Source: Gautieria morchelliformis (Eukaryota > Basidiomycota > Agaricomycetes > Gomphales > Gomphaceae). Taken from it: a stretch of 64,000 bases of DNA. Below the pieces are notes generated by a model that worked only from the letters and a program-made list of their open reading frames with translations, did no database searches and was not told the DNA's origin. The stretch's first letter is position 1. Every line of letters starts with the position of its first letter. The position numbers were made by a program, and so were the translations under genes. Location: the NCBI GenBank assembly GCA_015179125.1, contig WHVA01000357.1, positions 56,276 through 120,275 on the forward strand, written 5' to 3'. Shown piece after piece: positions 1 through 64,000 of the stretch.

Positions 1-1225
1 TTTGCTGTATAGCTCATCTCGGCTTGTAGCCACGGTTAGCTGGCCTTCGTTACCCAGGGAAGCGCGTGGGAGATGGTGCTGGCATGGGAGGGGATTCGAG
101 CTAACAGCAGGGCATAAGATTCACTGTGTATATGCATGTGAGTTGACAGATACCGAACAAATCATATATACCCCCACTTACTGCAATGTTTGGAGTTGAT
201 TTTCAACTTCAAGGAAAGCACTGTTGCGTGATTCCACCAGGAGTTCGCATGTAGCCGTACCAATAATCTGCAGCAGTCCATTAGTGGCATCTTTGGCCTG
301 TGATAGCAAATTTCCTATTGTCATTAGTCCCAGTATACTGACAAAGGGCACCGTATTAGAGTCCGGGGTGTAAGCTGAGTTAGTAACATGACTTGCAGGA
401 AACTGAAGCGCAAGTGGTGCCGGTGAGGCCCGTCAGGAAGACATATGATTTTGCGTGTTCATGGGCCGTAGCTGACTATGGTAGGGTATATGGTTTGTGT
501 TACTGCTTCCAGAGGTGGGATGTGCGTGGTAGATGGGTTGGCATCCGTGCAGAAGCATGGTGGGAGAACGCAGTCGGAGCCTGCAAGTATGTGGAAACTT
601 CTGAAGCTTTAGCAAAAGAACTGAGCAGACAGAGACAGCATGATATTGGTGTATAGGTGCCATAAATGTGCCTGGAGTGGAATCATTGTCGTAGAAGGGA
701 TTCGAACACGGTGAGTCACAAAGGTCACAGAGCGTGCATGCTCGTCGGTCGCGTCAATTACAATGGTTGCATCAACTACAATCCAGATGTTTCATGGATA
801 TCTTTGCTAAACCAGTACTCCCTCAACTCATGTTTCTCCCAATCAGTTTTTCCCACTAACATACATTCTCTCTCCCTCCACCTTATCTCCCGAAGCCAAT
901 CGAGACGAAAGAAATGCAATTCGAGTTTGAGATCAGCGAGGTCAGATTCCTCTTGGGAGAGAGGACACTGGGTAGGTTTTTTTTTCCTGGATATTGAGTG
1001 GTGAGTGTATATGTTGAGTATGAGTACGCAATACAATATATACGTGTGCCCCTTGCTGTAACAATATCCAGCTCCATGACTATGAAGTTGTTTATCTGAA
1101 TATATTCACACTTTCCGATCTTTCCTTGGATAAGGAAGTTGCGCAGATTCAATGTGTTTAGCAGTAGCCTTGGGCATGGTGTAAGCGCAACTCGAAATCT
1201 ATTCTGTGTGACCTTGTACATGACA
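1..1225. other. No assignable gene
   Basis: I see only short open frames here, for example 393-656 on the plus strand, none with a motif I recognise. Base composition is mixed and no splice-consistent exon chain stands out. It may be further debris of the Tnp2-type element whose C-terminal end follows at 1226, but nothing in the sequence proves that. Confidence 0.4.
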
Positions 1226-1440
1226 TCAACCATCGTCAGGTATTTCTTCCCCAGCATCAGCAAGGCTCATCATCTGGAGACCAATTTTCTCCCACACAAA
1301 AAAACTTTCCTCGTCTGAAGGGGGAAAATAAGGGTGCGGCTGTATTGAAATGACAGACTTGATCGACTTCATGTCCACGACTTTCATGCCTACATTTTCA
1401 TCGAGTTTTGTGATGGAATACACGGCCCCAAGAGACTCTT
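1226..1440 (-). pseudogene. C-terminal remnant of a Tnp2/CACTA-associated protein
   Basis: A minus-strand open frame encodes about 65-70 residues with the core VVDMKSIKSVISI, then PHPYFPP and FFVWEKIGL, ending in an acidic tail. From memory, basidiomycete Tnp2-type element proteins often end this way: a VIDVKSI..VV.MIP segment followed by FFVVEK.GL and acidic residues. No upstream domain is attached. Frame and homology stop about where the neighbouring Zn2Cys6 gene ends (1440), so this looks like a junction between two elements. Family assignment rests on pattern memory only. Confidence 0.4.
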
Positions 1441-2620
1441 CAAGAGGATGAACCCGTCGTCAATCCCTTATCCTTCGCCTTCCCCTTATTCTTTCCCTTT
1501 GATCCCCGCTCCTTAACCTCTGGCTCTCGATTATCCTTCTCATCCTTCGCCACGTACTCTAAAAGAGGGACAAGAACCCCACATGAGTTCGAACGGTGTA
1601 GGAGGAATGGGGAAAGAGGAGACTTACCCTCTGCCGCCACACAGCCCTGGCGATCATGAATACATCGCCCACACATCTTCCCCGCCTCACCACTACAGGT
1701 GTGACCATAGCGAAGGCATCGCCCACACTTCGCAGGCCTCCTCAATACGTCGTGCTACGGGGAAGCACACAGTCAGCGGGCGAAGTACTTCGACAAAAAA
1801 AAAGCATGCTGCTCACCCCCTGATAAATCAGCCACCCGAGCAAATATGCGTGCTCGGGGTAGCCATGTTTCGCCACCGACTGCGGGACCTTGTCTGCTTC
1901 GGCAACCAGGGCAGTCGCCCGACCCTTACGATGATGGGCAGGAGTTGGCTCAACCGCAACAATCTCGGGCATAGGACTCCGAGCGCGTTCCTTGCGAGGT
2001 TTCTTCGGTGTCGGAGCCTCATCGCCTTCGTCCTCGGATGACAGGAACATCGGTCGACGCTTCGTACCCACAGACGGGCCTGTAGCTGAGGGTCGGAGCG
2101 ATTCGGATGGTGCAGCGATTGGCTCAACGACAGGAGCTGAACCTTTGACAGGGCTCCCAATTAGACTCGCTAAACGAACAAAAACTTATCACGTACTTTC
2201 AGCTTCCTTCGCAGCTTCCCCCACTACCTCGGCTTCCTTCGACAGACCCCGCAACGCTGTCGTCCCTTGCACCGCGTTCATCCCGGCATCAAGGATCTCT
2301 GGGCTAAGCAGGAAGCCTGCACCCCCAAGCCACTCCTTCGCTTCCTTCACCTCCTTCACCAGGTCGTCTACCTCCGATGGACGTTCAAAATCGGGGTCCG
2401 CGATCGCTTCGACACGCAACGTGGTCCGTAGCTTGGCCTACGATCGGATGTTCAGCAAAAACCTCGGACTGAGGGCTACTCTCACCTGAAGTTCTTCAGC
2501 TTCGGCAACCCATTCCTCCACCTCTTCGCGCAAGCCCCCCCGAAAGTCAGGGCAAACCTTCAGCTTTACCCACGTTCGCTCGATAAGCACGGAGAGAGGA
2601 GACGATTCGTTATCAGTCAT
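1440..2620 (-). CDS. Zn2Cys6-cluster protein, antisense ORF of gypsy element III (5 exons)
   Basis: I can build an uninterrupted five-exon gene: exons 2486-2620, 2197-2437, 1817-2142, 1628-1754 and 1440-1558, with introns of 48, 54, 62 and 69 nt, all GT-AG and in phase, giving about 315 residues. The N-terminus is acidic and helical, the middle is rich in Ser, Pro and Lys/Arg with a basic PKKPRKERAR stretch that could be a nuclear signal, and residues about 244-272 carry C-X2-C-X6-C-X7-C-X2-C-X6-C, the spacing of a fungal Zn2Cys6 cluster. The tail is Lys/Gly-rich. The start lies 180 bp from a plus-strand LTR (2801) preceded by a polypurine tract, so the gene reads antisense to that element. 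Function is unknown; DNA or RNA binding is inference. No lesion is visible, unlike its relatives at 14192-30.4 kb and 37415-38631. Confidence 0.7.
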
Positions 2621-2787
2621 GGGGGATCAAATGGTAGAATGGACCCATTGCCTCACACCCCAACGCCTTTTAAAGCCCAGCGCTGAGCCGTGCATGGCCC
2701 AGGCGGCGAGAGATCGCATCGGGGGCACTATTACGTCTTCAAGCTCGTCCCCCGTCCTAGAGCACTACGTCGTTGGACTCCGAAGCT

Positions 2788-2800
2788 AGAAGGGGGGTGC
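2788..2800 (+). other. Polypurine tract of gypsy element III
   Basis: A purine run (AGAAGGGGGGTGC) directly abuts the TGTCATGACG start of the LTR. This is the expected second-strand priming site at the 3' end of an LTR retrotransposon and sets the element's direction as plus. The 170 bp between it and the Zn2Cys6 gene start hold no other ORF. Confidence 0.65.
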
Positions 2801-4077
2801 TGTCATGACGCGTTTATTCCTCATAACTCAGGTGCTCTGTCATGACATTTCTCACCCCATTTCCGTGCTCGTTCCGATCGCCATTGCCATATTCGGCAGC
2901 CAATGTTCGCTGATTCGACCCCGTTACCATCACCCCGCCATTGAACGCACGACCGACGGTTTTGGACTGACTTGACAAGTCATCACTGGGTCTGCCACCT
3001 CCTCTGCTCGACTCTCTCCCGATGGTATTCTGACAATCGGATTGTCACGACCTATGTATTTCCTGCACCTTGTTTCCCCCATTTTCTCGTTCGCTACTCC
3101 TCCCCGTGTTCGCTCGACTTCGCCCCTCTCTTCGGCCACGCAACATCTATGTTCCCTCCGTTCACCCTTCGCCGCATTTTCGCCGAACCGCTATTTGCTG
3201 CTCGCACATTTCGCCAACAAGGCACGCCATCAAACACGATCGATACCATTTACCCGGCGTAACGATTCATCACTAACCCCATCATCTTCTTAAATCCAAC
3301 CCCTTTGGGTTTTCATATGGCCAAAGTATGTTCGCGGAGCGTTCCTTCCATAGGTCGTGTGGGATCGACCCAGTGGATGAAGAGTCCGTGCAGGGTGACA
3401 TATATGCGGGTCCCAAGACATGCTTTCGTACATAAGTATCTTCACCACCTTTACTCTCCGTCATTTCATGTTCGCACCCCTCCCTCACTCTATTATATGT
3501 TTATTCCATCTCCTTAGTATCATGACTGCGCACCCCTATCCGACCCTGACTCGTGACGGCCTCTTTCCCATTCGCCGATACCATACGAGCATTAGATATA
3601 AGTAGTTTACATTCGCATGTATATTCCCCAGTTCAATTATCATACGTCGTCCATCTTGTGCAAACTTGACCTCGCTGTGATCATCGTCTTGAGCCCCTCC
3701 TTGGAGATTTCTATCTTCGACCAGCCAAGGACTTAGGCATCACTGGTGAGTTCTCATACTTCATCTTCGTTACCTTAGCCTTCGAACTACTTTCCATGCT
3801 GTTGGCGAAGGGCTCCTAAGGGGCACCTTCGCCAGCGAAGGGACTGTCGAAACTTAGATAGCCCTTCCGCAATATCTTGCACGTTGCGTCGTCAAGTGCT
3901 GCGAGCTGTTTCGCTACGACTGTAGACAGGGCGAGCCCCGTTCGGGCAACCCCTTTGTTTCGTCAACATTTGTCGGTTCACTTATTCGCCGAATGGCATA
4001 CCTCTTCGCACAAGTTATTCGGGCATTCATTGTGTTCACTAATACACGATATTAACGCCTAAAAACCAATCTTGACA
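2801..4077 (+). repeat. LTR, TGTCATGA family (copy A, 3' LTR of element III)
   Basis: The 1277-bp repeat begins TGTCATGACG and ends AATCTTGACA, giving TGTCA/TGACA terminal inverted bases. The same sequence recurs as a solo LTR at 34175-35446 (minus) and as fragments at 39636-40400, 13366-13462 and 42403-42432. A polypurine tract and an antisense Zn2Cys6 gene lie on its left, so it is best read as the 3' LTR of a gypsy element. The flanks GGTGC and CCCTG do not match, as expected if the rest of the element is lost. Its right end abuts and truncates copia element Q. Confidence 0.8.
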
Positions 4078-7017
4078 CCCTGTTCTCGATTCCTGACGAT
4101 CTGGATACCAAGTAGTCGTGTTGGGTCTCCCAAGTCCTGTATGTCAAAGCTCCCCCTGATGTCTCTGATCATCCTCTCCATTGCAGTCAACGAGTTCGAT
4201 GCAAGGAGTCCATCATCCACATACCATCCTGCAATCTTGATGTTGTCTCCTTCCCCAAATCTGAGGTATATTGTCCTATCCGCCTCTCCTGCTTTGAATC
4301 CCAATTTCTCCATCTGTTCTCTCAGTGTCCCGTGCCATACTCTCCCTGATTGTTTGAGTCCATATATCCCTTTATTCAGTTTGCAGACCCAATTCTCTTC
4401 TCCCTGCTTGATAAATCCCTCCGGCTGCCGCATGTATACGGTGTCGTCGAGCTTTCCGTTCAGGTAAGCTCCCTTCATGTCGATGTGTCATAATTCTAGA
4501 TTGTATTTGGTTGCGAGAGCGAGGATAAGTCGAATTGAGATGAGTCGGATGGTGGGGGAATATGTTTCTTGGAAGTCGACTCCTGGGACTTGTGAGTATC
4601 CCTGTGCAACGAATCTCGTCTTGAACTTATCCACTTCTCCTAGATTATCCCTCTTCACTCTGAATGTCCATCTGCTCCCTATGACGTTTGTCCCCTCTGG
4701 TCTCTTGGTTAGTTCCCATGTTTTGTATCCCATCAGTAGGTCGTGTTCATCCTGACATGCCTTCCTCCACTTCTCTGCGTCCCTCAATTTCATCGCCTCT
4801 CTGTAACTCGCCGGTTCATCCTCTGCCAATACTATGAATGCTGTCTCCGTTTCTTCGAGTGTCATTCTTCCTCGTGCCATCGCTGCCACCTCTGCGAGTA
4901 ATGCTGTGTGTCGTTTTCCCTTCCCGTAATCAGTGTTTGATGGATTCAGCCATGGTCCCTTCAAGAAGTCCTTTGGTGCTGTTTCCTCGCTTCCTTCTCT
5001 TCCTGTATCCCCTTCTGACTGTTCTGTTGATTTTTCCCTCTCGTTATTTTCTGTTTCTGTTCTTTCCTCCTCCTCTCGTTGCTTTGTCACGATCCCCTCG
5101 ACCTCTTCCACTTCAATCTCCTCCTGTTCTTCCAGACTTAGATCGATGAGTGGTGGGATGTTGTTGTTGTCGTCATCTCCAGCTGGATCATTTCTGGATT
5201 GCAACGGTGGGGAAAATGATGGTAGCTTTCCGTCGAGTACCGATAGGTAGGGGTCGTCATCCTCATCTTCCACGTGTAGAGTAGTATGTTCGACGTGTTT
5301 TAGTTCTTCGAATACTACATCTCTAGACTTCATCAGCATCTGAGTTCGTGGTATCCACACCTTGTAAGATTTTGAGTTGTCAAAATATCCCACAAAAATT
5401 CCTTCTATCACTTTGTAGTCTCCCTTCTTCCTCGTGGCTTTGGGACTAGTGCCCAACACCTGGATCCGTATGTTCACAGCCAATCGAGTCTGGGCCTGGT
5501 TTTCCAAAAGGCCTCGTAAGGTGACTTGTTGATTTTCATGTGTAGTATGCGGTTCTTGGCGAAATTGACGGTGTGTACGCCGGATACCCAGAATCGTTTG
5601 CTGAGTTCTGCGTCGTTCTGTAGGGTGAGGGCTCTTTCCTGTAGAGTCCTGTTGTACCTCTCGGCGATACCATTGTGTTCTGGTGTGTGAGTGGTTGTAG
5701 TTTCGTGAACAATTCCAAGCTCACTGCATGTACTTTCGAATTCCTTCCCGGTGTATTCTCCCCCGTTGTCCGTCCTTATCCTCCTCACTTCTGCTTTTCT
5801 TTGTGTCCTTAACCATGCTATATATTCTTTGAATGATTTCGTGACGGTTGTGCATTTCTTGTTCTTCAGAAAGTCGATGTATGCGTATTGAGTGGCGTGA
5901 TCAATCCATGTGATGAAATATTTGTATCCTCCAACTGATGTTTCGAATGGTCAACATAGGTCTGATGATACGATGTCTCCGATCTTCTCTGGCGTGTCTT
6001 CGACTGGTGTTGTTGAGGTGGTGTCGGTCTGTTGTTTTTGAATTTGTTGGGTCCGTTGTATCCCCCTCCCTGTGAGTTCCCTCCTCCCATCATGTTCCCT
6101 CCATGTGCGTTGTTGTATTTCCTCCATGGTTCGTGTATTGCTAGCCCTCCTCCTGGTGCATGACATCTCAATGCTGAGTGGTTCGGTTTGCCGCAGTTGT
6201 TGCAGGAGAAGTTGTGTCCTCCTGACTGTTGGATCGGGGGTCGATTCTGTTGTGTGTTGTAGCTATTGAATGTCGGTCGGGTCAATGTGTTGTTGAAACG
6301 TCTGGGTTGTCGAGGCTGTGCCACAAATGCCGTGGCCGCTTGTGTTGACACCTCGACAGCTCCTAGGTCAGCTTCGTGGGCTTCCAATTTCTCTTAAATT
6401 TCGTCTGGGTCTCTAGTAATCATACGTATGGTTTGTGCGATGGGTCTCCATGATTCAGGTACGTTCCTGAGTAGAGTGGCACAGTGTGTGGAGTCGGCAA
6501 TGGGGTCGCCCATTTTTTCCAGTTGATTCCTGTATTCTTTCATAGTAGTAATATACTCCGAGACTGACTGTCCCTCTGTCATGTGATAGTTCTCGTACCT
6601 TGGCCTAATAATGCTGATTTTTCTCGGGTCGGTTGATTCGAATTTCCTAATCAGTATGTTCCATGCCTCGGCGCATAAGTCCGTTTCGTCGATGGCCATC
6701 TGTAATTCTGGTGATATACATAGAAGGATTTGACTATACGCAACATTATTTCTGTCATCCCATTCTTCTTGTAGTTGTGTGAGTGGGGTGTTGCTGATCA
6801 TGTCGATTCTGGCGACAACTGTGATGCGTGGGTCAGTGTTGGTAGGGTAAGTGTCCATACCAATGATGGTTTTGTATATCCCTCTGACCCTCACCGTTGC
6901 CAGTATTTCCCTCTTCCATGAAATCCAGTTATTCTTGTTGAGTTTTGGTTTTATGTCTCGGAATTTGTGTATGTCGTGTTTTGGTGGTCATTGGGTGGTC
7001 ATGGGTGCCTGTGCCAT
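4078..7017 (-). pseudogene. Ty1/copia gag-pol, element Q (3'-truncated, degenerate)
   Basis: Minus-strand gag-pol. Gag starts at 7017, with a TGA about nine codons in. A CX2CX4HX4C zinc knuckle (CNNCGKPNHSALRC) lies near 6200. Integrase motifs DNGGEY and HNGIAERY lie near 5490-5780. A long Glu-rich linker follows, then reverse transcriptase with KGAYLNG, YGLKQSGR and YVDD (4078-4500). In-frame stops interrupt it near 6392 and 4485, and part of the protease/early integrase segment is unreadable between about 5790 and 5950. The frame ends at the LTR border (4077/4078), so RNase H, polypurine tract and 3' LTR are missing. It cannot encode a working polyprotein. Family is clear; coordinates of the internal breaks are approximate. 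Confidence 0.85.
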
Positions 7018-7033
7018 CGTGAGTAGAGTCTGA

Positions 7034-7044
7034 GACTCTTAATC
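7034..7044 (-). other. Primer-binding site of copia Q (half-tRNA, tRNA-Lys type)
   Basis: The plus strand reads GACTCTTAATC immediately before a TG dinucleotide at 7045 that marks the LTR edge. That 11-mer equals the anticodon arm of a tRNA-Lys(CUU) as I remember it, so the minus strand is complementary to it. Some copia-type elements prime from an internally cleaved tRNA at the anticodon loop. The tRNA assignment is from memory of yeast tRNA-Lys(CUU). Confidence 0.5.
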
Positions 7045-7750
7045 TGTTGTTAGATGTTAGGAATGTTATTTAAGACAATGTGATTTAATCTCTCAATTAT
7101 GAGATAAATCGAGTAAGGCTTGGGATCGACAGGAATATCTGCGCACGCAGCGAGTGTGTGTGTCTTATGAATTATGTCGACTGAAAGGTCTACTATTTGT
7201 GTGAGGAGCGAAACGAAGTGTGATTTCACTGCTAGTTAATTGTACATGGGGCTAGGTATCTATCAGTTACTGATGGTGCTTGGCTGTCAAGGAGTTAGTG
7301 GTGTGATACTAAGGGAATGATGGAATGGGGTGAGCGGCGCATATACAATGATAGGAGTGTCGACGCGCGCTGTATGGGTTGGGCTTGAAGATGGAGTGTA
7401 AAACAGGATGAGGAAACGGAAGTTTGGTGATGGATAGGGGGCATAGTCTGGGTATAGGCAGGGTCGGCTAGACACGTCGCGTCCCTTGATTGGATCACGT
7501 GACTGATGGAAGGCGCGTGATTCGGGATGGGCTCGGTGGTCTTGGATAGGGTTCTTGGGTGTTATAGGTCGTGGTAACACGTGTTATGTGTCCCTGTGAC
7601 ATCGGAGGAGACGGGGGCTGTGATCGGGTCAGGTCGAGTGGGCATATGATGGTCCGGCGGTCTCGGGTGCTAGTGTCGTGATGTATATGCGCCGAGAGGG
7701 GTTATCTCGATGTATCGGTTGTGATATGGGTTCGTTTTTGTTGTAATTAA
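7045..7750 (-). repeat. Probable 5' LTR and flank of copia Q; no gene
   Basis: No coding frame with recognisable content. The minus-strand edge CAACA at 7045 next to the primer-binding site argues that the 5' LTR starts here. Because the matching 3' LTR is gone, I cannot place its outer border, which must lie before the Tnp2 pseudogene at about 7750. Confidence 0.45.
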
Positions 7751-10477
7751 TATGTTAATATTGTGTTCTTCAATACTTTCAACAATTTCAGTGCATTAAC
7801 CTGGCACCACTGCAAGGCATGCCGTGACAGGTTCTAATATGAGTTTGAAGGCTGGTGGATCTCCTCACCAAGGTTCCCAATCGTTCGCTCCATGGTCCAT
7901 GCAGAGTAAAGTCCTGGCGGGCCGAGCCGAGGTACCTCAAGGCCCAGGTGCAAGAGTGCATGCAGTGTCGGTCGAACAAAGGGGAGACAATCAGAACGAC
8001 ACTGCACATATAAAGTTCAAACTCAATCACAAATTCATCAAGTAATTGCTGTGCATGTTTCAATTGTGCAAGTGGAATGGATCGTTGATGGAGAATGGAG
8101 ACAGCCACCACCAGCTTGCAGAAGTTTCGCCAATATGAATGTGGCAGAATACCATACAGAAGTGCAGGGGCAAGGCCATAGAAGTATCCCTGGTATTCAA
8201 TGGCCTTGTAGCCACTATTAATTTTTGCAGCAATGTTTTGTGGTGGACGACCAAATGAACCAGGGATGAAACATCGGGCATCGGCCACAGCCTGGCCGTG
8301 TGCGTTCCACACCTCACCCTTCAGGACCGCCCACTCCCAGTTACATTTGTCGTCAGTTGGGTCACAACTAAATGTGCCCCGCCAGAGGGGCAGGAGATCA
8401 CCAAGGTTCAAAGCTGTTACATGCATTGGATCACCGCAAAATGTTGAGGATATGGGGAGTCGATGCCGAGGTGATATCCCTGAAGAATAGAGGGTTTAGA
8501 GATGCCCGTTTGGAGGCGTCGTCTCTGGTACTCCTTATGATATCTAGAAGCAATTAAAATAGCCAATTTTTCATCATAGTCCTCCTGGGAGCTACCTCGG
8601 ATTTCACCTACTTGGATATTGTCATGATCACACCCACACACATGGTAGTCATTTGGCTTCAATAATGCAGGGTAATAGTGGGGCTTGCCCGGTTTGTGGC
8701 GACCCTTGATCTCACAAAAGATTCAGCATGGATGTGCCCATGGTGGCCGACAAGGCAGGTAATGTGGACACTTCCGGGTCTATCAGCCATTGCTAGAAAG
8801 GGAATCAATCAATAAAATTAGCAAGATCGGTTGCAAGGGGTACTCACACAAACAAAAAAATACATTTGATCGAAAGGTGTGATCATCTATTGAATCCCAT
8901 ATTGTGAGACCTTCCTTTTGAATAGCGACAAGATGGTGTAGGGCTGGAAAGAGGAAGGAGTCCATGTCCTGGGGTTTGCCAGGAAAAATACTCCCCAGCA
9001 TGACAGGTTTCTTTTTGTAATGGATTTCAGGCAGGTCCAATATAATCCAGATCACCATCCAACAGTCCGACTCCTTGCCTTTATAAAGCTGGGCTCCATC
9101 GATACTGAGCATGACTAGGATGTTGTCCTCCGAAATATCGCCACGCACCTACACCCTCAAATACTCGGAGCCATGATAAAGATCATCATATTGATCTATT
9201 TGTCTGGTCTCTCTCACCCTGTGTAAAATCTCCTGCATTTTGATACGGCAGTGCTTCATATATTGTGCTGTTTCAGGGTTACGCCATAGGGCCTGCAGTT
9301 GAGGTCCAAGTGGCATCGTGTAGTATTGCTGCGCCGGTACCTTATCATGCCCACAACTGGTGGCGAGCTGGAACTCATCATATCGTGAACTGGAGCAAAT
9401 TGGGCAAGCCTCCAAGTCCTTGTAAGCAGCATTGTATGTGATACAGAACTTTGGGCACATGTCTGAAACAATTGGCACCACACCAGACCATTCTTCGACC
9501 TTCGATACAACCTGCGCGAATGACAGCATAGGGTCGTCGGGATACCGTTCATTATGATTACGTTGCTGATCCGTGTAAGTTTGACGTGATGCATTCTGGT
9601 CAGCCAGGAACTGCTTTAATGAGAACAGATGATTATCATCATCGATGTTTAAGGTGTATTGATGAGGGTGATGCAAGTGATGGAACGATTCCGTGTCAAG
9701 ATCTCAATTGTCCAAGGATGCGGCTCTAAGGGCCTCAATGAAATCCATGGACCGCTGTATTTTAGGTAAATACATGCTGGGGAGTTGTTCTTTGCCATCG
9801 CTCTCGTGACCGTTGGGTCCCAGAGTCGCATCATGCATGTCTGCAAATACCTCGTCCTGAGCTTGCTCGCCCTCATGGCCAGAACCGGAATCTGGGATTT
9901 GTGGTGTTAGTTATACCAATTTTAATGTCTATAATTGACTGACCTGACGGCATGTAATCTGACGATACTGGGTTGTCTTCTGGCTCGATGCCTTCCTGTA
10001 GATAGATGAACAAATAGAATTATCCGGCTGAGACATGTTACCTACATCTCCAATCATGTCATCCCGAGCCGAGTCTTGGTTATTTTCATTGACCCCTTCC
10101 ATTGCGTCAACCCCTTCCATTGTGTTGACCCCTTCCATCGCACCGTGTCCCTCCCTCGTGTCGACCCCTTCCTTTGCTTCATCACCACCTATGACTTCAT
10201 CCTCTTGGAATACTTCATCCTCATTTCTACGCTCATCTGGCCCATCCTCTCCCGAGTCACCTCCATTGTCGTTTTTTGCGCTGGGAGGGGAGGCGCCATG
10301 TGGCTCTGAGTTGGACCTCCCAACAGCAGGAATACCTGGCATTAACTCAGGAATATAATGGTGGAACTTAGCATGTCAAAAGTATGTCATTTTACCCACG
10401 TTTTTGCCACCACGGCAGTACTCCTCACAGTTGCAATGGTAAGTTTCTCGCCTCGATGGAATTTCCGCTTGAGCCAT
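7750..10477 (-). pseudogene. Tnp2/CACTA-like transposase, decayed
   Basis: Read on the minus strand from an ATG at 10477: a short CNCEEYCRGG segment, a Glu/Asp-rich region with imperfect EGVNTMEGVDAMEGVN repeats, then after a likely intron (GT near 9952, AG near 9900) the core. Recognisable blocks are CPKFC...CPIC (about 9400), MPLGPQLQALWR, SIDGAQLYKGKESDCW (about 9050-9100), FLFPALHHL, GRHKPG and LLPLWRGTF (8390-8430), typical of Tnp2-family transposases of CACTA-like elements. Lesions: TGA at 10376-10378, TGA at 9704-9706, TAG at 9149-9151, and frameshifts near 8700, 8425 and 8000. A second intron is likely about 8790-8860. The C-terminus is cut near 7750 by copia Q. No terminal inverted repeats were found. 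Clearly non-functional. Confidence 0.8.
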
Positions 10478-11777
10478 CTTAAGAATAGCGCGGGTAAGTC
10501 CAATAAATCGTTAGTCGAGCCGTAGGTCGACTTACGAAGAAAACACACTCGGGTGTGTGTGGAAGGTGGAGAGAGCGAATGTCGAAAAACCTGCAGAAAG
10601 AATAGTGCCGGCCACATGTCGCATGTCTGTGCATAGAAAAATACAAAGGTTATATCCGTTTACAGAAAACGAAAAACGAAATACAAAAAACTCGCACCCG
10701 AAATCACGGAAACGGAAAATGGTGCGTTGACGTGAACGCGCAGCAACTGGAAATCCAGTTAAAATGGCAGAATGCTTGTGCACACAGACACAGGAAATGG
10801 AGTGACAACAAGATTCGAGTAGGTCCAGAAAAGTTGAGCGAAGCTGTCAAGCAGATGTACCGGTATCGGTTGGTGGCAGATCTGAACCGGAAGCAGCTAG
10901 GTTTTGTAAACTAGATTACAGCTATCTCTTCATGCAAAATATGGCAAAGGCATTCCGGTATCAGTTGGTGGCGGTGCTGAACCGGAAGCAACTGAGTTTT
11001 GTAAAAGTAGATTTTCATGCATCAGTGCGTCACAGGTACCTGCAGATTTAACCCCGACTTTCTATTTCAATACCGGTATTTACAGCTATGCGCAGCCCTA
11101 ATTCGAGCCGATTTCCACTGGGGTTGATCCATTAGCTCGCATGTTCTCGCTGAAGTGTGAGTGAATGTCCTCGAGGAGGGAACAGATAATGTTCTGTGGT
11201 TTAAGGTATGTACATGCTCCACGTATTCTCATACTGATATGTTGTTTTTGTATAGGAAAGGGTCATGGTGCAGGACGATATTGTTGAGAGCATGGTGGTA
11301 GGTTATACGCTGTGGTAGTCTTCCCACATTCATGCCCTCCCCAGGACAGTGCAACAAGCTCCCTGTGATGGTCTATCCACTGTCCTAAATGTGGCTGGTA
11401 GCTTTGAGTCCGATCCCCATCCTTCCCACCAGGCACTTTCATTCCTCTCATTCCACCAGCCCCAAAGCCAGCCCCAGCTTTGGTGACTGTGGGGACTATA
11501 CTGACCATTAGTGCACCTGAGCATCTCGACGGAACACTCGTGTTTTCAGTACGCACTTCTCGGCCTACACTGGAGAAAGTGTCACCGGGCGAAGTGCGCA
11601 TCAATGTTAACACGCACTCCTACCCGCCTACACCACCTGTTGCACCATCACCGTCTTTCTCTCAGACCCTCTCTGTACTGTCCTCTCATGAAATCAAAGC
11701 AAAACTACATGCAATCACACCCAGAATCCCACCACTGTGACACAGTTTGCCTTCTACCCCTTCCTACAGACTACACT
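10478..11777. other. Intergenic, no assignable gene
   Basis: Short conflicting frames only (for example 11263-11613 minus and 11480-11740 plus). The one clear feature is the direct repeat at 10857-11015, listed separately. The left part may be upstream sequence of the Tnp2 element. Confidence 0.4.
10857..11015. repeat. Imperfect direct repeat, about 61-bp unit, two copies
   Basis: The segments 10857-10917 and 10954-11015 share CCGGTATC, GTTGGTGGC, CTGAACCGGAAGCA and GTTTTGTAAA in the same order, with a few substitutions. They lie about 1 kb upstream of the Tnp2 start. Subterminal repeats are a known feature of CACTA-type transposons, where transposase binds, so these may be part of that element's end. 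The link is inference. Confidence 0.6.
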
Positions 11778-12343
11778 GGAGACATGGCAAAATTTCCTGA
11801 CCTTGAAAATCATCTAGAAATTCTGAGGATATTCCACATTTCTTCAAAATTTCCCAGTTCAGGAAATTGGATGAAAATTTAATGTTTTGTCAGAGTTTTT
11901 GACTGCAATCAATCCTTCAAAAATTGTAAAATTATCACCTAAAAATCTTCAACAAACACTCATAAAACATTGAATTTCCACTTCCACGAAACTAAATGTT
12001 TAATAAAATTTCCCCAGTTAGGAAATTCTGTAGAAACACTGATTTCTACAAAGTTTCCCTGTCAAATATTCAGGAAACCAACATTTTCATAGAATTTCCA
12101 AACTGAGGAAACTTTATTAAATATTTCATTTTATAGAGGATGAAATTCAATGTTTCCTGAGAATTTCTTGAAGATTTTGAGGTGATAATTTTACAATTTT
12201 TTAAGGATTTCCTGAAGTCAAAAAACCCTGACAAAATTATAAATTTTCATCAAATTTTCTGAACTTGGAAATTTTGAAGAAATGTGGAATATCCTCAGGA
12301 TTTTCAGTAGATTTCCAAAGTCAGGAAATTTTGCCATGTCTCC
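11778..12343. repeat. Foldback / MITE-like palindrome, 566 bp
   Basis: The left end reads GGAGACATGGCAAAATTTCC and the right end is its close reverse complement (GAAATTTTGCCATGTCTCC). The inverted match continues inward through both arms to a centre near 12060, with AT-rich arms of about 280 bp and scattered mismatches. Examples of inner pairs are 11920-11940 with 12180-12200, and 12000-12030 with 12095-12120. There is no coding content. I do not see a clear target-site duplication. Confidence 0.8.
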
Positions 12344-13365
12344 TATGTGTTTTGGAACCCTTCAAGACTTTGGTGTTATTGCTAACCTCTGTCTATCAGA
12401 ACGTGTCATTTACACGACTAGTAGAATACCAGTTCAATGCAGCAGCACAACTCCGGAAATAATTTAATATTTGTACCTTGGTTGCAATCTGTGTAATAAC
12501 TAGTCCAAGCTATTACAGATAGAAGGCAATGCGTTTCTTAGCTGCACTGAACAATAAACTAAAAGAGTGTGTAGGTTCAAGGACACTATCGGGGTCCAAG
12601 AGTATTCCTTTTAATAAAGAGGGAATAGGCTCCGCAGGAGAGTTTGTAAGTGGATTGGGTCGACCAACGTCAATGCACTGCAATAACGAGAGAGTAATGT
12701 GAAGTGGCTTTCACGCACAACTTGACTTGACTTGTGAAAGTCACTGAACAGGAAAATCAACTGAACAGCTCGTCTCAGGTATTGGAGTGCTAATTGACAA
12801 GAAAATTGATTGCCAACCTCACTCTGTAGAGTTTCACCCAGCGTGTTAGGCTAAGTGGCTAAGCAGTAAAGCAACTACTTAACTAAGAATAGTTACTCTA
12901 AGCAAGAGTAGTATTCTAGTTCGGGTTAGGAACTTAGGTAAGATGTGCAAGTCGCACAAGCTGTGTAGGATAGAAGATGGGTAGATTGATTGCTCAAAGG
13001 CGAGGCAAAAGTCCTCCTTTTATATTGTAATGTACAGGAGCTTAGTAAGCAGGTAGAACCTTCTATCTATTAATGGAATCGGGGAAGAAGCTTGTGGAAG
13101 ATGGAAGAAAGGGTTGGAAGAAACTGGCTGTTTCCAGGGGACTCTACCATGCTTCCTACCAATCAGAGCTTGATTTGTCAGGAATGACTCACTGAAAAGG
13201 GTCATGTGCCATAGCACAGCTTGGCTGAGTCATGTACTCCTGACTCACCAAGTTGTGCCTGTTGGATAACAGCACTTCGGCATACTTACCCAACCCGATG
13301 ACGCGTGCAAGGACAAAGGATAGAGGAGAACAAGGAGCGCAGCAAAGTACAAAGCGCGCTTTTTT
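12344..13365. other. Non-coding, possibly a degraded LTR
   Basis: No gene is recognisable. From about 12580 to 13290 the texture (repeated AGTGGCT, AAGCAG and GGAAG motifs, a GCTTGTGGAAGATGGAAG stretch) resembles the chromovirus LTR at 17258-18725, so this may be a diverged LTR of that kind. I could not define ends or flanking duplications. Confidence 0.3.
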
Positions 13366-13462
13366 CTGTGCTGTCAGCGAAGGGCTCCGAAGGAGTGCCT
13401 TCGCCTGCGAAAGGATTGTCGCTACTTAGACAACCTTTCCATGACACCTTGCACATTACATC
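13366..13462 (+). repeat. Fragment of the TGTCATGA-family LTR
   Basis: The sequence from TGTGCTGTCAGCGAAGGGC to CCTTGCACATTACATC matches the interior of LTR copy A (about 3800-3895) and of copy B (about 34370-34465, reversed). It is interrupted at 13463 by the LTR of gypsy element I, showing that element I inserted into an older LTR. Confidence 0.65.
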
Positions 13463-14019
13463 TGTTACGATATGTTCCTTCATAAGGTTGACCGAGCTCG
13501 GGGGCGAAACCCGAGGTAAGGTCTGAGGTTACGGAGCGAGGTTCTGATAGGGAGGTCAGAGAGGGAGTTGGCTTCAGATTATGTGCTGCGCCGACCCTAT
13601 GCATGAGTCCCAACTTCGGAGGTAAACAAATAAGAGGCGAGGTTTTGCTCAAGAGGCGAAGACTTAGAAACTAACTAAGGATCAAGAGGTACGATAGTTG
13701 ATTTTCAGACTGAGGAGTAGGAATGCATACGGGGGGTTTATATACGAGCGAGGGTAAGGGTCAAGGGCGAGCATATTCGGGGGGGGGGGGGGGTCAGGGA
13801 GAGGTCAGGGCAAAGTAATATACGAATGATGCATGATGGAACGGGATCAGTAACTAAGGGGCTTTGGGCATGGGATCAAGGTCGGATATGAGCTCAAGCT
13901 CGGGCTCCGGCTCCGGCGCAGGATTAGAATCACCAGTACTTGGGCACGAGTATCACAAGGCTCGGGCTCGGAAAAAGGGTTGTACCAGTAAGTAACCGGC
14001 CAAAGGCCGGGTCCTTACA
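13463..14019 (-). repeat. 3' LTR of gypsy element I (TGTTACG / TTACA family)
   Basis: 557 bp beginning TGTTACG on the plus strand and ending CCTTACA, followed at once by a pyrimidine run that is the polypurine tract in the minus direction. It shares internal landmarks with the LTR at 36568-37294 (TTATGTG.TGCGCC and GGGGG(G)TTTATA in the same order). It contains an uninterrupted 15-G run at 13779-13793. Confidence 0.65.
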
Positions 14020-14034
14020 GTATCCCCCCCTTAT
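14020..14034 (-). other. Polypurine tract of gypsy element I
   Basis: GTATCCCCCCCTTAT on the plus strand, a purine tract on the minus strand, abutting the LTR at 14019. It sets the minus orientation of element I. The equivalent tract in element II is at 37295-37311. Confidence 0.65.
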
Positions 14035-14191
14035 GGCCCAGACCCTCGAGGCTGTAATATGAACAAGGTTTGCCTATCCTCGAATCTAGATCCCAGCCTG
14101 ATGTTAAGTAGCCGGAAAGGCGAAGCTTAAATCATAGCCAAGGTTAGATAAAAGGCTGGGTAGGAGGCAGCAAAACCAAGTGCCAACAAAT

Positions 14192-14320
14192 ATGGTGCGC
14201 CCTCAAGTGTTGTTCAACTCTGCCGTCGACGAGAACAGTGCTAGCAACTCTTTTGACCAAACAGTACTATCACCAGAGGATGACTCCTTGGGCGAGGATT
14301 TGCCCGAGGTTCAACCCGAG
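14192..14320 (+). pseudogene. Exon 1 of the antisense Zn2Cys6 ORF, gypsy element I
   Basis: An ATG 172 bp from the LTR opens a 43-codon acidic frame (MVRPQVLF...EVQPE) that ends at a GTTAGT splice donor at 14321. The position and direction match the first exons of the ORFs at 2620 and 37415, which start 180 and 120 bp from their LTRs. The rest of the gene is at about 29333-30411, because the 14.5-kb element (14414-28957) landed in the intron. Sequence similarity of this N-terminus to the other two is weak; assignment rests on position. Confidence 0.5.
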
Positions 14321-14413
14321 GTTAGTCCGAGGTGTAGAGGACAGGAATTATAGGCAGTAGGTTTGGACTTGGTGCTCAAAAGAAGACTAGAAATTAATTC
14401 ACTACAGGATTTC

Positions 14414-14726
14414 TGTAAGGGCGACTCTAAGAGGTGCTCTACTCCCTCAAGCGGCGCCTGAGGTAGAGGAGATCCAAAGCAGTATATAATGAGTCAACAG
14501 TGAGCAGGTAAATACAAGACAGCGCACCTGAGGTAGAGGAGATCCAAAGAGAACAGAGTGAGGATCTCCTTACCTCAGCGATGAACTATATAGCTGCTAC
14601 ACAATGACATAAGCAAGCCAACATAACTGGCAGTGACACAGGAAGGGATAGGGGAGGATACAATGAAGAAGATGTGAGGAAGGGAAATAAAAGGAAATAA
14701 AAGGCAGGACAGGTGGTCCCCTGACA
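14414..14726 (-). repeat. Left LTR of the 14.5-kb element
   Basis: 313 bp, TGTAAGGGC to CCCCTGACA, with GTAGAGGAGATCCAAAG occurring twice around a TATATAA motif. It is almost identical to 28645-28957 (for example GGCGCCTGAGG versus GGCACCTGAGG). Preceded by target duplication ATTTC at 14409-14413. Confidence 0.85.
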
Positions 14727-17257
14727 TCACCCCCCTCTAGAATGCGACGTCCCGGCGCATGAGGTTCCAGGGACAAGTCGGTGCTTGGCAATCCAAAACA
14801 GGTGGGAGCTGGAGGAGGTACAAGGGGCACAAATGGCAAGCAGAGTGGCAGGGCAGTGCGTGGCCACAATAGGCGCTTGGAAGGGTGCCTCGGAGGCGGC
14901 ACATGCGGGCCAGGGGCATGAAGCAAGCTGAAGGGGGCAGTGGGAGGCATGACAGCGGTGTGCAGCAGACACGGCAAGGCCACGGTGGGAGTGTGAACTG
15001 GGCACAGAGTGTGTGGGACGTGCAGCCTGCAGGGGCATCTCCGGTGGACCTAAGGGTGGAGACACAGGTGCTGTGGCTCGTTCCGTGTGCGTACAGCTTC
15101 ATGACGATGACATTGCAAGAGCGTGATGAGATTGGGCCTCTCGTCGCACACATTGACCCCCTAGCAGCTCCAAGAATTGGAAGACGGCCCAAACTTGTTC
15201 CAGGTGAAAGCGACGTCATGGCATGTTGCGGAAAGCATGCACCAACCTCTGGATGCCTTGGCACGTCCCAGAAGCTCTTAGGCCACGATGCTCAATGCGT
15301 AATGCGGAGGGCCAATGCGCGTGCTCGCGCTGCTCCGCCCTACACCCCTCAGCCCACCACATCCCGTCGAAGGGCCATGTGCGCTCCTTCTGCAACCCCC
15401 ATGCCGCATGCCGCGCGTCAGGCTCTTGAGGCAGTGGGCGCACAACGTGGCATGTGCGCGAGCATGCACGTTGACCCAACGCACCGTAGGACGGGCACGG
15501 GTGGCATGTCTGTGAAGCAGGGCGAGTGGTGTGGGTGCATGCCTTTGGCACCTTCTCCTCCTCTCCAGGATGCGTTGTCCCAATGCATTTCCTCTGGGAC
15601 AGGGGTTCCTTGAGAGGGAACGCCGTCGAAGACGCAGTACCTCGTGTCTCGTGGGGCCTGACACACAGGGCTTGTGCGGACGGGCATACGTCTGTACAAG
15701 TCACGCGGCTCGTCGTGGCCTGTGCAGGCGGCGGCATGGTGTATCCACACGCGAGGGTTATCCACGTCGAGCTGCAGCGCTACACCCATAGGTGGGGGCA
15801 TTCCGTGGAGGCCTGGTGGCAGCCACGGTCGCGTAGAACGTGCCCGTGTGGGCCTTCAGTCTGCCATCGGACGCCTTGCCCTGTCTTGGGCATGCGGAAG
15901 CACCTCTGTCATGTGTGCGCAGCGCCTTCATGCACCATGTGATGCAGTCGCGCGCGTGCGGGGGGTGTCAAGGACGTTCGGGCAACACCGTCATGGCGTG
16001 GGTTGAGGCGTCTCCTGGGTGCGGGCTGGGACACGCAAGGCCCCCGTCCGCACTGCCAGTGGGCGTACGGGAGTCTGTGCGAGTTCTGGCGGGTGCAAGG
16101 CAAGGCTCGCTGCAGCATGCAGCATGGGGTGGTGGAGTGCCATGCACATGGGCACGTGTGGCGTTGTCCATGCACCGAAGCACTGCCATACCTTGCGTGT
16201 GCGTGCGTGGGGCTGTGCATAAGCGTGCAGCAGGCTCAGAGGCATGCGGGGACGCGGGGACGAGCGGTACGCATGGGGAGTTGCGTGACAGGTGCGCGGC
16301 GTGCTGAACGCTGTCGGGAGCAGGACGACATCTGGGGCATGCAATGTGGGACATCCACGGGGATGTCAGGGCATGCGTGGCTGGGAGGACTTGGGTATTA
16401 TCGGTGCAGGAGCACGGGAACGTGCGCCCAGCGCAGAGTGGGGGAAACTCTCACCCCCTCTCTATGGTGCGTCGACCCGACGCACGTTTAAGTCGCCACC
16501 GCCTTGACGCACGTCTACCCCGACGCAAGCTGTCCTTGCCTGATCCCTGACCTGTGCTACCCCATGCTCGTGGATGGAGCCTACCCGGCCCATCAACCCA
16601 CGGGTCAGAGGGCGTGCACGGGGAGGGCTTAGACCGGAGGGACGCTGTGCCTATCCCCGGGTGCAGTGGACCGTTCCACCGACGCGTGGTAGCCCAGGAC
16701 CGCGCCGATGTGGTGGATGCGCAGGCGTAGGCGACTGAGGGGCTCTGCAGTCTTCACAGCCTGCGCCAGAATTAGGTACCCTCTCTCTCACTGGAGTTCA
16801 ACCTCAAGCATTGCGTTCCCTCCGCGTCCAAGTCACGAGGCGACGGACGACGGCAGGCTCCACAGCATCGTGTGTGACGTATACACCTCGCACACAATGC
16901 CGATAGAGTTTCTGGCTGTCCTCTGTGCTTCCCAGGGCTGCAGATCGCTCCTTCTCGGTCCTCGGGGCCATCGCAGGGTGCGCCCCGAGGCGTACCGAGT
17001 GCTCGACGTAAACGTTGACACGTGCTGGGTCCGTACTGGCCTGGGCATACACGTGCGTGACAGGCGGTGTGCGCAAGTAGAAATGGACGTGCGGGCACCT
17101 GGCTACGCGGTTGGAAGAGCCGATGTAGGCGGCCTGGGCGGATGGCCTCGGACTGCGTTGCATGCCCCATCTCTGGTCGGGGGTTTCGCGCGTAGCCATG
17201 GCTCGCTGGAGGTGACGGCATCCTGCCTGAGACATGTGGCATGCGCAAGGCGTGCAC
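14727..17257. other. GC-rich, CpG-rich interior of the LARD-like element (left half)
   Basis: About 2.5 kb of strikingly GC-rich sequence full of CATGCG, GTGCG and GGCATG words, unlike its AT-leaning neighbours. Long open frames occur in all six frames (for example 14885-15613 plus), as expected when stop codons are depleted by composition. None has recognisable motifs, and opposite-strand frames are equally long, so I do not call genes here. Confidence 0.6.
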
Positions 17258-18725
17258 TGTTTTGGAACCAGTTGAACTAAACGTAAAACTGTGGTGTTAA
17301 ACACAATTCTAAAGTTCAATCAGAGATTTGACTTTACAAGCACACGCAAGCTTTGAAACTATTTTAACGGAGAACCCAATTAAGAAATTATACTCCGGTG
17401 AACAATCAGAATCAGTATTGGTACAGGAAGTGTAGCAATAGAGATTTAACTGAACACGTGTAGTTCTTAGATTGTGCAATACTTTGTGAGGTCAAAGAAA
17501 GTTATTAGGCGTCCAAGGGTCCAGATACTTTAACGGGGAAAGCTACCTAGAGTCTTAGGACCGCGGGTCGAGTGGATTAAAGACAACAATAATCCCCAAG
17601 ACGTGAAAAGATAGTTCTGCGCTTGAACTCTTCCTCAGTTCAAGCATGTCACTATTCTTGTGGCTTTTCTGGTTTTCCAACTCAACAAACGTAGGATATT
17701 AACTCACTTACCCTGAGTTAGGTTAATATCTGCAGTGCGTTGATTGATCAAGAAAGATCAATTACTCAAAAGGCTATTAACCCACTTAACTCAGAGTTAA
17801 GTTAATAAACTATTGTGTGAATTGAATAACTAATAACCAAGTCTATTAGATCACTGCTCAGAGTGGCGTCTAATGGTACAGGATTACTAATCAGTTACTC
17901 TTAGTAATGTTGCTGTTCGCAGCGCGATTATTCAGAGCCTGCTGCAATTAAAATAGAGCACTCTTGTACTACTCAGAGCCAATCAGAGTTGCTGCAATCT
18001 TAGACTGTAGCCAAGTCAGTGAGCCAGTACTTCGGTACAAGGCTGTGTTGAAGTCACACTTCAGTTACTCAAGGTATGAGTGGTTTGGGTGAAAGATGAT
18101 TGATTGCTTCACTGCTAAAACTGCAGGCTATTTATACTGCATCTATCTAGCTTATGTAACTATTGCCAGGAACCTTGTAGAGGCTTCTACTACTGTGAAG
18201 AACCTTGTGGAAGCTTAGAGAAGCTTCAGGAAAGGTTTGGAAACTATTGGAAGGCTGTGGAAGGTTCTATTGCTATATTGGGTTAAAGTCACAGCTCTGT
18301 GACAGTAAAGCTAAGAGTATGTAAGAAACTCCCACGCTCATGTGATTATCATGTGACGAAGGGAAGTCATGTGACTTCATGCTGGATTGAGGTCATGTGA
18401 TTGTCAGGTGACCATAGATAATCAAGTGACTTTGAGGTCAGGTGATTGTCAGGTGACTGTAGATAATCAGGTGACTTTGAGGTCAGGTGATTGTCAGGTG
18501 ACTGTGGATGATCAGGTGACTTTGAGCTGTTTTTGACGTCATGTGATAGTCATGTGACCGTGGGGGATTCTTAGCTAAACTATCAAGAGATTGTTGTATC
18601 TTGTGGACCCAATGTGAGTGTAGCATAGAAATATTAATACAACCTTCCTTGAGGACATTTGAAACTAATTAACTACCTAGCAAATGTTCATAAATAGGTA
18701 GCTACTTTGTGGACGATCCCTAACA
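17258..18725 (-). repeat. Probable 3' LTR of the nested chromovirus
   Basis: Composition changes abruptly at 17258. The block runs from TGTTTTGG to CCCTAACA (minus-strand start TGTTAGGGATCG), immediately followed by a pyrimidine run ACTATCCCCCCTTTC that is a polypurine tract on the minus strand. Length about 1.47 kb. No second copy of this LTR is in the window, so the ends rest on the TG/CA rule and the tract. It contains a 45-bp minisatellite at about 18390-18530. Confidence 0.55.
18390..18530. repeat. Minisatellite, 45-bp unit x3
   Basis: Three successive units of the form GAGGTCAGGTGATTGTCAGG TGACT...GATAATCAGGTGACTTT, each built from the shorter word GTCA(T/G)GTGA. Located inside the putative LTR, where such repeats could reflect slippage or repeated protein-binding sites. 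Confidence 0.7.
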
Positions 18726-19037
18726 CTATCCCCCCTTTCAAATGTTCGCTTTAGACCAATTCTACATCTTCAAAATTCACTGAAGAATTCCTGGAAGGTG
18801 CTGGTGTGCAGGGTACTGGTCAGAGTTGATGCGAGTATTGAAAGATGGTTTTGGAGACAAGTAGTCGATAGTAGAAGGATGAATAAAATAGGGATAACCG
18901 AGGGCGGCCTGTTCTTCGAATAGCTGCGCAAAGGAAGGCTGCCATTTAATGACTTGCTTGTTATGGTCGTTATGCTCGGTGTCGATGATAGGATGGATAG
19001 AGGAACAGTGAGCTTTGTTAGAAATTCTCCTTGAGAG

Positions 19038-19741
19038 TCAAATTGCTAGGAGATGAGTCACGAGTCCTCTTGCGACTCTGTCGCTCCGTACGGACTCCAA
19101 GAGTGTAAGTTTTGGTTCAAGCCAATGCTCATGTTCGGCTTCATTGGAAATAGTCGTAGTATAACGAGTACGAGTGTTGAAACTCATATCTTCGCTGTAA
19201 CGACGTCTGAGGGCCTCATAGAAGGGAAACTTTGTGGTGAGGTCCATGTATGCGTCATCTTCGTCGTCCTTGATGCTGAGCAAGGTCTTGCCAGGTTCGA
19301 GAGGCCACTTCCAGGTGCAGTCCTCGAGATCGACGCAGTTTTCTTTTGCTTTAGCAGTCCACGCGGTGAGTTGATGGCTGTCTGCTGCCACCTTTCAATC
19401 CACGACTCTATTTCGCTTTTCTCTCCAGGTATTTTCAAGAAATTGAAAGTGAGGTAATTGTCGGGTGGAATGGGAGCGCATATCATGCTGATTTCCTGAT
19501 ATTGTTCATCAGGAATGGTGAGTGGGAGTGTATTGGAATCAACATCTCCTTTCCAGCCTGCGGCGGCGGCAAGGATGTATCGACACTTCATGCGCACGGC
19601 TTCCCAGATACTGTCTGCAAGTTCAGGACGGAGGTAGACATAAGTCTTTCCAAATAGGAAGACAGTCGTCCAGTCGTGATGTCCAGGTTTGTAGTATTCA
19701 AAGTTGTCGGTGTGCTGGAACTCGAACTGAGGCATGGACAC
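19038..19741 (-). pseudogene. Extra ORF downstream of integrase in the nested chromovirus (unknown)
   Basis: Between the integrase stop (20003) and the 3' LTR (18725) lies a minus-strand frame beginning MSMPQFEFQHTDNFEYY and continuing through WTTVFLFGKTYVYLRPEL, CAPIPPDNYLTFNFLKIPG and, after a single frameshift near 19380, CTWKWPLEPGKTLL and FPFYEALRRRYSED. If joined it would be about 230 residues, with no signal peptide or membrane segment visible. It occupies the position where some gypsy elements carry env, but nothing here resembles an envelope protein. I do not recognise the family. The coherent amino-acid texture over two frames argues that it is a real, recently broken gene. Confidence 0.5.
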
Positions 19742-20002
19742 CGTGGCTTGAACAACTTTGTTTCCATGTGTGAGAGTTGATAGTCGATTGATGTTACAGG
19801 TGGGAAAAGAGACATGGAGAGAGATGGATAAGATTTCGATTGAGCGACACTAGATAGTTGAGAGACTGTTTTTTGGATTTTTCAAGAGTTCTTTCTGATT
19901 TTTATGCGTTTTCTTGGACTAGATAATTATATTCGTACACGGTTTTTCAAGACACGAAAACTGAGAGAAGGTTCTAGGTGAGTCTGATCAGCTCTAGAGT
20001 CT

Positions 20003-21650
20003 TCATTTCCTTCCTTGACTTTCGTCCCATTCTCGCACAACGTCCGGTGCGTTTTTCAAATGTTTTCGTGTTAACCATTCATCGAATTGAGGTCCATATC
20101 CAATGAATCTGGTCAATAATTCTTCGGTACGTCTTCCGTTTCTCGCAGCTCTCCAGCGAGACTTGATGATTTTCTCCACTTCATACTCAGGTACTTCGGA
20201 GAAATCAGCCCTATCGAGATGCTTCCTGGGACGATCTCCAAATTCTACCGGTGAGTCATTGTATTTCTCAAGGTGTGCCACGTTTAGCACAGGATGTAGT
20301 CCATATGATGCAGGCATCCTCAGCCGGTACGTGATAGGACTAATTTTTTCTAGAACTTCGAAAGGTCCATCATAGCGCATCTGGAGCTTTCGTCCTAGCC
20401 CACGCTTATTTTTCAATAAGGCTAAGGTGTGTGGATTTATTACAACTTGATCTCCAACTTCAAATTCGCTGATAAGCCGGTTTCGGTTGTAATTCTTTTG
20501 CTGCGCAACTTGAGAAAATTGTATAGCCTCCTTGGCTTGTGACCTGTGAGTATCAAATTTTTCCATGAATTCCTTGGCTTTCTCGCTCTCAAACATCTCT
20601 GTTTCAGACGAGGGGTCCTGTTCGCTAAACTCCGGACGTGCAACTGCTTCGATCGGCTGGTGCAACAAGGTCGACTCAGTCAGGGGCTGGTATCCGTAGA
20701 GTAGGAATGCAGGTGAGAAATTCGTTGCTGAATGTGGAGTGGTGTTGTATGCAAGGCTAAATCCGTTAAGTAGGGTAGACCAGTCGTTCAAGCTGGAATT
20801 GACATATGTTCGCAACCCAACTTCAAGGATTTGGTTCATAACCTCAGTTTGTCCGTCCGCCTGGGGATGGTGAGCCGTAGTGAGTGCCCTTTTCATTTGT
20901 AATTTCTCACAGATGACCTTCCAGAATGATCCGGTCCATTTGGAATAACGATCAGTTATGATCTGTCTGGGTAAGCCATACTTGGTGACTACATGCGTGA
21001 AAAATAATAGGGCCGTTTGCTCCTCATTGACCGTACTCTTTGTAGGGATAAAGATGGCGTATTTGGTGAGTTTATCCACTACTACAAGTATGTTATCGAA
21101 ACCACTGCTGAGGGGGAGCTCAGGAATAAAGTCCATGCTCACGACTTCAAAGGGTCGTTCCGGAATCGGTATTGGTTGGAGCAGTCCTACGGGTGCGTGT
21201 TTCCGTGGTTTAGCCTTCTGACAGATATCACAGCTAACAATGAATCGTTTCAAGTGTCTACTCATTTTAGGCCAGTAGTACACGCTTGCTAATCGATTGT
21301 AGGTCTTGTGATACCCAGCATGCGCCGCTTCAGTAAGTTTGTCATGTGTTTCGCTCATGATTTCCACTTGCTGATTTTTTGGTACACATAGCCTTCGATT
21401 TCCATTCCAGTCTTCGAAGAATAACAGTCCATTGTCATCTTCTGAAAATAATGGTTGGCTAGGTGTGTTCCAGTTCTCTGTTCCGCGTAATTCCTTCTGA
21501 TCCTACTGAAGTAAGGATCGGAATCATATCCTGTTGTGAACTTACTGATCTCTTCTGATGCCAGAGCAGCTTGTAAGTTGAAAGATCGTGAGCCTGTGTA
21601 GCTGATGTTTAGATTTTTATTTTTTACAGGTTCGGCGATTGCAAGCTGAC
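20003..21650 (-). pseudogene. Chromovirus integrase with C-terminal chromodomain
   Basis: The main open frame (20003-21367, 454 codons) carries an HHCC zinc site (HAGYH around residues 16-20, CDIC at 46-49), the catalytic triad as MDF (D79), TDR (D139) and QTEVMN (E175), and a chromodomain-like end at about residues 395-445 (YEVEKIIKSR, ELLTRFIGYGPQFDEWL). The integrase core is uninterrupted. Upstream, the linker WNTPSQPLFSEDD...LCVPKNQQVEIMSE is in frame with it, but a frameshift near 21510 separates it from the RNase H part. In chromoviruses the chromodomain steers integration to heterochromatin. Confidence 0.85.
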
Positions 21651-22996
21651 TTCTGTCTCGAAAATTGAAGGTAAGGCTCGTGCATTTTCATCTTCAAATT
21701 CTGCTACTAATCGAAGTGTTCTGGCTTCGAAATCAGGAGCTATTTCCGAGTAGAGATCGGTGAGTGAGTCTTGTTCTGGACTCAAGACTGTGTGCGTTGA
21801 TTTATCTACCACAGGACCATCTTGATGTGGTACGTTTCGTCGAAGTCGTGAAATAGGGTCTACGTTTGAGTGTACTCGTCCGGCACGATGTACGATCTTG
21901 AGGTCAGGGTAGGCTGCGAATACAGTTCCCCATGTGAGTAGTCTTCTATTCACGTTTTGAAAGGTTCGACTCCAAACTAATGCTGCGTGGTCTGTGATAG
22001 CCGTAATCTTTTCTCCTTCAATGTAGGGCTGGAACTTGACTAACCATCTCTCAGTGCCAATGCTTCTCGTTCTGTTGGTGAGTAGTTTCGTTCTGCTGGT
22101 TTAAGTGTTCTAGACCAGTAGGCTATCACTCTTTCTACATTGACCACTGTATCTTCAAAGTTCTGATTCCAATTCTCATTAGGTACCAGTTCTTCTGTAT
22201 TAGAGACAGAGATTACGAGTTGTGGGACAGGTTTCTTAGACATGAATGCCGCTTGTAATTTATCATAGGCCTTGGTGCCCTTTAAATCACGGATTTTTAT
22301 TGGCTGGACTTGCTGCAGAATAGCTGCAATTCCGACATCACATGCCTCTGAATAAACTCTATATCCCAACCCAGGAATAGCATAAGCTCTAATGGGGGAG
22401 CTCACTAGTGCAAGTTTTGCAAGTTCAAATGCTTCTTGCTGAGTTTGAGTCCATTCCCAGTGAGCTTCCTTTTTCAATAGTTCAAATAAGGGAGCTACTA
22501 TCCATGCATAGAAGGGGATGTATGCAGAAAAATAAACCATCATTCCAAGGAAGGTTTGTAATTCATGCAAATTTTTCGGTTCTGCTAGTTCTAATATTGC
22601 ATCCACCTTTTCTTTATGAGTGGAAAGTCCTAACCTTGACACTTTTTGTCCCAATAGCATTAGAGACTGAAATGCTATATGACATTTGGCAGGTGCTAAG
22701 GTGAGTCCTGACTTTGAAATAGCTCTAAAGACTTGATCCAAATGCTGGAGGTGATCATCAAAGGTTTTAGAGTAGATTACAATGTCATCAATATAGACTA
22801 GTGAAAATATCCATAGAAATGGTGCAAGGACATTCTGCATCACACGTTGGAAGGCACTCGGGCCGTTTCTGTATCCAAAAGGCAAATGTCTGAATTGGTA
22901 CAGGCCTCGGTGTGTTCTGAAAGCAGTTTTCTCCTTGGCATCATCAGCTAATTTTAGCTGGGTGAACCCTGATAAGGATCTAAGGTGGTAAGCCAT
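21624..22996 (-). pseudogene. Chromovirus reverse transcriptase (C-terminal part) and RNase H
   Basis: The frame 22040-22996 holds the RT palm with FRTHRGLYQFRHLPFGYRNG, the catalytic YIDD box (VYIDDIVIYSKT) and HLQHLDQVF, then the RNase H start (YRVYSEACDVGIAAIL). A stop near 22040 and another break precede the RNase H/tether end at 21624-21953 (NRRLLTWGTVFAAY, RAGRVHSNVDPISRLRR). A one-base loss near 22990 shifts it out of frame with the upstream protease-RT frame. Confidence 0.85.
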
Positions 22997-25092
22997 TGCG
23001 AACCAGTAAGGGCTTGCAAGAGGGCATCCTGTCTGGGCAATGGAAACTCATCTGGTATTGCTTTCTCATTCAGCTTTCTGTAGTCAATACACATACGAGG
23101 CTTCCCATGGCGATAGGAAATCAGAGCAGGAAATCCCCAAGGACTTTTGGATGGTTCAATGACTTCAAGTTGGAGCCACGCATCCATTTGTTTGTCAATT
23201 ACTTCCCGCTTGGCAGGTGAAGCATTGTATGGAGGAAGAGAGACCTCCGTTGCTCCCGGTCGTAAGGGAATTTCTACCTTAGCATCATAATTTCCAAGCC
23301 TTCCATCCAAGCCAAATGCGTTGTGATGCTTTTTGACAAGTTTTTTCAAGGTAAGAAGTTGTGAGCTATTGAGATCAGGTGAGAAATCAACTTCGTCAAG
23401 TAATTTTGACTTTGGGACTTCCTCTGCAGGATGTTCTTGGGTTTTAGGTCCACCATTTGATAAATCTTCAATTTCAGGACTGGAGTCTGAGGTATTCTCA
23501 GTTGTAGCCTCTGAAAATTGTTGTGCCACTGCTCTGAGCAGCTTAGAGTGCTGGTCAAGCATAGTAAGCTTGTCATAATCAAGCTTTGAAGGGCAGTCTA
23601 ACCATGAGTTAGGATTTCTGGCATGTCCAAGCAGTTGCCCTTGATGAACGGTAACTGAACTCTTGGAGAAGTTATTCACATGCAACTGAGGTTGTTGCCT
23701 GGAAACAATTGCATCTGAGATTCCATAGAAATCTTCTACACCTCTGTTGGAGTGTAAAACCTTTTCTACATATACTTCATTGGAGTTGCCAGGAAAGTAG
23801 ACAGCTACTGGAACTGTGGCAGCACTTTCAGGTGGAATTGAAACAGATTCTAGTGCATGTACGTTTGAGTTGGCAATCCGAGCTCTAATCTGTTTCTTGG
23901 TTTTCTTAAGACGTCGATGAGCTTTGAACTTAGCTAATGAGGATGGCAAATTAGGTAAAGTTCTAATTTTAAATGTGTGCCCATTTTCATCTTGCAAAGA
24001 TGTTCCAACTGAATTCTGGATAATGGTGCAACGACCAGAAGTTCCAAATGTAAGGTAGCTTTCTGTTCCTTCTCTCATGATTGAGATGGAATACTGATCC
24101 GCAAAGTCATCCCCAAGGATTACTGGTGTAGTCATACCTTTCACAACATATGCCTCAACTTCAATCTGGACAACCCCAGAATCAGTGTCAAAGAATATTG
24201 GTAAGGTGACAAAGCCTGATATTTTGGAAGTACCAGTAACCTGAATCAGGTTGACTTTTTGGCCTGTTTTAACTTTTGGAGGATTGGTCATTGAGGACAA
24301 AGCTTTCTGGGATATAAGTGTGATGTCTGAGCCTGAATCCGCAACTAGTGTCTGCTGGTTCTTCTCATATTCATTGAGCCACACTTTAGTAGTGGTAGCA
24401 TTTGATCCCAAGAATGCACATCCTGCTGGCCTGGACATGTACCGTTTCAATTTCAGCAAAGAGTTAGGAGCCCAACTAGTCAGTTTGGATCCCCCAAGGA
24501 AAGTAGAAACATGTTTGGCTTCACGCATGAGCCTGCGATGTTCTGTCCTGCCTTTGGGAGTGACTTTCAAGTCCGTTGTTGTACTCTTAGATGAAATATC
24601 AGGTAATGTTGTTTCCTCTATGTGATTTGATCCCCCCTGACAAGATATACCCTTTAAGAGACTTATGTTAGGTCGAACTATGTTGCAGTGTGCAGCATCA
24701 GGTCGATCAGATTCAGAATCCTCAGGTTTTTCTTGATCAGTCGTATTACTAGCTTCAGTGGAGGCTGTCATAAAATTGGTACAAGCTTTTTCCAAGTTTT
24801 CTTCTTCAGTCTCACTGTCTGTATCATAATACAGGGCATCATAGGCTTGCTGAGCTTCCATCCCTTCAGGAGTTAGGGCTACGTAATTGGAATGAGCTCT
24901 ATGAGTTCCTGTCTTGGAATGTTTGCACTCATTGTCCCAATGCTTTCTGCTACCTTTCTGTTCAGGTGTAGATCTTTGAGAGACATTAGAGTCATCACGA
25001 GGGAATTTAGGAGGGTCCATTTTTGGTGACCATCCAACCAAACGTGATCTGGCAACACGGTAAGGTCTGTTTGAATGTCCAATTGGATCCAT
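22954..25092 (-). pseudogene. Chromovirus gag C-terminus, aspartic protease and RT N-terminus
   Basis: A 712-codon frame. It starts in the gag tail with a half zinc knuckle (GSRKHWDNECKH; the first CXXC pair is absent), has the retropepsin motif VADSGSDITLI near residues 255-265, a second structural stretch VILGDDFADQY, then an RT start with VIEPSKSPWGFPALI, KPRMCIDYRKLNEKA and FPLPRQDALL. The frame ends at a one-base deletion where SLSGFTQL should continue. The missing CXXC of the knuckle is a notable loss for RNA packaging. Confidence 0.85.
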
Positions 25093-26150
25093 CCGTGAGC
25101 TTCGAGTTACGTAATGGAATGATATCTCCCAATTGTTGAAAAACTAAGTCAGATCTGTTGGCAAGGTGGTTTACTTTCAAAATCCACTGCACTAAAGTAT
25201 CTGGATTACCATCCCATTCTGGAATGATTTCCGGACGCAGCTTATTATCAAAGTAAGCTTCAGTCTTGCTTTGTCTGTGACTGGTGTCATGAGCAACTAG
25301 TCTTTTTCTAAAGCCATCCCCCCTGCCTGGACTAGGCTTTCTACCATCTCCATTGTCACTGTCATCCCCGTCATCTCCTGGTGGACCTCCACCTGCATTA
25401 CCCGAAGGCTGGCCATCATGGTTGTCTGAAGGTCTAGCCATTGGCCGAGGTACTTTAGGTGATTCTGAAGTATCCGAGTCTGATGAGCTATTGTCATCAT
25501 CAGGAGGTTTCTTGTCTCTAAGAATTGCTTCGGACTTAGAAACTGGATAAGAATGAGTGGGAACCATAGGAGTAGGTGTCTCTGGTACACTGAAGATGGT
25601 TTGTCTTCTAGGGTGCTTGGAGGGATTAAACATCTCTTCTAAACCTTCAGAATTCGAAAGCTTGGTTGGATTCTGATGGTAAGGTGAAGTGATGACCGAA
25701 GAAAGACGAGGGCCTCTGTTGTAGGCTACTGACTGTCTATGTTTGATCTGTTGATGGTCTACTGGACTATCCGTACTAAATCCCACTTTTGGAATAGTAG
25801 TTTGGGAAGTTCTAGGTATTCTCATCTGCTCTCGAGTAGGGTCTGTAGGCATAGCCATGTGCGGAGGAGACTCTCTTGTAATAGAGCTTTCAGCAACAGC
25901 TGAATGTGTTTTAGCTCCATCAAACAGTTGATCGGCTAGGCATTTTCTTGAATATGCTTCATGAGCTGCATGATACCTCTTGCAGAACATATCCATGTCA
26001 TTAGGATTGCTAGGGACAGAAGGAAAAGCCGGCGAAGATATATTATCTTTGGAAGCGAGCCTGTATGTTCCTTTGTCTTTTGCTACAATATCCCAATAAA
26101 ATGCTATGAAGTTTTCTGCATCTTCACGCAAGGTGACACGTCGCCGCACT
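25007..26150 (-). pseudogene. Chromovirus gag, 5'-truncated
   Basis: Minus-strand frame with ENFIAFYWDIVAKDKGTYRL, a Ser/Pro/Asp-rich middle, and the gag core start PEWDGNPDTLVQWILKVNHL. The core is then cut: sequence jumps from IIPLRN into the protease frame, so most of the capsid-like domain is deleted. Upstream of about 26150 the composition becomes GC-rich LARD sequence, so the first ATG available (26185) lies in foreign DNA and the 5' LTR, primer site and gag start are missing. Confidence 0.7.
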
Positions 26151-28644
26151 TGCATGCGTGAGCGGGCGCGCGGCGGCACGTCCATCGGTACCGAACCTCG
26201 CGCACGTTCGTGACGTCGCGACGCGTGCGACGTGGGCGGTAGCGCTGTAGTAGGGGTGCTGTAAGGCCCCTAGATCCCGTGGGGTGCTCGCGGTGCCATG
26301 TGGGTCCGGGGGGACGTCGGACGGTGCATCACGCGTCACACGCTCGCTGATGCCGAGGCCATTGCCCAGGTTGCAGCCGGGCAATGGGTGTGCGTGCGCT
26401 GGTGGAGGCGAGTGCGCGCAAGCGCAGTGGCACGGTCATTGGCATAGGGCCGCGCAGCACCGCGTCATGCATTCACGCGTGCGCGTGGATGGGCGGTAGC
26501 GCGGTCCCAGCATCTGTGGCTGCTGGTGCTGGTGCTGTACGGTCCACCAGAGCCCGCAGTAACGGGAGGCGGGCGGGGTCGTCTCGGTGCTGCACCGTGG
26601 ACGCACAGCGGGGTGCCCGCAGTGCCATGTGGGTCCGGGGGGGACGTCGGCATCGGACGGCGCATCACGCGTCACGGGCTCGCTGATGCCCAGTCATTGC
26701 CTAGCTCGCAGCTGGGCAGGTGCGCGTGCGTGTGCGGTGGAGGCGAGTGCGCGCAAGCGCAGCGGCGTGGTCGTTGGCACAGGGCCGCGCAGCTCCGCGT
26801 CATGTGTGCGCGTGTGCGCGCGTGGATGGGCGGTTGCAGGGTCCCACGGGTCCGTAGGGGTCGGTGTCGCACTACTGTGGACCGCCGTGGCTCGTCGTGG
26901 TCATGCATCATGGATGGGTGGTGGAGAAAGGTCAGATGGGAGCGCAAGGGAGACACATGGAGACGCGGTGGATCGTGACGGGTTGCGCGGTACCTGTGCT
27001 TTCCCGGGTGCGTTCTCACCTCATACATCCTGACCCTCCTTCCACTCATCTGGCCCTAACTCCACTCCTGCCACAGTGCCGTGCACCAGGCCGAGGTCCT
27101 TGCTGGCCGGACCCTTGGTGCGTTGAACTGGGCTCGCCTCGTGGGTCCCTGTACAGGGAGCGCCGAGTAAGAGATGGAAGGGACAGTGGCGGGGTTGGAA
27201 ATTAGTGCGCAATGTGCGCAGCCTGCGCCACGTCAAAGGGACTTGATGCTTGTCGAAAATCCCTATGAGATGGGTGCAACGAAGGGCACGTCACGCGCCC
27301 TGCCACGCACATATTGACCTCAATTCCGGCCGGTCTGCGGAGGTCCCGAGGCACTTGGCACGTATACGCACGGTATCGGGGCTGTGCAGCATGCGTGACG
27401 AGCAGGGAGGGAGGTGCACGTCGGGGAAGGGGTGCGGTGGCCGTGCGGCTACAGCGAGGCGTGGCGGAAGCCTGCGCGGCGGCGAAGGGGTTTCGTGGTT
27501 CTAGGGGCACCGTGGGTCGCCGGTACCGCATGCCCTGGGGCTGTACGACGTCGAGGTGCAGTTGGGCATCGTGGCGAAGCGGGAGGGGCGGCGCGACGCA
27601 CGGCGGGGGGTGCCCACCGTATCCTGTGGGTGCCCATGTTGTTGCGTTACACTGGCAATCGCACGCGTCCACTCTGGTGGCATGAGGTGCTCATCACCTC
27701 TCGCTCGCATGACTGCTGCGTTCGGGCGGCATGTCCGAGTCGATGCACGCACGATGCGCGTGCAAGGGGGCAACTCCTGTGCACAGCTTGATGCATGAGG
27801 AAAGGGGGCGTGCGTGGGGGGTCCGCGCAGCCTACGTCCTGCGGGCCCGGATGCGGGTCGTAGCGGCTCACGCGTGGGGCAATGGAGTCGAGGGGGCGGG
27901 TGCGCTATGCACGCGGTTGTGAGCTGTCTCGGCAGGTACATCCTCTCTCCACCTCTCTCGTGCATGCTGCGACCAGGCCTTGCTTCAAGACAGAGGTTTC
28001 GCGTGTGGGCCCCGTCGAGTGCATGCCATAGATGATTTGCGGTGCGTCCTTCTACAGCTCGTGTGTGCGCTCCTTACTGACCCTGTCTTGTTACTTCCTC
28101 CTTTAACAGAACATAAATTAAAAAAAAACCAAGTCGGGAAGTGGAAGGAGGGGTTGTGTTGTGGATGGGGTTCGGACAGAGGAAACACGAAGGCAGTCGG
28201 ATAGATGGGGTACAGGGTTTGAGGGAAGGGGTCCGGATCGAAGGGTGACATCGTGGGGAGGTGCACGGGTTTTAGTTGACATCAGGTGTACGTTGGATAC
28301 AGGTAGTTCGGAATAAGGATGTAGGGGGGTTGTGGTTTATGGTGTCGCCTTGGCCTTCAGAGGGCGGTGCACCCTACTGGCATTGCGCGCAGCGGTTTAT
28401 AGTCCCCAGAACGGTACACTCTCTCACAGGAACACAAGGAAAATGCCTGAAAGAAAGACACCGGTGGCAGCTGCTAACGCAACGTGGGATCCTTCCACGT
28501 TCGGTCTGCGCAATCTCCAGCCAGGCTGCCGGTCTTCGAGAAGGAAGAGGGACGTCACGGAAGCGACGTACGCAACACAGAAACTCATCGCATTCGGTAC
28601 GCCCAGTCCGAACCGTCGGTCTTCAGGGGGTGACTCTGTTCTAC
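26151..28644. other. GC-rich interior of the LARD-like element (right half)
   Basis: Same compositional signature as 14727-17257. Internally repetitive: the segments about 26280-26500 and 26600-26840 share GCCATGTGGGTCCGGGGGG, CGCATCACGCGTCAC, GAGGCGAGTGCGCGCAAGCG and GGCCGCGCAGC in the same order, a diverged tandem duplication of about 350 bp. Long open frames on both strands look compositional. No retroviral motifs. Confidence 0.6.
26284..26870. repeat. Diverged tandem duplication in the GC-rich interior, about 350-bp period
   Basis: Shared blocks in order: GTGCCATGTGGGTCCGGGG at about 26295 and 26621; GCATCACGCGTCAC at about 26327 and 26660; GAGGCGAGTGCGCGCAAGCG at about 26405 and 26742; GGCCGCGCAGC at about 26447 and 26782; and a GTGGATGGGCGGT box at about 26487 and 26822. 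Spacing is constant at about 330-340 bp. Confidence 0.7.
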
Positions 28645-28957
28645 TGTAAGGGCGACTCTAAGAGGTGCTCTACTCCCTCAAGCGGCACCTGAGGTAGAGG
28701 AGATCCAAAGCAGTATATAATGAGTCAACAGTGAGCAGGTAAATACAAGACAGCGCACATGAGGTAGAGGAGATCCAAAGAGAACAGAGTGAGGATCTCC
28801 TTACCTCAGTGATGAACTATATAGCTGCTACACAATGACATAAGCGAGCCAACATAACTGGCAGTGACACAGGAAGGGATAGGGGAGGATACAATGAAGA
28901 AGATGTGAGGAAGGGAAATAAAAGGAAATAAAAGGCAGGACAGGTGGTCCCCTGACA
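28645..28957 (-). repeat. Right LTR of the 14.5-kb element
   Basis: 313-bp partner of 14414-14726, same ends, followed by the target duplication ATTTC at 28958-28962. Confidence 0.85.
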
Positions 28958-29332
28958 ATTTCTAGGTCAACAAATCGAAAAGAAACAAGACTAATTTACT
29001 TGCCTCTCTCAGTGAATTTAGTTGTCACTGAGAGAGGAGGGAAATGTGTCTCATGCGCATGTACTACTAGCCGGCGCTTTAGCCCCCGTGATGCCACGGT
29101 GTGCCATGATAAGCGCCCGTAGAACGTAGCACGGTAGTGAACAGCTGCAGCTCAAAAAGGAAACTTGTCCACAACCACCCACAAAGGGTCGGTTGGACAG
29201 AACATGAAAAGAAGTAGAAATACCAACTTCGAAAAATCAAAGAAAAATTTGACAAATCATAGAATGAATGTCAGCATGGTTTCAAGTCAAAATCAAAAGA
29301 AATACGAATGGTGGAATCTATTTGGCTTGATT

Positions 29333-30411
29333 TTGGTGCAGGAGCATAAATGCACCCAACACGAGGCCCATCGAGGATGATGGTGCCATAGACATGCGGG
29401 AGCTGTGGCAGGAAGGGCCGAAATGCAAGAAGGTGAGTACCGTAGTTCTCATCATGGATGTCATGTCGCTGACTCGAGTAGTATAAACAGATGCTATTCG
29501 CATACCACCCCACAGACTTGTCCTTATACGGGTACAAGCTCACTGACGGAGGGCCCCGCGAGTGGCAGCTTGTGACGAAGGCCGAGGCAAGGTGCACCCA
29601 CTGTGAAGAGCGCGACTACACGTGCCTTCGCGCTGTTAGCCTAGACTTCAGGCTCGCCGACCTCGGGGCCTGCGTATGGTGCAGGACACGATCGCTGGGC
29701 TGCAATATAGCCCATGGCCGTTGCGGTAAAGCGAACAAGGGGAAGGGTCAGGCGAGTGAGGCAGGCAAGAAACGGGTGTGGAGCAAGGATAGCGATGATG
29801 GACCGAGGCCGAGGAAAGAGGCCAAGGTTCGGGATGAGGTTGAGGATGAGGATGACTCAAGCGATTGGGTTGAGCGAAATTTGGAGGCGAGGGTGGAGCG
29901 AATGGAAGTGAGGCTGAGCAAGGACAAGGGAAAGGAGGTTGGGGAAGCGAGGCAGAGTGAGGGGAGAGAGGTTGGGGAAGCGAGGCAGAGCGAGGGGAAG
30001 GAAGCCGAGGTGGAGGAAGGTCGGAAGGCAAGGAAGGACAAGACGACGAAAAGGTCGGAGCAAAGTGTGGAGATGAGGGAATTGATAGCGGCGGTGAGGG
30101 ATGTGGGGTGAAAGGTGGGCGAGGTTGGGGAGAAGGTGTGTGAGTTGTTGGGGGAGCTTAGGGCTGCGAATGATAGGATGAACGGGGCGGATGTGGAATT
30201 CATGAGGATAAGGAGGAGGCGAAATTATTTCAAGTGGATGCAGGTGGCGAGAGACTTGGCGGAGTATGGGGGAAATGGGGGTCTAGTGGAGAGGAGTAGT
30301 AGTAGCAATGAGGTAGTAGTAGCAATGAGGAGGAGTCAGGCGAGGATAGCGAGGTTTGTTTTGTTCTGCGATTGCGAGGGATTTTTGCCATCTAACTACT
30401 GGGGGTTCATG
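29333..30411 (+). pseudogene. Antisense Zn2Cys6 ORF of gypsy element I, 3' exons
   Basis: After the nested insertion, an exon ending in MRELWQEGPKCKK (donor GTGAGT at about 29434) can splice to an acceptor near 29515 and read LSLYGYKLTDGGPREWQLV, then C-X2-C-X6-C-X15-C-X2-C-X6-C (CTHC...CVWC...), a Lys-rich stretch and long charged helices with EVGEARQSEG repeated. One TGA at 30109 interrupts the frame and would be CGA before a CpG transition; reading continues as KVGEVGEKVCELLGEL...FKWMQVARDLAEYGG. It converges tail-to-tail with the chromo-integrase of the same element (from 30432). With the exon at 14192 it forms one gene split by a 14.5-kb insertion. Confidence 0.6.
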
Positions 30412-30431
30412 GGGGTTAAACAAGGAAATGA

Positions 30432-31478
30432 TCATAGAGCAGTCAAAGGTCCCGGCTTGCCCAGATAAGACTCATGAAAATCTGTGACTAGCTCCGAGGC
30501 ATGGTCAAGCTCGGAAGCGAGGATCCACGAGGTTTCTTCGTCGGTACCCTCGTAACCAGTCCACCTAACAAGATAGAGCAGCTTGCAGCTCTTCTGTCTA
30601 TTATTGATCTTCGAGTCGAGGATTTCCAAGACTTCGAACTCAGGCTCGCTGTTGATGATGACTGGGGTGGAGGCAGCTGAACTCGGTTTGGAATGGTGTT
30701 GGGCGAGGCTGGTTCGAGCATGGATACGTGGAATACTGGATGGACTGAATGCATGTGTTCTGGAAGTTGAAGGGTGAAGGAGTGGGTACCCGCTCGGGAA
30801 ATGATCTCAAAAGGACCCACAAACTCCTCGGCGAGCTTCTTAGTGGGCCGAGTTGTTCTGAAGTACTGTGCCTTTACAAAGGCGAGGGATCCTACTTGGA
30901 AATCAGGGGCAGGCTTGCGACGAACATCGGCCGAGGCTTGGTAGGTCATTTGAGCCTCGAGGATGGCATGGCGAAGTTCTTGGTGAAGCTCGTCCAGGTC
31001 AATCACGAAGTCTCGAGCTCGTGCCGAGGCGAGGTCGTGCTCGGGGTGAACCGCGAGGTTGGGGTGGTAACCCTTGTTAGCAAAGAACGGGGATATACCA
31101 GTGCTAGGCGCATTGGGATGATATCCCGAGGTGAAATGCAACCGCATGTCCAAGGCCTTCCCTAGAGAATGCCAAAAGTGGGAGACGAACTCGGAACCCC
31201 TGTCTGAGGTGACGTGTGAGGGGACTCCATGCTTGAAAAAGACATGAAGGACGAAGAGGTGAGCGAGCTCTTGCAAGGTTATCTTGTCTGTGGTTGGAAT
31301 GAAGATAACCTTCTTAGTGAAGTGGTCAACAATCACTAGTATGGAGGTGAACTCGGATGAAGGTGGGAGCTGCTCAATGAAATCCATAGAGATGGAATTC
31401 CAAGGCTTCTCGGGAACAGGAAGTTGTTTGAGGAGACCATAGGGCTTGTGACGTTGCGGCTTGCTTCACATACAAGTA
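30432..31478 (-). pseudogene. Integrase and chromodomain of gypsy element I
   Basis: Minus-strand integrase: CTTC zinc pair, TGA at 31466-31468 (CGA in relatives, by position), MDFIEQLPPSS (first Asp), TSDRGSEF (second Asp). The frame then jumps from SGYHP directly to NAPSTGISPFF, an in-frame deletion of roughly 50 codons that removes the catalytic Glu block still present in element II. After a frameshift near 30640 the chromodomain follows (LLYLVRWTGYEGTDEETSW). Homology stops at about 31480, so the zinc-finger His pair and all of RT and gag are missing. Confidence 0.85.
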
Positions 31479-31479
31479 G

Positions 31480-31779
31480 TGCAAGCGCCGTTCCCCCCAT
31501 TTCACCTTACCCTTGTTCCCATCCCATGAATACTACGACTGCCAAGTACTAGCATTGTCAGATAAATAGCTAGCTTCATGTACCATATAGCAGCAGTGAA
31601 ATCCGATTCTATTTGCTCCACATCGCATTAGTTAACTCTTAAATAGCATCTATCATAAGACACATATACCTAGTTGTGTGTGTAGATATTCTTGCTACTT
31701 CTGATTTCCACTCGATTCGTCTCACATTCAGAGATTGAATCACATTACTTTCGATTTTATTCTCAATATTAACAAGAGT
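31480..31779. other. Non-coding, no feature seen
   Basis: AT-leaning sequence between the truncated gypsy element I and the dispersed repeat. Part (AAATAGCTAGCT) weakly recalls 54000-54030. No gene. Confidence 0.35.
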
Positions 31780-33375
31780 GATCACTGTGTTGCACTCCAA
31801 GCTCTCTCCTGCATGTCGAACCAGGCAATCCTTCCAAGCCACACCCCTTCTCCACCAATTCAATGTTCATCCCACAAATGTATACCACCTGCATTCCAGC
31901 TCTTGCTGGCCTTGTCTACACCCGGTGAAGGAACAATAAACAACATGCAGCAAAAATGCACAAAACTCCACACACATCTAATTCATCTCAGCCTTAGCCA
32001 TCACCTCAGCTCAGTTCACGCAGACACACCACCTCACCATCATCAGTTCATTACCAGGTTCACCACACCATCCATCAGATAATCTTTGAATTCTATTCCT
32101 CTTCAGTCCCTGGACTCCCCTACGTCTAATACAGCATCACGATGGTCACTTGACTCAGAAGATATTCAACGTCATGCAGAGCTTCATAATATTGTTCATC
32201 CACAGACACCCCCAGCAGCTCAGCTTTTGACAAAGCATCCCCATCCCTATGTTCCAATGTCCTTTGCCATGGGAGATTCAGTATTTTTCTAAGATTCACC
32301 TGAACCATTTATATATCTTGGATATATGGGAAAGGTTTCTTATGACGATAAATGAAAAGAGGAATATGAGGCAGAATTTAGGGCTCCATACCCCACAAGT
32401 CCCCCTACATCGATCTGTCTTAATCTTCATTGAAAATCATGACTCAGTCCATTCAACTCACTCTCTGACTCACCTTGGAGAAGATAGATAAGCATGGATA
32501 AGCATATGACTTTGGATTGGTGGACTATTCCCGTGTTCTTTTATATGACTTATTTCTTTATCACATGACTCACCCAGTTTCCTTTCTTGCCAGTTCTTTG
32601 CCATCATTACTCACCATTGTTCTATCTTTGGATTGTTTATTACTCATTCTCCATACTTTACTGACTCATTACCCCTATTCAAGCTCAATCAGCCCCTTAC
32701 CTACTCCATCGCATCGTCTCGCATCATTATGACATCATTGTAGCTTGGGTTGTTTATATAAAGGCTCTGTCTGTCTGTACAATAATCAAGTCAAGTTCAG
32801 TTTCAGTCTACACTCAAGTCAAGTCCCCTCTTGTCGGGCAACCCAGTCGAGGCCTTGTCACGGGACACCACCACTGGTCACGGTCACGTCACACGTGTGA
32901 CACATGTCACATCAGAAATCGAAGTTACCTTGGAAAGTCTCGATCGATGCATGTGGGTATGTGTACGTGGCGTGGGGGTGTGTGACATCTCAACTGGGTG
33001 TGTAAGGGCAGTGATGAGTTGTTGGTGCTTTTATGACACAATGGAGTACAGTAAAATGTGTGGTTTTGAGAGGTAGGGCAGTGGCTGATGTGAGAAGGTC
33101 AGCATGTACATATACCATGCAACAATGACATCAGGGTTTATCCGTGTCTGTGTCTGTGTCTGTCTCATGCTGCTCATTGTAACTATGGAGTCAGGTGCCA
33201 GTGAGCTTATTTATTTGTCGCAGTTTGGTGGGGTGTGAGTGGCCCACTCACAATGAAACCTCTCTTCACTCAGAATTATCAGTATTCAGTCAGTAAGTAT
33301 TTCCAAAATTCAATGAATAAATTACAAACACAGTGAAATTCAAAGTGTGACAGTATATATATATATATATATGGT
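31780..33375 (+). repeat. Dispersed repeat R1, copy 1 (with extra internal sequence)
   Basis: The left part (31780-31930: GTTGCACTCCAAGCTCTCTC, ACCCCTTCTCC, AGCTCTTGCTGGCCTT) and right part (33070-33375: GGTAGGGCAGTGG, CATGCAACAATGACATCAGG, CTCATGCTGCTCATTGTAAC, GGTGGGGTG, ending in a TA run) match in order the copies at 42508-42790 and 54732-55385. About 1.1 kb lies between the parts here, including Asp/His-rich short frames I cannot assign, versus about 0.2 kb in copy 3. Confidence 0.65.
33354..33372. repeat. (TA)n microsatellite
   Basis: TA dinucleotide run of about 19 bp at the end of repeat R1; the equivalent run is present at about 42777-42786 and 55374-55385 with different lengths. 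Confidence 0.8.
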
Positions 33376-34174
33376 TTTTGACAATATGGGTGGTCAGAGA
33401 AAGTAGATAACCAAATACTCTACGGCGACTAATTTCAGAGCACAGCAATAAATTGGTAGATTGGACAGGTGAGAACAGAATGGTTCATGTAAGTCTCTGC
33501 ATCTTGACTATTGGGGGATTTGTAGTGGAGTTGCAGTTATGATGTATTAGCTTGGATGCTGTCATCAAACTGTGCAGTTCTTCCAGACTCTACTAAACCA
33601 TTAACCAGTCCCTGAAGGAGACATCAACTGCTCACCTGAGACAATCGGCCCCACCATTTCTACATCTCCAGGACATCCAGTCACCCAAGGAAACTCATCT
33701 AACTTTATCCTAGCAGGCCCAGCCTCTCCATGCAGGTTTTCCTGGACAGGTATATCACCCTCAAAGGTCTCAGCACTAAAAGCCTGGCTCAAATCTGGGT
33801 TCCCAAATTCACCCACTATGGCATTGTGAACACTTTGTCTGGTGGCTTGAAAGGTGGAGAATGAAAGAGTAGCTAATGAGGGGCTGTGAAGTTGACTGTG
33901 TCTCTCTTGGAGAGTTAGATGGAACCGGCAGATGATAATCACTGACAAGCTGTATGTGCACTGTTAGTACAATTATATCCTTCTTCGTAAATTGGTGAGA
34001 ATATACCTGTTCTGAAGTGGGCTTAAGATGCTACCAAGGCTTGGCTTTATACCATGAAGGAGCTAATATTAGCCACTTTATTTCATGATCAATACCCTAC
34101 ATACCCTTAACACCTAAATTGTGAGAGAACACCAAGTAAACTCTGAAGCTCAATGAGTTTATAAGTAACCATAC

Positions 34175-35446
34175 TGTCAAGAGTGGTTTTTAGGCGTTAA
34201 TATCATATATTAGTGAACACAGCGAATGCCCGAATAGCTTGTGTGAAAAAGTGTGCCGTTCGGCGAATAAGGTGAACCAATACATACACGTTCAGAAGGT
34301 AAGACGGCTGCCCAAACGGAGCTCTCCCTATCTACAGTCGTAGCGAAATAGCCTGTGGCACTTGATGATGTAACATGCAAGTTGTCACGGAAAGGTTGTC
34401 TAAGTAGCAACAATCCTTTCACCGATGAAGGTGCTCCTTCAGAGCCCTTCGCCGACAGCACAGATAATAGTCCGAAGGCTAAGGTAACAAAGGTAAAGTA
34501 TGAAAACTCACCAGTGGTGCTTAAGTTTTCCTCTGGTCAAAGATAGAAATCTATAGGAGAGGGCCCAAGAGGATGGTCGCAGTGAGGTCAAGTTTAGCAC
34601 AAGATGGACGTATGATAATTGAACTGGGGAATATACATGCGAATTTAGACTAGTTATACCGAATGTTCATATGATGCTAGCGAATAGGGAAGAGGCCGTC
34701 TTGAGCCAGGGTTGGATAGGGGTGGGCAGTCAGGATACATAAAAGACGAAACACGTATACAATAGAAACAAGGAGGAGTGTGAATGTGAAACAATGGGGA
34801 GAAAAGACGATGAAGGCACCTATGTATGAAAACACGCCTTGAGACCTGCATATATGGTACCCTACACAGACTCTTCGTCTGCTGGGTTGATCACACACGA
34901 TCTACAGTTAGGGCATCCTGTGAAGGCACGCTGGCTATATGAACACCTAAAGGGGTTGTGTCGGGAAGATGATGGGGCCAGTGATGAACCATCACGCCGG
35001 GTAGAGCATGTCGATCGTGTTTGATGGCGTGCCTGCTGGCGAATGATGCGAGGAGCGAATGGTCGTTCGGCGAATGTGGCGAAGGGTGAATGCAGCGATC
35101 ATAGATGAGGTGTCATCGGATGGCAGGGTGAAGCCGGGCGAACGCGAGGGAGGAGTGGTGAAAGGGAAAACAGGGATAGCTGGGTACAAGAAATACACGG
35201 GTCGTGACAATCTGGCCATAGGAACATCCAAAGGGGGTTGAGCCAAGGAGGTAAGAGGGCCCGTGATGAACCATCAAGCCAATCAAAGGACGTCGATCGT
35301 GCTTTGATGGCATGGCCATGGTGAGTGACGCAAGTAGCCACGATTGTTCGGCGAACTCGGAGAAGGGCGATCAGAGCGATCATAGAGGTGGAGTGATGAA
35401 GGGGAGGACAGAGCTCCTGAGCATAGGAAATAAACACATCATGACA
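34175..35446 (-). repeat. Solo LTR, TGTCATGA family (copy B)
   Basis: 1272 bp matching LTR copy A in reverse, with ends TGTCATGATG and CTCTTGACA. It is flanked on both sides by CATAC (34170-34174 and 35447-35451), a perfect 5-bp target duplication. The paralogous locus at 43583-43587 has a single CATAC and no LTR. A solo LTR with intact target duplication means insertion followed by LTR-LTR recombination. Confidence 0.95.
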
Positions 35447-36567
35447 CATACCTTTGGTGCGATAGTATCAGCCAAAGTAATTGTCAGCACAAATATGAAT
35501 ATGAATCAGCTTCACAAAATATCAGATGAACAATATTCCATACCCATATCTGACAAAGCCTTCCCTGTAGATTAATGATATCTCCACACATACAGTGTGA
35601 GGTACATAGTTGTCCTGTGTCAGGAGTGGGGTCCCATTCTTCTCTATCTACCCAATATCACTAGCTACTTATATAGCGTAACTAGAACAAGGGGAAAGAC
35701 AGAACAATAGCCGTTCGCACTTGTGGGCGCTTGTGTGAACCATAACTGTAACTAGACAGTGTCGCTGTCTTACAACAGGCAATATGTTGTATACTCACCT
35801 TGGTAAATCACTAGACTAATGAGAGATTTTTTATCCTGAGTTTCACCCTTCTGCCAAAGCTTCAATGTTTCAATTGAGCTCTGAATTGTTACTACCATAA
35901 TTACAGGGTCACAAAGGATTACAGCAACAACACTGCTAGTAGACACTGTCAAAAGTATTCAGAGACAGATTGGGCAGGTCCAGGCCTCTATATCTTACAC
36001 CTAGAGACCTTTTTAGTATAAACCTAGGTAGAAAGTCCTAGTCCATACTGACAGATGGAATGTATTAACTTGTGGTGAACTAGTGGGACTGCAGTTGTCC
36101 ACAACAGACACATACTATATCCAGTGAAGTGAACATATGGTATTTATGTAAAGTCAGGACAGGCACATACCGCTTCAGCGATAATAACACCAAGAACAAG
36201 CAGCCTAAGAACAGCTATAACTCTTTTATTCTGAAAGGAGATAGCATAGGTGTGAGCTAGCAGAAGGCCTAGACAAGTAAATTGTGTTAATAATCCTAAT
36301 TGCAAAGTGTATGGGTATTACCACTCTGAGGAGGGACACCGAAAGCATCATACATTTCCTTCAAACATTTGAGTCACTATGTGGCTTTTTCATAAGGAAT
36401 GAAAGTCATACTAGATCCTCATTCAAATCAGTAGGGTTGTTACACATGAGAACCTTGGTATGTTGGAAGTGCTGAGGAAATACAATACCGACATGGTGAT
36501 CATAACAACACAATCCCAAACCAAAACCAACTCATCGATATTCTTCCGAACGCATACATATTACAAC

Positions 36568-37294
36568 TGTTACGTATCGGAATTCCCGGAGGTCGGAACT
36601 GGAAAGGACAATGGCTTCAACTTATGTGTTGCGCCCCTGATGAACTACCGTCCTAAGTATTTCGGAATTGACTTGCGGATATCGGAAAAGGCGGAAGGCA
36701 GAACAGAGTACTGAGGGTCGAGGGGCGTGGGTCAGAGAACAAAGGTCGGAGGAGGCGGAAGAGGCGGAGGACAGGGGATCGAGAGCAGAGGGAGACAAGA
36801 CTAGCAAAACTCACTGTGCTAAGAACAGGAGACAGTCCGAAGGGAATCACGTATCGAAGTCGATTATCTGATTGCAGAAACGGAGACATACATGAGGGGG
36901 TTTTATACAAAGAGCAGAAGCAACAGGTAATGGTATGGTACTAAGCAAATTCCAGAGAGTGCAGGAATCGGATAGACATACGGGGCAAGTAACTAATGCG
37001 GAACAATGGGATGACAAGGGGGGTGCAGGGTAGGGTAAGTACAATGGCAAAGAACAAGGCGAGTAAGTACAATAGGCATTGGAAGAAACGGAACTACGGA
37101 AATGGTATCTTGCTGTGTTCAGGGTTGAGTATGGGGGCCGGTATCTGGAGGTGGCCAGGGGTACTGAAAGAACAAGGGGTCGAGGTAGAGGGTTGCGGAT
37201 GTTGCAGATGTCAGAATAGAGTCGGAGGTGGTACGGAGGTGGTGCAGAGGATATGTGGAGGTGGCGGAGATGGTTGAGCGGAACAGTCGTAACA
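36568..37294 (-). repeat. 3' LTR of gypsy element II
   Basis: 727 bp starting TGTTACGTATCGG and ending CAGTCGTAACA, giving TGTTACG/CGTAACA inverted ends, followed by the minus-strand polypurine tract. It resembles the LTR at 13463-14019 in ends and several internal blocks but is clearly diverged. Confidence 0.7.
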
Positions 37295-37311
37295 GTATCT
37301 CCCCTTCAAGG
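37295..37311 (-). other. Polypurine tract of gypsy element II
   Basis: GTATCTCCCCTTCAAGG on the plus strand, purine-rich on the minus strand, abutting the LTR. It places the 3' end of a minus-oriented element here, 104 bp before the antisense ORF start. Confidence 0.7.
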
Positions 37312-37414
37312 TCGAGCCCCGCGAGACCACAGATCGGGTCACGTGACCTGTGAACAAACGCGTCGGAGTTCGAAAGAAAGGCGGGAGAAACAACATGTTG
37401 AATTCTGATCCATC

Positions 37415-38631
37415 ATGAGCTCCCTTCCTGAATTCTCAAAAATGACCAGTGCTCAGATGAAAGAGCACTTCGCTAACGTTCTCGCCGAGAAGGAGCTCGC
37501 AGAAAAGCGCGAGGCCGAGGAGGCGGCTCAGAAGGAGAAGGAGCGACTGGAGGAGGAGTGCAGGGAGGAAGAGTGCAGGGAAAAAGAGCGCAAGGACCAG
37601 GAGGAACACGACCGACTGGAATGTGAGCACGAAGACCGCGAGCGTGAACTCGAGCGCACCGAGCGCGAACGCAAGGAGCGGGAGGCCGAAGAAGCTGCGG
37701 AGAAACTTGTGGAGGAGCAAGCTGCTGCGGAAAAGGCCACCGCGGAGAAGGCTGAGGAGAATCGTGCATTGCAGAAGGTAAGTGTTTCTTGCCCTTGATA
37801 GTATGTGGTTGACCATCGGAACAGGAAAAAGCTGCGGACGCAGACCAGGAATCTGAGCAGAGTGGGTCTCCGTCGGAAATGTTGCCGGAAGAAACCCCAA
37901 GGTCAAGGAACAAGGGCAAGGGAAATGCGGCGGCGGAATGGCGGGCGGCGCAAGAGGAGAAACAGCGCCGGAAGGAGGCACACCAGTCCGGGGCCAAGAG
38001 AGCGGCTCCGGAAGAGGACGGATCTTCCCAGCAGAGCTGCAACACTTGCTTGGAGAAGAATCTGCCGTGTGTTTGGGATTTGGCCGGAAAGGCCACAGCG
38101 TGTAACCGGTGCAAGGACGCAAAACGGGCGTGTTTGGTGGATGGGCTCAAAGCACGCATGACGGCCAAGCGGAGGAAAACCAGAGGATCGGAGGTGGGCT
38201 CGGAAAAGCCTGTACAGGGTGCGCAGAAACCCTTGTCCAGGGCTGTGAAAGCGAGGGAAGTCCACGACGCGCCGGAGGCGAGCGGAAGTGGGACGACGCG
38301 GGAGGAGCAGACGGTGGATCCACTTGCGGATGTCGCCAGATCGCTCCGGGGGCTGCTTCAACAGGGGGACCAGGGGTTGCGGATGCAACACCAGTTCTAC
38401 CTGGCAGTCCCGGATCGGTTGGGCGCATATGAGGAGCTTCTCGACCAAGTCGTCGCAGAGTTGAGGTGGACGCAAGAGAGGAGGGATTCAGAAGTGGAGG
38501 CGGAAGTATCTGAGGGCGAGGTGCAAGACGTGCAGAGGTTTGCAGAGTCGTATGGTCTGAACGGAAATGCGGAGGATCCGGAAGCAGAAGACTGGGCGGG
38601 CTTTGGTGATAACACCCTGGAAGATGACTAG
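37415..38631 (+). CDS. Coiled-coil Zn2Cys6-cluster protein, antisense ORF of gypsy element II
   Basis: Two exons, 37415-37777 and 37825-38631, separated by a 47-nt GTAAGT...CAG intron, encode about 388 uninterrupted residues. Residues about 20-125 are an extreme Glu/Lys/Arg/Ala heptad-like region, almost certainly a coiled coil. Residues about 193-224 show C-X2-C-X6-C-X10-C-X2-C-X6-C (CNTC, CNRC), followed by a basic stretch (TAKRRKTR) as in fungal zinc-cluster proteins. The C-terminal 120 residues are amphipathic and acidic, ending DWAGFGDNTLEDD. It starts 120 bp from the element's 3' LTR, reads opposite to gag-pol, and converges on the chromo-integrase 130 bp away. Classic zinc-cluster regulators have the cluster near the N-terminus, so this is not a standard one. 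Function unknown. Confidence 0.75.
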
Positions 38632-38759
38632 GGGTCGAACAAGACTTGTAGAATAGTTTCTTGAAATGTCGGAATTTAGAGTACTGAAAATTAATCGGAT
38701 TTTAACTTGATTCAAGGGGTGAAAACGGGAACGGAAATGGCGGAGGTGTCGGAAGGGAC

Positions 38760-39635
38760 TTAGTGCGTGAGAAGGGGTCCAGGCTTGGCAGGGTATGCCT
38801 TGTGGAAATCTGAGATGAGTTCGGAGGCGTGGTCGAGTTCCGTGGCGGAAATCCAGGAAGTCTCTTCGTCTGTATTCTCGTAGCCTGCCCACTTGCCTAG
38901 GTACTGTGGTTGACAACGGTATCGCTTGTCGAGCTTGGAATTGAGGATTTCTGAAATCTCGTATTCCGGTTCTCGGTCGATGATCACTGGCGGAGGCGGA
39001 GGTTGTTCTTGATTCGGAATTGTATTCGGAACTGTGGGTTCAAGCATAGACACATGGAATACCGGATGTACTGCGCGCATATTGTCAGGAAGTCTGAGGG
39101 TGAAAGAACGACTGCCGGCCTTAGCGATGATCTCGTAAGGGCCAAGGTATTTTTCAGAGAGCTTCTTCGAGGGGCGAGTGGTGTGGAAGTTTTCAGCTTT
39201 GACAAAGACTTTGTCGCCAATCTCGAATGCCGGTTGCAGAAGACGTTTCCGATCGGCCGAAGTTTGGTATCTCTTTTGTGCAGCGGAAATGTTCTCTCGG
39301 AGGTGTTGGTGAAGGTCGTCGAGTTCCACAACGAAATCTCAGGCTCTTGCAGAGGCAAGGTCGCGTTCAGTGAGGATGGCGAGATTTGGGTGGTAGCCTT
39401 TGTTGGGGTAGAATGGCAAAATTCCGGTGGTAGCAGAAGGCGCATTGTTGTAAGCGAATTCCGCAAGCGGAAGAAGGTCGGACCAATTGCTGTGTTGGTA
39501 GTTGCAATAGACACGGAGGTACTGTTCAAGGGTCTGATTGGTATGTTCCGTTTGTCCGTCACCTTCGGGATGATAACCGGAAGTGAAGTGGAGCTTCATG
39601 TCGAGAGCCTTGCCGAGCGTGCGGAAGAAGGAGGA
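38760..39635 (-). pseudogene. Integrase C-terminal half and chromodomain of gypsy element II
   Basis: The minus-strand frame keeps the block SGYHPEGDGQTEHTNQTLEQ with the catalytic Glu, YNNAPSATTGILPF, then a TGA at 39339-39341 where element I has an Arg codon, then DDLHQHLRENI, TTRPSKKLSEKYLGPYEII, HPVFHVSMLEP and a chromodomain end (KWAGYENTDEETSW). The N-terminal side, including the first two catalytic Asp residues, is cut off at 39636 by an LTR. Inactive. Confidence 0.85.
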
Positions 39636-40400
39636 TGTCATGACGTGTTTATTTCCCATACTCAGATGCCCTGTTTTCCCATTTCTCACTCCACCTCCGT
39701 GTTCATTCCGATCGCCCTCCCTGTGTTCGGCAACCGATCCTCGCTGTTCGTGCCATTTACCATAGCCACGCCGTCAAAGCACGATCGACTTCTTTGGACT
39801 GACTTGTCAGTCATCACTGAGCCTATCACCTCCTCTGCTCAACCCTCTTTCGATGATGTTCCTATGATCGGATTGTCATGACATGTGTATTTCCTACACC
39901 TTGTTATCCCCATTTCCCCTTTCGCCACTTCTCCCCCGTGTTCGCTCGGCTTCGCCTTCCACCTCAACCACTCCTGCCCTATGTCATCTTGGTTCGCCCT
40001 TCCTCACATTTCGCTGAACAGCCACTCGCTGCTCGCCTCATTCGCCAGCAGGCACACCATCAAATCACGATCGATATCCCTACCCGGCATGATGGCTCGT
40101 CAGTAGCTCCATCAGCTTCTCGGTCCAACCCCCTTTTGGTGTTCATATGAGCAGGGTGCGCTCGCGGGACGTCCTACCCGTAGGTCATGTGGGATCAACC
40201 CAGCAGATGAAGAACCCGTGCAGGGCGGTGTATATGCGGGCCCCAAGACATGATTTCATACATAGGTGCCTTCACCACCTTTACTCTCCGTCGTTTCATT
40301 TTCACACTCTTCTCTCACTCTATCGTATGTTTATTCCATCTACTTAGTATCATGACTGTGCACCCCTATCCAACCCTGACTCATGATGGCCTCTTTCCTA
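39636..40400 (+). repeat. Fragment of TGTCATGA-family LTR (copy C), inserted in gypsy II integrase
   Basis: Begins TGTCATGACG within the integrase gene and matches LTR copy A through GGCCTCTTTCC (compare 2801-3570). The 3' third is missing; sequence passes straight into the tandem-repeat array at 40401. Confidence 0.8.
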
Positions 40401-41165
40401 TATTTTCGCTTTTTTATCCTCTTTTGACCTCTTTTCAGCCTAGGCTGCTCCTCTCATTGCCTCCCACCTTTCTGGATGGTAATTACTGGCTCTGGTGTGT
40501 TTTTTCCTATCATATCTATCATTTCTTCCAATAATTTTCGCTTTTTTATATCCTTTTTGCCTTCTTTTCAGCCCATGTTCCTCCCCTCAGTGCCTCCCAC
40601 CTTGCCTATCTGCCATTGCTGCATCTGCTGTGTCTCTTCCTATCATATTTATGTTGTTTTGATATTTATTAGGATCAGCTTTTCTCCCTGGTATTTCTTA
40701 CAATAATTTTCGCTTTTTTAACCTCTTTTTGACTGCTTTTCAGCCTATGTTGCTCCTCTCATTGCCTCCCACCTTTCTTGGCCATCATTAATGCCTCTGG
40801 TGTTTTTTTTTCCTTATCACATCTGTCATTTCTTCCAATAATTTTCGCTTTTTTATTCTCTTTTGGCCTTCTTTTCAGCCCAGGTTCCTCTCAGTGTGTC
40901 CCACCTTGCCTGTCTGCCATTGCTGCATCTGGTGTGTGTCTTGCTATCATATTTATGTTGTTTTGATATTTATTGGGATCAGCTTCTATCTGTGGTGTTT
41001 CTTCCTGTAATTTTCGCGTTTTTGACCTCTTTTTGACCTCTTTTAAGCCCAGGTTGCTCCTCTCATTGCCTCCCACCTTTCCTGTTCATCATTACTGCAT
41101 CTGGTGTGTTTTTTTTCTGTCATTTCTTGCAATAATTCTTGCTTTTTATCCCTTTTTGTATTTTA
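40401..41165. repeat. Higher-order tandem repeat, alternating short and long units
   Basis: Five units each starting (AATA)ATTTTCGCTTTTTTA and containing TTTTCAGCC, TTGC(T/C)CCTCTCA.TG and CCCACCTT. Units 1, 3 and 5 end with a CATTTCTTCCAATA type tail; units 2 and 4 carry an additional segment with TTTATGTTGTTTTGATATTTATTGGGATCAGC. So the array is A-B-A-B-A with a combined period of about 300 bp. Pyrimidine-rich; no gene. Confidence 0.75.
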
Positions 41166-41380
41166 TTTTATATGTATATACCTATATCCTGTATAGTTTA
41201 AAAAATTGATATCAATAGATTTCTCTGAATTGGCTAAAAATTAATGACAACAGCCCTGCCTGCAAATATGAGTCTATTTCTCTGTTATCCATTGTACAAC
41301 CTTCTGACATTTATTTATACTCACTTGCCCCTACAATAATTTCTTTCACTTTTACACTCTTGTAGATACACTATAAACAA
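41166..41380. other. AT-rich, nothing seen
   Basis: Low-complexity AT-rich sequence between two repeat arrays; no gene or structured element recognised. Confidence 0.4.
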
Positions 41381-41560
41381 GTGACATGCTACAGACAAGG
41401 GAAATGCTACTTGGGGGACATGCTATGTATGGGGGGCATGCTATGCATGGGGGGCACACTATGCATGAGGGGTACGCTACGCATGGGGGATACGCTACGC
41501 ATGGGGACATGCTACACTCAGGGAACACATGCCATACATGGGAACATGCTACACATTATT
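41381..41560. repeat. Minisatellite, about 20-bp unit x8
   Basis: Diverged units built on CATGCTATGCATGGGGG follow each other, with TGCTACACATGGGGA variants toward the right end. Open frames over this stretch spell repeated MLCMGG-type peptides, which I treat as artefacts of the repeat. Confidence 0.75.
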
Positions 41561-42402
41561 GGCACACAGACACAGGAGAAATGTGTGGAGACATTACCTA
41601 CCCAGATGTGTTACTTGGAGCTACTTTCAATTGTGACAAGATGTGTTTTACCCAAGTTTCATTTACCCAATGTCTTTGACCTAACCCCTAGGCAAAGCAC
41701 GGGTATCATCCACCCTGGCAGTGGTCCCAGTGCATCCAGGCTTATCCCACAGGTCCCTGGCAGTCTCAGGTCATCCAGGCTCATCCCACAGGTGCCGGGT
41801 GGTCCCTACCCATTGCTGTGCCACATCCAGGGAGGATGTTTATAAATGTCATATATATGTATATATAGCTTAGCTCATCTATATTTCATAAAATATATCA
41901 AAATTGAGGCAGTTGCCAGCACCTGTAAGGCATGCTTAATCCTAGCCCCAAAGTTCTTTCTCACAGTCTGCTGCTCCCCCAGGAAAGGGTGTATACCCCA
42001 TTGTCTAAACATCAATAGTTACATACCTTTGTACTATACATGCATATTATTTTAAACATACCTCCTAATCAGATCTCTCAATCATATATAATAATATAGT
42101 ACAGGTATTGTCCATACTTGCTTCTATATTCTGTGATTGTACATATAACATGTTTCATGTATACTTTTAATATATAGTCATCCACATCCTCTCTGAAATT
42201 GCTCTGTTATATCAATACACACCATGCTTTAGCACATACAACCATATTTTTCAAATATCAGAACATTCAAAAAAATTTAGGATGTCCACAATATACAAGT
42301 TGCTCAAAATGATGGATTATGAATTTGGTTAGGGTTGATATTTTAAAAGATATCTAATATATCCTAGAAGAATATACATTGTTGTCAATGTGAACATCCT
42401 CC
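41561..42402. other. AT-rich intergenic, nothing assigned
   Basis: Contains a short duplicated block (CAGGCTTATCCCACAGGT.CC at about 41739 and CAGGCTCATCCCACAGGTGCC at about 41778) and long AT-rich runs. No gene. Confidence 0.4.
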
Positions 42403-42432
42403 GATATTAACACCTAACAACCAATCTTGACA
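42403..42432 (+). repeat. Terminal fragment of TGTCATGA-family LTR
   Basis: GATATTAACACCTAACAACC followed by AATCTTGACA matches the last 30 bp of LTR copies A and B with two differences. It abuts the tRNA-like sequence, suggesting that an LTR end was once joined here. Confidence 0.6.
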
Positions 42433-42507
42433 CGTACCAACACCAGGTTTTCGATCCTGGCACTTGGGGGTTATGGGCCCCATGCGCTGCCTACTGCGCT
42501 TGCTGAG
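42432..42507 (-). repeat. tRNA-Met-like sequence heading repeat R1 (copy 2)
   Basis: On the minus strand: a D-arm-like GCGCAGTAGGCAGCGC, an anticodon arm GGGGCCCATAACCCC with CAT in the anticodon position, and a T-arm CCAGGATCGAAAACCTGG whose GGATCGAAAACC resembles a B box. The acceptor halves pair only partly, position 33 is C rather than T, and the T-loop has an extra A, so it is not a functional tRNA. A diverged copy sits in the same position relative to R1 at 54657-54731, arguing for a tRNA-derived repeat. Confidence 0.6.
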
Positions 42508-42790
42508 CATTCCACCTACTGCGAGACATGGTGTGCGGCAATCACTGAGTTGCACTCCAAACTCTCTCTTGCATATCGAACTGGGTGATCCCTCCCAGCC
42601 ACGCCCCTTCTCTGCCAATTCAATGCTCACCCTACAATTGTATACTGCCCGTGGTGGGGTGTGAGTGGCCCAACACAACCTCTTTTCACCCAGAATTATC
42701 AATATCTGGTCGATGAGTATTTCCAAAAAATTCGATGAATAAATTACAAACACAGTCAATTCAAAGTGTCACAGCATATATATATAGGTA
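42508..42790 (+). repeat. Dispersed repeat R1, copy 2 (internally deleted)
   Basis: Matches copy 3 from CATTCCACCT to CTACAA.TGTAT, then jumps to GGTGGGGTGTGAGTGGCCC and runs to the TA tail, skipping the internal block present in copies 1 and 3. Confidence 0.65.
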
Positions 42791-43019
42791 AGGTTTTTTG
42801 ACAATATGGGTGGCCAGAGCAAGTAGATAGCCAAATATTTTGCAGCAACTAACTGCAGAGCACTGCACGATAGATTGGTAGATTGAAAAGGTGAGAACAG
42901 GATTTTTAATAAAGCCTCTGTGTCTTGACTCCCGGGGTTTGTATTGGAATTTCAGTTATGATGCATTAGCTTGGATGCTGTCATCAAACTGTGCCATTCT
43001 TCTGGACTCTACCAAACCA

Positions 43020-44815
43020 TTAACCACTGCCTGAAGGAGACAATAACTGCTCACCAGAAGGCCCAGCCAATTCTACATCTCCTGTACATCCAGTTGCCCA
43101 AGGAAACTCATCCAACTCTATCCAAGCAGGCCCAGCCTCTTCATGCTGGCTTTCCTGAACAGGCACATCATTCTCCAAAGTCTCAGCACTAAAAGCCTGG
43201 CTCAAGTCTGGGTTCCCAAATTCAGCCACAATGGCATTGTGAACACTTCGTCGTGCAGCTTGGAGGGTGGATAATGAAAGAGTGGCCAATGAGGGGCTGT
43301 GAAATTGACTGTGTCTCTCTTGGAGAGTTAGATGGAACTGGCAGATGATGATCACTGACAAGCTGTATGTGCACTGTTAGTATATCATGTCTTTCTTCTT
43401 AAATTGGTGAGAATATACCTGTTCTGTAAAGGGCCTAAGATGCCATCAAGGCTTGACTTTATATCACCGAGGAGCTGATATTAGCCAGTTTATTATCATG
43501 GTCAATACCTTACATACCCTTAACACCTATATTGAGGGAGAACACCAAGTGAACTCTGTAGCTCAACAGGCTTATAAGTAACCATACCTTACGTGTGACA
43601 GTATTAGCCAAGGTAATTGTAAGCACAAATCTGAATATGAATCAGATATATGAAATATCATAGGAACAATATTCCATACCCATATCTGACAAAGCCTTAC
43701 CTGTAGATTAGTGATATATCCACACATGTAAGCACTATGGTGTATACTCACCTTGGTAAATCACTAGACTAATGAGAGATTTCTTATTCTGGATTTCACC
43801 TTTCTGCCAAAGTTTCAAGGTTTCAATTGAGCTCAAGATGGTTACTAGCACAACTCCAGTGTCAAAAAGGATTACAGTAACACCTTGTATGGCATCCACT
43901 GTCACAGGTATTCAGAGACAGTTTGGGAAAGTCCAGGCATCTATATCTTACCCCTGGAGAATCTTTTAGTATAAATCTAGGTAGAAAGCCCTAGTCCATA
44001 CTGACAAATCCAATGTATCAAGTTGTGAACTAGTGAGATGGCAGTTTTCCCAAACAGACGCATACTATGTCCAGTGAAGTGAACATGTGTTATTTATGTA
44101 AAATCTGGACAGGCACATACCACTTCAGCAATAATAGCACCAAGAATAAGCAGCCCAAGAACAGCCATAACTCTTTTATTCTGAAAGGAGATAGCATAGG
44201 TGCGAGCTAGCAGAAGGCCTAGGCAATAGGCAAGTAAAGTGTGTTAATATCTCTAATTGACAAGTATATGGGTATTATCACTCACCCTGTACTCCAATCA
44301 GACCAGTGACACTCACAGCATCACCTAGGTGAACTATAATATTACATTTCCTTCAAATATATCAGTCCTTAGGTTGCTTCATCATAAGGAATGAAAGTCA
44401 TACTAGATCCTCCTTCAAATCAGTAGGGTTGTTACACATGAGAACCTTGGTACTCACCTCAAGGGATATGCTAGATACTAATAGATTGGCATATATAAGC
44501 ATAAGAAACACAACCAAGGTCAGGTAACGAGCGAGTATATAGAGAATGGTGCCGATTTTGATGTTCTTGGACCAAATGTGCCTGACCTCAGATGGCAATG
44601 TGAGAAGAGTGTCGTATATGAGCAGGGCTGTGGAACTAGCTATTTAAATTGTGGTATTAGACAGCGGACAAGTACACATACCACACGCTGCGAAGGCGAC
44701 GTAGTTTAACACAGAGCTAGTTCAGATAAGTTCTTCTGCTTCTCACTGAATGCAGTAAGTACGTACTTGTCTGATAGTATCTGGATAAAAGCCGAAGGGT
44801 CCGTCTGAGCCATGG
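43020..44815 (-). CDS. DUF6533-type multi-pass membrane protein (multi-exon)
   Basis: Start at 44815. Exon 1 (44769-44815) reads MAQTDPSAFIQILSD, then VLNYVAFAAC, then ALLIYDTLLTLPSEVRHIWSKN...LYILARYLTLVVF, the hallmark N-terminal DUF6533 segment of basidiomycete seven-helix-like proteins. Later exons give LLLARTYAISFQNKRVMAVLGLL, VILFDTGVVLVTILSSIETLKLWQ..SLISLVIYQG, FVLTITLANTVTRK and the final exon SVIIICQFHLTLQERHS with a hydrophilic Ser/Pro tail. Most junctions have GT-AG sites (for example donor GTACGT at 44768). One exon between 44290 and 44330 is uncertain, so I cannot exclude early decay. Likely a plasma-membrane protein of unknown role. Its truncated paralog is at 33150-36458. Confidence 0.65.
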
Positions 44816-47502
44816 TACAAGGAAGAAAAATTGGGATGCAGACGAGGGCCTAGGTTTTGCGTAGCGATGTGGGTTTGGAGTAGCAGACGTCTATATAATA
44901 TTGTGGCCATGGGTGCTGCCAGGTCGACAGATATTCATAGCATCCTATATCCGTCCCGAAACATGGCACAATTACAAGGCGGAAGGGTCTGATCAAACAT
45001 TGGATGTAAAGGAATTAAGGTTAGCAATACAACGTCGAAGCATCAGATCTGGTTAGCCTGGCTCGGGCGAGTAATTGAGGCCTGGCTTCTTGCCGGGCAA
45101 TGGGTATTATATACGACGATTTGCCTGGGCGGCATGGTCGCCAAGATCCGTTTAAAACTTGTCGTCATGTAAGCACACTTGGCACTCAGTGACGACTCAG
45201 TGCCGTGTCAGCGCCACACCACATGAGAACCAACTGCGACAAGCTCACTGGTGTATATTAAGATGACACCTTTCCAGTGTGTCACCTTTGAAGGGGAAGT
45301 GAGATGAGATGATATAAGAGATCTAGCCTGGCCAGCTCAGATCAACGCCGTGAATGTGGCTGTGATTCTACCGCGATGCTGGATGACCTCGGCAGATGTA
45401 TCAGCTCGTGCCAATGTTGCTGGATACTGTATGGAGCCACGCGTCGATTCTCATTTTGGCGGCCTGTGCTGTACCGACGTGAGACGAGGTCTTATGAAGA
45501 GACCACGAATTTCAAAGGAGCACCATGACATGGTATCCGCGCGATATGGTACACTCGCGGTATGATGACATAGAGGCTGTGCATGGTGGACAGGAAGCTA
45601 CTGAAGTGATCTGAGACGTTCTTGCAGGTCTAGCTTGGTATGATATATTAGTATGAAGACAACGCGACCTAACAGGAATCTACGGTATTGGACCTCTGGC
45701 ATGCTTTTGCAGTCATCCGCTGTCGTGAATCATAATGTCAGCTCCCTTGAAACACCGTAACAAGCTAACCTGGTTGCATCCACAATCAAACAATGCAAGC
45801 AACATCAACATCACCCAGATACACTCATCGAGTTTCACAGCATTTCCATGCATGGCGTTATCGACCGGATACCGGCGATTCTGAGCGAATTGAGGCTTCG
45901 TCGTACTTGGTCACATCAGAATGTTGGCAAGGGCGAGCGCTAACAAACCAAGATGACATGCAACATCGACGCCTGACTCTATAGCTATCACGAGCAGCAT
46001 GAGCATGACACAGACAAAATATATGGACGGCGCTAGTTTCCTTGGGGAGGTCAGTGTCAGGCAACACGCGTGCGCAGCACCCGCACCGCATGATACACGG
46101 CTCACACGCGACGGGCCAGAGGCACGTACGGTGGTTCCTGCTAGATTATGATTATGGGTTAGTGGGCGATAGGGCGATATATAACAGGACAGACCGAGAT
46201 GGACGACGGCAAACCAACGAGCACTGCACGAGACGACGCGACGTGACAACAATACGAGATCATAACACAACCGAACACATCGACATTTAAAATGTAGGTA
46301 GGGCTTTGATCCAGATTCCCTGGCCAGGATCCTGATCCTGATGGCATTGGATGGGTCGTCTTGTGTGGATGTCCCTCCCTTTCTACCCCGTCCGTGCGTA
46401 CTCTTGTTCTATTGCTGCTTGCTGAGATATGTGGAGCACCCTTGGCCAAAGGTAGGAACAGAACGAATACTTCCGTACCCGTCCCCCCACCCACAAACAC
46501 CGCAATTCGAGGTCCCTGTCGAGGCCCCAATCCTCGCGCAGCGCTCAGCGTTCAATCACCCGTCCCGTCTCAAACCGTGTTCCATCAGATATGGAGTCGC
46601 CCCAGGCTCTCGTGCGCTGTTTCGCTGTGCGTTATAAGGCCTACGTGGTGGCACAGCACAATCAGCGCTAGGGTCGAACGAGACGCGGAGGCAGATAAGG
46701 ATAGCGGGCGATCCGATCCCCGGGGTGGAGCTCCAACATTGCGGCGTTTGCGGGAGAGGTGGTGGGGGAGAGGCCATGTCACGCATTACATATTTTCGGA
46801 GATACGTCACGTGAGGTTGAGCAACCGCGCGTGCGTGATAAGGCAGGAGTGCAAGTAGGGTATCTCCTCTTGAGGCGTGACTTTTATAGTGTGTCTGGTG
46901 TATGCTATGGCCCATGACGACGCATACGTGTATTTATGTCGATTTCCTGCAAAGGTGAATGCATACGCGTGGCCTAGAATGCTGCTGAAGCTCATAGCTA
47001 TAGACGTCGCAGGGGCGGACTGGCGCATATAGTTGATTCGGTGGTGGCCTCCCATACGTGGCTGATGTTAGGCGAGCCTGTTGAGAGGTTAATCATGGAG
47101 TGCACCGAGCGTACGGGGCCACTGCGGCACTTACTATATTGGACTTACGATGCCAGCCATGTCCATTCGAGGCGGGCTGTGCGAGGCGGGGATATGCATG
47201 CTCGACAAACAACGGGGTAACTCCCACTCGACAGGCTCCTGCGCGACATCCTCCGTGCGTTCCCTGCAACTGCGACGTAGCTAATGAAAATACAGAGCAA
47301 GGCTGAACAAGTATAACAATTGGTGGCAGTGGACACACCTTCGATGGGACGGGCGTGCTACTAGTGTCTCCACCATTGGCCTACACGCGTCGTGACGGGG
47401 TTACGTCACCTAGAGCGGCCAAGCATGCCGCAAACACTCGTGCCTCGTGTATAGGGGCTGCTGTTGCGATGGTTCAACGATGCGGAAGGGAGTGGCAGGG
47501 AG
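44816..47502. other. No confident gene; GC-mixed flank of copia P1
   Basis: Many short frames on both strands (for example 46361-46858 plus) but none with recognised motifs. One defined feature lies inside, the inverted dispersed repeat at 46000-46290. The right edge, GGGAG at 47498-47502, is the target duplication of copia P1; the locus continues at 52493. Confidence 0.4.
46000..46290 (-). repeat. Dispersed repeat R2, copy 1 (inverted relative to 54390-54640)
   Basis: On the minus strand, CCATCTCGGTCTGTC.TGT.ATATATC, CGTACGTGCCT, GTGTGAG.CGTGTATCA, GCGGTGC and CTTCCCAAG-like blocks align in order with plus-strand 54390-54640. The two copies flank copia P1 on either side in opposite orientation. 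No ORF spans it. Confidence 0.6.
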
Positions 47503-47727
47503 TGTTAGTAATCGGGACGATGATGCGGCCGAGGCAGAGCCGGCACGCACTTAGCCGGAGGTTCGAGATCGCTCTCGACCCCGGGATGCTGGTGCACCGG
47601 CACGGCATCGGCACAGCATCAGCTCGAAGGATTAGTAATATAGGAACATCATAATTAGTATATAAGGGCAGACGATCTTGTATAGATCGTAGAATAACAG
47701 TCTATTATTTTACTCCTTCATTCCACA
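47503..47727 (+). repeat. 5' LTR of copia P1
   Basis: 225 bp, TGTTAGTAATCGGG to TTCCACA. A TATATAAG box at about 47659 is a candidate promoter for the element's transcript, which would begin shortly downstream, near the 47690s. Confidence 0.9.
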
Positions 47728-47741
47728 GGTTATGGGCCCCG
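47728..47741 (+). other. Primer-binding site of copia P1 (half tRNA-Met)
   Basis: GGTTATGGGCCCCG directly follows the 5' LTR. It is complementary to a tRNA-Met anticodon arm (GGGCCCATAACC), the internal priming site known for Drosophila copia, and has an identical counterpart in element P2 (60397-60410). Confidence 0.8.
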
Positions 47742-49113
47742 GCCATAACTAAACTACTACACATCTAGCTTACTCCAACTACACTCTATACTCCACCAAC
47801 TCAATACCGATCGACGATGTCGAGTAGCAACAACACGTACAAGATCGACCCCTTGAACGGGGACAATTACGTGGCGTGGCGCCGGCGGCTCGAGTGGATA
47901 CTCGATGACTTAGATCTGTGGGACGTGGCTACCGGCAGGGAGACGGAACCGAGACCGGCAGATGCCGACAACGTCACTGCGACCGAGCAGCAGGAAATCG
48001 ACGATTGGAGAAGGAAGGACAAGAAAGCTAAAAAAGAGATTTGCCTCAAAGTCGCCGATGAACAGCTAGTTTACATCAATCAGACAATGTCTGCATTTGC
48101 TGTATGGACTAGTTTACAAGCTATATTCGAATCTAAGGGAGCAGTGGGGATTGTAAATCTCCGAAGAGATTTCTTCCGGACGCTTGCCGAAGACGGCGCA
48201 AACATGGAGGAGCACGTACGCAAGCTCCGCGGCATTCAACAGGAACTGAATGCGCGGGGACATTACATCAGTGACACCGAGTTCTCGAACATGTTGCTGA
48301 CATCATTACCAGATTCTTGGTCGGCGTTTATTACGGCAGTAAACGCCAGTGGAGCCGGGACAACAGCTGATATATTAATAGCTCGGGTCCTCAATGAGGA
48401 TTGAGCATGGAAAGCTGGATCGGCACGGCAGACGGCGCTTAAGGCGCAACAACGTCACAGGCCCAAGAAAGATGACTCAGGAGCAACAAAGGGAAAGTGC
48501 CGAAATTGCGGCAAGAAGGGTCATTACGTGAAGGACTGCTGGGCGAAAGGTGGTGGCAAGGAAGGCCAAGCACCAAAATGGTTCAAGTCAGGGAACAAAG
48601 AAACAGTCAAACAAGCGGAAGAAAAAGACTTCGCGTTTGTATCTAAGGAGGTAGCATACAGTGCTATATATGCATCCGACTGGCTAGCCGATTCAGCAGC
48701 AACAACACACATAGCTAGAAGCCGAAACGATTTCGCTAGCTATGCCGAGGAACCATCAGAAATTGAAGGAATTTCACCTGATGCGGTACTATATACACAA
48801 GGCCGAGGCACGATCTACATGGAATTCAAGGTCAGCGCCAAGATGAACACGATCGAACTACGTGACGTCAAGCATGCACTGGATGCACCGAACAACCTTA
48901 TCAGTGTAGGGAGTCTAACTGATAAGGGCAACACGGCCACATTTACAGGCACCGGCGTTGAATTCAAAACACGCGCCAGAGTTATTTTTGCACAGGGACA
49001 GAAGCGCGGGAGGCTATTCTGTATGAAGGCATGGGTCACTCGATCAGTCGAGGCACGAGACTTTGCCGCAGCGGCAAAGGGACGGTCATGGGACAAATGG
49101 CACAGGATACTCG

Positions 49114-49576
49114 TGTAAGGGCAACCCTGGCTAGTTGTGGAGATCACACTACCACACAACTGACAAGGGGAAATCCAAAGTCTGTATAAATGAACAGAGC
49201 ATACAAGAGAGGGGATTCTCACCTGACAAGGGGAAATCCAAAGAGAAAAGTCTAAGGACCCCCAATGTCAGCGAGCCCGTATTATACTACGCTGCGCAGC
49301 CAGGGACAACACTTGGCACCCGCCATCAACCCTGCACCTCCCTGACCCTTGATCGACCCTTAATGTCACCTATTACGCGAGTCGCTTGATTTCCGACACT
49401 GTTCCGAGGGTGGAACTCGGAAATTGGAGTGGAACTGGGAAGGCGAACAGAACTGGTGGAAGTTCTCCCAGAAGCGGAATCATTTCCGAGAGCGGAGGCG
49501 GAGATGGAATCGGAATCGGAAGCGGAGTCGGAAATGGAGTCGGAACTGGAAATGGAAAACAGGGTGTCCCCTGACA
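49114..49576 (-). repeat. Solo LTR related to the 14.5-kb element, inside copia P1
   Basis: 463 bp from TGTAAGGGC to CCCCTGACA, flanked by ACTCG on both sides (49109-49113 and 49577-49581). Its ends and its architecture (a doubled GGGGAAATCCAAAG box around TATAAAT) parallel the LTRs at 14414 and 28645, but the interior differs, including a GGAATCGGAA-type purine-rich minisatellite at 49430-49560. P2 has an uninterrupted sequence here, confirming insertion. Confidence 0.9.
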
Positions 49577-52258
49577 ACTCGGGCACGTCAACATAAATTC
49601 TATAAAGATGTTGAAATCTAACGATCTAGTTACTGGACTTGAGATCAACGAGTCAAAAGCCGAGCCAGTGCAAAGCATGCATACAAGGCAAACGACATGT
49701 AGAGCCATTCCCAAAAAGAGCCAAGGACACTGTAGAACAGGTCGGTGACCTAACAGTATCCGATGTATGGGGGCCTGCCCAGACCGAGGGGCCGTCACGT
49801 GAAAAGTACTTCTATTCTTTCACGGACATCAAATCTAGGTACACGGTCATTTATTTTGGAAGCGCCAAAGATGAAGCGCTCAAGCACTTCGAGACGTACA
49901 AAGCATTCCTCGAGACCCAAACAGGTCAGAAACTGAAGATATTTCGCTCGGATAATGGAGGGGAATATGTCAATAAAATATTCAAGGAATTTTGTGCAAA
50001 ATATGGCATTATCATGGAGACCACAGCTCCATACTCCCCAGCCCAGAATGGAATCGCTGAACGACTCAACGGGACCTTACTCGAGCACGCACGGGCAATG
50101 ATATTTGCCAAGAACCTACCAAAAATACTCTGGGCCGAGGCTGTGGCTTACGCATGTTATATCAAAAATCGATCACCCACGCGAGCGCTTGGAGATGACG
50201 CAACGCCGTTCCAGGCACTATTAGGCAAGAAGCCGAACATAGCACATCTAGAGGAATTTGGGACAAATTGCTGGGTTATGGTGCCGGATCAATGTCGAGC
50301 CAAACTTGATCCAAAGGCAGAAGAACATATCTTCGTCGGAGTAGCTGAACATGCAAAAGCCTGGAGGTATTACAATAAAGCCTCAAAGCACGTTCAAATC
50401 TCTAGAAACCTTACATTTGACGAAAATGACAATCGACTCTACCCTATCCCAGATAACGACGATGACGACACGGCACCGCTCGAGGGGGAGCACTCACCAC
50501 GCGAGCATGTGCCGGACCCGATCACATCTACCCCACAGACATCATCACCCCAGACAACGCCCGTTCCTGATCCACCTGAACAAGCGCCAGCTCCACAAAT
50601 TCGACGGAGCGCGCGTATCACTCAAAGACCAGATTATTGGAAACTGAATGATTCAGGACGCACCGAGCAGGTTTACATAACGAGAGAAATCGTCACTGAA
50701 CCTGAGAATTACAGAGCGGCGGTATCACGTGATGATGCGCCGATCTGGGAGAAAGCGATGGAAATTGAGATGGATCAACACAAAACATTAGGAACATGGG
50801 AATTAACAGAACTACCACCCGGACGAATAGCTATTGGTTGCCGATGGGTATACGCCGTCAAAACGCAACCAGATGGGCAATTCGATAAGGCTAAAGCAAG
50901 GGTTGTGGCTCAAGGATTCACACAGAGGCCAGGGATGGATTACTATGAAATAACTTCACCCGTGGTCAAATTCAATTCACTACGTGTTCTATTAGCCATC
51001 GCAAACACACTCGATTGGGAAATCGAAATGATGGATGTCAAAGGCGCCTACCTCAATTCAACTATAGATGAGGAGATCTACATGCGCCAGCCCGACGGTT
51101 TTGATGATGGATCTGGACGCGTTCTAAGAATATACAGAGCGCTCTATGGACTCAAACAATCGGGATGAGCTTGGCATCAGCACTTACGCAAATTACTACT
51201 CGATCTCGGCTTCCATCAAAGCACAGCTGATGAATGCGTCTACATCAGACAAGATAAGGACTCAATCGAAGTCATATCAGTATATGTGGACGACTTCGGA
51301 CTATTTGCTGATTCCAAAGTAGGGATGGTTAAGCTCAAGGGGGATCTTCATGGAAAATTCCCTTTAACAGATTTAGGAGAGATGAAGAAAATCTTGGGAA
51401 TTAGAGTTGAGAGGAATAGGGATGAGGGAACACTGATCATGTCTCAAGGACATTACATCGACATCATACTCGATCGATTCAACATGGCTACGGTTCAACA
51501 TGGCTACGGCACACTCCGTATCTACACCTCTGCATAAAATGATCAAACTCACAACACCCATGGACTCAACGGGTCCAACTGCCGAAGTACCCTATGCTAA
51601 AGCAATTGGATCGCTCATGTATGCGGCACTCAGCACACGACCTGATTTGGCTTTTACTGTGCAGCACTTAAGTCAATTCACTACTACTTATGGAACCGAG
51701 CACGGGATGGCGATCAAACACGCACTCAGGTACTTCAAAGGGTCACGTGACGATGGCATAACCTTCCGACGAGACGCTGGTCTCGACCTCGAAATATTTG
51801 TTGACTCGGGTTATGCTAATAGAAATGACGCACTGTCTATTAGTGGCTATGTAGCTATACTAGGAGGGGGAGCCATTGCATGGAGCTCGAAGAAGCAGCG
51901 AACGATCGCGCTGTCTACCACGGAGGCCAAATACATGGCACTTACCGAGGGTGCCAAGCAATTGATCTGGCTGAGGCGCCTCATCGAGGAGCTAGGAATA
52001 GATCAAACCCAGCCCACGTCACTTCGATCAGACAACTTAGGCGCTATCACTCTCGCATGATGCAACATACCACGCGCATACTAAACATATCAACGTCGCG
52101 TATCATTTCATCTGTGAGAAAGTGGCCTCTCACGAGGCATCACTTACATACGTACCAACGAAGGAGAACGTAGCGGACATATTTACAAAGGGACTGGATT
52201 TACACCAACATATGTATTTATTAGGGAAATTAGGATTTTGCAGAAGGGACTTCTCGCT

Positions 52259-52267
52259 GAGGGGGAG
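52259..52267 (+). other. Polypurine tract of copia P1
   Basis: GAGGGGGAG directly before the 3' LTR start TGTTAG; the same tract is present in P2 at 56349-56357 (minus). Confidence 0.8.
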
Positions 52268-52492
52268 TGTTAGTAATCGGGACGATGATACGGCCGAGGC
52301 AGAGCCGGCACGCACTTAGCCGGAGGTTCGAGATCGCTCTCGACCCCAGGATGCTGGTGCACCGGCACGGCATCGGCACAGCATCAGCTCGAAGGATTAG
52401 TAATATAGGAACATCATAATTAGTATATAAGGGCAGACGATCTTGTATAGATCATAGAATAACAGTCTATTATATTACTCCTTCGTTCCACA
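52268..52492 (+). repeat. 3' LTR of copia P1
   Basis: 225 bp, differing from the 5' LTR at five sites (four A/G, one T/A). It is followed by the GGGAG target duplication. Confidence 0.9.
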
Positions 52493-54389
52493 GGGAGCGT
52501 GATCCAAAGACATGGCATCTCGATACAAAGCTCGTTGAGATGCACACTCCTGGTGCAGCGATTGTCTGAGCACTCAGTCACAGCGTCCCTTAGGCTGACG
52601 AGGCACAGCCCACGTGTATTGCCGAGCCTGTCATACGAGGCGCCTGGACGCCGGTTAGCCGCGCAGAAGCTCGCCGAGGCTAAGAATAGATCAGCGACGG
52701 GATGTGGATGGATCGATCGATGCTCAGGCTTGGCACTGCGCGCGTGCTTCTTGCCGGGTCCCGCACGTGGACTCCAGTATCCGGCGCACGCGTCCCGGAA
52801 TTCGGACCCACAGGTGCCATCTCCCACGGCGATGCCCATGCCCGCCGAGTCCCCGTTCCGCGGGCCGACCGCCACTCATCGACGTGCACCGCCGGCGTGT
52901 CCGCACCCCTGTCTCGAGAAGCATGCTGGCGCTAGCAGGGGACGTGTCAACGCGGGGTGCCCACAAGTGCAGCCTCCGACGGTGGTTAGTGTCGTGGGCA
53001 GCAGTATACTCAGGTGGGACGTCTCCGCACTTACATATACGTTTCCGGTCACGAGCGTGCGTCATTGCCTGACTCCTCTCTCTTCCCACCGATATACCCA
53101 CATGCTCTCCACAGTCTCCTCCTTACTGCCCGCCGCACTTGCCGGGGAGTCAACAAGCTCGCCGACGACACGCCCTGCCAGCAGAGGCTCAAGGACGCGC
53201 CCAAACCGTCCGACGACTCGGACAAGAAGCACAAGGGAAAAAAAGCTCTCTTCGAACGAGGCACGTCTATTTCTGCCTGCGTTCACTCGAGGATCTGACG
53301 TATTAGATTAGACCCTCATCGTCGTCCGCCCGCCCCCCACAAAGTCGAACCACCCTCACAATCTCCAGCTCCAGCTCGTCCCTGCCCACCCTTCGCGCGA
53401 CCACCCGGGCACGACTTCATGGTCATCGCACAAGACCATGACGCTGCGCCACGGCCACCATGGCCCCCTACCACGCACTCTGCATGCTCCGACACCTCCG
53501 CCTTCTACGCGTCCCCCGCGGGGGTGTCCGGCTCCGTCACGTCCTTCGCATCCACCGCGTCCACCCGCATTATGATCATCCCCCTCTATCAGTGCGCACG
53601 ACGTCCGCCTCAACACCGTCGTCGAGGCCGGCACCGACGCACGAGTTGTTATGAATAGGAAAATCAAGCTATACATTCACATTCATCACTAACAAACTCC
53701 TAACGACCTTCTGACTCCATATCTACACCCATATGCAATCCCGGCCCACTCTAGGGCATGCACGCGCGCTGTCACTCGCACGTGCCTCTAACCGGTGGCT
53801 TTGACCCTGAGCCGGGTTCCGGGGTTGACCGAGGCACAGATCCAATGGAGCGCAGAAGGCGCTCCATCATTTCTGATGCATACATTAAATTCCATATGAT
53901 AGGCACAGCTCCGGCGCCGGTGCATGCATCACGCACCGGCGGCACTTGATCGCTCCACAACCCCTTTCCACTTCTATCCTAGTATAGCTTCGTCCCAAGT
54001 AGTTAAATAGCTAGCTACTGCACAATAACAACCCATGCAGTAAAACTCCAATTCTTCAGTGATTGTTCGGGCCCACTGAGGCCACTGATTTCTTTGACTC
54101 GAGGGTGTTATGAGTCGGTGTGTCTGCTGTTGTCACTGCGCGCGGTGTTAGCGCATACAACCGAAGTTGTATTCCTATCTCTACTCTATCCATGTCTCTC
54201 TACGACCTTACGACTCCCCCACATGTACGCAATCCTGTCGCGCAAACTTTTCTACACGAGTCGCCCACTTCCACAAGCGCGCCCTCGAAGTCGGCGGAGG
54301 TGTGGTTCAACAAGGACGACACGCCGGGAGCGCGCATGGACATCAGGATCTAACCACTACATTTTTATCTTGACATATTCTGCTGGGGT
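52493..54389. other. No confident gene; right flank of copia P1
   Basis: GC-rich sequence with overlapping frames on both strands, the longest 52499-53311 (plus). Fragments such as LADDTPCQQRLKDAPKPSDDSD (53150-53220) and KSAEVWFNKDDTPGARMDIRI (54287-54352) have protein-like composition and may be exons of an unknown or decayed gene, but I cannot connect or name them. Confidence 0.35.
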
Positions 54390-54640
54390 ATCACCTCGGA
54401 TGTGACGTCACGTCCTATGGTGACTTGTTGGCTGGCTGTCGTGTTCTATCTTCCATCTCGGTCTGTCTTGTCATATATCACCTACAATATCATGGCCCAG
54501 TAAGAAAAATGTCCGTACGTGCCTGCGCGTCCTGTGTGAGGCGTGTATCAAGTGGTGCGGTGCACTCGTGTGGTCCAACACTGAGCTTCCCAAGAAAAAC
54601 CGGCCGCTGTTCATATTTCCCTCAAACAAACAAAAAACAA
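54390..54640 (+). repeat. Dispersed repeat R2, copy 2
   Basis: Plus-strand partner of 46000-46290 (minus): shared blocks CCATCTCGGTCTGTC, CCGTACGTGCCT, GTGAGGCGTGTATCA and GGTGCGGTGC in order. Its left part includes an 8-bp GACGTCAC-like motif. Confidence 0.6.
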
Positions 54641-54656
54641 GAACAAGAACCTTTGT

Positions 54657-54731
54657 ACTGACGCCAGGTTTTGGATTCTGGGACTTCGGGGTTATCGGCC
54701 CCATGCGCTTCCTACAGCGCCAAGTTGCTCA
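54657..54731 (-). repeat. tRNA-Met-like sequence heading repeat R1 (copy 3)
   Basis: Minus strand shows CTTGGCGC.GTAGGAAGCGC (D arm), GGGGCCGATAACCCC (anticodon arm, with GAT where copy 2 has CAT) and CCCAGAATCCAAAACCTGG (T arm). More decayed in the B-box than copy 2. The 3' acceptor half CGTCAGTA is well preserved. Confidence 0.55.
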
Positions 54732-55385
54732 GCATTCCACGTGCTGCGAGACAGTGTACGGCGATCACTGACTTGCACTCCAAACTCTCTCCTGAATGTC
54801 GAACCGGGCGATCAATCCAAGCCATGCCCCTTCTCCGGAAAGTCACCACTCATCCTACAAATGTATGCTGCCCTCGCTCCAGCTCTTGCTGGCCTTATCT
54901 ACACCCAGCACATGCACACACCCCCAACCATCCCCTCCGCTGGTAGAGACATTGGAAACATGATTATGAGTTCATGTCCGCAGGAGGGAGAGGGCTGTGG
55001 GAGATATGAAGCCTGGGAGGGTGTGTTGTGTGAGGGGAGGTGAAATGAGGATGTTCAATGGAGTAGGGGTAAAATGCATACTCTTGAGAGGTAGGGCAGT
55101 GGATGATGTGAGAAGAATAGATGGGTTGACATGTACATACCATGCAACAATGACATCAGGGTTTGTCCATGTCCATGTCCGTGTGTGTCTCATGCTGCTC
55201 ATTGTAACTATGGAGTTGGGTGCCGGTCAGCATATTTGTCTTGGTTTGGTGGGGTGCAAGTGGCCCATGCACGATGAAACCTCTCTTCACTGAGAATTAT
55301 CAGTATTTGCTTGATAAATCCAAAAATTCAACGAATAAATTACAAACACAGTGAAATTCAAATTGTCACAGTATATATATATATA
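54732..55385 (+). repeat. Dispersed repeat R1, copy 3
   Basis: The most compact complete copy: from GCATTCCACGTGCTGCGAGAC through CTTGCACTCCAAACTCTC, AGCTCTTGCTGGCCTTATC, GGTAGGGCAGTGGATGATG, CATGCAACAATGACATCAGG and GGTGGGGTGCAAGTGGCCC to a TA tail. No coding motif seen. Confidence 0.65.
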
Positions 55386-56125
55386 CTAGCCAATAGACCC
55401 ATGCTTTGCACCAGGTTAGTTAAGGTTAACATTGCACATGGGTAGTTAATAGAATCAAAGAATTATTCGGTGGAATGAAACTACATATTTAATCAGGCTT
55501 TAGCAATACCTCTTTGTATTAGTATTCTATTAAGCATATGACACCATTTCGTTTGCATTTCTTTGGCAGTATTTTCCTATGTGACATTGTGAGACATTGG
55601 ATTGTAGCCCTTTCATTGGCTGTTGTGTCAGACAAGCGTTACTCAGCATTCGTGTGATTGGGTGTCGCAGGGGCTTGCATATGTTTTCCTATGGTTTGAC
55701 AGCATTGGATTGCTTTGCCAATGGTTTACCGTGTTTTCCATCCATGTGACATTGTGAGACGTTGGATTGTTGGCCTTTCATTGGCTATCGTGTCAGACAA
55801 GTGTTACTCAGCATTCATGTGATTGGGTGTAGCAGGTGTTTGCATATATTTTTGTCTGTTTTGATGGCATGGGATGTTGTCCATCTAATGTCATTGGCTG
55901 CGAAGTGACACTGTCCTTCGTATGCCCTCCTGTCATTGGCTATTGGCTCTTCCTCTGCTTTGTGGTGTGTTGCACCGTTTGCTTACCAAGGTTTTCCCTT
56001 TGTGTGCACGAGCTCACTACCATCATCAATCAGCTGTCTGTGACGTGTGCAACATTTTACTTATCCATATCGGTTTCTTCTCCTACATTCCGGTGATTAT
56101 GTTTGGTGCCTCTGTTTGCTTATCT
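55386..56125. other. Non-coding with a 164-bp tandem duplication
   Basis: 55581-55744 and 55745-about 55880 share GTGACATTGTGAGAC, TTTCATTGGCT, GTGTCAGACAAG, GTTACTCAGCATTC and GTGATTGGGTGT in the same order. No gene; it ends at the TATCT target duplication of copia P2. Confidence 0.65.
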
Positions 56126-56348
56126 TGTGGAACGAAGGAGTAGATAATAGTCTGTTATTGTTATGATCTATACAAGATCTTCTGTACTTATATACTAAAT
56201 GTGATGTTCCTATATTACCAATCTCTTCGAGCTGCTGTGCCGATGCGATGCCGGCGCACCAACAACCCGGGGTCGAGAGCGATCTCGAACCTCCGGCTAA
56301 GTGCGTGCCGGCTCTGCCTTGGCCGTATCATCGTCCCGATTACTAACA
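56126..56348 (-). repeat. 3' LTR of copia P2
   Basis: 223 bp; differs from the 5' LTR at four sites, including CCTCGGCCG versus CCTTGGCCG, a CpG change. Confidence 0.9.
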
Positions 56349-59300
56349 CTCCCCCTCAGCGAGAAGTCCCTTCGGTAGAATCCTAATTTCCCTAATAGAT
56401 ACCTATGTTGGTGCATATCTAGTCCCTTTGTAAATATGTCCGCTACGTTCTCCTTCGTTGGTACGTATGTAAGTGATGCCTCGTGAGAGGCCACTTTCTC
56501 ACCGATGAAATGATATGCAACATTGATGTGTTTGGTATGCGCATGATACGTTGCGTCATGTGATAGTGTAATGGCGCCTAGATTGTCTGATCGAAGTGAC
56601 GTGGGCTGGGCTTGATCTATTCCTAGCTCCTCGATGAAGCGCCTCAGCCAGATCAATTGCTTGGCGCCCTCGGTGAGTGCCATGTATTCGGCCTCCGTAG
56701 TAGATAGCGCGATTGTTCGCTGCTTCTTCACGCTCCATGCAATGGCTCCCCCTCCTAGTATAGCTACATAGCCGCTAATAGACAGTGCGTCGTTTCTATT
56801 AGCATAATCCGAGTCGACAAATATTTCGAGCTCGAGACCAGCGTCTCGTCAGAAGGTTATGCCGTCGTCATGTGACCCCTTGAGGTACCTGAGCGCGTGC
56901 TTGATCGCCGTCCAGTGCTCGGCTCCATAAGTAGTAGTGAATTGGCTCAGATGTTGTACGGTAAAAGCCAAATCGGGTCGCGTGCTGAGTGCTGCATACA
57001 TTAGTGATCCGATCGCCTTAGCATAGGGTACTTCGGCAGTTGGACCTGTTGAGTTCATAGGTGTTGTGAGTTTGATCATTTTATGCAGAGGTGTAGATAC
57101 GGAATGTGCCATAGCCATGTTGAATCGATCGAGTATGATGTCGATGTAATGTCCTTGAGACATGATCAGTGTTCCCTCATCCCTATTCCTCTCAACTCTA
57201 ATTCCCAAGATTTTCTTCATTTCTCCTAAATCTGTTAAAGGGAATTTCCCATGAAGCTCCCCCTTGAGCTTAATCATCCCTCCTTTGGAGTCAGCAAATA
57301 GTCCAAAGTCGTCCACATATACTGATATGACTTCGATTGAGTCCTTATCTTGTCTGATGTAGACGCATTCATCGGCTGTGCTTTGATGGAAGCTGAGATC
57401 GAGTAGTAATTTGCGTAAGCGCTGATGCCAAGCTCGTCCCGATTGCTTGAGTCCATAGAGCGCTCTGTATATTCTTAGAACGCGTCCAGATCCATCATCA
57501 AATCCGTTGGGCTGGCGCATGTAGATCTCCTCATCTATAGTTGAATTGAGGTAGGCGCCTTTGACATCCATCATTTCGATTTCCCAATCGAGTGTGTTTG
57601 CGATAGCTAATAGAACACGTAGTGAATCGAATTTGACCATGGGTAAAGTAATTTCGTAGTAATCCATCCCTGGCCTCTGTGTGAATCCTTGAGCTACAAC
57701 CCCTGCTTTAGCCTTATCGAATTGTCCATCCGGTTGTGTTTTGACAGTGTATACCCATCGGCAACCGATAGCTACTCGTCCGGGTGGTAGTTCTGTTAAC
57801 TCCCATGTTCCTAACGTCTTGTGTTGGTCCATCTCAATTTCCATCGCTTTCTCCCAGATCGGCGCATCATCACGTGATACCACTGCTCTGGAATTCTCAG
57901 GTTCAGTGATGATTTCTCTCGTTATGTAAACCTGCTCGGTGCGTCCTGAATTATTCAGTTTCCGGTAATCTGGTCTTTGAGTGATACGCGCGCTCCGTTG
58001 AATCTCTGGAGCTGGCGCTTGTTGAGGTGGATCAGGGACGGGCGTTGTCTGGGGTGATGACGTCTGTGGGGTAGATGTGATCGGGTCCGGCACATGCTCG
58101 CGCGGTGAGTGCTCCCCCTCGAGTGGTGCCATGTCGTCATCGTCGTTATCTGGGATGGGGTAGAGTCGGTTGTCATTTTCGTCAAATGTAATGTTTCTAG
58201 AGACTTGAACATGCTTTGAGACTTTATTGTAGTATCTCCAGGCTTTTGCATGTTCAGCTACTCTGACGAATATATGTTCTTCTGCCTTTGGATCAAGTTT
58301 GGCTCGATGTTGATCTGGCACCATAACCCAGCAATTTGTCCCGAATTCCTCTAGACGTGCTATGTTTGGCTTCTTGCTGAATAATGCTTGGAACGGTGTT
58401 GCGTCATCTCCAAGCGCTCACGTGGGTGATCGATTTTTGATATAACACGCGTAAGCCACTGCCTCGGGCCAGAGTATTTTTGGTAGGTTCTTGGCAAATA
58501 TCATTGCTCGTGCGTGCTCGAGTAAGGTCCGGTTGAGTCGTTCGGCGATTCCATTCTGGGCTGGGGAGTATGGAGCTGTGGTCTCCATGATAATGCCATA
58601 TTTTGCACAAAATTCCTTGAAATTTTTATTGACATATTCCCCTCCATTATCTGAGCGAAACTTCTTCAGTTTCAGACCTGTTTGGGTCTCGAGGAATGCC
58701 TTGTACGTCTCGAAGTGTTTGAGCGCTTCATCTTTGGTGCTCCCAAAATAGATTACAGTGTACCTCGATTTGATGTCCGTGAAAGAATAAAAGTATTTTT
58801 CACGTGATGGTCCCTCGGTCTGGGCAGGCCCCCATACATTGGATACTGTTAGGTCACCGACCTGATCAACAGTGTCCTCGGCTCTTTTGGGGAACGGCTC
58901 CACATGCCGTTTGCCTTGTATGCATGCTTTGCATTGGCTCGGCTCAGTTGACTCGTCGATCTTGAGTCCAGTAACTAGGTCGTTAGATTTCAACAATTTT
59001 ATGGAGTTTATGTTGACGTGCCCGAGTATCCTGTGCCATTTGTCCCATGACCGTCCCTTTGCCGCTGCTGGCAAAGTCCCGTGCCTCGATTGATCGAGTG
59101 ACTCGTGCCTTCATACAGAACAGCCGCCCGCGCTTCTGTCCCTGTGCAAAGGTAACTCCGGCGCATGATTTGAATTCGACGCCGGTGCCTGAAAATGTGG
59201 CCGTGTTGCCCTTATCAGTCAGACGCCCTACACTGATAAGGTTGTTCGGCGCATCCGGTGCATGCTTGACGTCACGTAGTTCGATCGTGTTCGTCTTGGC

Positions 59301-60320
59301 GCCGATCTTGAATTCCATGTATATAGTACCTCGGCCTTGTGTATGTAGTACCGCATCAGGTGAAATTCCTTCAATTTCTGATGGTTCCTCGGCATAGCTA
59401 GAGAAATCATTTCGGCTTCGAGCTATATGTGTTGTTGCCGCTGAATCGGCTAACCAGTCGGATGCAGATATAGCACTGTATGCTACTTCCTTAGATACAA
59501 ATGCGAAATCTTTTTCTTCTGCTTGTTTAGCCGTTTCTTTGTTTCCTGATTTGAACCACTTCGGTGCTTGGCCTTCCTTGCCGCCACCTTTCGCCCAGCA
59601 GTCTTTTATGTAATGACCCTTCTTGCCGCAATTTCAGCATTTTCCCTTTGTTGCTCCTGAGTCATCTTTCTTGGGCCTGTGACGTTGTTGTGCCTTAAGC
59701 GCCGTCTGCCGTGCCGATCCAGCTTTCCGTGCTCGATCCTCATCAAGGACCCGAGCTATTAATATATCAGCTGTTGTCCCGGCTCCACTGGCATTTACTG
59801 CCGTAATAAACGCCGACCAAGAATCTGGTAATGACGTCAGCAACGTGTTCGAGAACTCGGTGTCACTGATGTAATGTCCCCGCGCATTCAGTTCCTGTTG
59901 AATGCCGCGGAGCTTGCGTACGTGCTCCTCCATGTTCGCGCTGTCCTCGGCAAGTGTCCGGAAGAAATCTCTTCGTAGGTTTACAATTCCTACTGCTCCC
60001 TTAGATTCGAATATAGCTTGTAGACTAGTCCATACAGCAAATGCAGACATCGTCTGATTGATGTAAACTAGTTGTTCATCAGCAACTCTGAGGCAAATCT
60101 CTTTTCTGGCCTTCTTGTCCTTCCTTCTCCAATCGTCGATCTCCTGCTGCTCGGTCGCAGTGACGTTGTCGGCATCTGCCGGTCTCGGTTCCGTCTCCCT
60201 GCCGATAGCCACGTCCCACAGATCTAAGTCATCGAGTATCCACTCGAGCCGCCGGCGCCACGCCGCGTAATTATCCCCGTTCAAGGGGTCGATCTTGTAC
60301 GTGTTGTTGCTGCTCGACAT
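56297..60320 (-). pseudogene. Copia P2 gag-pol, disrupted
   Basis: Same domain order as P1 in one ancestral frame: gag from 60320; zinc knuckle (TGA at 59634-59636 replaces its Arg, then NCGKKGHYIKDC); protease DWLADSAATTH; GAG-pre-integrase WHRILGHVN with CKAC; integrase; RT with DVKGAYLN, YGLKQSGRAW and VYVDD; RNase H with ALSTTEAEYMALTEGAKQ and HTKHINVAYHF. Lesions: three TGA codons, each CGA in P1 (near 59635, 58418 and 56849), and a 1-nt insertion near 59070. The first integrase catalytic residue is Asn (SNVWGP) where P1 has Asp. The RNase H C-terminus is intact, unlike P1. Confidence 0.9.
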
Positions 60321-60396
60321 CGTCGATCGGTTATTGAGTCGTTGGAGTATGGAGCGTAGTTGGAGTAAGCTAGATGTGTAATAGTTTAGTTATGGC

Positions 60397-60410
60397 CGGG
60401 GCCCATAACC
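60397..60410 (-). other. Primer-binding site of copia P2 (half tRNA-Met)
   Basis: Reverse complement reads GGTTATGGGCCCCG, identical to P1 and adjacent to the LTR edge. Confidence 0.8.
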
Positions 60411-60633
60411 TGTGGAACGAAGGAGTAGATAATAGTCTGTTATTGTTATGATCTATACAAGATCTTCTGTCCTTATATACTAAATGTGATGTTCCCATAT
60501 TACCAATCTCTTCGAGCTGCTGTGCCGATGCGATGCCGGCGCACCAGCAACCCGGGGTCGAGAGCGATCTCGAACCTCCGGCTAAGTGCGTGCCGGCTCT
60601 GCCTCGGCCGTATCATCGTCCCGATTACTAACA
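60411..60633 (-). repeat. 5' LTR of copia P2
   Basis: 223 bp with TG...CA ends; a TATATAAG box on the minus strand (about 60474-60481) corresponds to the candidate promoter of P1. Confidence 0.9.
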
Positions 60634-60695
60634 TATCTAACCACGCCCTTTATGTCCGCTCCTACTTCACCCCTCCTGTTGCGCTCCCTTCTTAG

Positions 60696-61141
60696 TGCGC
60701 TCCATTGCAGAGGTGACCAAAGCTGTTGCGCAAGGTGACTTGAGCAAGAAGATTGAGGTGGATGTGAAGGGCGAGATACTGGAGCTCAAGGTGCGAAGAT
60801 CTTTACTTGATGAAAATGCTGAGTTTTTGTCAGGTCCACGCTGATTTATAACTGCCTAGGAAACTGTGAATGGTATGACGGAAAGTTTGAGTCTATTTGG
60901 CCAAGGTTACAAGGTGGGTACTGTTTGCAGTGGTGTGTCTAAAGGAGTTGCTAATGTTTGAAATGTCTTAAAGGGTGGCACGCGAAATCAGGACAGAAGG
61001 TCGGTTGGGCGCTCAGGCTTCTGTTCCCAACGTGGGTGGGACGTGGAAGGTGCGTATAGACATGTTAGCAGTGCGACTGTGACTGTAGGTCAGACCACAG
61101 AGGTATTGACTGATAATGTGAACGTGATGGCTACGAATGTG
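60696..61141 (+). pseudogene. Fragment of a Nik1-type group III hybrid histidine kinase (HAMP repeats)
   Basis: Exon 60696-60790 reads [20 protein letters not shown] then [12 protein letters not shown]; intron 60791-60859 (GT-AG); next exon ETVNGMTESLSLF; after a second intron (about 60916-60974) [20 protein letters not shown] and GGTWK; then LTDNVNVMATN after a third. These are the repeated HAMP units of group III (Nik1/Os-1) osmosensing, fungicide-target kinases. A small indel between SLSLF and VTR breaks the frame. Neither the N-terminal HAMP units nor the kinase, HATPase or receiver domains are in the window. The first exon begins only 57 bp from the copia P2 target duplication, so P2 may sit in an intron of the fragment. 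Confidence 0.8.
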
Positions 61142-62243
61142 AGTGAGCCTTGGTGGTGGCATATATATATCTTGAATGACTGCGTTCGAGCCACGATTGA
61201 AGGACGATCTCTTAATGCCACATACACAGGAGTGAGACCAAAAATCTCGGCAGGTGTCTTGGTAAGGTCAGGAAACAGTTCTGCATGGTGTTTCTAATTC
61301 AAGTGTCATGAGTGCATGTCCAAAACCAGGGGAAATCGAACGTACGGTACTGGCCTGTTGAGAAACTCTGTATTCATGGATACACCAACCACTTGATATT
61401 CCTCCAGTGCCTTTCAAAGCACACGGTAAGCTTCTCTTCGATCTCTACCTCAGATCACTACCTTTGACATTGTGGGATCATAGTGAACTTCAATATTGGC
61501 TCTATTCTCATTGCCTGTGAGTAGAGGACGCTGGGTCATGGGCATGCGGCTATCATGAAGGGACGTAGAAAGAAGAAAGATTCATTCTGAAACACGGTAA
61601 GCCTACACAGTTATGAAACTAAGAGTATTAATCCCGGCCTATACTATACTAGCCATTTTGATTGCCCTCTCCTTCATTCCTACCTTGCTTCTTTCTCAAT
61701 TCATTGTCATCACCTACGCTTTGAAGATTTGCATCAGGTGCGTCCTCATGCACGCAATGTGATTTGACACGTGTATCATTGCCTCCACAGGCAATGGTAA
61801 GGTCACGACATCATACTCCAGAATTTCCAGATCCCTCAAAAGAGGAATCGTTTGATCACACACGGATAATGTTTGTAGATGGTATGGGTGGTGAGGTGTG
61901 GGCATAATGTCAACCATCATTGCGTTGACTTCCTCCGGCAGAGGAGGTCTAACCTGCATTGGATTCTCATCATTTGCTCTAAGGTGAGATTGTGTCACAT
62001 ACCCGTGAGCTTCTCCTCATACTTTGACTAGATTTAGAAGATCGACTAGGCATCAATACTGTGCTGCGTGATGTTTATTGTTTGGACTTTTGGTGTTGGG
62101 CCTCAGTTTATATGCTTTTCGGCTCATACCCAAGAACGTCACTAACGACTTTTGAGGTTTGTCACTATGTTTGAGATGGAATGAAATCATTTATGTTGGG
62201 GTACATTGTTAAGTAGTGTCTGCAAATACATTGTCTTGATCAG
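61142..62243. other. No confident gene
   Basis: Short frames only; 61714-61998 on the minus strand (94 codons) is the longest and has no motif I recognise. The kinase homology does not visibly continue. Confidence 0.35.
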
Positions 62244-62665
62244 TTGTTTTTTAGATGCATTTATGATGGAAATTCTGTTCGATGGAACAGAACGCCTGCT
62301 CCTAACGTCAACACAGCCATATATGTTTATGGATTGCTCAAGGACATCAATGACCAGGGCAACCTTTCAATTGGAGTGGACAACGTTGTGTTGAATCTTG
62401 GAGCAGGCACTTTGAATGCTGCCCCCACTGGCCATCAAGGCTCTCAAGAGGAGCTAAGGATGGCCGCCGCCCTAGGAAATTCACAGCTCCTGTTGTTGAA
62501 GAATATGGAGATGATGACCAGGAAGTGCCCATCAATCTGCCAGAAAGATCAGCATCTCCTCCCAGGAACATTCCATCCAATGAAACTATCTCCTCTGCGG
62601 ACCGTGACTCTTCATCTGTGAAAACAAGGAGTGGAAAATGTCATGCAATTCATACTCCCTGAAAG
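62244..62665 (+). other. Possible 3' exon of an unknown gene
   Basis: A frame with NTAIYVYGLLKDINDQGNLS (about 62310-62370) leads, after a frame change near 62440, into KDGRRPRKFTAPVVEEYGDD and NLPERSASPPRNIPSNE with a short basic end. The composition is protein-like and the second half resembles the disordered tail of a real protein, but I cannot name a family or prove splicing. Confidence 0.3.
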
Positions 62666-63050
62666 GCTTTTTATTTTTAAAAAAAATCCTGTTTGTACTT
62701 TTAGTTGTCTCTGTAGGAGTGGATGCCACTGTCCAAGTCTTATGTTTCCTACTGTATGAAACTTTGTGTCCTACTAATTGTAATTTTAATGCTTTTTGAT
62801 TGTATTAAATGTCCTATCCTATTTCATCGCCTAGAGAACCTCTGTGACAACGTGTTAAATATACAAGGACATGAGTTATTGTCGGTATCGGTCTTCACCA
62901 GAATGTCGGGTCTGCTAATGCCCAACGAATCCCACACTACCCTCTCTTGCTCTGCACAATGTCGACTAATCATGAAGTGCCATAGTAGACCTCACACGGT
63001 CCTCCCACGCTTAGAAGTCTTTCTTACTATCTCAGAACCATCCTGACACA

Positions 63051-63156
63051 GCCAAGTCGAACAGTCGCGGTTTGCTACATGGGGGCTGTGCATGGTGCAT
63101 AGCAGTGCCTTCTATGCACAGCCCCCATGTAGCAGACCGCAACTGTTGGACTTGGC
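63051..63156. repeat. Hairpin: 43-bp stem, 20-nt loop
   Basis: 63051-63093 and 63114-63156 are inverted copies with three mismatches; the inner 22 bp (CTACATGGGGGCTGTGCAT and neighbours) pair perfectly around the loop 63094-63113. It could be a miniature foldback element or a transcribed hairpin. Confidence 0.85.
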
Positions 63157-64000
63157 TCTGTTGGGATGGATCCAACACGAAGGCTCGAAAGTTAATCAAA
63201 ACCCTTGACGAGCATGGAGCAAACTGGCGGGAAACACCTCTTCTGGGCTATTGATGGTCCGGGAGGCGTTCAGGGAGGAAACGACAGCTTGATAGGATTT
63301 CCAAACAGCAGCACGACTGCTGTCGGTGAACACTCTGCCAGCCTCTGACTTCAAGAGAAGATGTATGGCTGCGTACGGAGGTACGTCTTTACCCCCACGT
63401 GATCTTCCAGTCTGCCGGCCTACACGCAAGTCTTTTCTACAGCGACTCTATCATGGGGATACATGCATTCGGGGAATTAGGCAGGTTGTTGGTGGTGCAG
63501 AACTGGTTTCTAATTATCCCATGCCCAGTCTTCAAACAGGCTCAGCGGAGATTGTTGGCATGGGATTCCCAGTAAACAGGTACTCCGCCCTGCTTCACGT
63601 TTTCCCGTCCTGTCGCTGATGCCCACTGCAGTGTAGTATGGGCACAACTGTTCAAATCTCAGTTCCTCATAGATTTGCAGCCACCTTTAAAACGTTCAAA
63701 CTTAAACACCACCAATTTCCCAGACCTACCATCTTTTCCTGACCTAGCCCCCCTTCTTCCCTCCCATCAGACATCCAAACACCAATCTACTACTTCACCA
63801 TCTCTTGACGACCTTCTCAACAGCTTCACGACCAACGGCCCACCGGGGCTGCACTTTAGACCGCTTACGATTGACGCCTTCATGGGTGAGGAGCCGGGGG
63901 TGAAAGCGACGGCCGGAGAATGAGGCAAGGAGTGAGAGGGAAAGGTAAAGGGACAGCGAGTGTGAGAGGGATCGGGAGAGAACAGCGCCACGTCAGAGCA
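63157..64000. other. Unassigned; possible gene end at window edge
   Basis: Frames 63326-63619 and 63675-63923 (plus) are open but unrecognised. The latter has a Pro/Ser-rich start and the segment SLDDLLNSFTTNGPPGLHFR, with protein-like composition; it could be an exon of a gene extending beyond the window. Confidence 0.3.

Follow-up and report, generated by a model that had tools for sequence, protein, structure and literature searches.

Zhao 2011 is said to treat Boty-like elements that combine a chromodomain with an antisense extra gene, brtn. This study is cited in PMC8365987 and PMC4227169, and Boty of Botrytis cinerea appears in PMC7264820 as a fungal Gypsy element with an additional antisense gene brtn. 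Antisense accessory ORFs of the aORF-3R type are described for the plant Ty3/Gypsy elements Retand (with a TRP28 domain), maize Grande (gene23, which has its own promoter) and rice RIRE2 (excerpts of PMC7264820 and PMC11963269). For the retrovirus HTLV-1, the antisense-encoded nuclear protein HBZ is assigned a key role in the retrovirus cycle (excerpt of PMC11963269) and the antisense promoters are located in the 3′ LTR (excerpt of PMC10186651).

The genes presented here share with Boty that they are antisense extra genes of fungal Gypsy elements with a chromodomain, a likeness by description only. Like the aORF-3R, types B, C and D lie antisense between pol and the 3′ LTR and are found in most copies with conserved coding: the expected slot holds a listed allele in 116 among 150 C-type integrases listed, gene B is listed for 82 among 150 B-type integrases listed, and a relative, variant or remnant is present in each of ten additional loci that were fetched. 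Whereas the plant aORF-3R have TRP28 or SMC-like domains, the fungal genes have introns and a predicted Zn2Cys6-like fold and, in the C/D elements, are exchanged as putative cassettes; no TRP28 match was listed at E up to 10 in Pfam scans of the three window genes and four D proteins. HBZ, a retroviral bZIP protein, differs from the present genes, whose proteins contain a Zn2Cys6-like cluster and which, for A and B, are preceded by a TATA box within the leader inside the LTR; no bZIP match was listed in the same scans, and the analogy is functional only. The first-pass annotation had considered the arrangement undescribed, which does not hold for its general form, already published for the plant elements and Boty. 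No description of a Zn2Cys6-like, intron-bearing or exchanged version was found in the literature searched, and the word zinc is absent from the available part of PMC11963269.

Antisense genes in the window

The analysed window comprises 64,000 nt of contig WHVA01000357.1 (positions 56,276 to 120,275, forward strand) from the genome of Gautieria morchelliformis (GCA_015179125.1; 122 Mb, 1,113 contigs). One protein with two CX2CX6C half-sites is encoded at each of the three loci A, B and C, with spacers of 7, 15 and 10 residues, respectively. The strict pattern CX2CX6CX5-16CX2CX6C was detected three times in the six-frame translated window versus zero times in 60 order-2 Markov windows. As read from the sequence, the distance from the ATG to the inner LTR edge is 180 bp (A), ~172 bp (B) and 120 bp (C). 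One intron is present in C (47 nt) and one in B (46-49 nt), and four were modelled in A. Antisense Cys-motif genes with introns, starting 120-180 bp inside a 3′ LTR, could thus be confirmed at all three loci. The convergence on a chromo-integrase that had been noted at 30.4 and 38.7 kb holds for B and C only, not for A, and the LTRs adjoining the genes belong to more than one family, as annotated, but to three types instead of two: TGTCATGA (A), TGTAAGG (B) and TGTTACG (C). All three genes are multi-copy, with more than 100 matching stretches per gene in the 122-Mb genome. The window copies of the elements are partly broken.

The A locus contains the following features:

1440..2620, minus strand: gene A, antisense, modelled as five exons
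~2485-2438, 2196-2137, 1816-1755 and 1627-1559, minus strand: modelled introns of gene A
1641..1727, minus strand: Cys6 motif of gene A, spacer 7 residues
2666..2674, minus strand: TATA box of gene A (TTTAAAAGG), ~52 bp upstream of the ATG
2790..2800, plus strand: polypurine tract of the A element, adjoining the 3′ LTR, read from the letters
2801..3780, plus strand: 3′ LTR of the A element (TGTCATGA...), outer end approximate

The motif T[T/A]TAAAAG is located at 51-53 bp in 18/18 aligned A leaders, which come from the loci, among 30 fetched for A, where exon 1 was matched. The LTR of the A element was matched in 24/30 fetched loci, some of which are overlapping or duplicates. Inspection of the frames revealed no chromo-integrase beside gene A in the window, and no B- or C-type integrase was matched in 29/30 fetched A loci, the exception being L066. 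One type-A element (C14, composed of L069 and L044) was read between its LTRs, the 5′ LTR match being partial: gag is present, the antisense ORF adjoins the 3′ LTR, no pol was found, and Pfam gave no match for the ORFs located between gag and gene A. Judged from this element and the 29 loci, the A family may be pol-less, with an autonomous partner as a possibility.

At the B locus, the following features were annotated:

14146..14154, plus strand: TATA-like box (GATAAAAGG) before gene B
14192..14320, plus strand: first part of exon 1 of gene B, interrupted in the window copy
29333..30411, plus strand: rest of exon 1 and exon 2 of gene B, with the intron at 29433-29481
29593..29703, plus strand: Cys6 motif in exon 2 of gene B, spacer 15 residues
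30488..31387, minus strand: integrase of the B element (rve and Tf2-1-like SH3), convergent with gene B, frame broken before the chromodomain

The TATA-like box is present in 8/8 aligned leaders including the window copy, a count without L087, which has no exon 1. The window copy of gene B carries an in-frame stop, and its halves lie ~15 kb apart, separated by a nested LTR-type insertion (14414-28957) with the 5-bp duplication ATTTC; the gene is uninterrupted in the copies L070 and L071. Some further unmatched sequence is also located between the two halves. All 82 listed pairs of gene B and integrase are convergent, with starts 895-1476 bp apart. Five B-type integrases for which gene B is not listed were fetched, and all five have gene B, a variant or a remnant. 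The B family shows no strong island of divergence between its flanks; what additional divergence there is remains modest and mostly falls into exon 1.

The C locus is composed as follows:

36601..37294, minus strand: 3′ LTR of the C element (TGTTACGACTG...), outer end approximate, matched in 27/30 gene-C loci
37295..37305, minus strand: polypurine tract of the C element, adjoining the 3′ LTR, motif in 27/30 C loci and 5/5 D loci
37306..37414, plus strand: leader of gene C with the TCACGTGACCTGTGAACAAA block, which is kept, though changed in some copies
37415..38631, plus strand: gene C, with exon 1 (37415-37777), intron (37778-37824) and exon 2 (37825-38631)
38038..38133, plus strand: Cys6 motif of gene C, spacer 10 residues
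38760..39633, minus strand: C-terminus of the C integrase (Tf2-1-like SH3 and Chromo), convergent with gene C, internal stop in the window copy

The stop codons of gene C and the integrase are 128 bp apart, and the gene does not overlap pol. The C-type integrase in the window is cut by an LTR of the type found at 2801 (39636-40401); its Pfam scores are above the cut-off for both SH3_Tf2-1 (73.6 bits) and Chromo (28.6 bits). An integrase was detected by tblastn in 29/30 fetched gene-C loci. The intron borders are conserved as GTAAG in 27/30 and as AACAG in 27/30 copies. With SH3 and Chromo domains (C) and with LTRs of the form TG...CA and 5-bp duplications (D), the C and D elements are chromodomain Ty3/Gypsy elements (chromoviruses).

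Selection on the antisense frame

Purifying selection on the antisense protein is clear. The calculation of dN/dS between copies, proposed in the first-pass annotation, resulted in 0.20 for gene C (28 pairs, own frame; 0.10 in the Cys region), 0.23 for gene B (3 pairs) and 0.29 (exon 3) and 0.12 (Cys exon) for gene A. The other five frames of the gene C alignment have values of 0.35-1.69 and stops in every copy. For gene C, 8 stop-free copies of the 30 fetched loci were used; five copies with stops were kept apart and gave 0.23 (10 pairs), as expected of recently broken copies and no proof that each copy works. The gene B set consisted of 3/4 copies, L072 being dropped due to a frame shift in exon 1. 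For gene A, stop-free copies with more than 85% coverage and more than 50% identity were used (17-23 per exon, with codons derived from the tblastn fragments).

Predicted Zn2Cys6-like region

The classification as Zn2Cys6 is supported by Cys spacing and by the predicted fold, the latter through weak matches, but the Pfam cut-off is not reached. None of the three whole window proteins matched Zn_clus (PF00172), and the Cys segments match the profile partially and below its cut-off of 21 bits (A 13.7, B 15.3, C 18.0, D 19.4 for L073 and 17.7 for L077). A Foldseek search with the predicted model of the D, C and B Cys region resulted in 29 matches, all weak (best E 0.21), of which 25 are Zn2Cys6 regulators including Leu3, Pho7, PPR1, GAL4, PUT3, HAP1 and AlcR; the remaining ones are three CBF3 entries and one Elongator entry. 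In a second look at these matches, 17/17 entries were found to have the Zn2Cys6 fold. With the model of the whole exon 2, Foldseek returned two matches of no informative value (E 5.2 and 7.2), and sequence searches of the PDB yielded nothing meaningful. In type D, a helix of 74 residues is predicted after the Cys region and was taken as a coiled coil.

The Cys spacing, the predicted fold and the following long helix resemble Gal4, Leu3, PPR1 and Pho7. The proteins described here differ from these regulators in scoring below the Pfam cut-off, in being retrotransposon-borne and in their basic residues, of which the usual ones are missing from the first half-site, the basic stretch being located in the second (D: CERCRDKKRRC). 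In Gal4, this stretch is placed otherwise. The alignment of the Cys regions, also suggested beforehand, showed six invariant Cys in 17 aligned B, C and D fragments, and the spacing CX2CX6C-X5-16-CX2CX6C also occurs in A; hhalign of A or B against the others placed the six Cys in register at a probability of only 1-19%. For this reason, a common origin of A, B and C is not claimed. No relative was found in viral contigs. Overall, the genes very probably are selected, element-borne genes for a Zn2Cys6-like protein.

Type D and gene exchange between backbones

A sister type, D, was discovered, which converges on the chromo-integrase of its own element, as do B and C. Five C-type integrases were fetched, four without a listed gene-C match and C97 with a 41% match. 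All five carry a type D gene, with the frame broken in two, and the idea that many C-type integrases are without a gene was consequently dropped. Full-length relatives without the ORF, named earlier as an objection, were thus found neither among the five C-type nor among the five B-type loci fetched. C and D are clear homologues (hhalign probability 98.5%).

The gene has been exchanged between backbones. In five elements whose integrases share 98-100% identity, the antisense genes are 50-79% identical in 9/10 pairs; the synonymous divergence of these exchanged genes ranges from 0.9 to saturation, and the LTRs around them are mostly near-identical. The listed alleles of 19/27 equal-score integrases fall into four identity classes. 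Between U3 and gene, the rank correlation is 0.46 over 153 non-independent pairs (distance table with 18/35 C/D loci). The gene of L074 is 97% like that of L075, yet its U3 is different, and in L013 a C-type gene is flanked by a U3 and an integrase that are both of type D. Gene allele and LTR type are only loosely coupled, which does not speak for a strict one-to-one pairing of protein and LTR. Inheritance with the element lineage, as assumed before, agrees with the homology of C and D, but a common origin of A, B and C is not shown, and the C/D gene does not simply follow the lineage because it is exchanged between backbones.

It seems very unlikely that this pattern is an artefact of assembly, with chimeric joins of near-identical repeats. 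The assembly has 1,113 contigs and apparent near-duplicate loci (L013/L014, L067/L068); against this, the pattern is repeated on the separate contigs C131, C97, C374, C367 and C309, it includes the four classes of listed alleles, and in the type D elements C131 and C367 both LTRs (TG...CA) and matching 5-bp duplications (TGGCC and CTGAC, respectively) are found across ~8 kb.

The gene is swapped in the C/D elements as if it set the regulatory identity of each element. As a tentative analogy, leader and antisense gene might form an exchangeable identity cassette like the immunity region of temperate phages, with the C/D elements as 'immunity groups'. A successful pol backbone taking up another allele would escape, or newly engage, control by resident copies or the host, and old alleles would persist by frequency-dependent selection while pol is homogenised.

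Proposed function and alternatives

We propose that these are accessory Ty3/Gypsy antisense genes whose protein probably dimerises, binds DNA and regulates its own family in trans; expression, DNA binding, target and sign of regulation are what we infer. The gene, placed between integrase (gag region in the A element read) and 3′ LTR, would be transcribed from a promoter of its own within the leader, directly inside the 3′ LTR. Its introns would be retained, since sense genomic RNA presents them reversed and would hence leave them unspliced before reverse transcription. The protein would dimerise and bind DNA in the nucleus and act in trans on its own element family, likeliest at LTR or leader sequences, which would set the expression level or counter silencing. 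In favour of trans action are two B loci in which the Cys region is deleted and which, compared with the intact L070 in windows of 150 bp, otherwise show 95-100% identity, except for the outermost window of L083; the Cys domain appears unneeded in cis because Cys-less copies seem to have spread. The role of antisense accessory genes is testable by comparing alleles in one backbone, and the fungal gene offers introns, TATA boxes (A, B), a fold that can be recognised as DNA-binding-like, and many natural copies, among them different alleles carried by almost identical backbones. Should alleles turn out to define regulatory groups, this would amount to a retrotransposon counterpart of phage immunity.

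The likeliest role is that of a nuclear, sequence-specific self-regulator, although self-regulation as such is given only about an even chance. A possible but less probable special case, with host silencing as the opponent, is that the protein binds to non-coding regions of elements of its own family and strips repressive chromatin or DNA methylation, as VANC would suggest. VANC proteins belong to another protein family, and VANDAL is a DNA transposon. According to PMC5735166, VANC are TE-encoded, sequence-specific, fast-diverging proteins that act on their own families, related proteins having different TE spectra and targets varying among related TEs. An arms race would fit alleles that diverge fast, can be exchanged and are under purifying selection within types, but the selection measured was purifying and not positive.

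A factor for integration targeting or nuclear import, acting with the integrase or the pre-integration complex so that the zinc cluster picks target sites, is unlikely: the gene adjoins the integrase in B, C and D and the plant Grande counterpart is nuclear (excerpt of PMC7264820), but the C-type integrase already has a chromodomain, alleles differ while the integrase stays 98-100% identical, and the A element read has the gene with no pol found. Still less probable is a function of the antisense RNA itself by pairing with genomic RNA to yield small RNAs. Antisense transcription has been considered as one way in which such elements could be silenced (excerpt of PMC7264820), but the low dN/dS in the annotated frame only, the kept splice borders and the predicted Zn2Cys6-like fold show that the protein is selected, and gene C ends clear of pol. 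There is practically no chance that host zinc-cluster genes lie beside LTRs accidentally or are passengers captured once. Ordinary zinc-cluster genes exist in the genome (17 matches above the Pfam cut-off), but chance flanking, named as an objection in the first-pass annotation, is ruled out by the number of copies, by purifying selection and by a placement that is always convergent (82/82 B pairs among those listed), and two type-D elements have both LTRs and target-site duplications.

Antisense Cys6 genes in the window

The positions proposed in the first-pass annotation for three Cys6 genes were confirmed by re-examination of the window sequence, as were their distances of 120–180 bp to the adjoining 3′ LTRs. 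Three occurrences of the strict Cys6 motif were counted in the window, against none in 60 simulated windows.

1440-2620, minus strand: gene A, start 180 bp inward of the TGTCATGA LTR (LTR start 2801)
14192-14320 and 29333-30411: gene B, start about 172 bp inward of the TGTAAGG LTR
37415-38631: gene C, start 120 bp inward of the TGTTACG LTR

The predicted introns are 47 nt long in gene C and 46–49 nt in gene B, and four introns were modelled for gene A. The window copies are partly broken. Gene B contains an in-frame stop in exon 2, and its two parts are separated by a 14.5-kb LTR-type insertion (14414-28957) together with other unmatched sequence. It is a young insertion: its LTR-like ends (14413-14712 and 28644-28943) are 99% alike over the 300 bp compared, and it is flanked by the target-site duplication ATTTC. 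The C-type integrase carries one stop and one inserted LTR. Further TGTCATGA LTR copies at 34477-35446 and 39636-40401 are 74–78% identical to the LTR at 2801, and one of the two lies within the C-type integrase.

Genome-wide copies, selection and promoter motifs

In the genome (122 Mb, 1,113 contigs), 124 matches to gene C, 227 to gene A (searched exon by exon) and 155 to gene B were detected, which are not counts of independent insertions since the assembly seemingly contains near-duplicates (L013 resembles L014, and L067 resembles L068). For gene B, 116 of the best 150 of the 155 matches are stop-free.

The comparison of dN/dS between copies that the first-pass annotation had proposed was carried out according to Nei-Gojobori and gave 0.20 for eight stop-free copies of gene C (range 0.16–0.40, 28 pairs), and 0.10 when restricted to the Cys region. 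In the five remaining frames, the same alignment yielded 0.35–1.69, and every copy contains stops. Five gene C copies with stops gave 0.23 (10 pairs), so either their breakage is recent or their older history dominates. Gene B showed 0.23 (3 pairs), and exons 1 to 5 of gene A showed 0.28, 0.39, 0.29, 0.12 (the Cys exon) and 0.19. The predicted intron borders of gene C, GTAAG and AACAG, are each kept by 27/30 copies; the exceptions are two rearranged loci (L031, L036) and two deviating at one border (L012, L022).

A TATA box is located 51–53 bp upstream of the ATG in all 18 aligned A leaders, and GATAAAAGG is found in 8/8 B leaders. C/D leaders, which include those of type D, a sister gene of C, have TCACGTGACCTGTGAACAAA in common, altered in some copies, and no clear TATA box.

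Association with integrase-bearing elements

Of 30 gene C loci, 29 have a C-type or B-type integrase downstream, oriented towards the gene by coordinates, and 27 have an LTR-C match. The same 27 loci contain the polypurine/leader block, as do 5/5 D loci.

Among the matches listed, at least 116 of 150 C-type integrases have an antisense allele in the convergent slot (34 without) and at least 82 of 150 B-type integrases are accompanied by gene B, both fractions being lower bounds because the lists hold the best-scoring matches. All 82 B pairs among the matches listed are convergent, with starts 895–1476 bp apart, and none has any other orientation. The presence of the antisense gene in related elements, as supposed in the first-pass annotation, held for the relatives fetched. 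Five C-type integrase loci all carry type D; for four of them no gene C match was listed, and for the fifth (C97) the match was 41%. The type D gene has the more classical Cys6 motif (CDTCEVKGLECVWSENPRETACERCRDKKRRC or close variants), and its frame is broken in L074 and L076. L074 (integrase C374) is one of the 34 without an allele among the matches listed. Likewise, five of the 68 B-type integrases without a listed gene B were fetched, and every one retains gene B, or else a variant or remnant of it: two without the Cys region, one frame-shifted, one with the C-terminal part only and one internally shortened. The B-type loci L083 and L086 lie on separate contigs; both have lost the Cys region of gene B by the same deletion and are otherwise near-identical, as if a deletion derivative had spread.

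For gene A, 24 of 30 fetched loci, some overlapping or duplicates, have an LTR-A match and one has a B/C-type integrase. One A element (C14, L069+L044), whose 5′ LTR match is partial, was read from LTR to LTR. It contains a Retrotrans_gag domain scoring 31.1 bits against a cut-off of 24.1, and no Pfam domain was matched (E ≤ 1) by the ORFs scanned in the interval from gag to gene A, for which reason A elements may be non-autonomous. Within the gag-like ORF of an A element, about 60 copies of the 11-bp tandem repeat CTCTTCGCAGG occupy L069 4898-5551, a tract open in several frames.

Cassette exchange between element backbones

The exchange of the antisense gene as a cassette between near-identical backbones is an extension beyond the first-pass annotation. 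Among L073, L074, L075, L077 and L013, integrase C-termini (186–189 codons) differ by a dS of 0.01–0.08, whereas the dS of the antisense genes ranges from 0.9 to saturation in nine of ten pairs; the exception is L074/L075, which have a common allele (0.07). For L073/L077, an integrase dS of 0.04 stands against a gene dS of 1.14, with a gene dN/dS of 0.22. The U3 regions are 96–98% identical in six of the nine pairs with diverged genes; the remaining three all involve L074, which combines D gene and D integrase with a different U3 (67–72%).

In 100-bp windows, L013 compared with L075 or L077 shows 89–100% identity in the LTR, 34–80% in the gene and 92–100% from the integrase stop onward, so that in L013 a C-type gene lies between D-type U3 and D-type integrase. 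The values for L073 against the same loci are 95–99% (LTR), 58–87% (gene) and 96–100% (integrase). One border of the divergent island lies at or just inside the leader, the other near the gene end or the integrase stop. No comparable island was detected in the seven B loci compared.

Of 27 integrases with equal score (386.5 bits), at least 19 have an allele among the matches listed, falling into four identity classes (12, 3, 1 and 3), and eight are without one among these matches. Across 18 of the 35 C/D loci (153 non-independent pairs), the rank correlation with the gene is 0.81 for the leader, 0.46 for U3 and 0.20 for the integrase. Two type-D elements look like genuine insertions by their LTR pairs and duplications: C131 (683-bp LTRs, 97.4% identical, TGGCC) and C367 (99.7%, two differences in 674 columns, CTGAC), the latter having moved recently as judged by its LTRs. 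Diverged alleles in near-identical backbones require recombination, most simply by template switching, which would take place between co-packaged RNAs.

Putative function of the antisense genes

Antisense genes of plant LTR elements and of the Botrytis element Boty have been described earlier (PMC7264820, PMC11963269, PMC8365987, PMC4227169, PMC5987419), and PMC7264820 and PMC11963269 propose nuclear or regulatory roles for them without proof. No zinc-cluster, intron-bearing or cassette-exchanged version was found described in the open-licence papers searched, and a word search of PMC2864245, PMC3411680 and PMC5381629 (main text) did not find "antisense".

The introns probably survive in a retrotransposon because the gene is antisense: it would be carried within the sense genomic RNA, in which its splice sites are reversed. 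Protein constraint, TATA boxes and the predicted fold point to a putative nuclear DNA-binding protein. Since copies lacking the Cys region are almost identical to intact ones and the A element read has the gene with no pol found, the protein may be read as working in trans.

Further repeats in the window

Region 47486-60650 contains a pair of roughly 5-kb elements, oppositely oriented and each bounded by short LTRs. Their LTRs are 98% (47498-47729/52263-52494) and 97% identical (56121-56348/60406-60633), and their bodies are 90–94% complementary. At 40388-41114, a unit of about 118 bp is repeated five times in tandem with alternating spacing.
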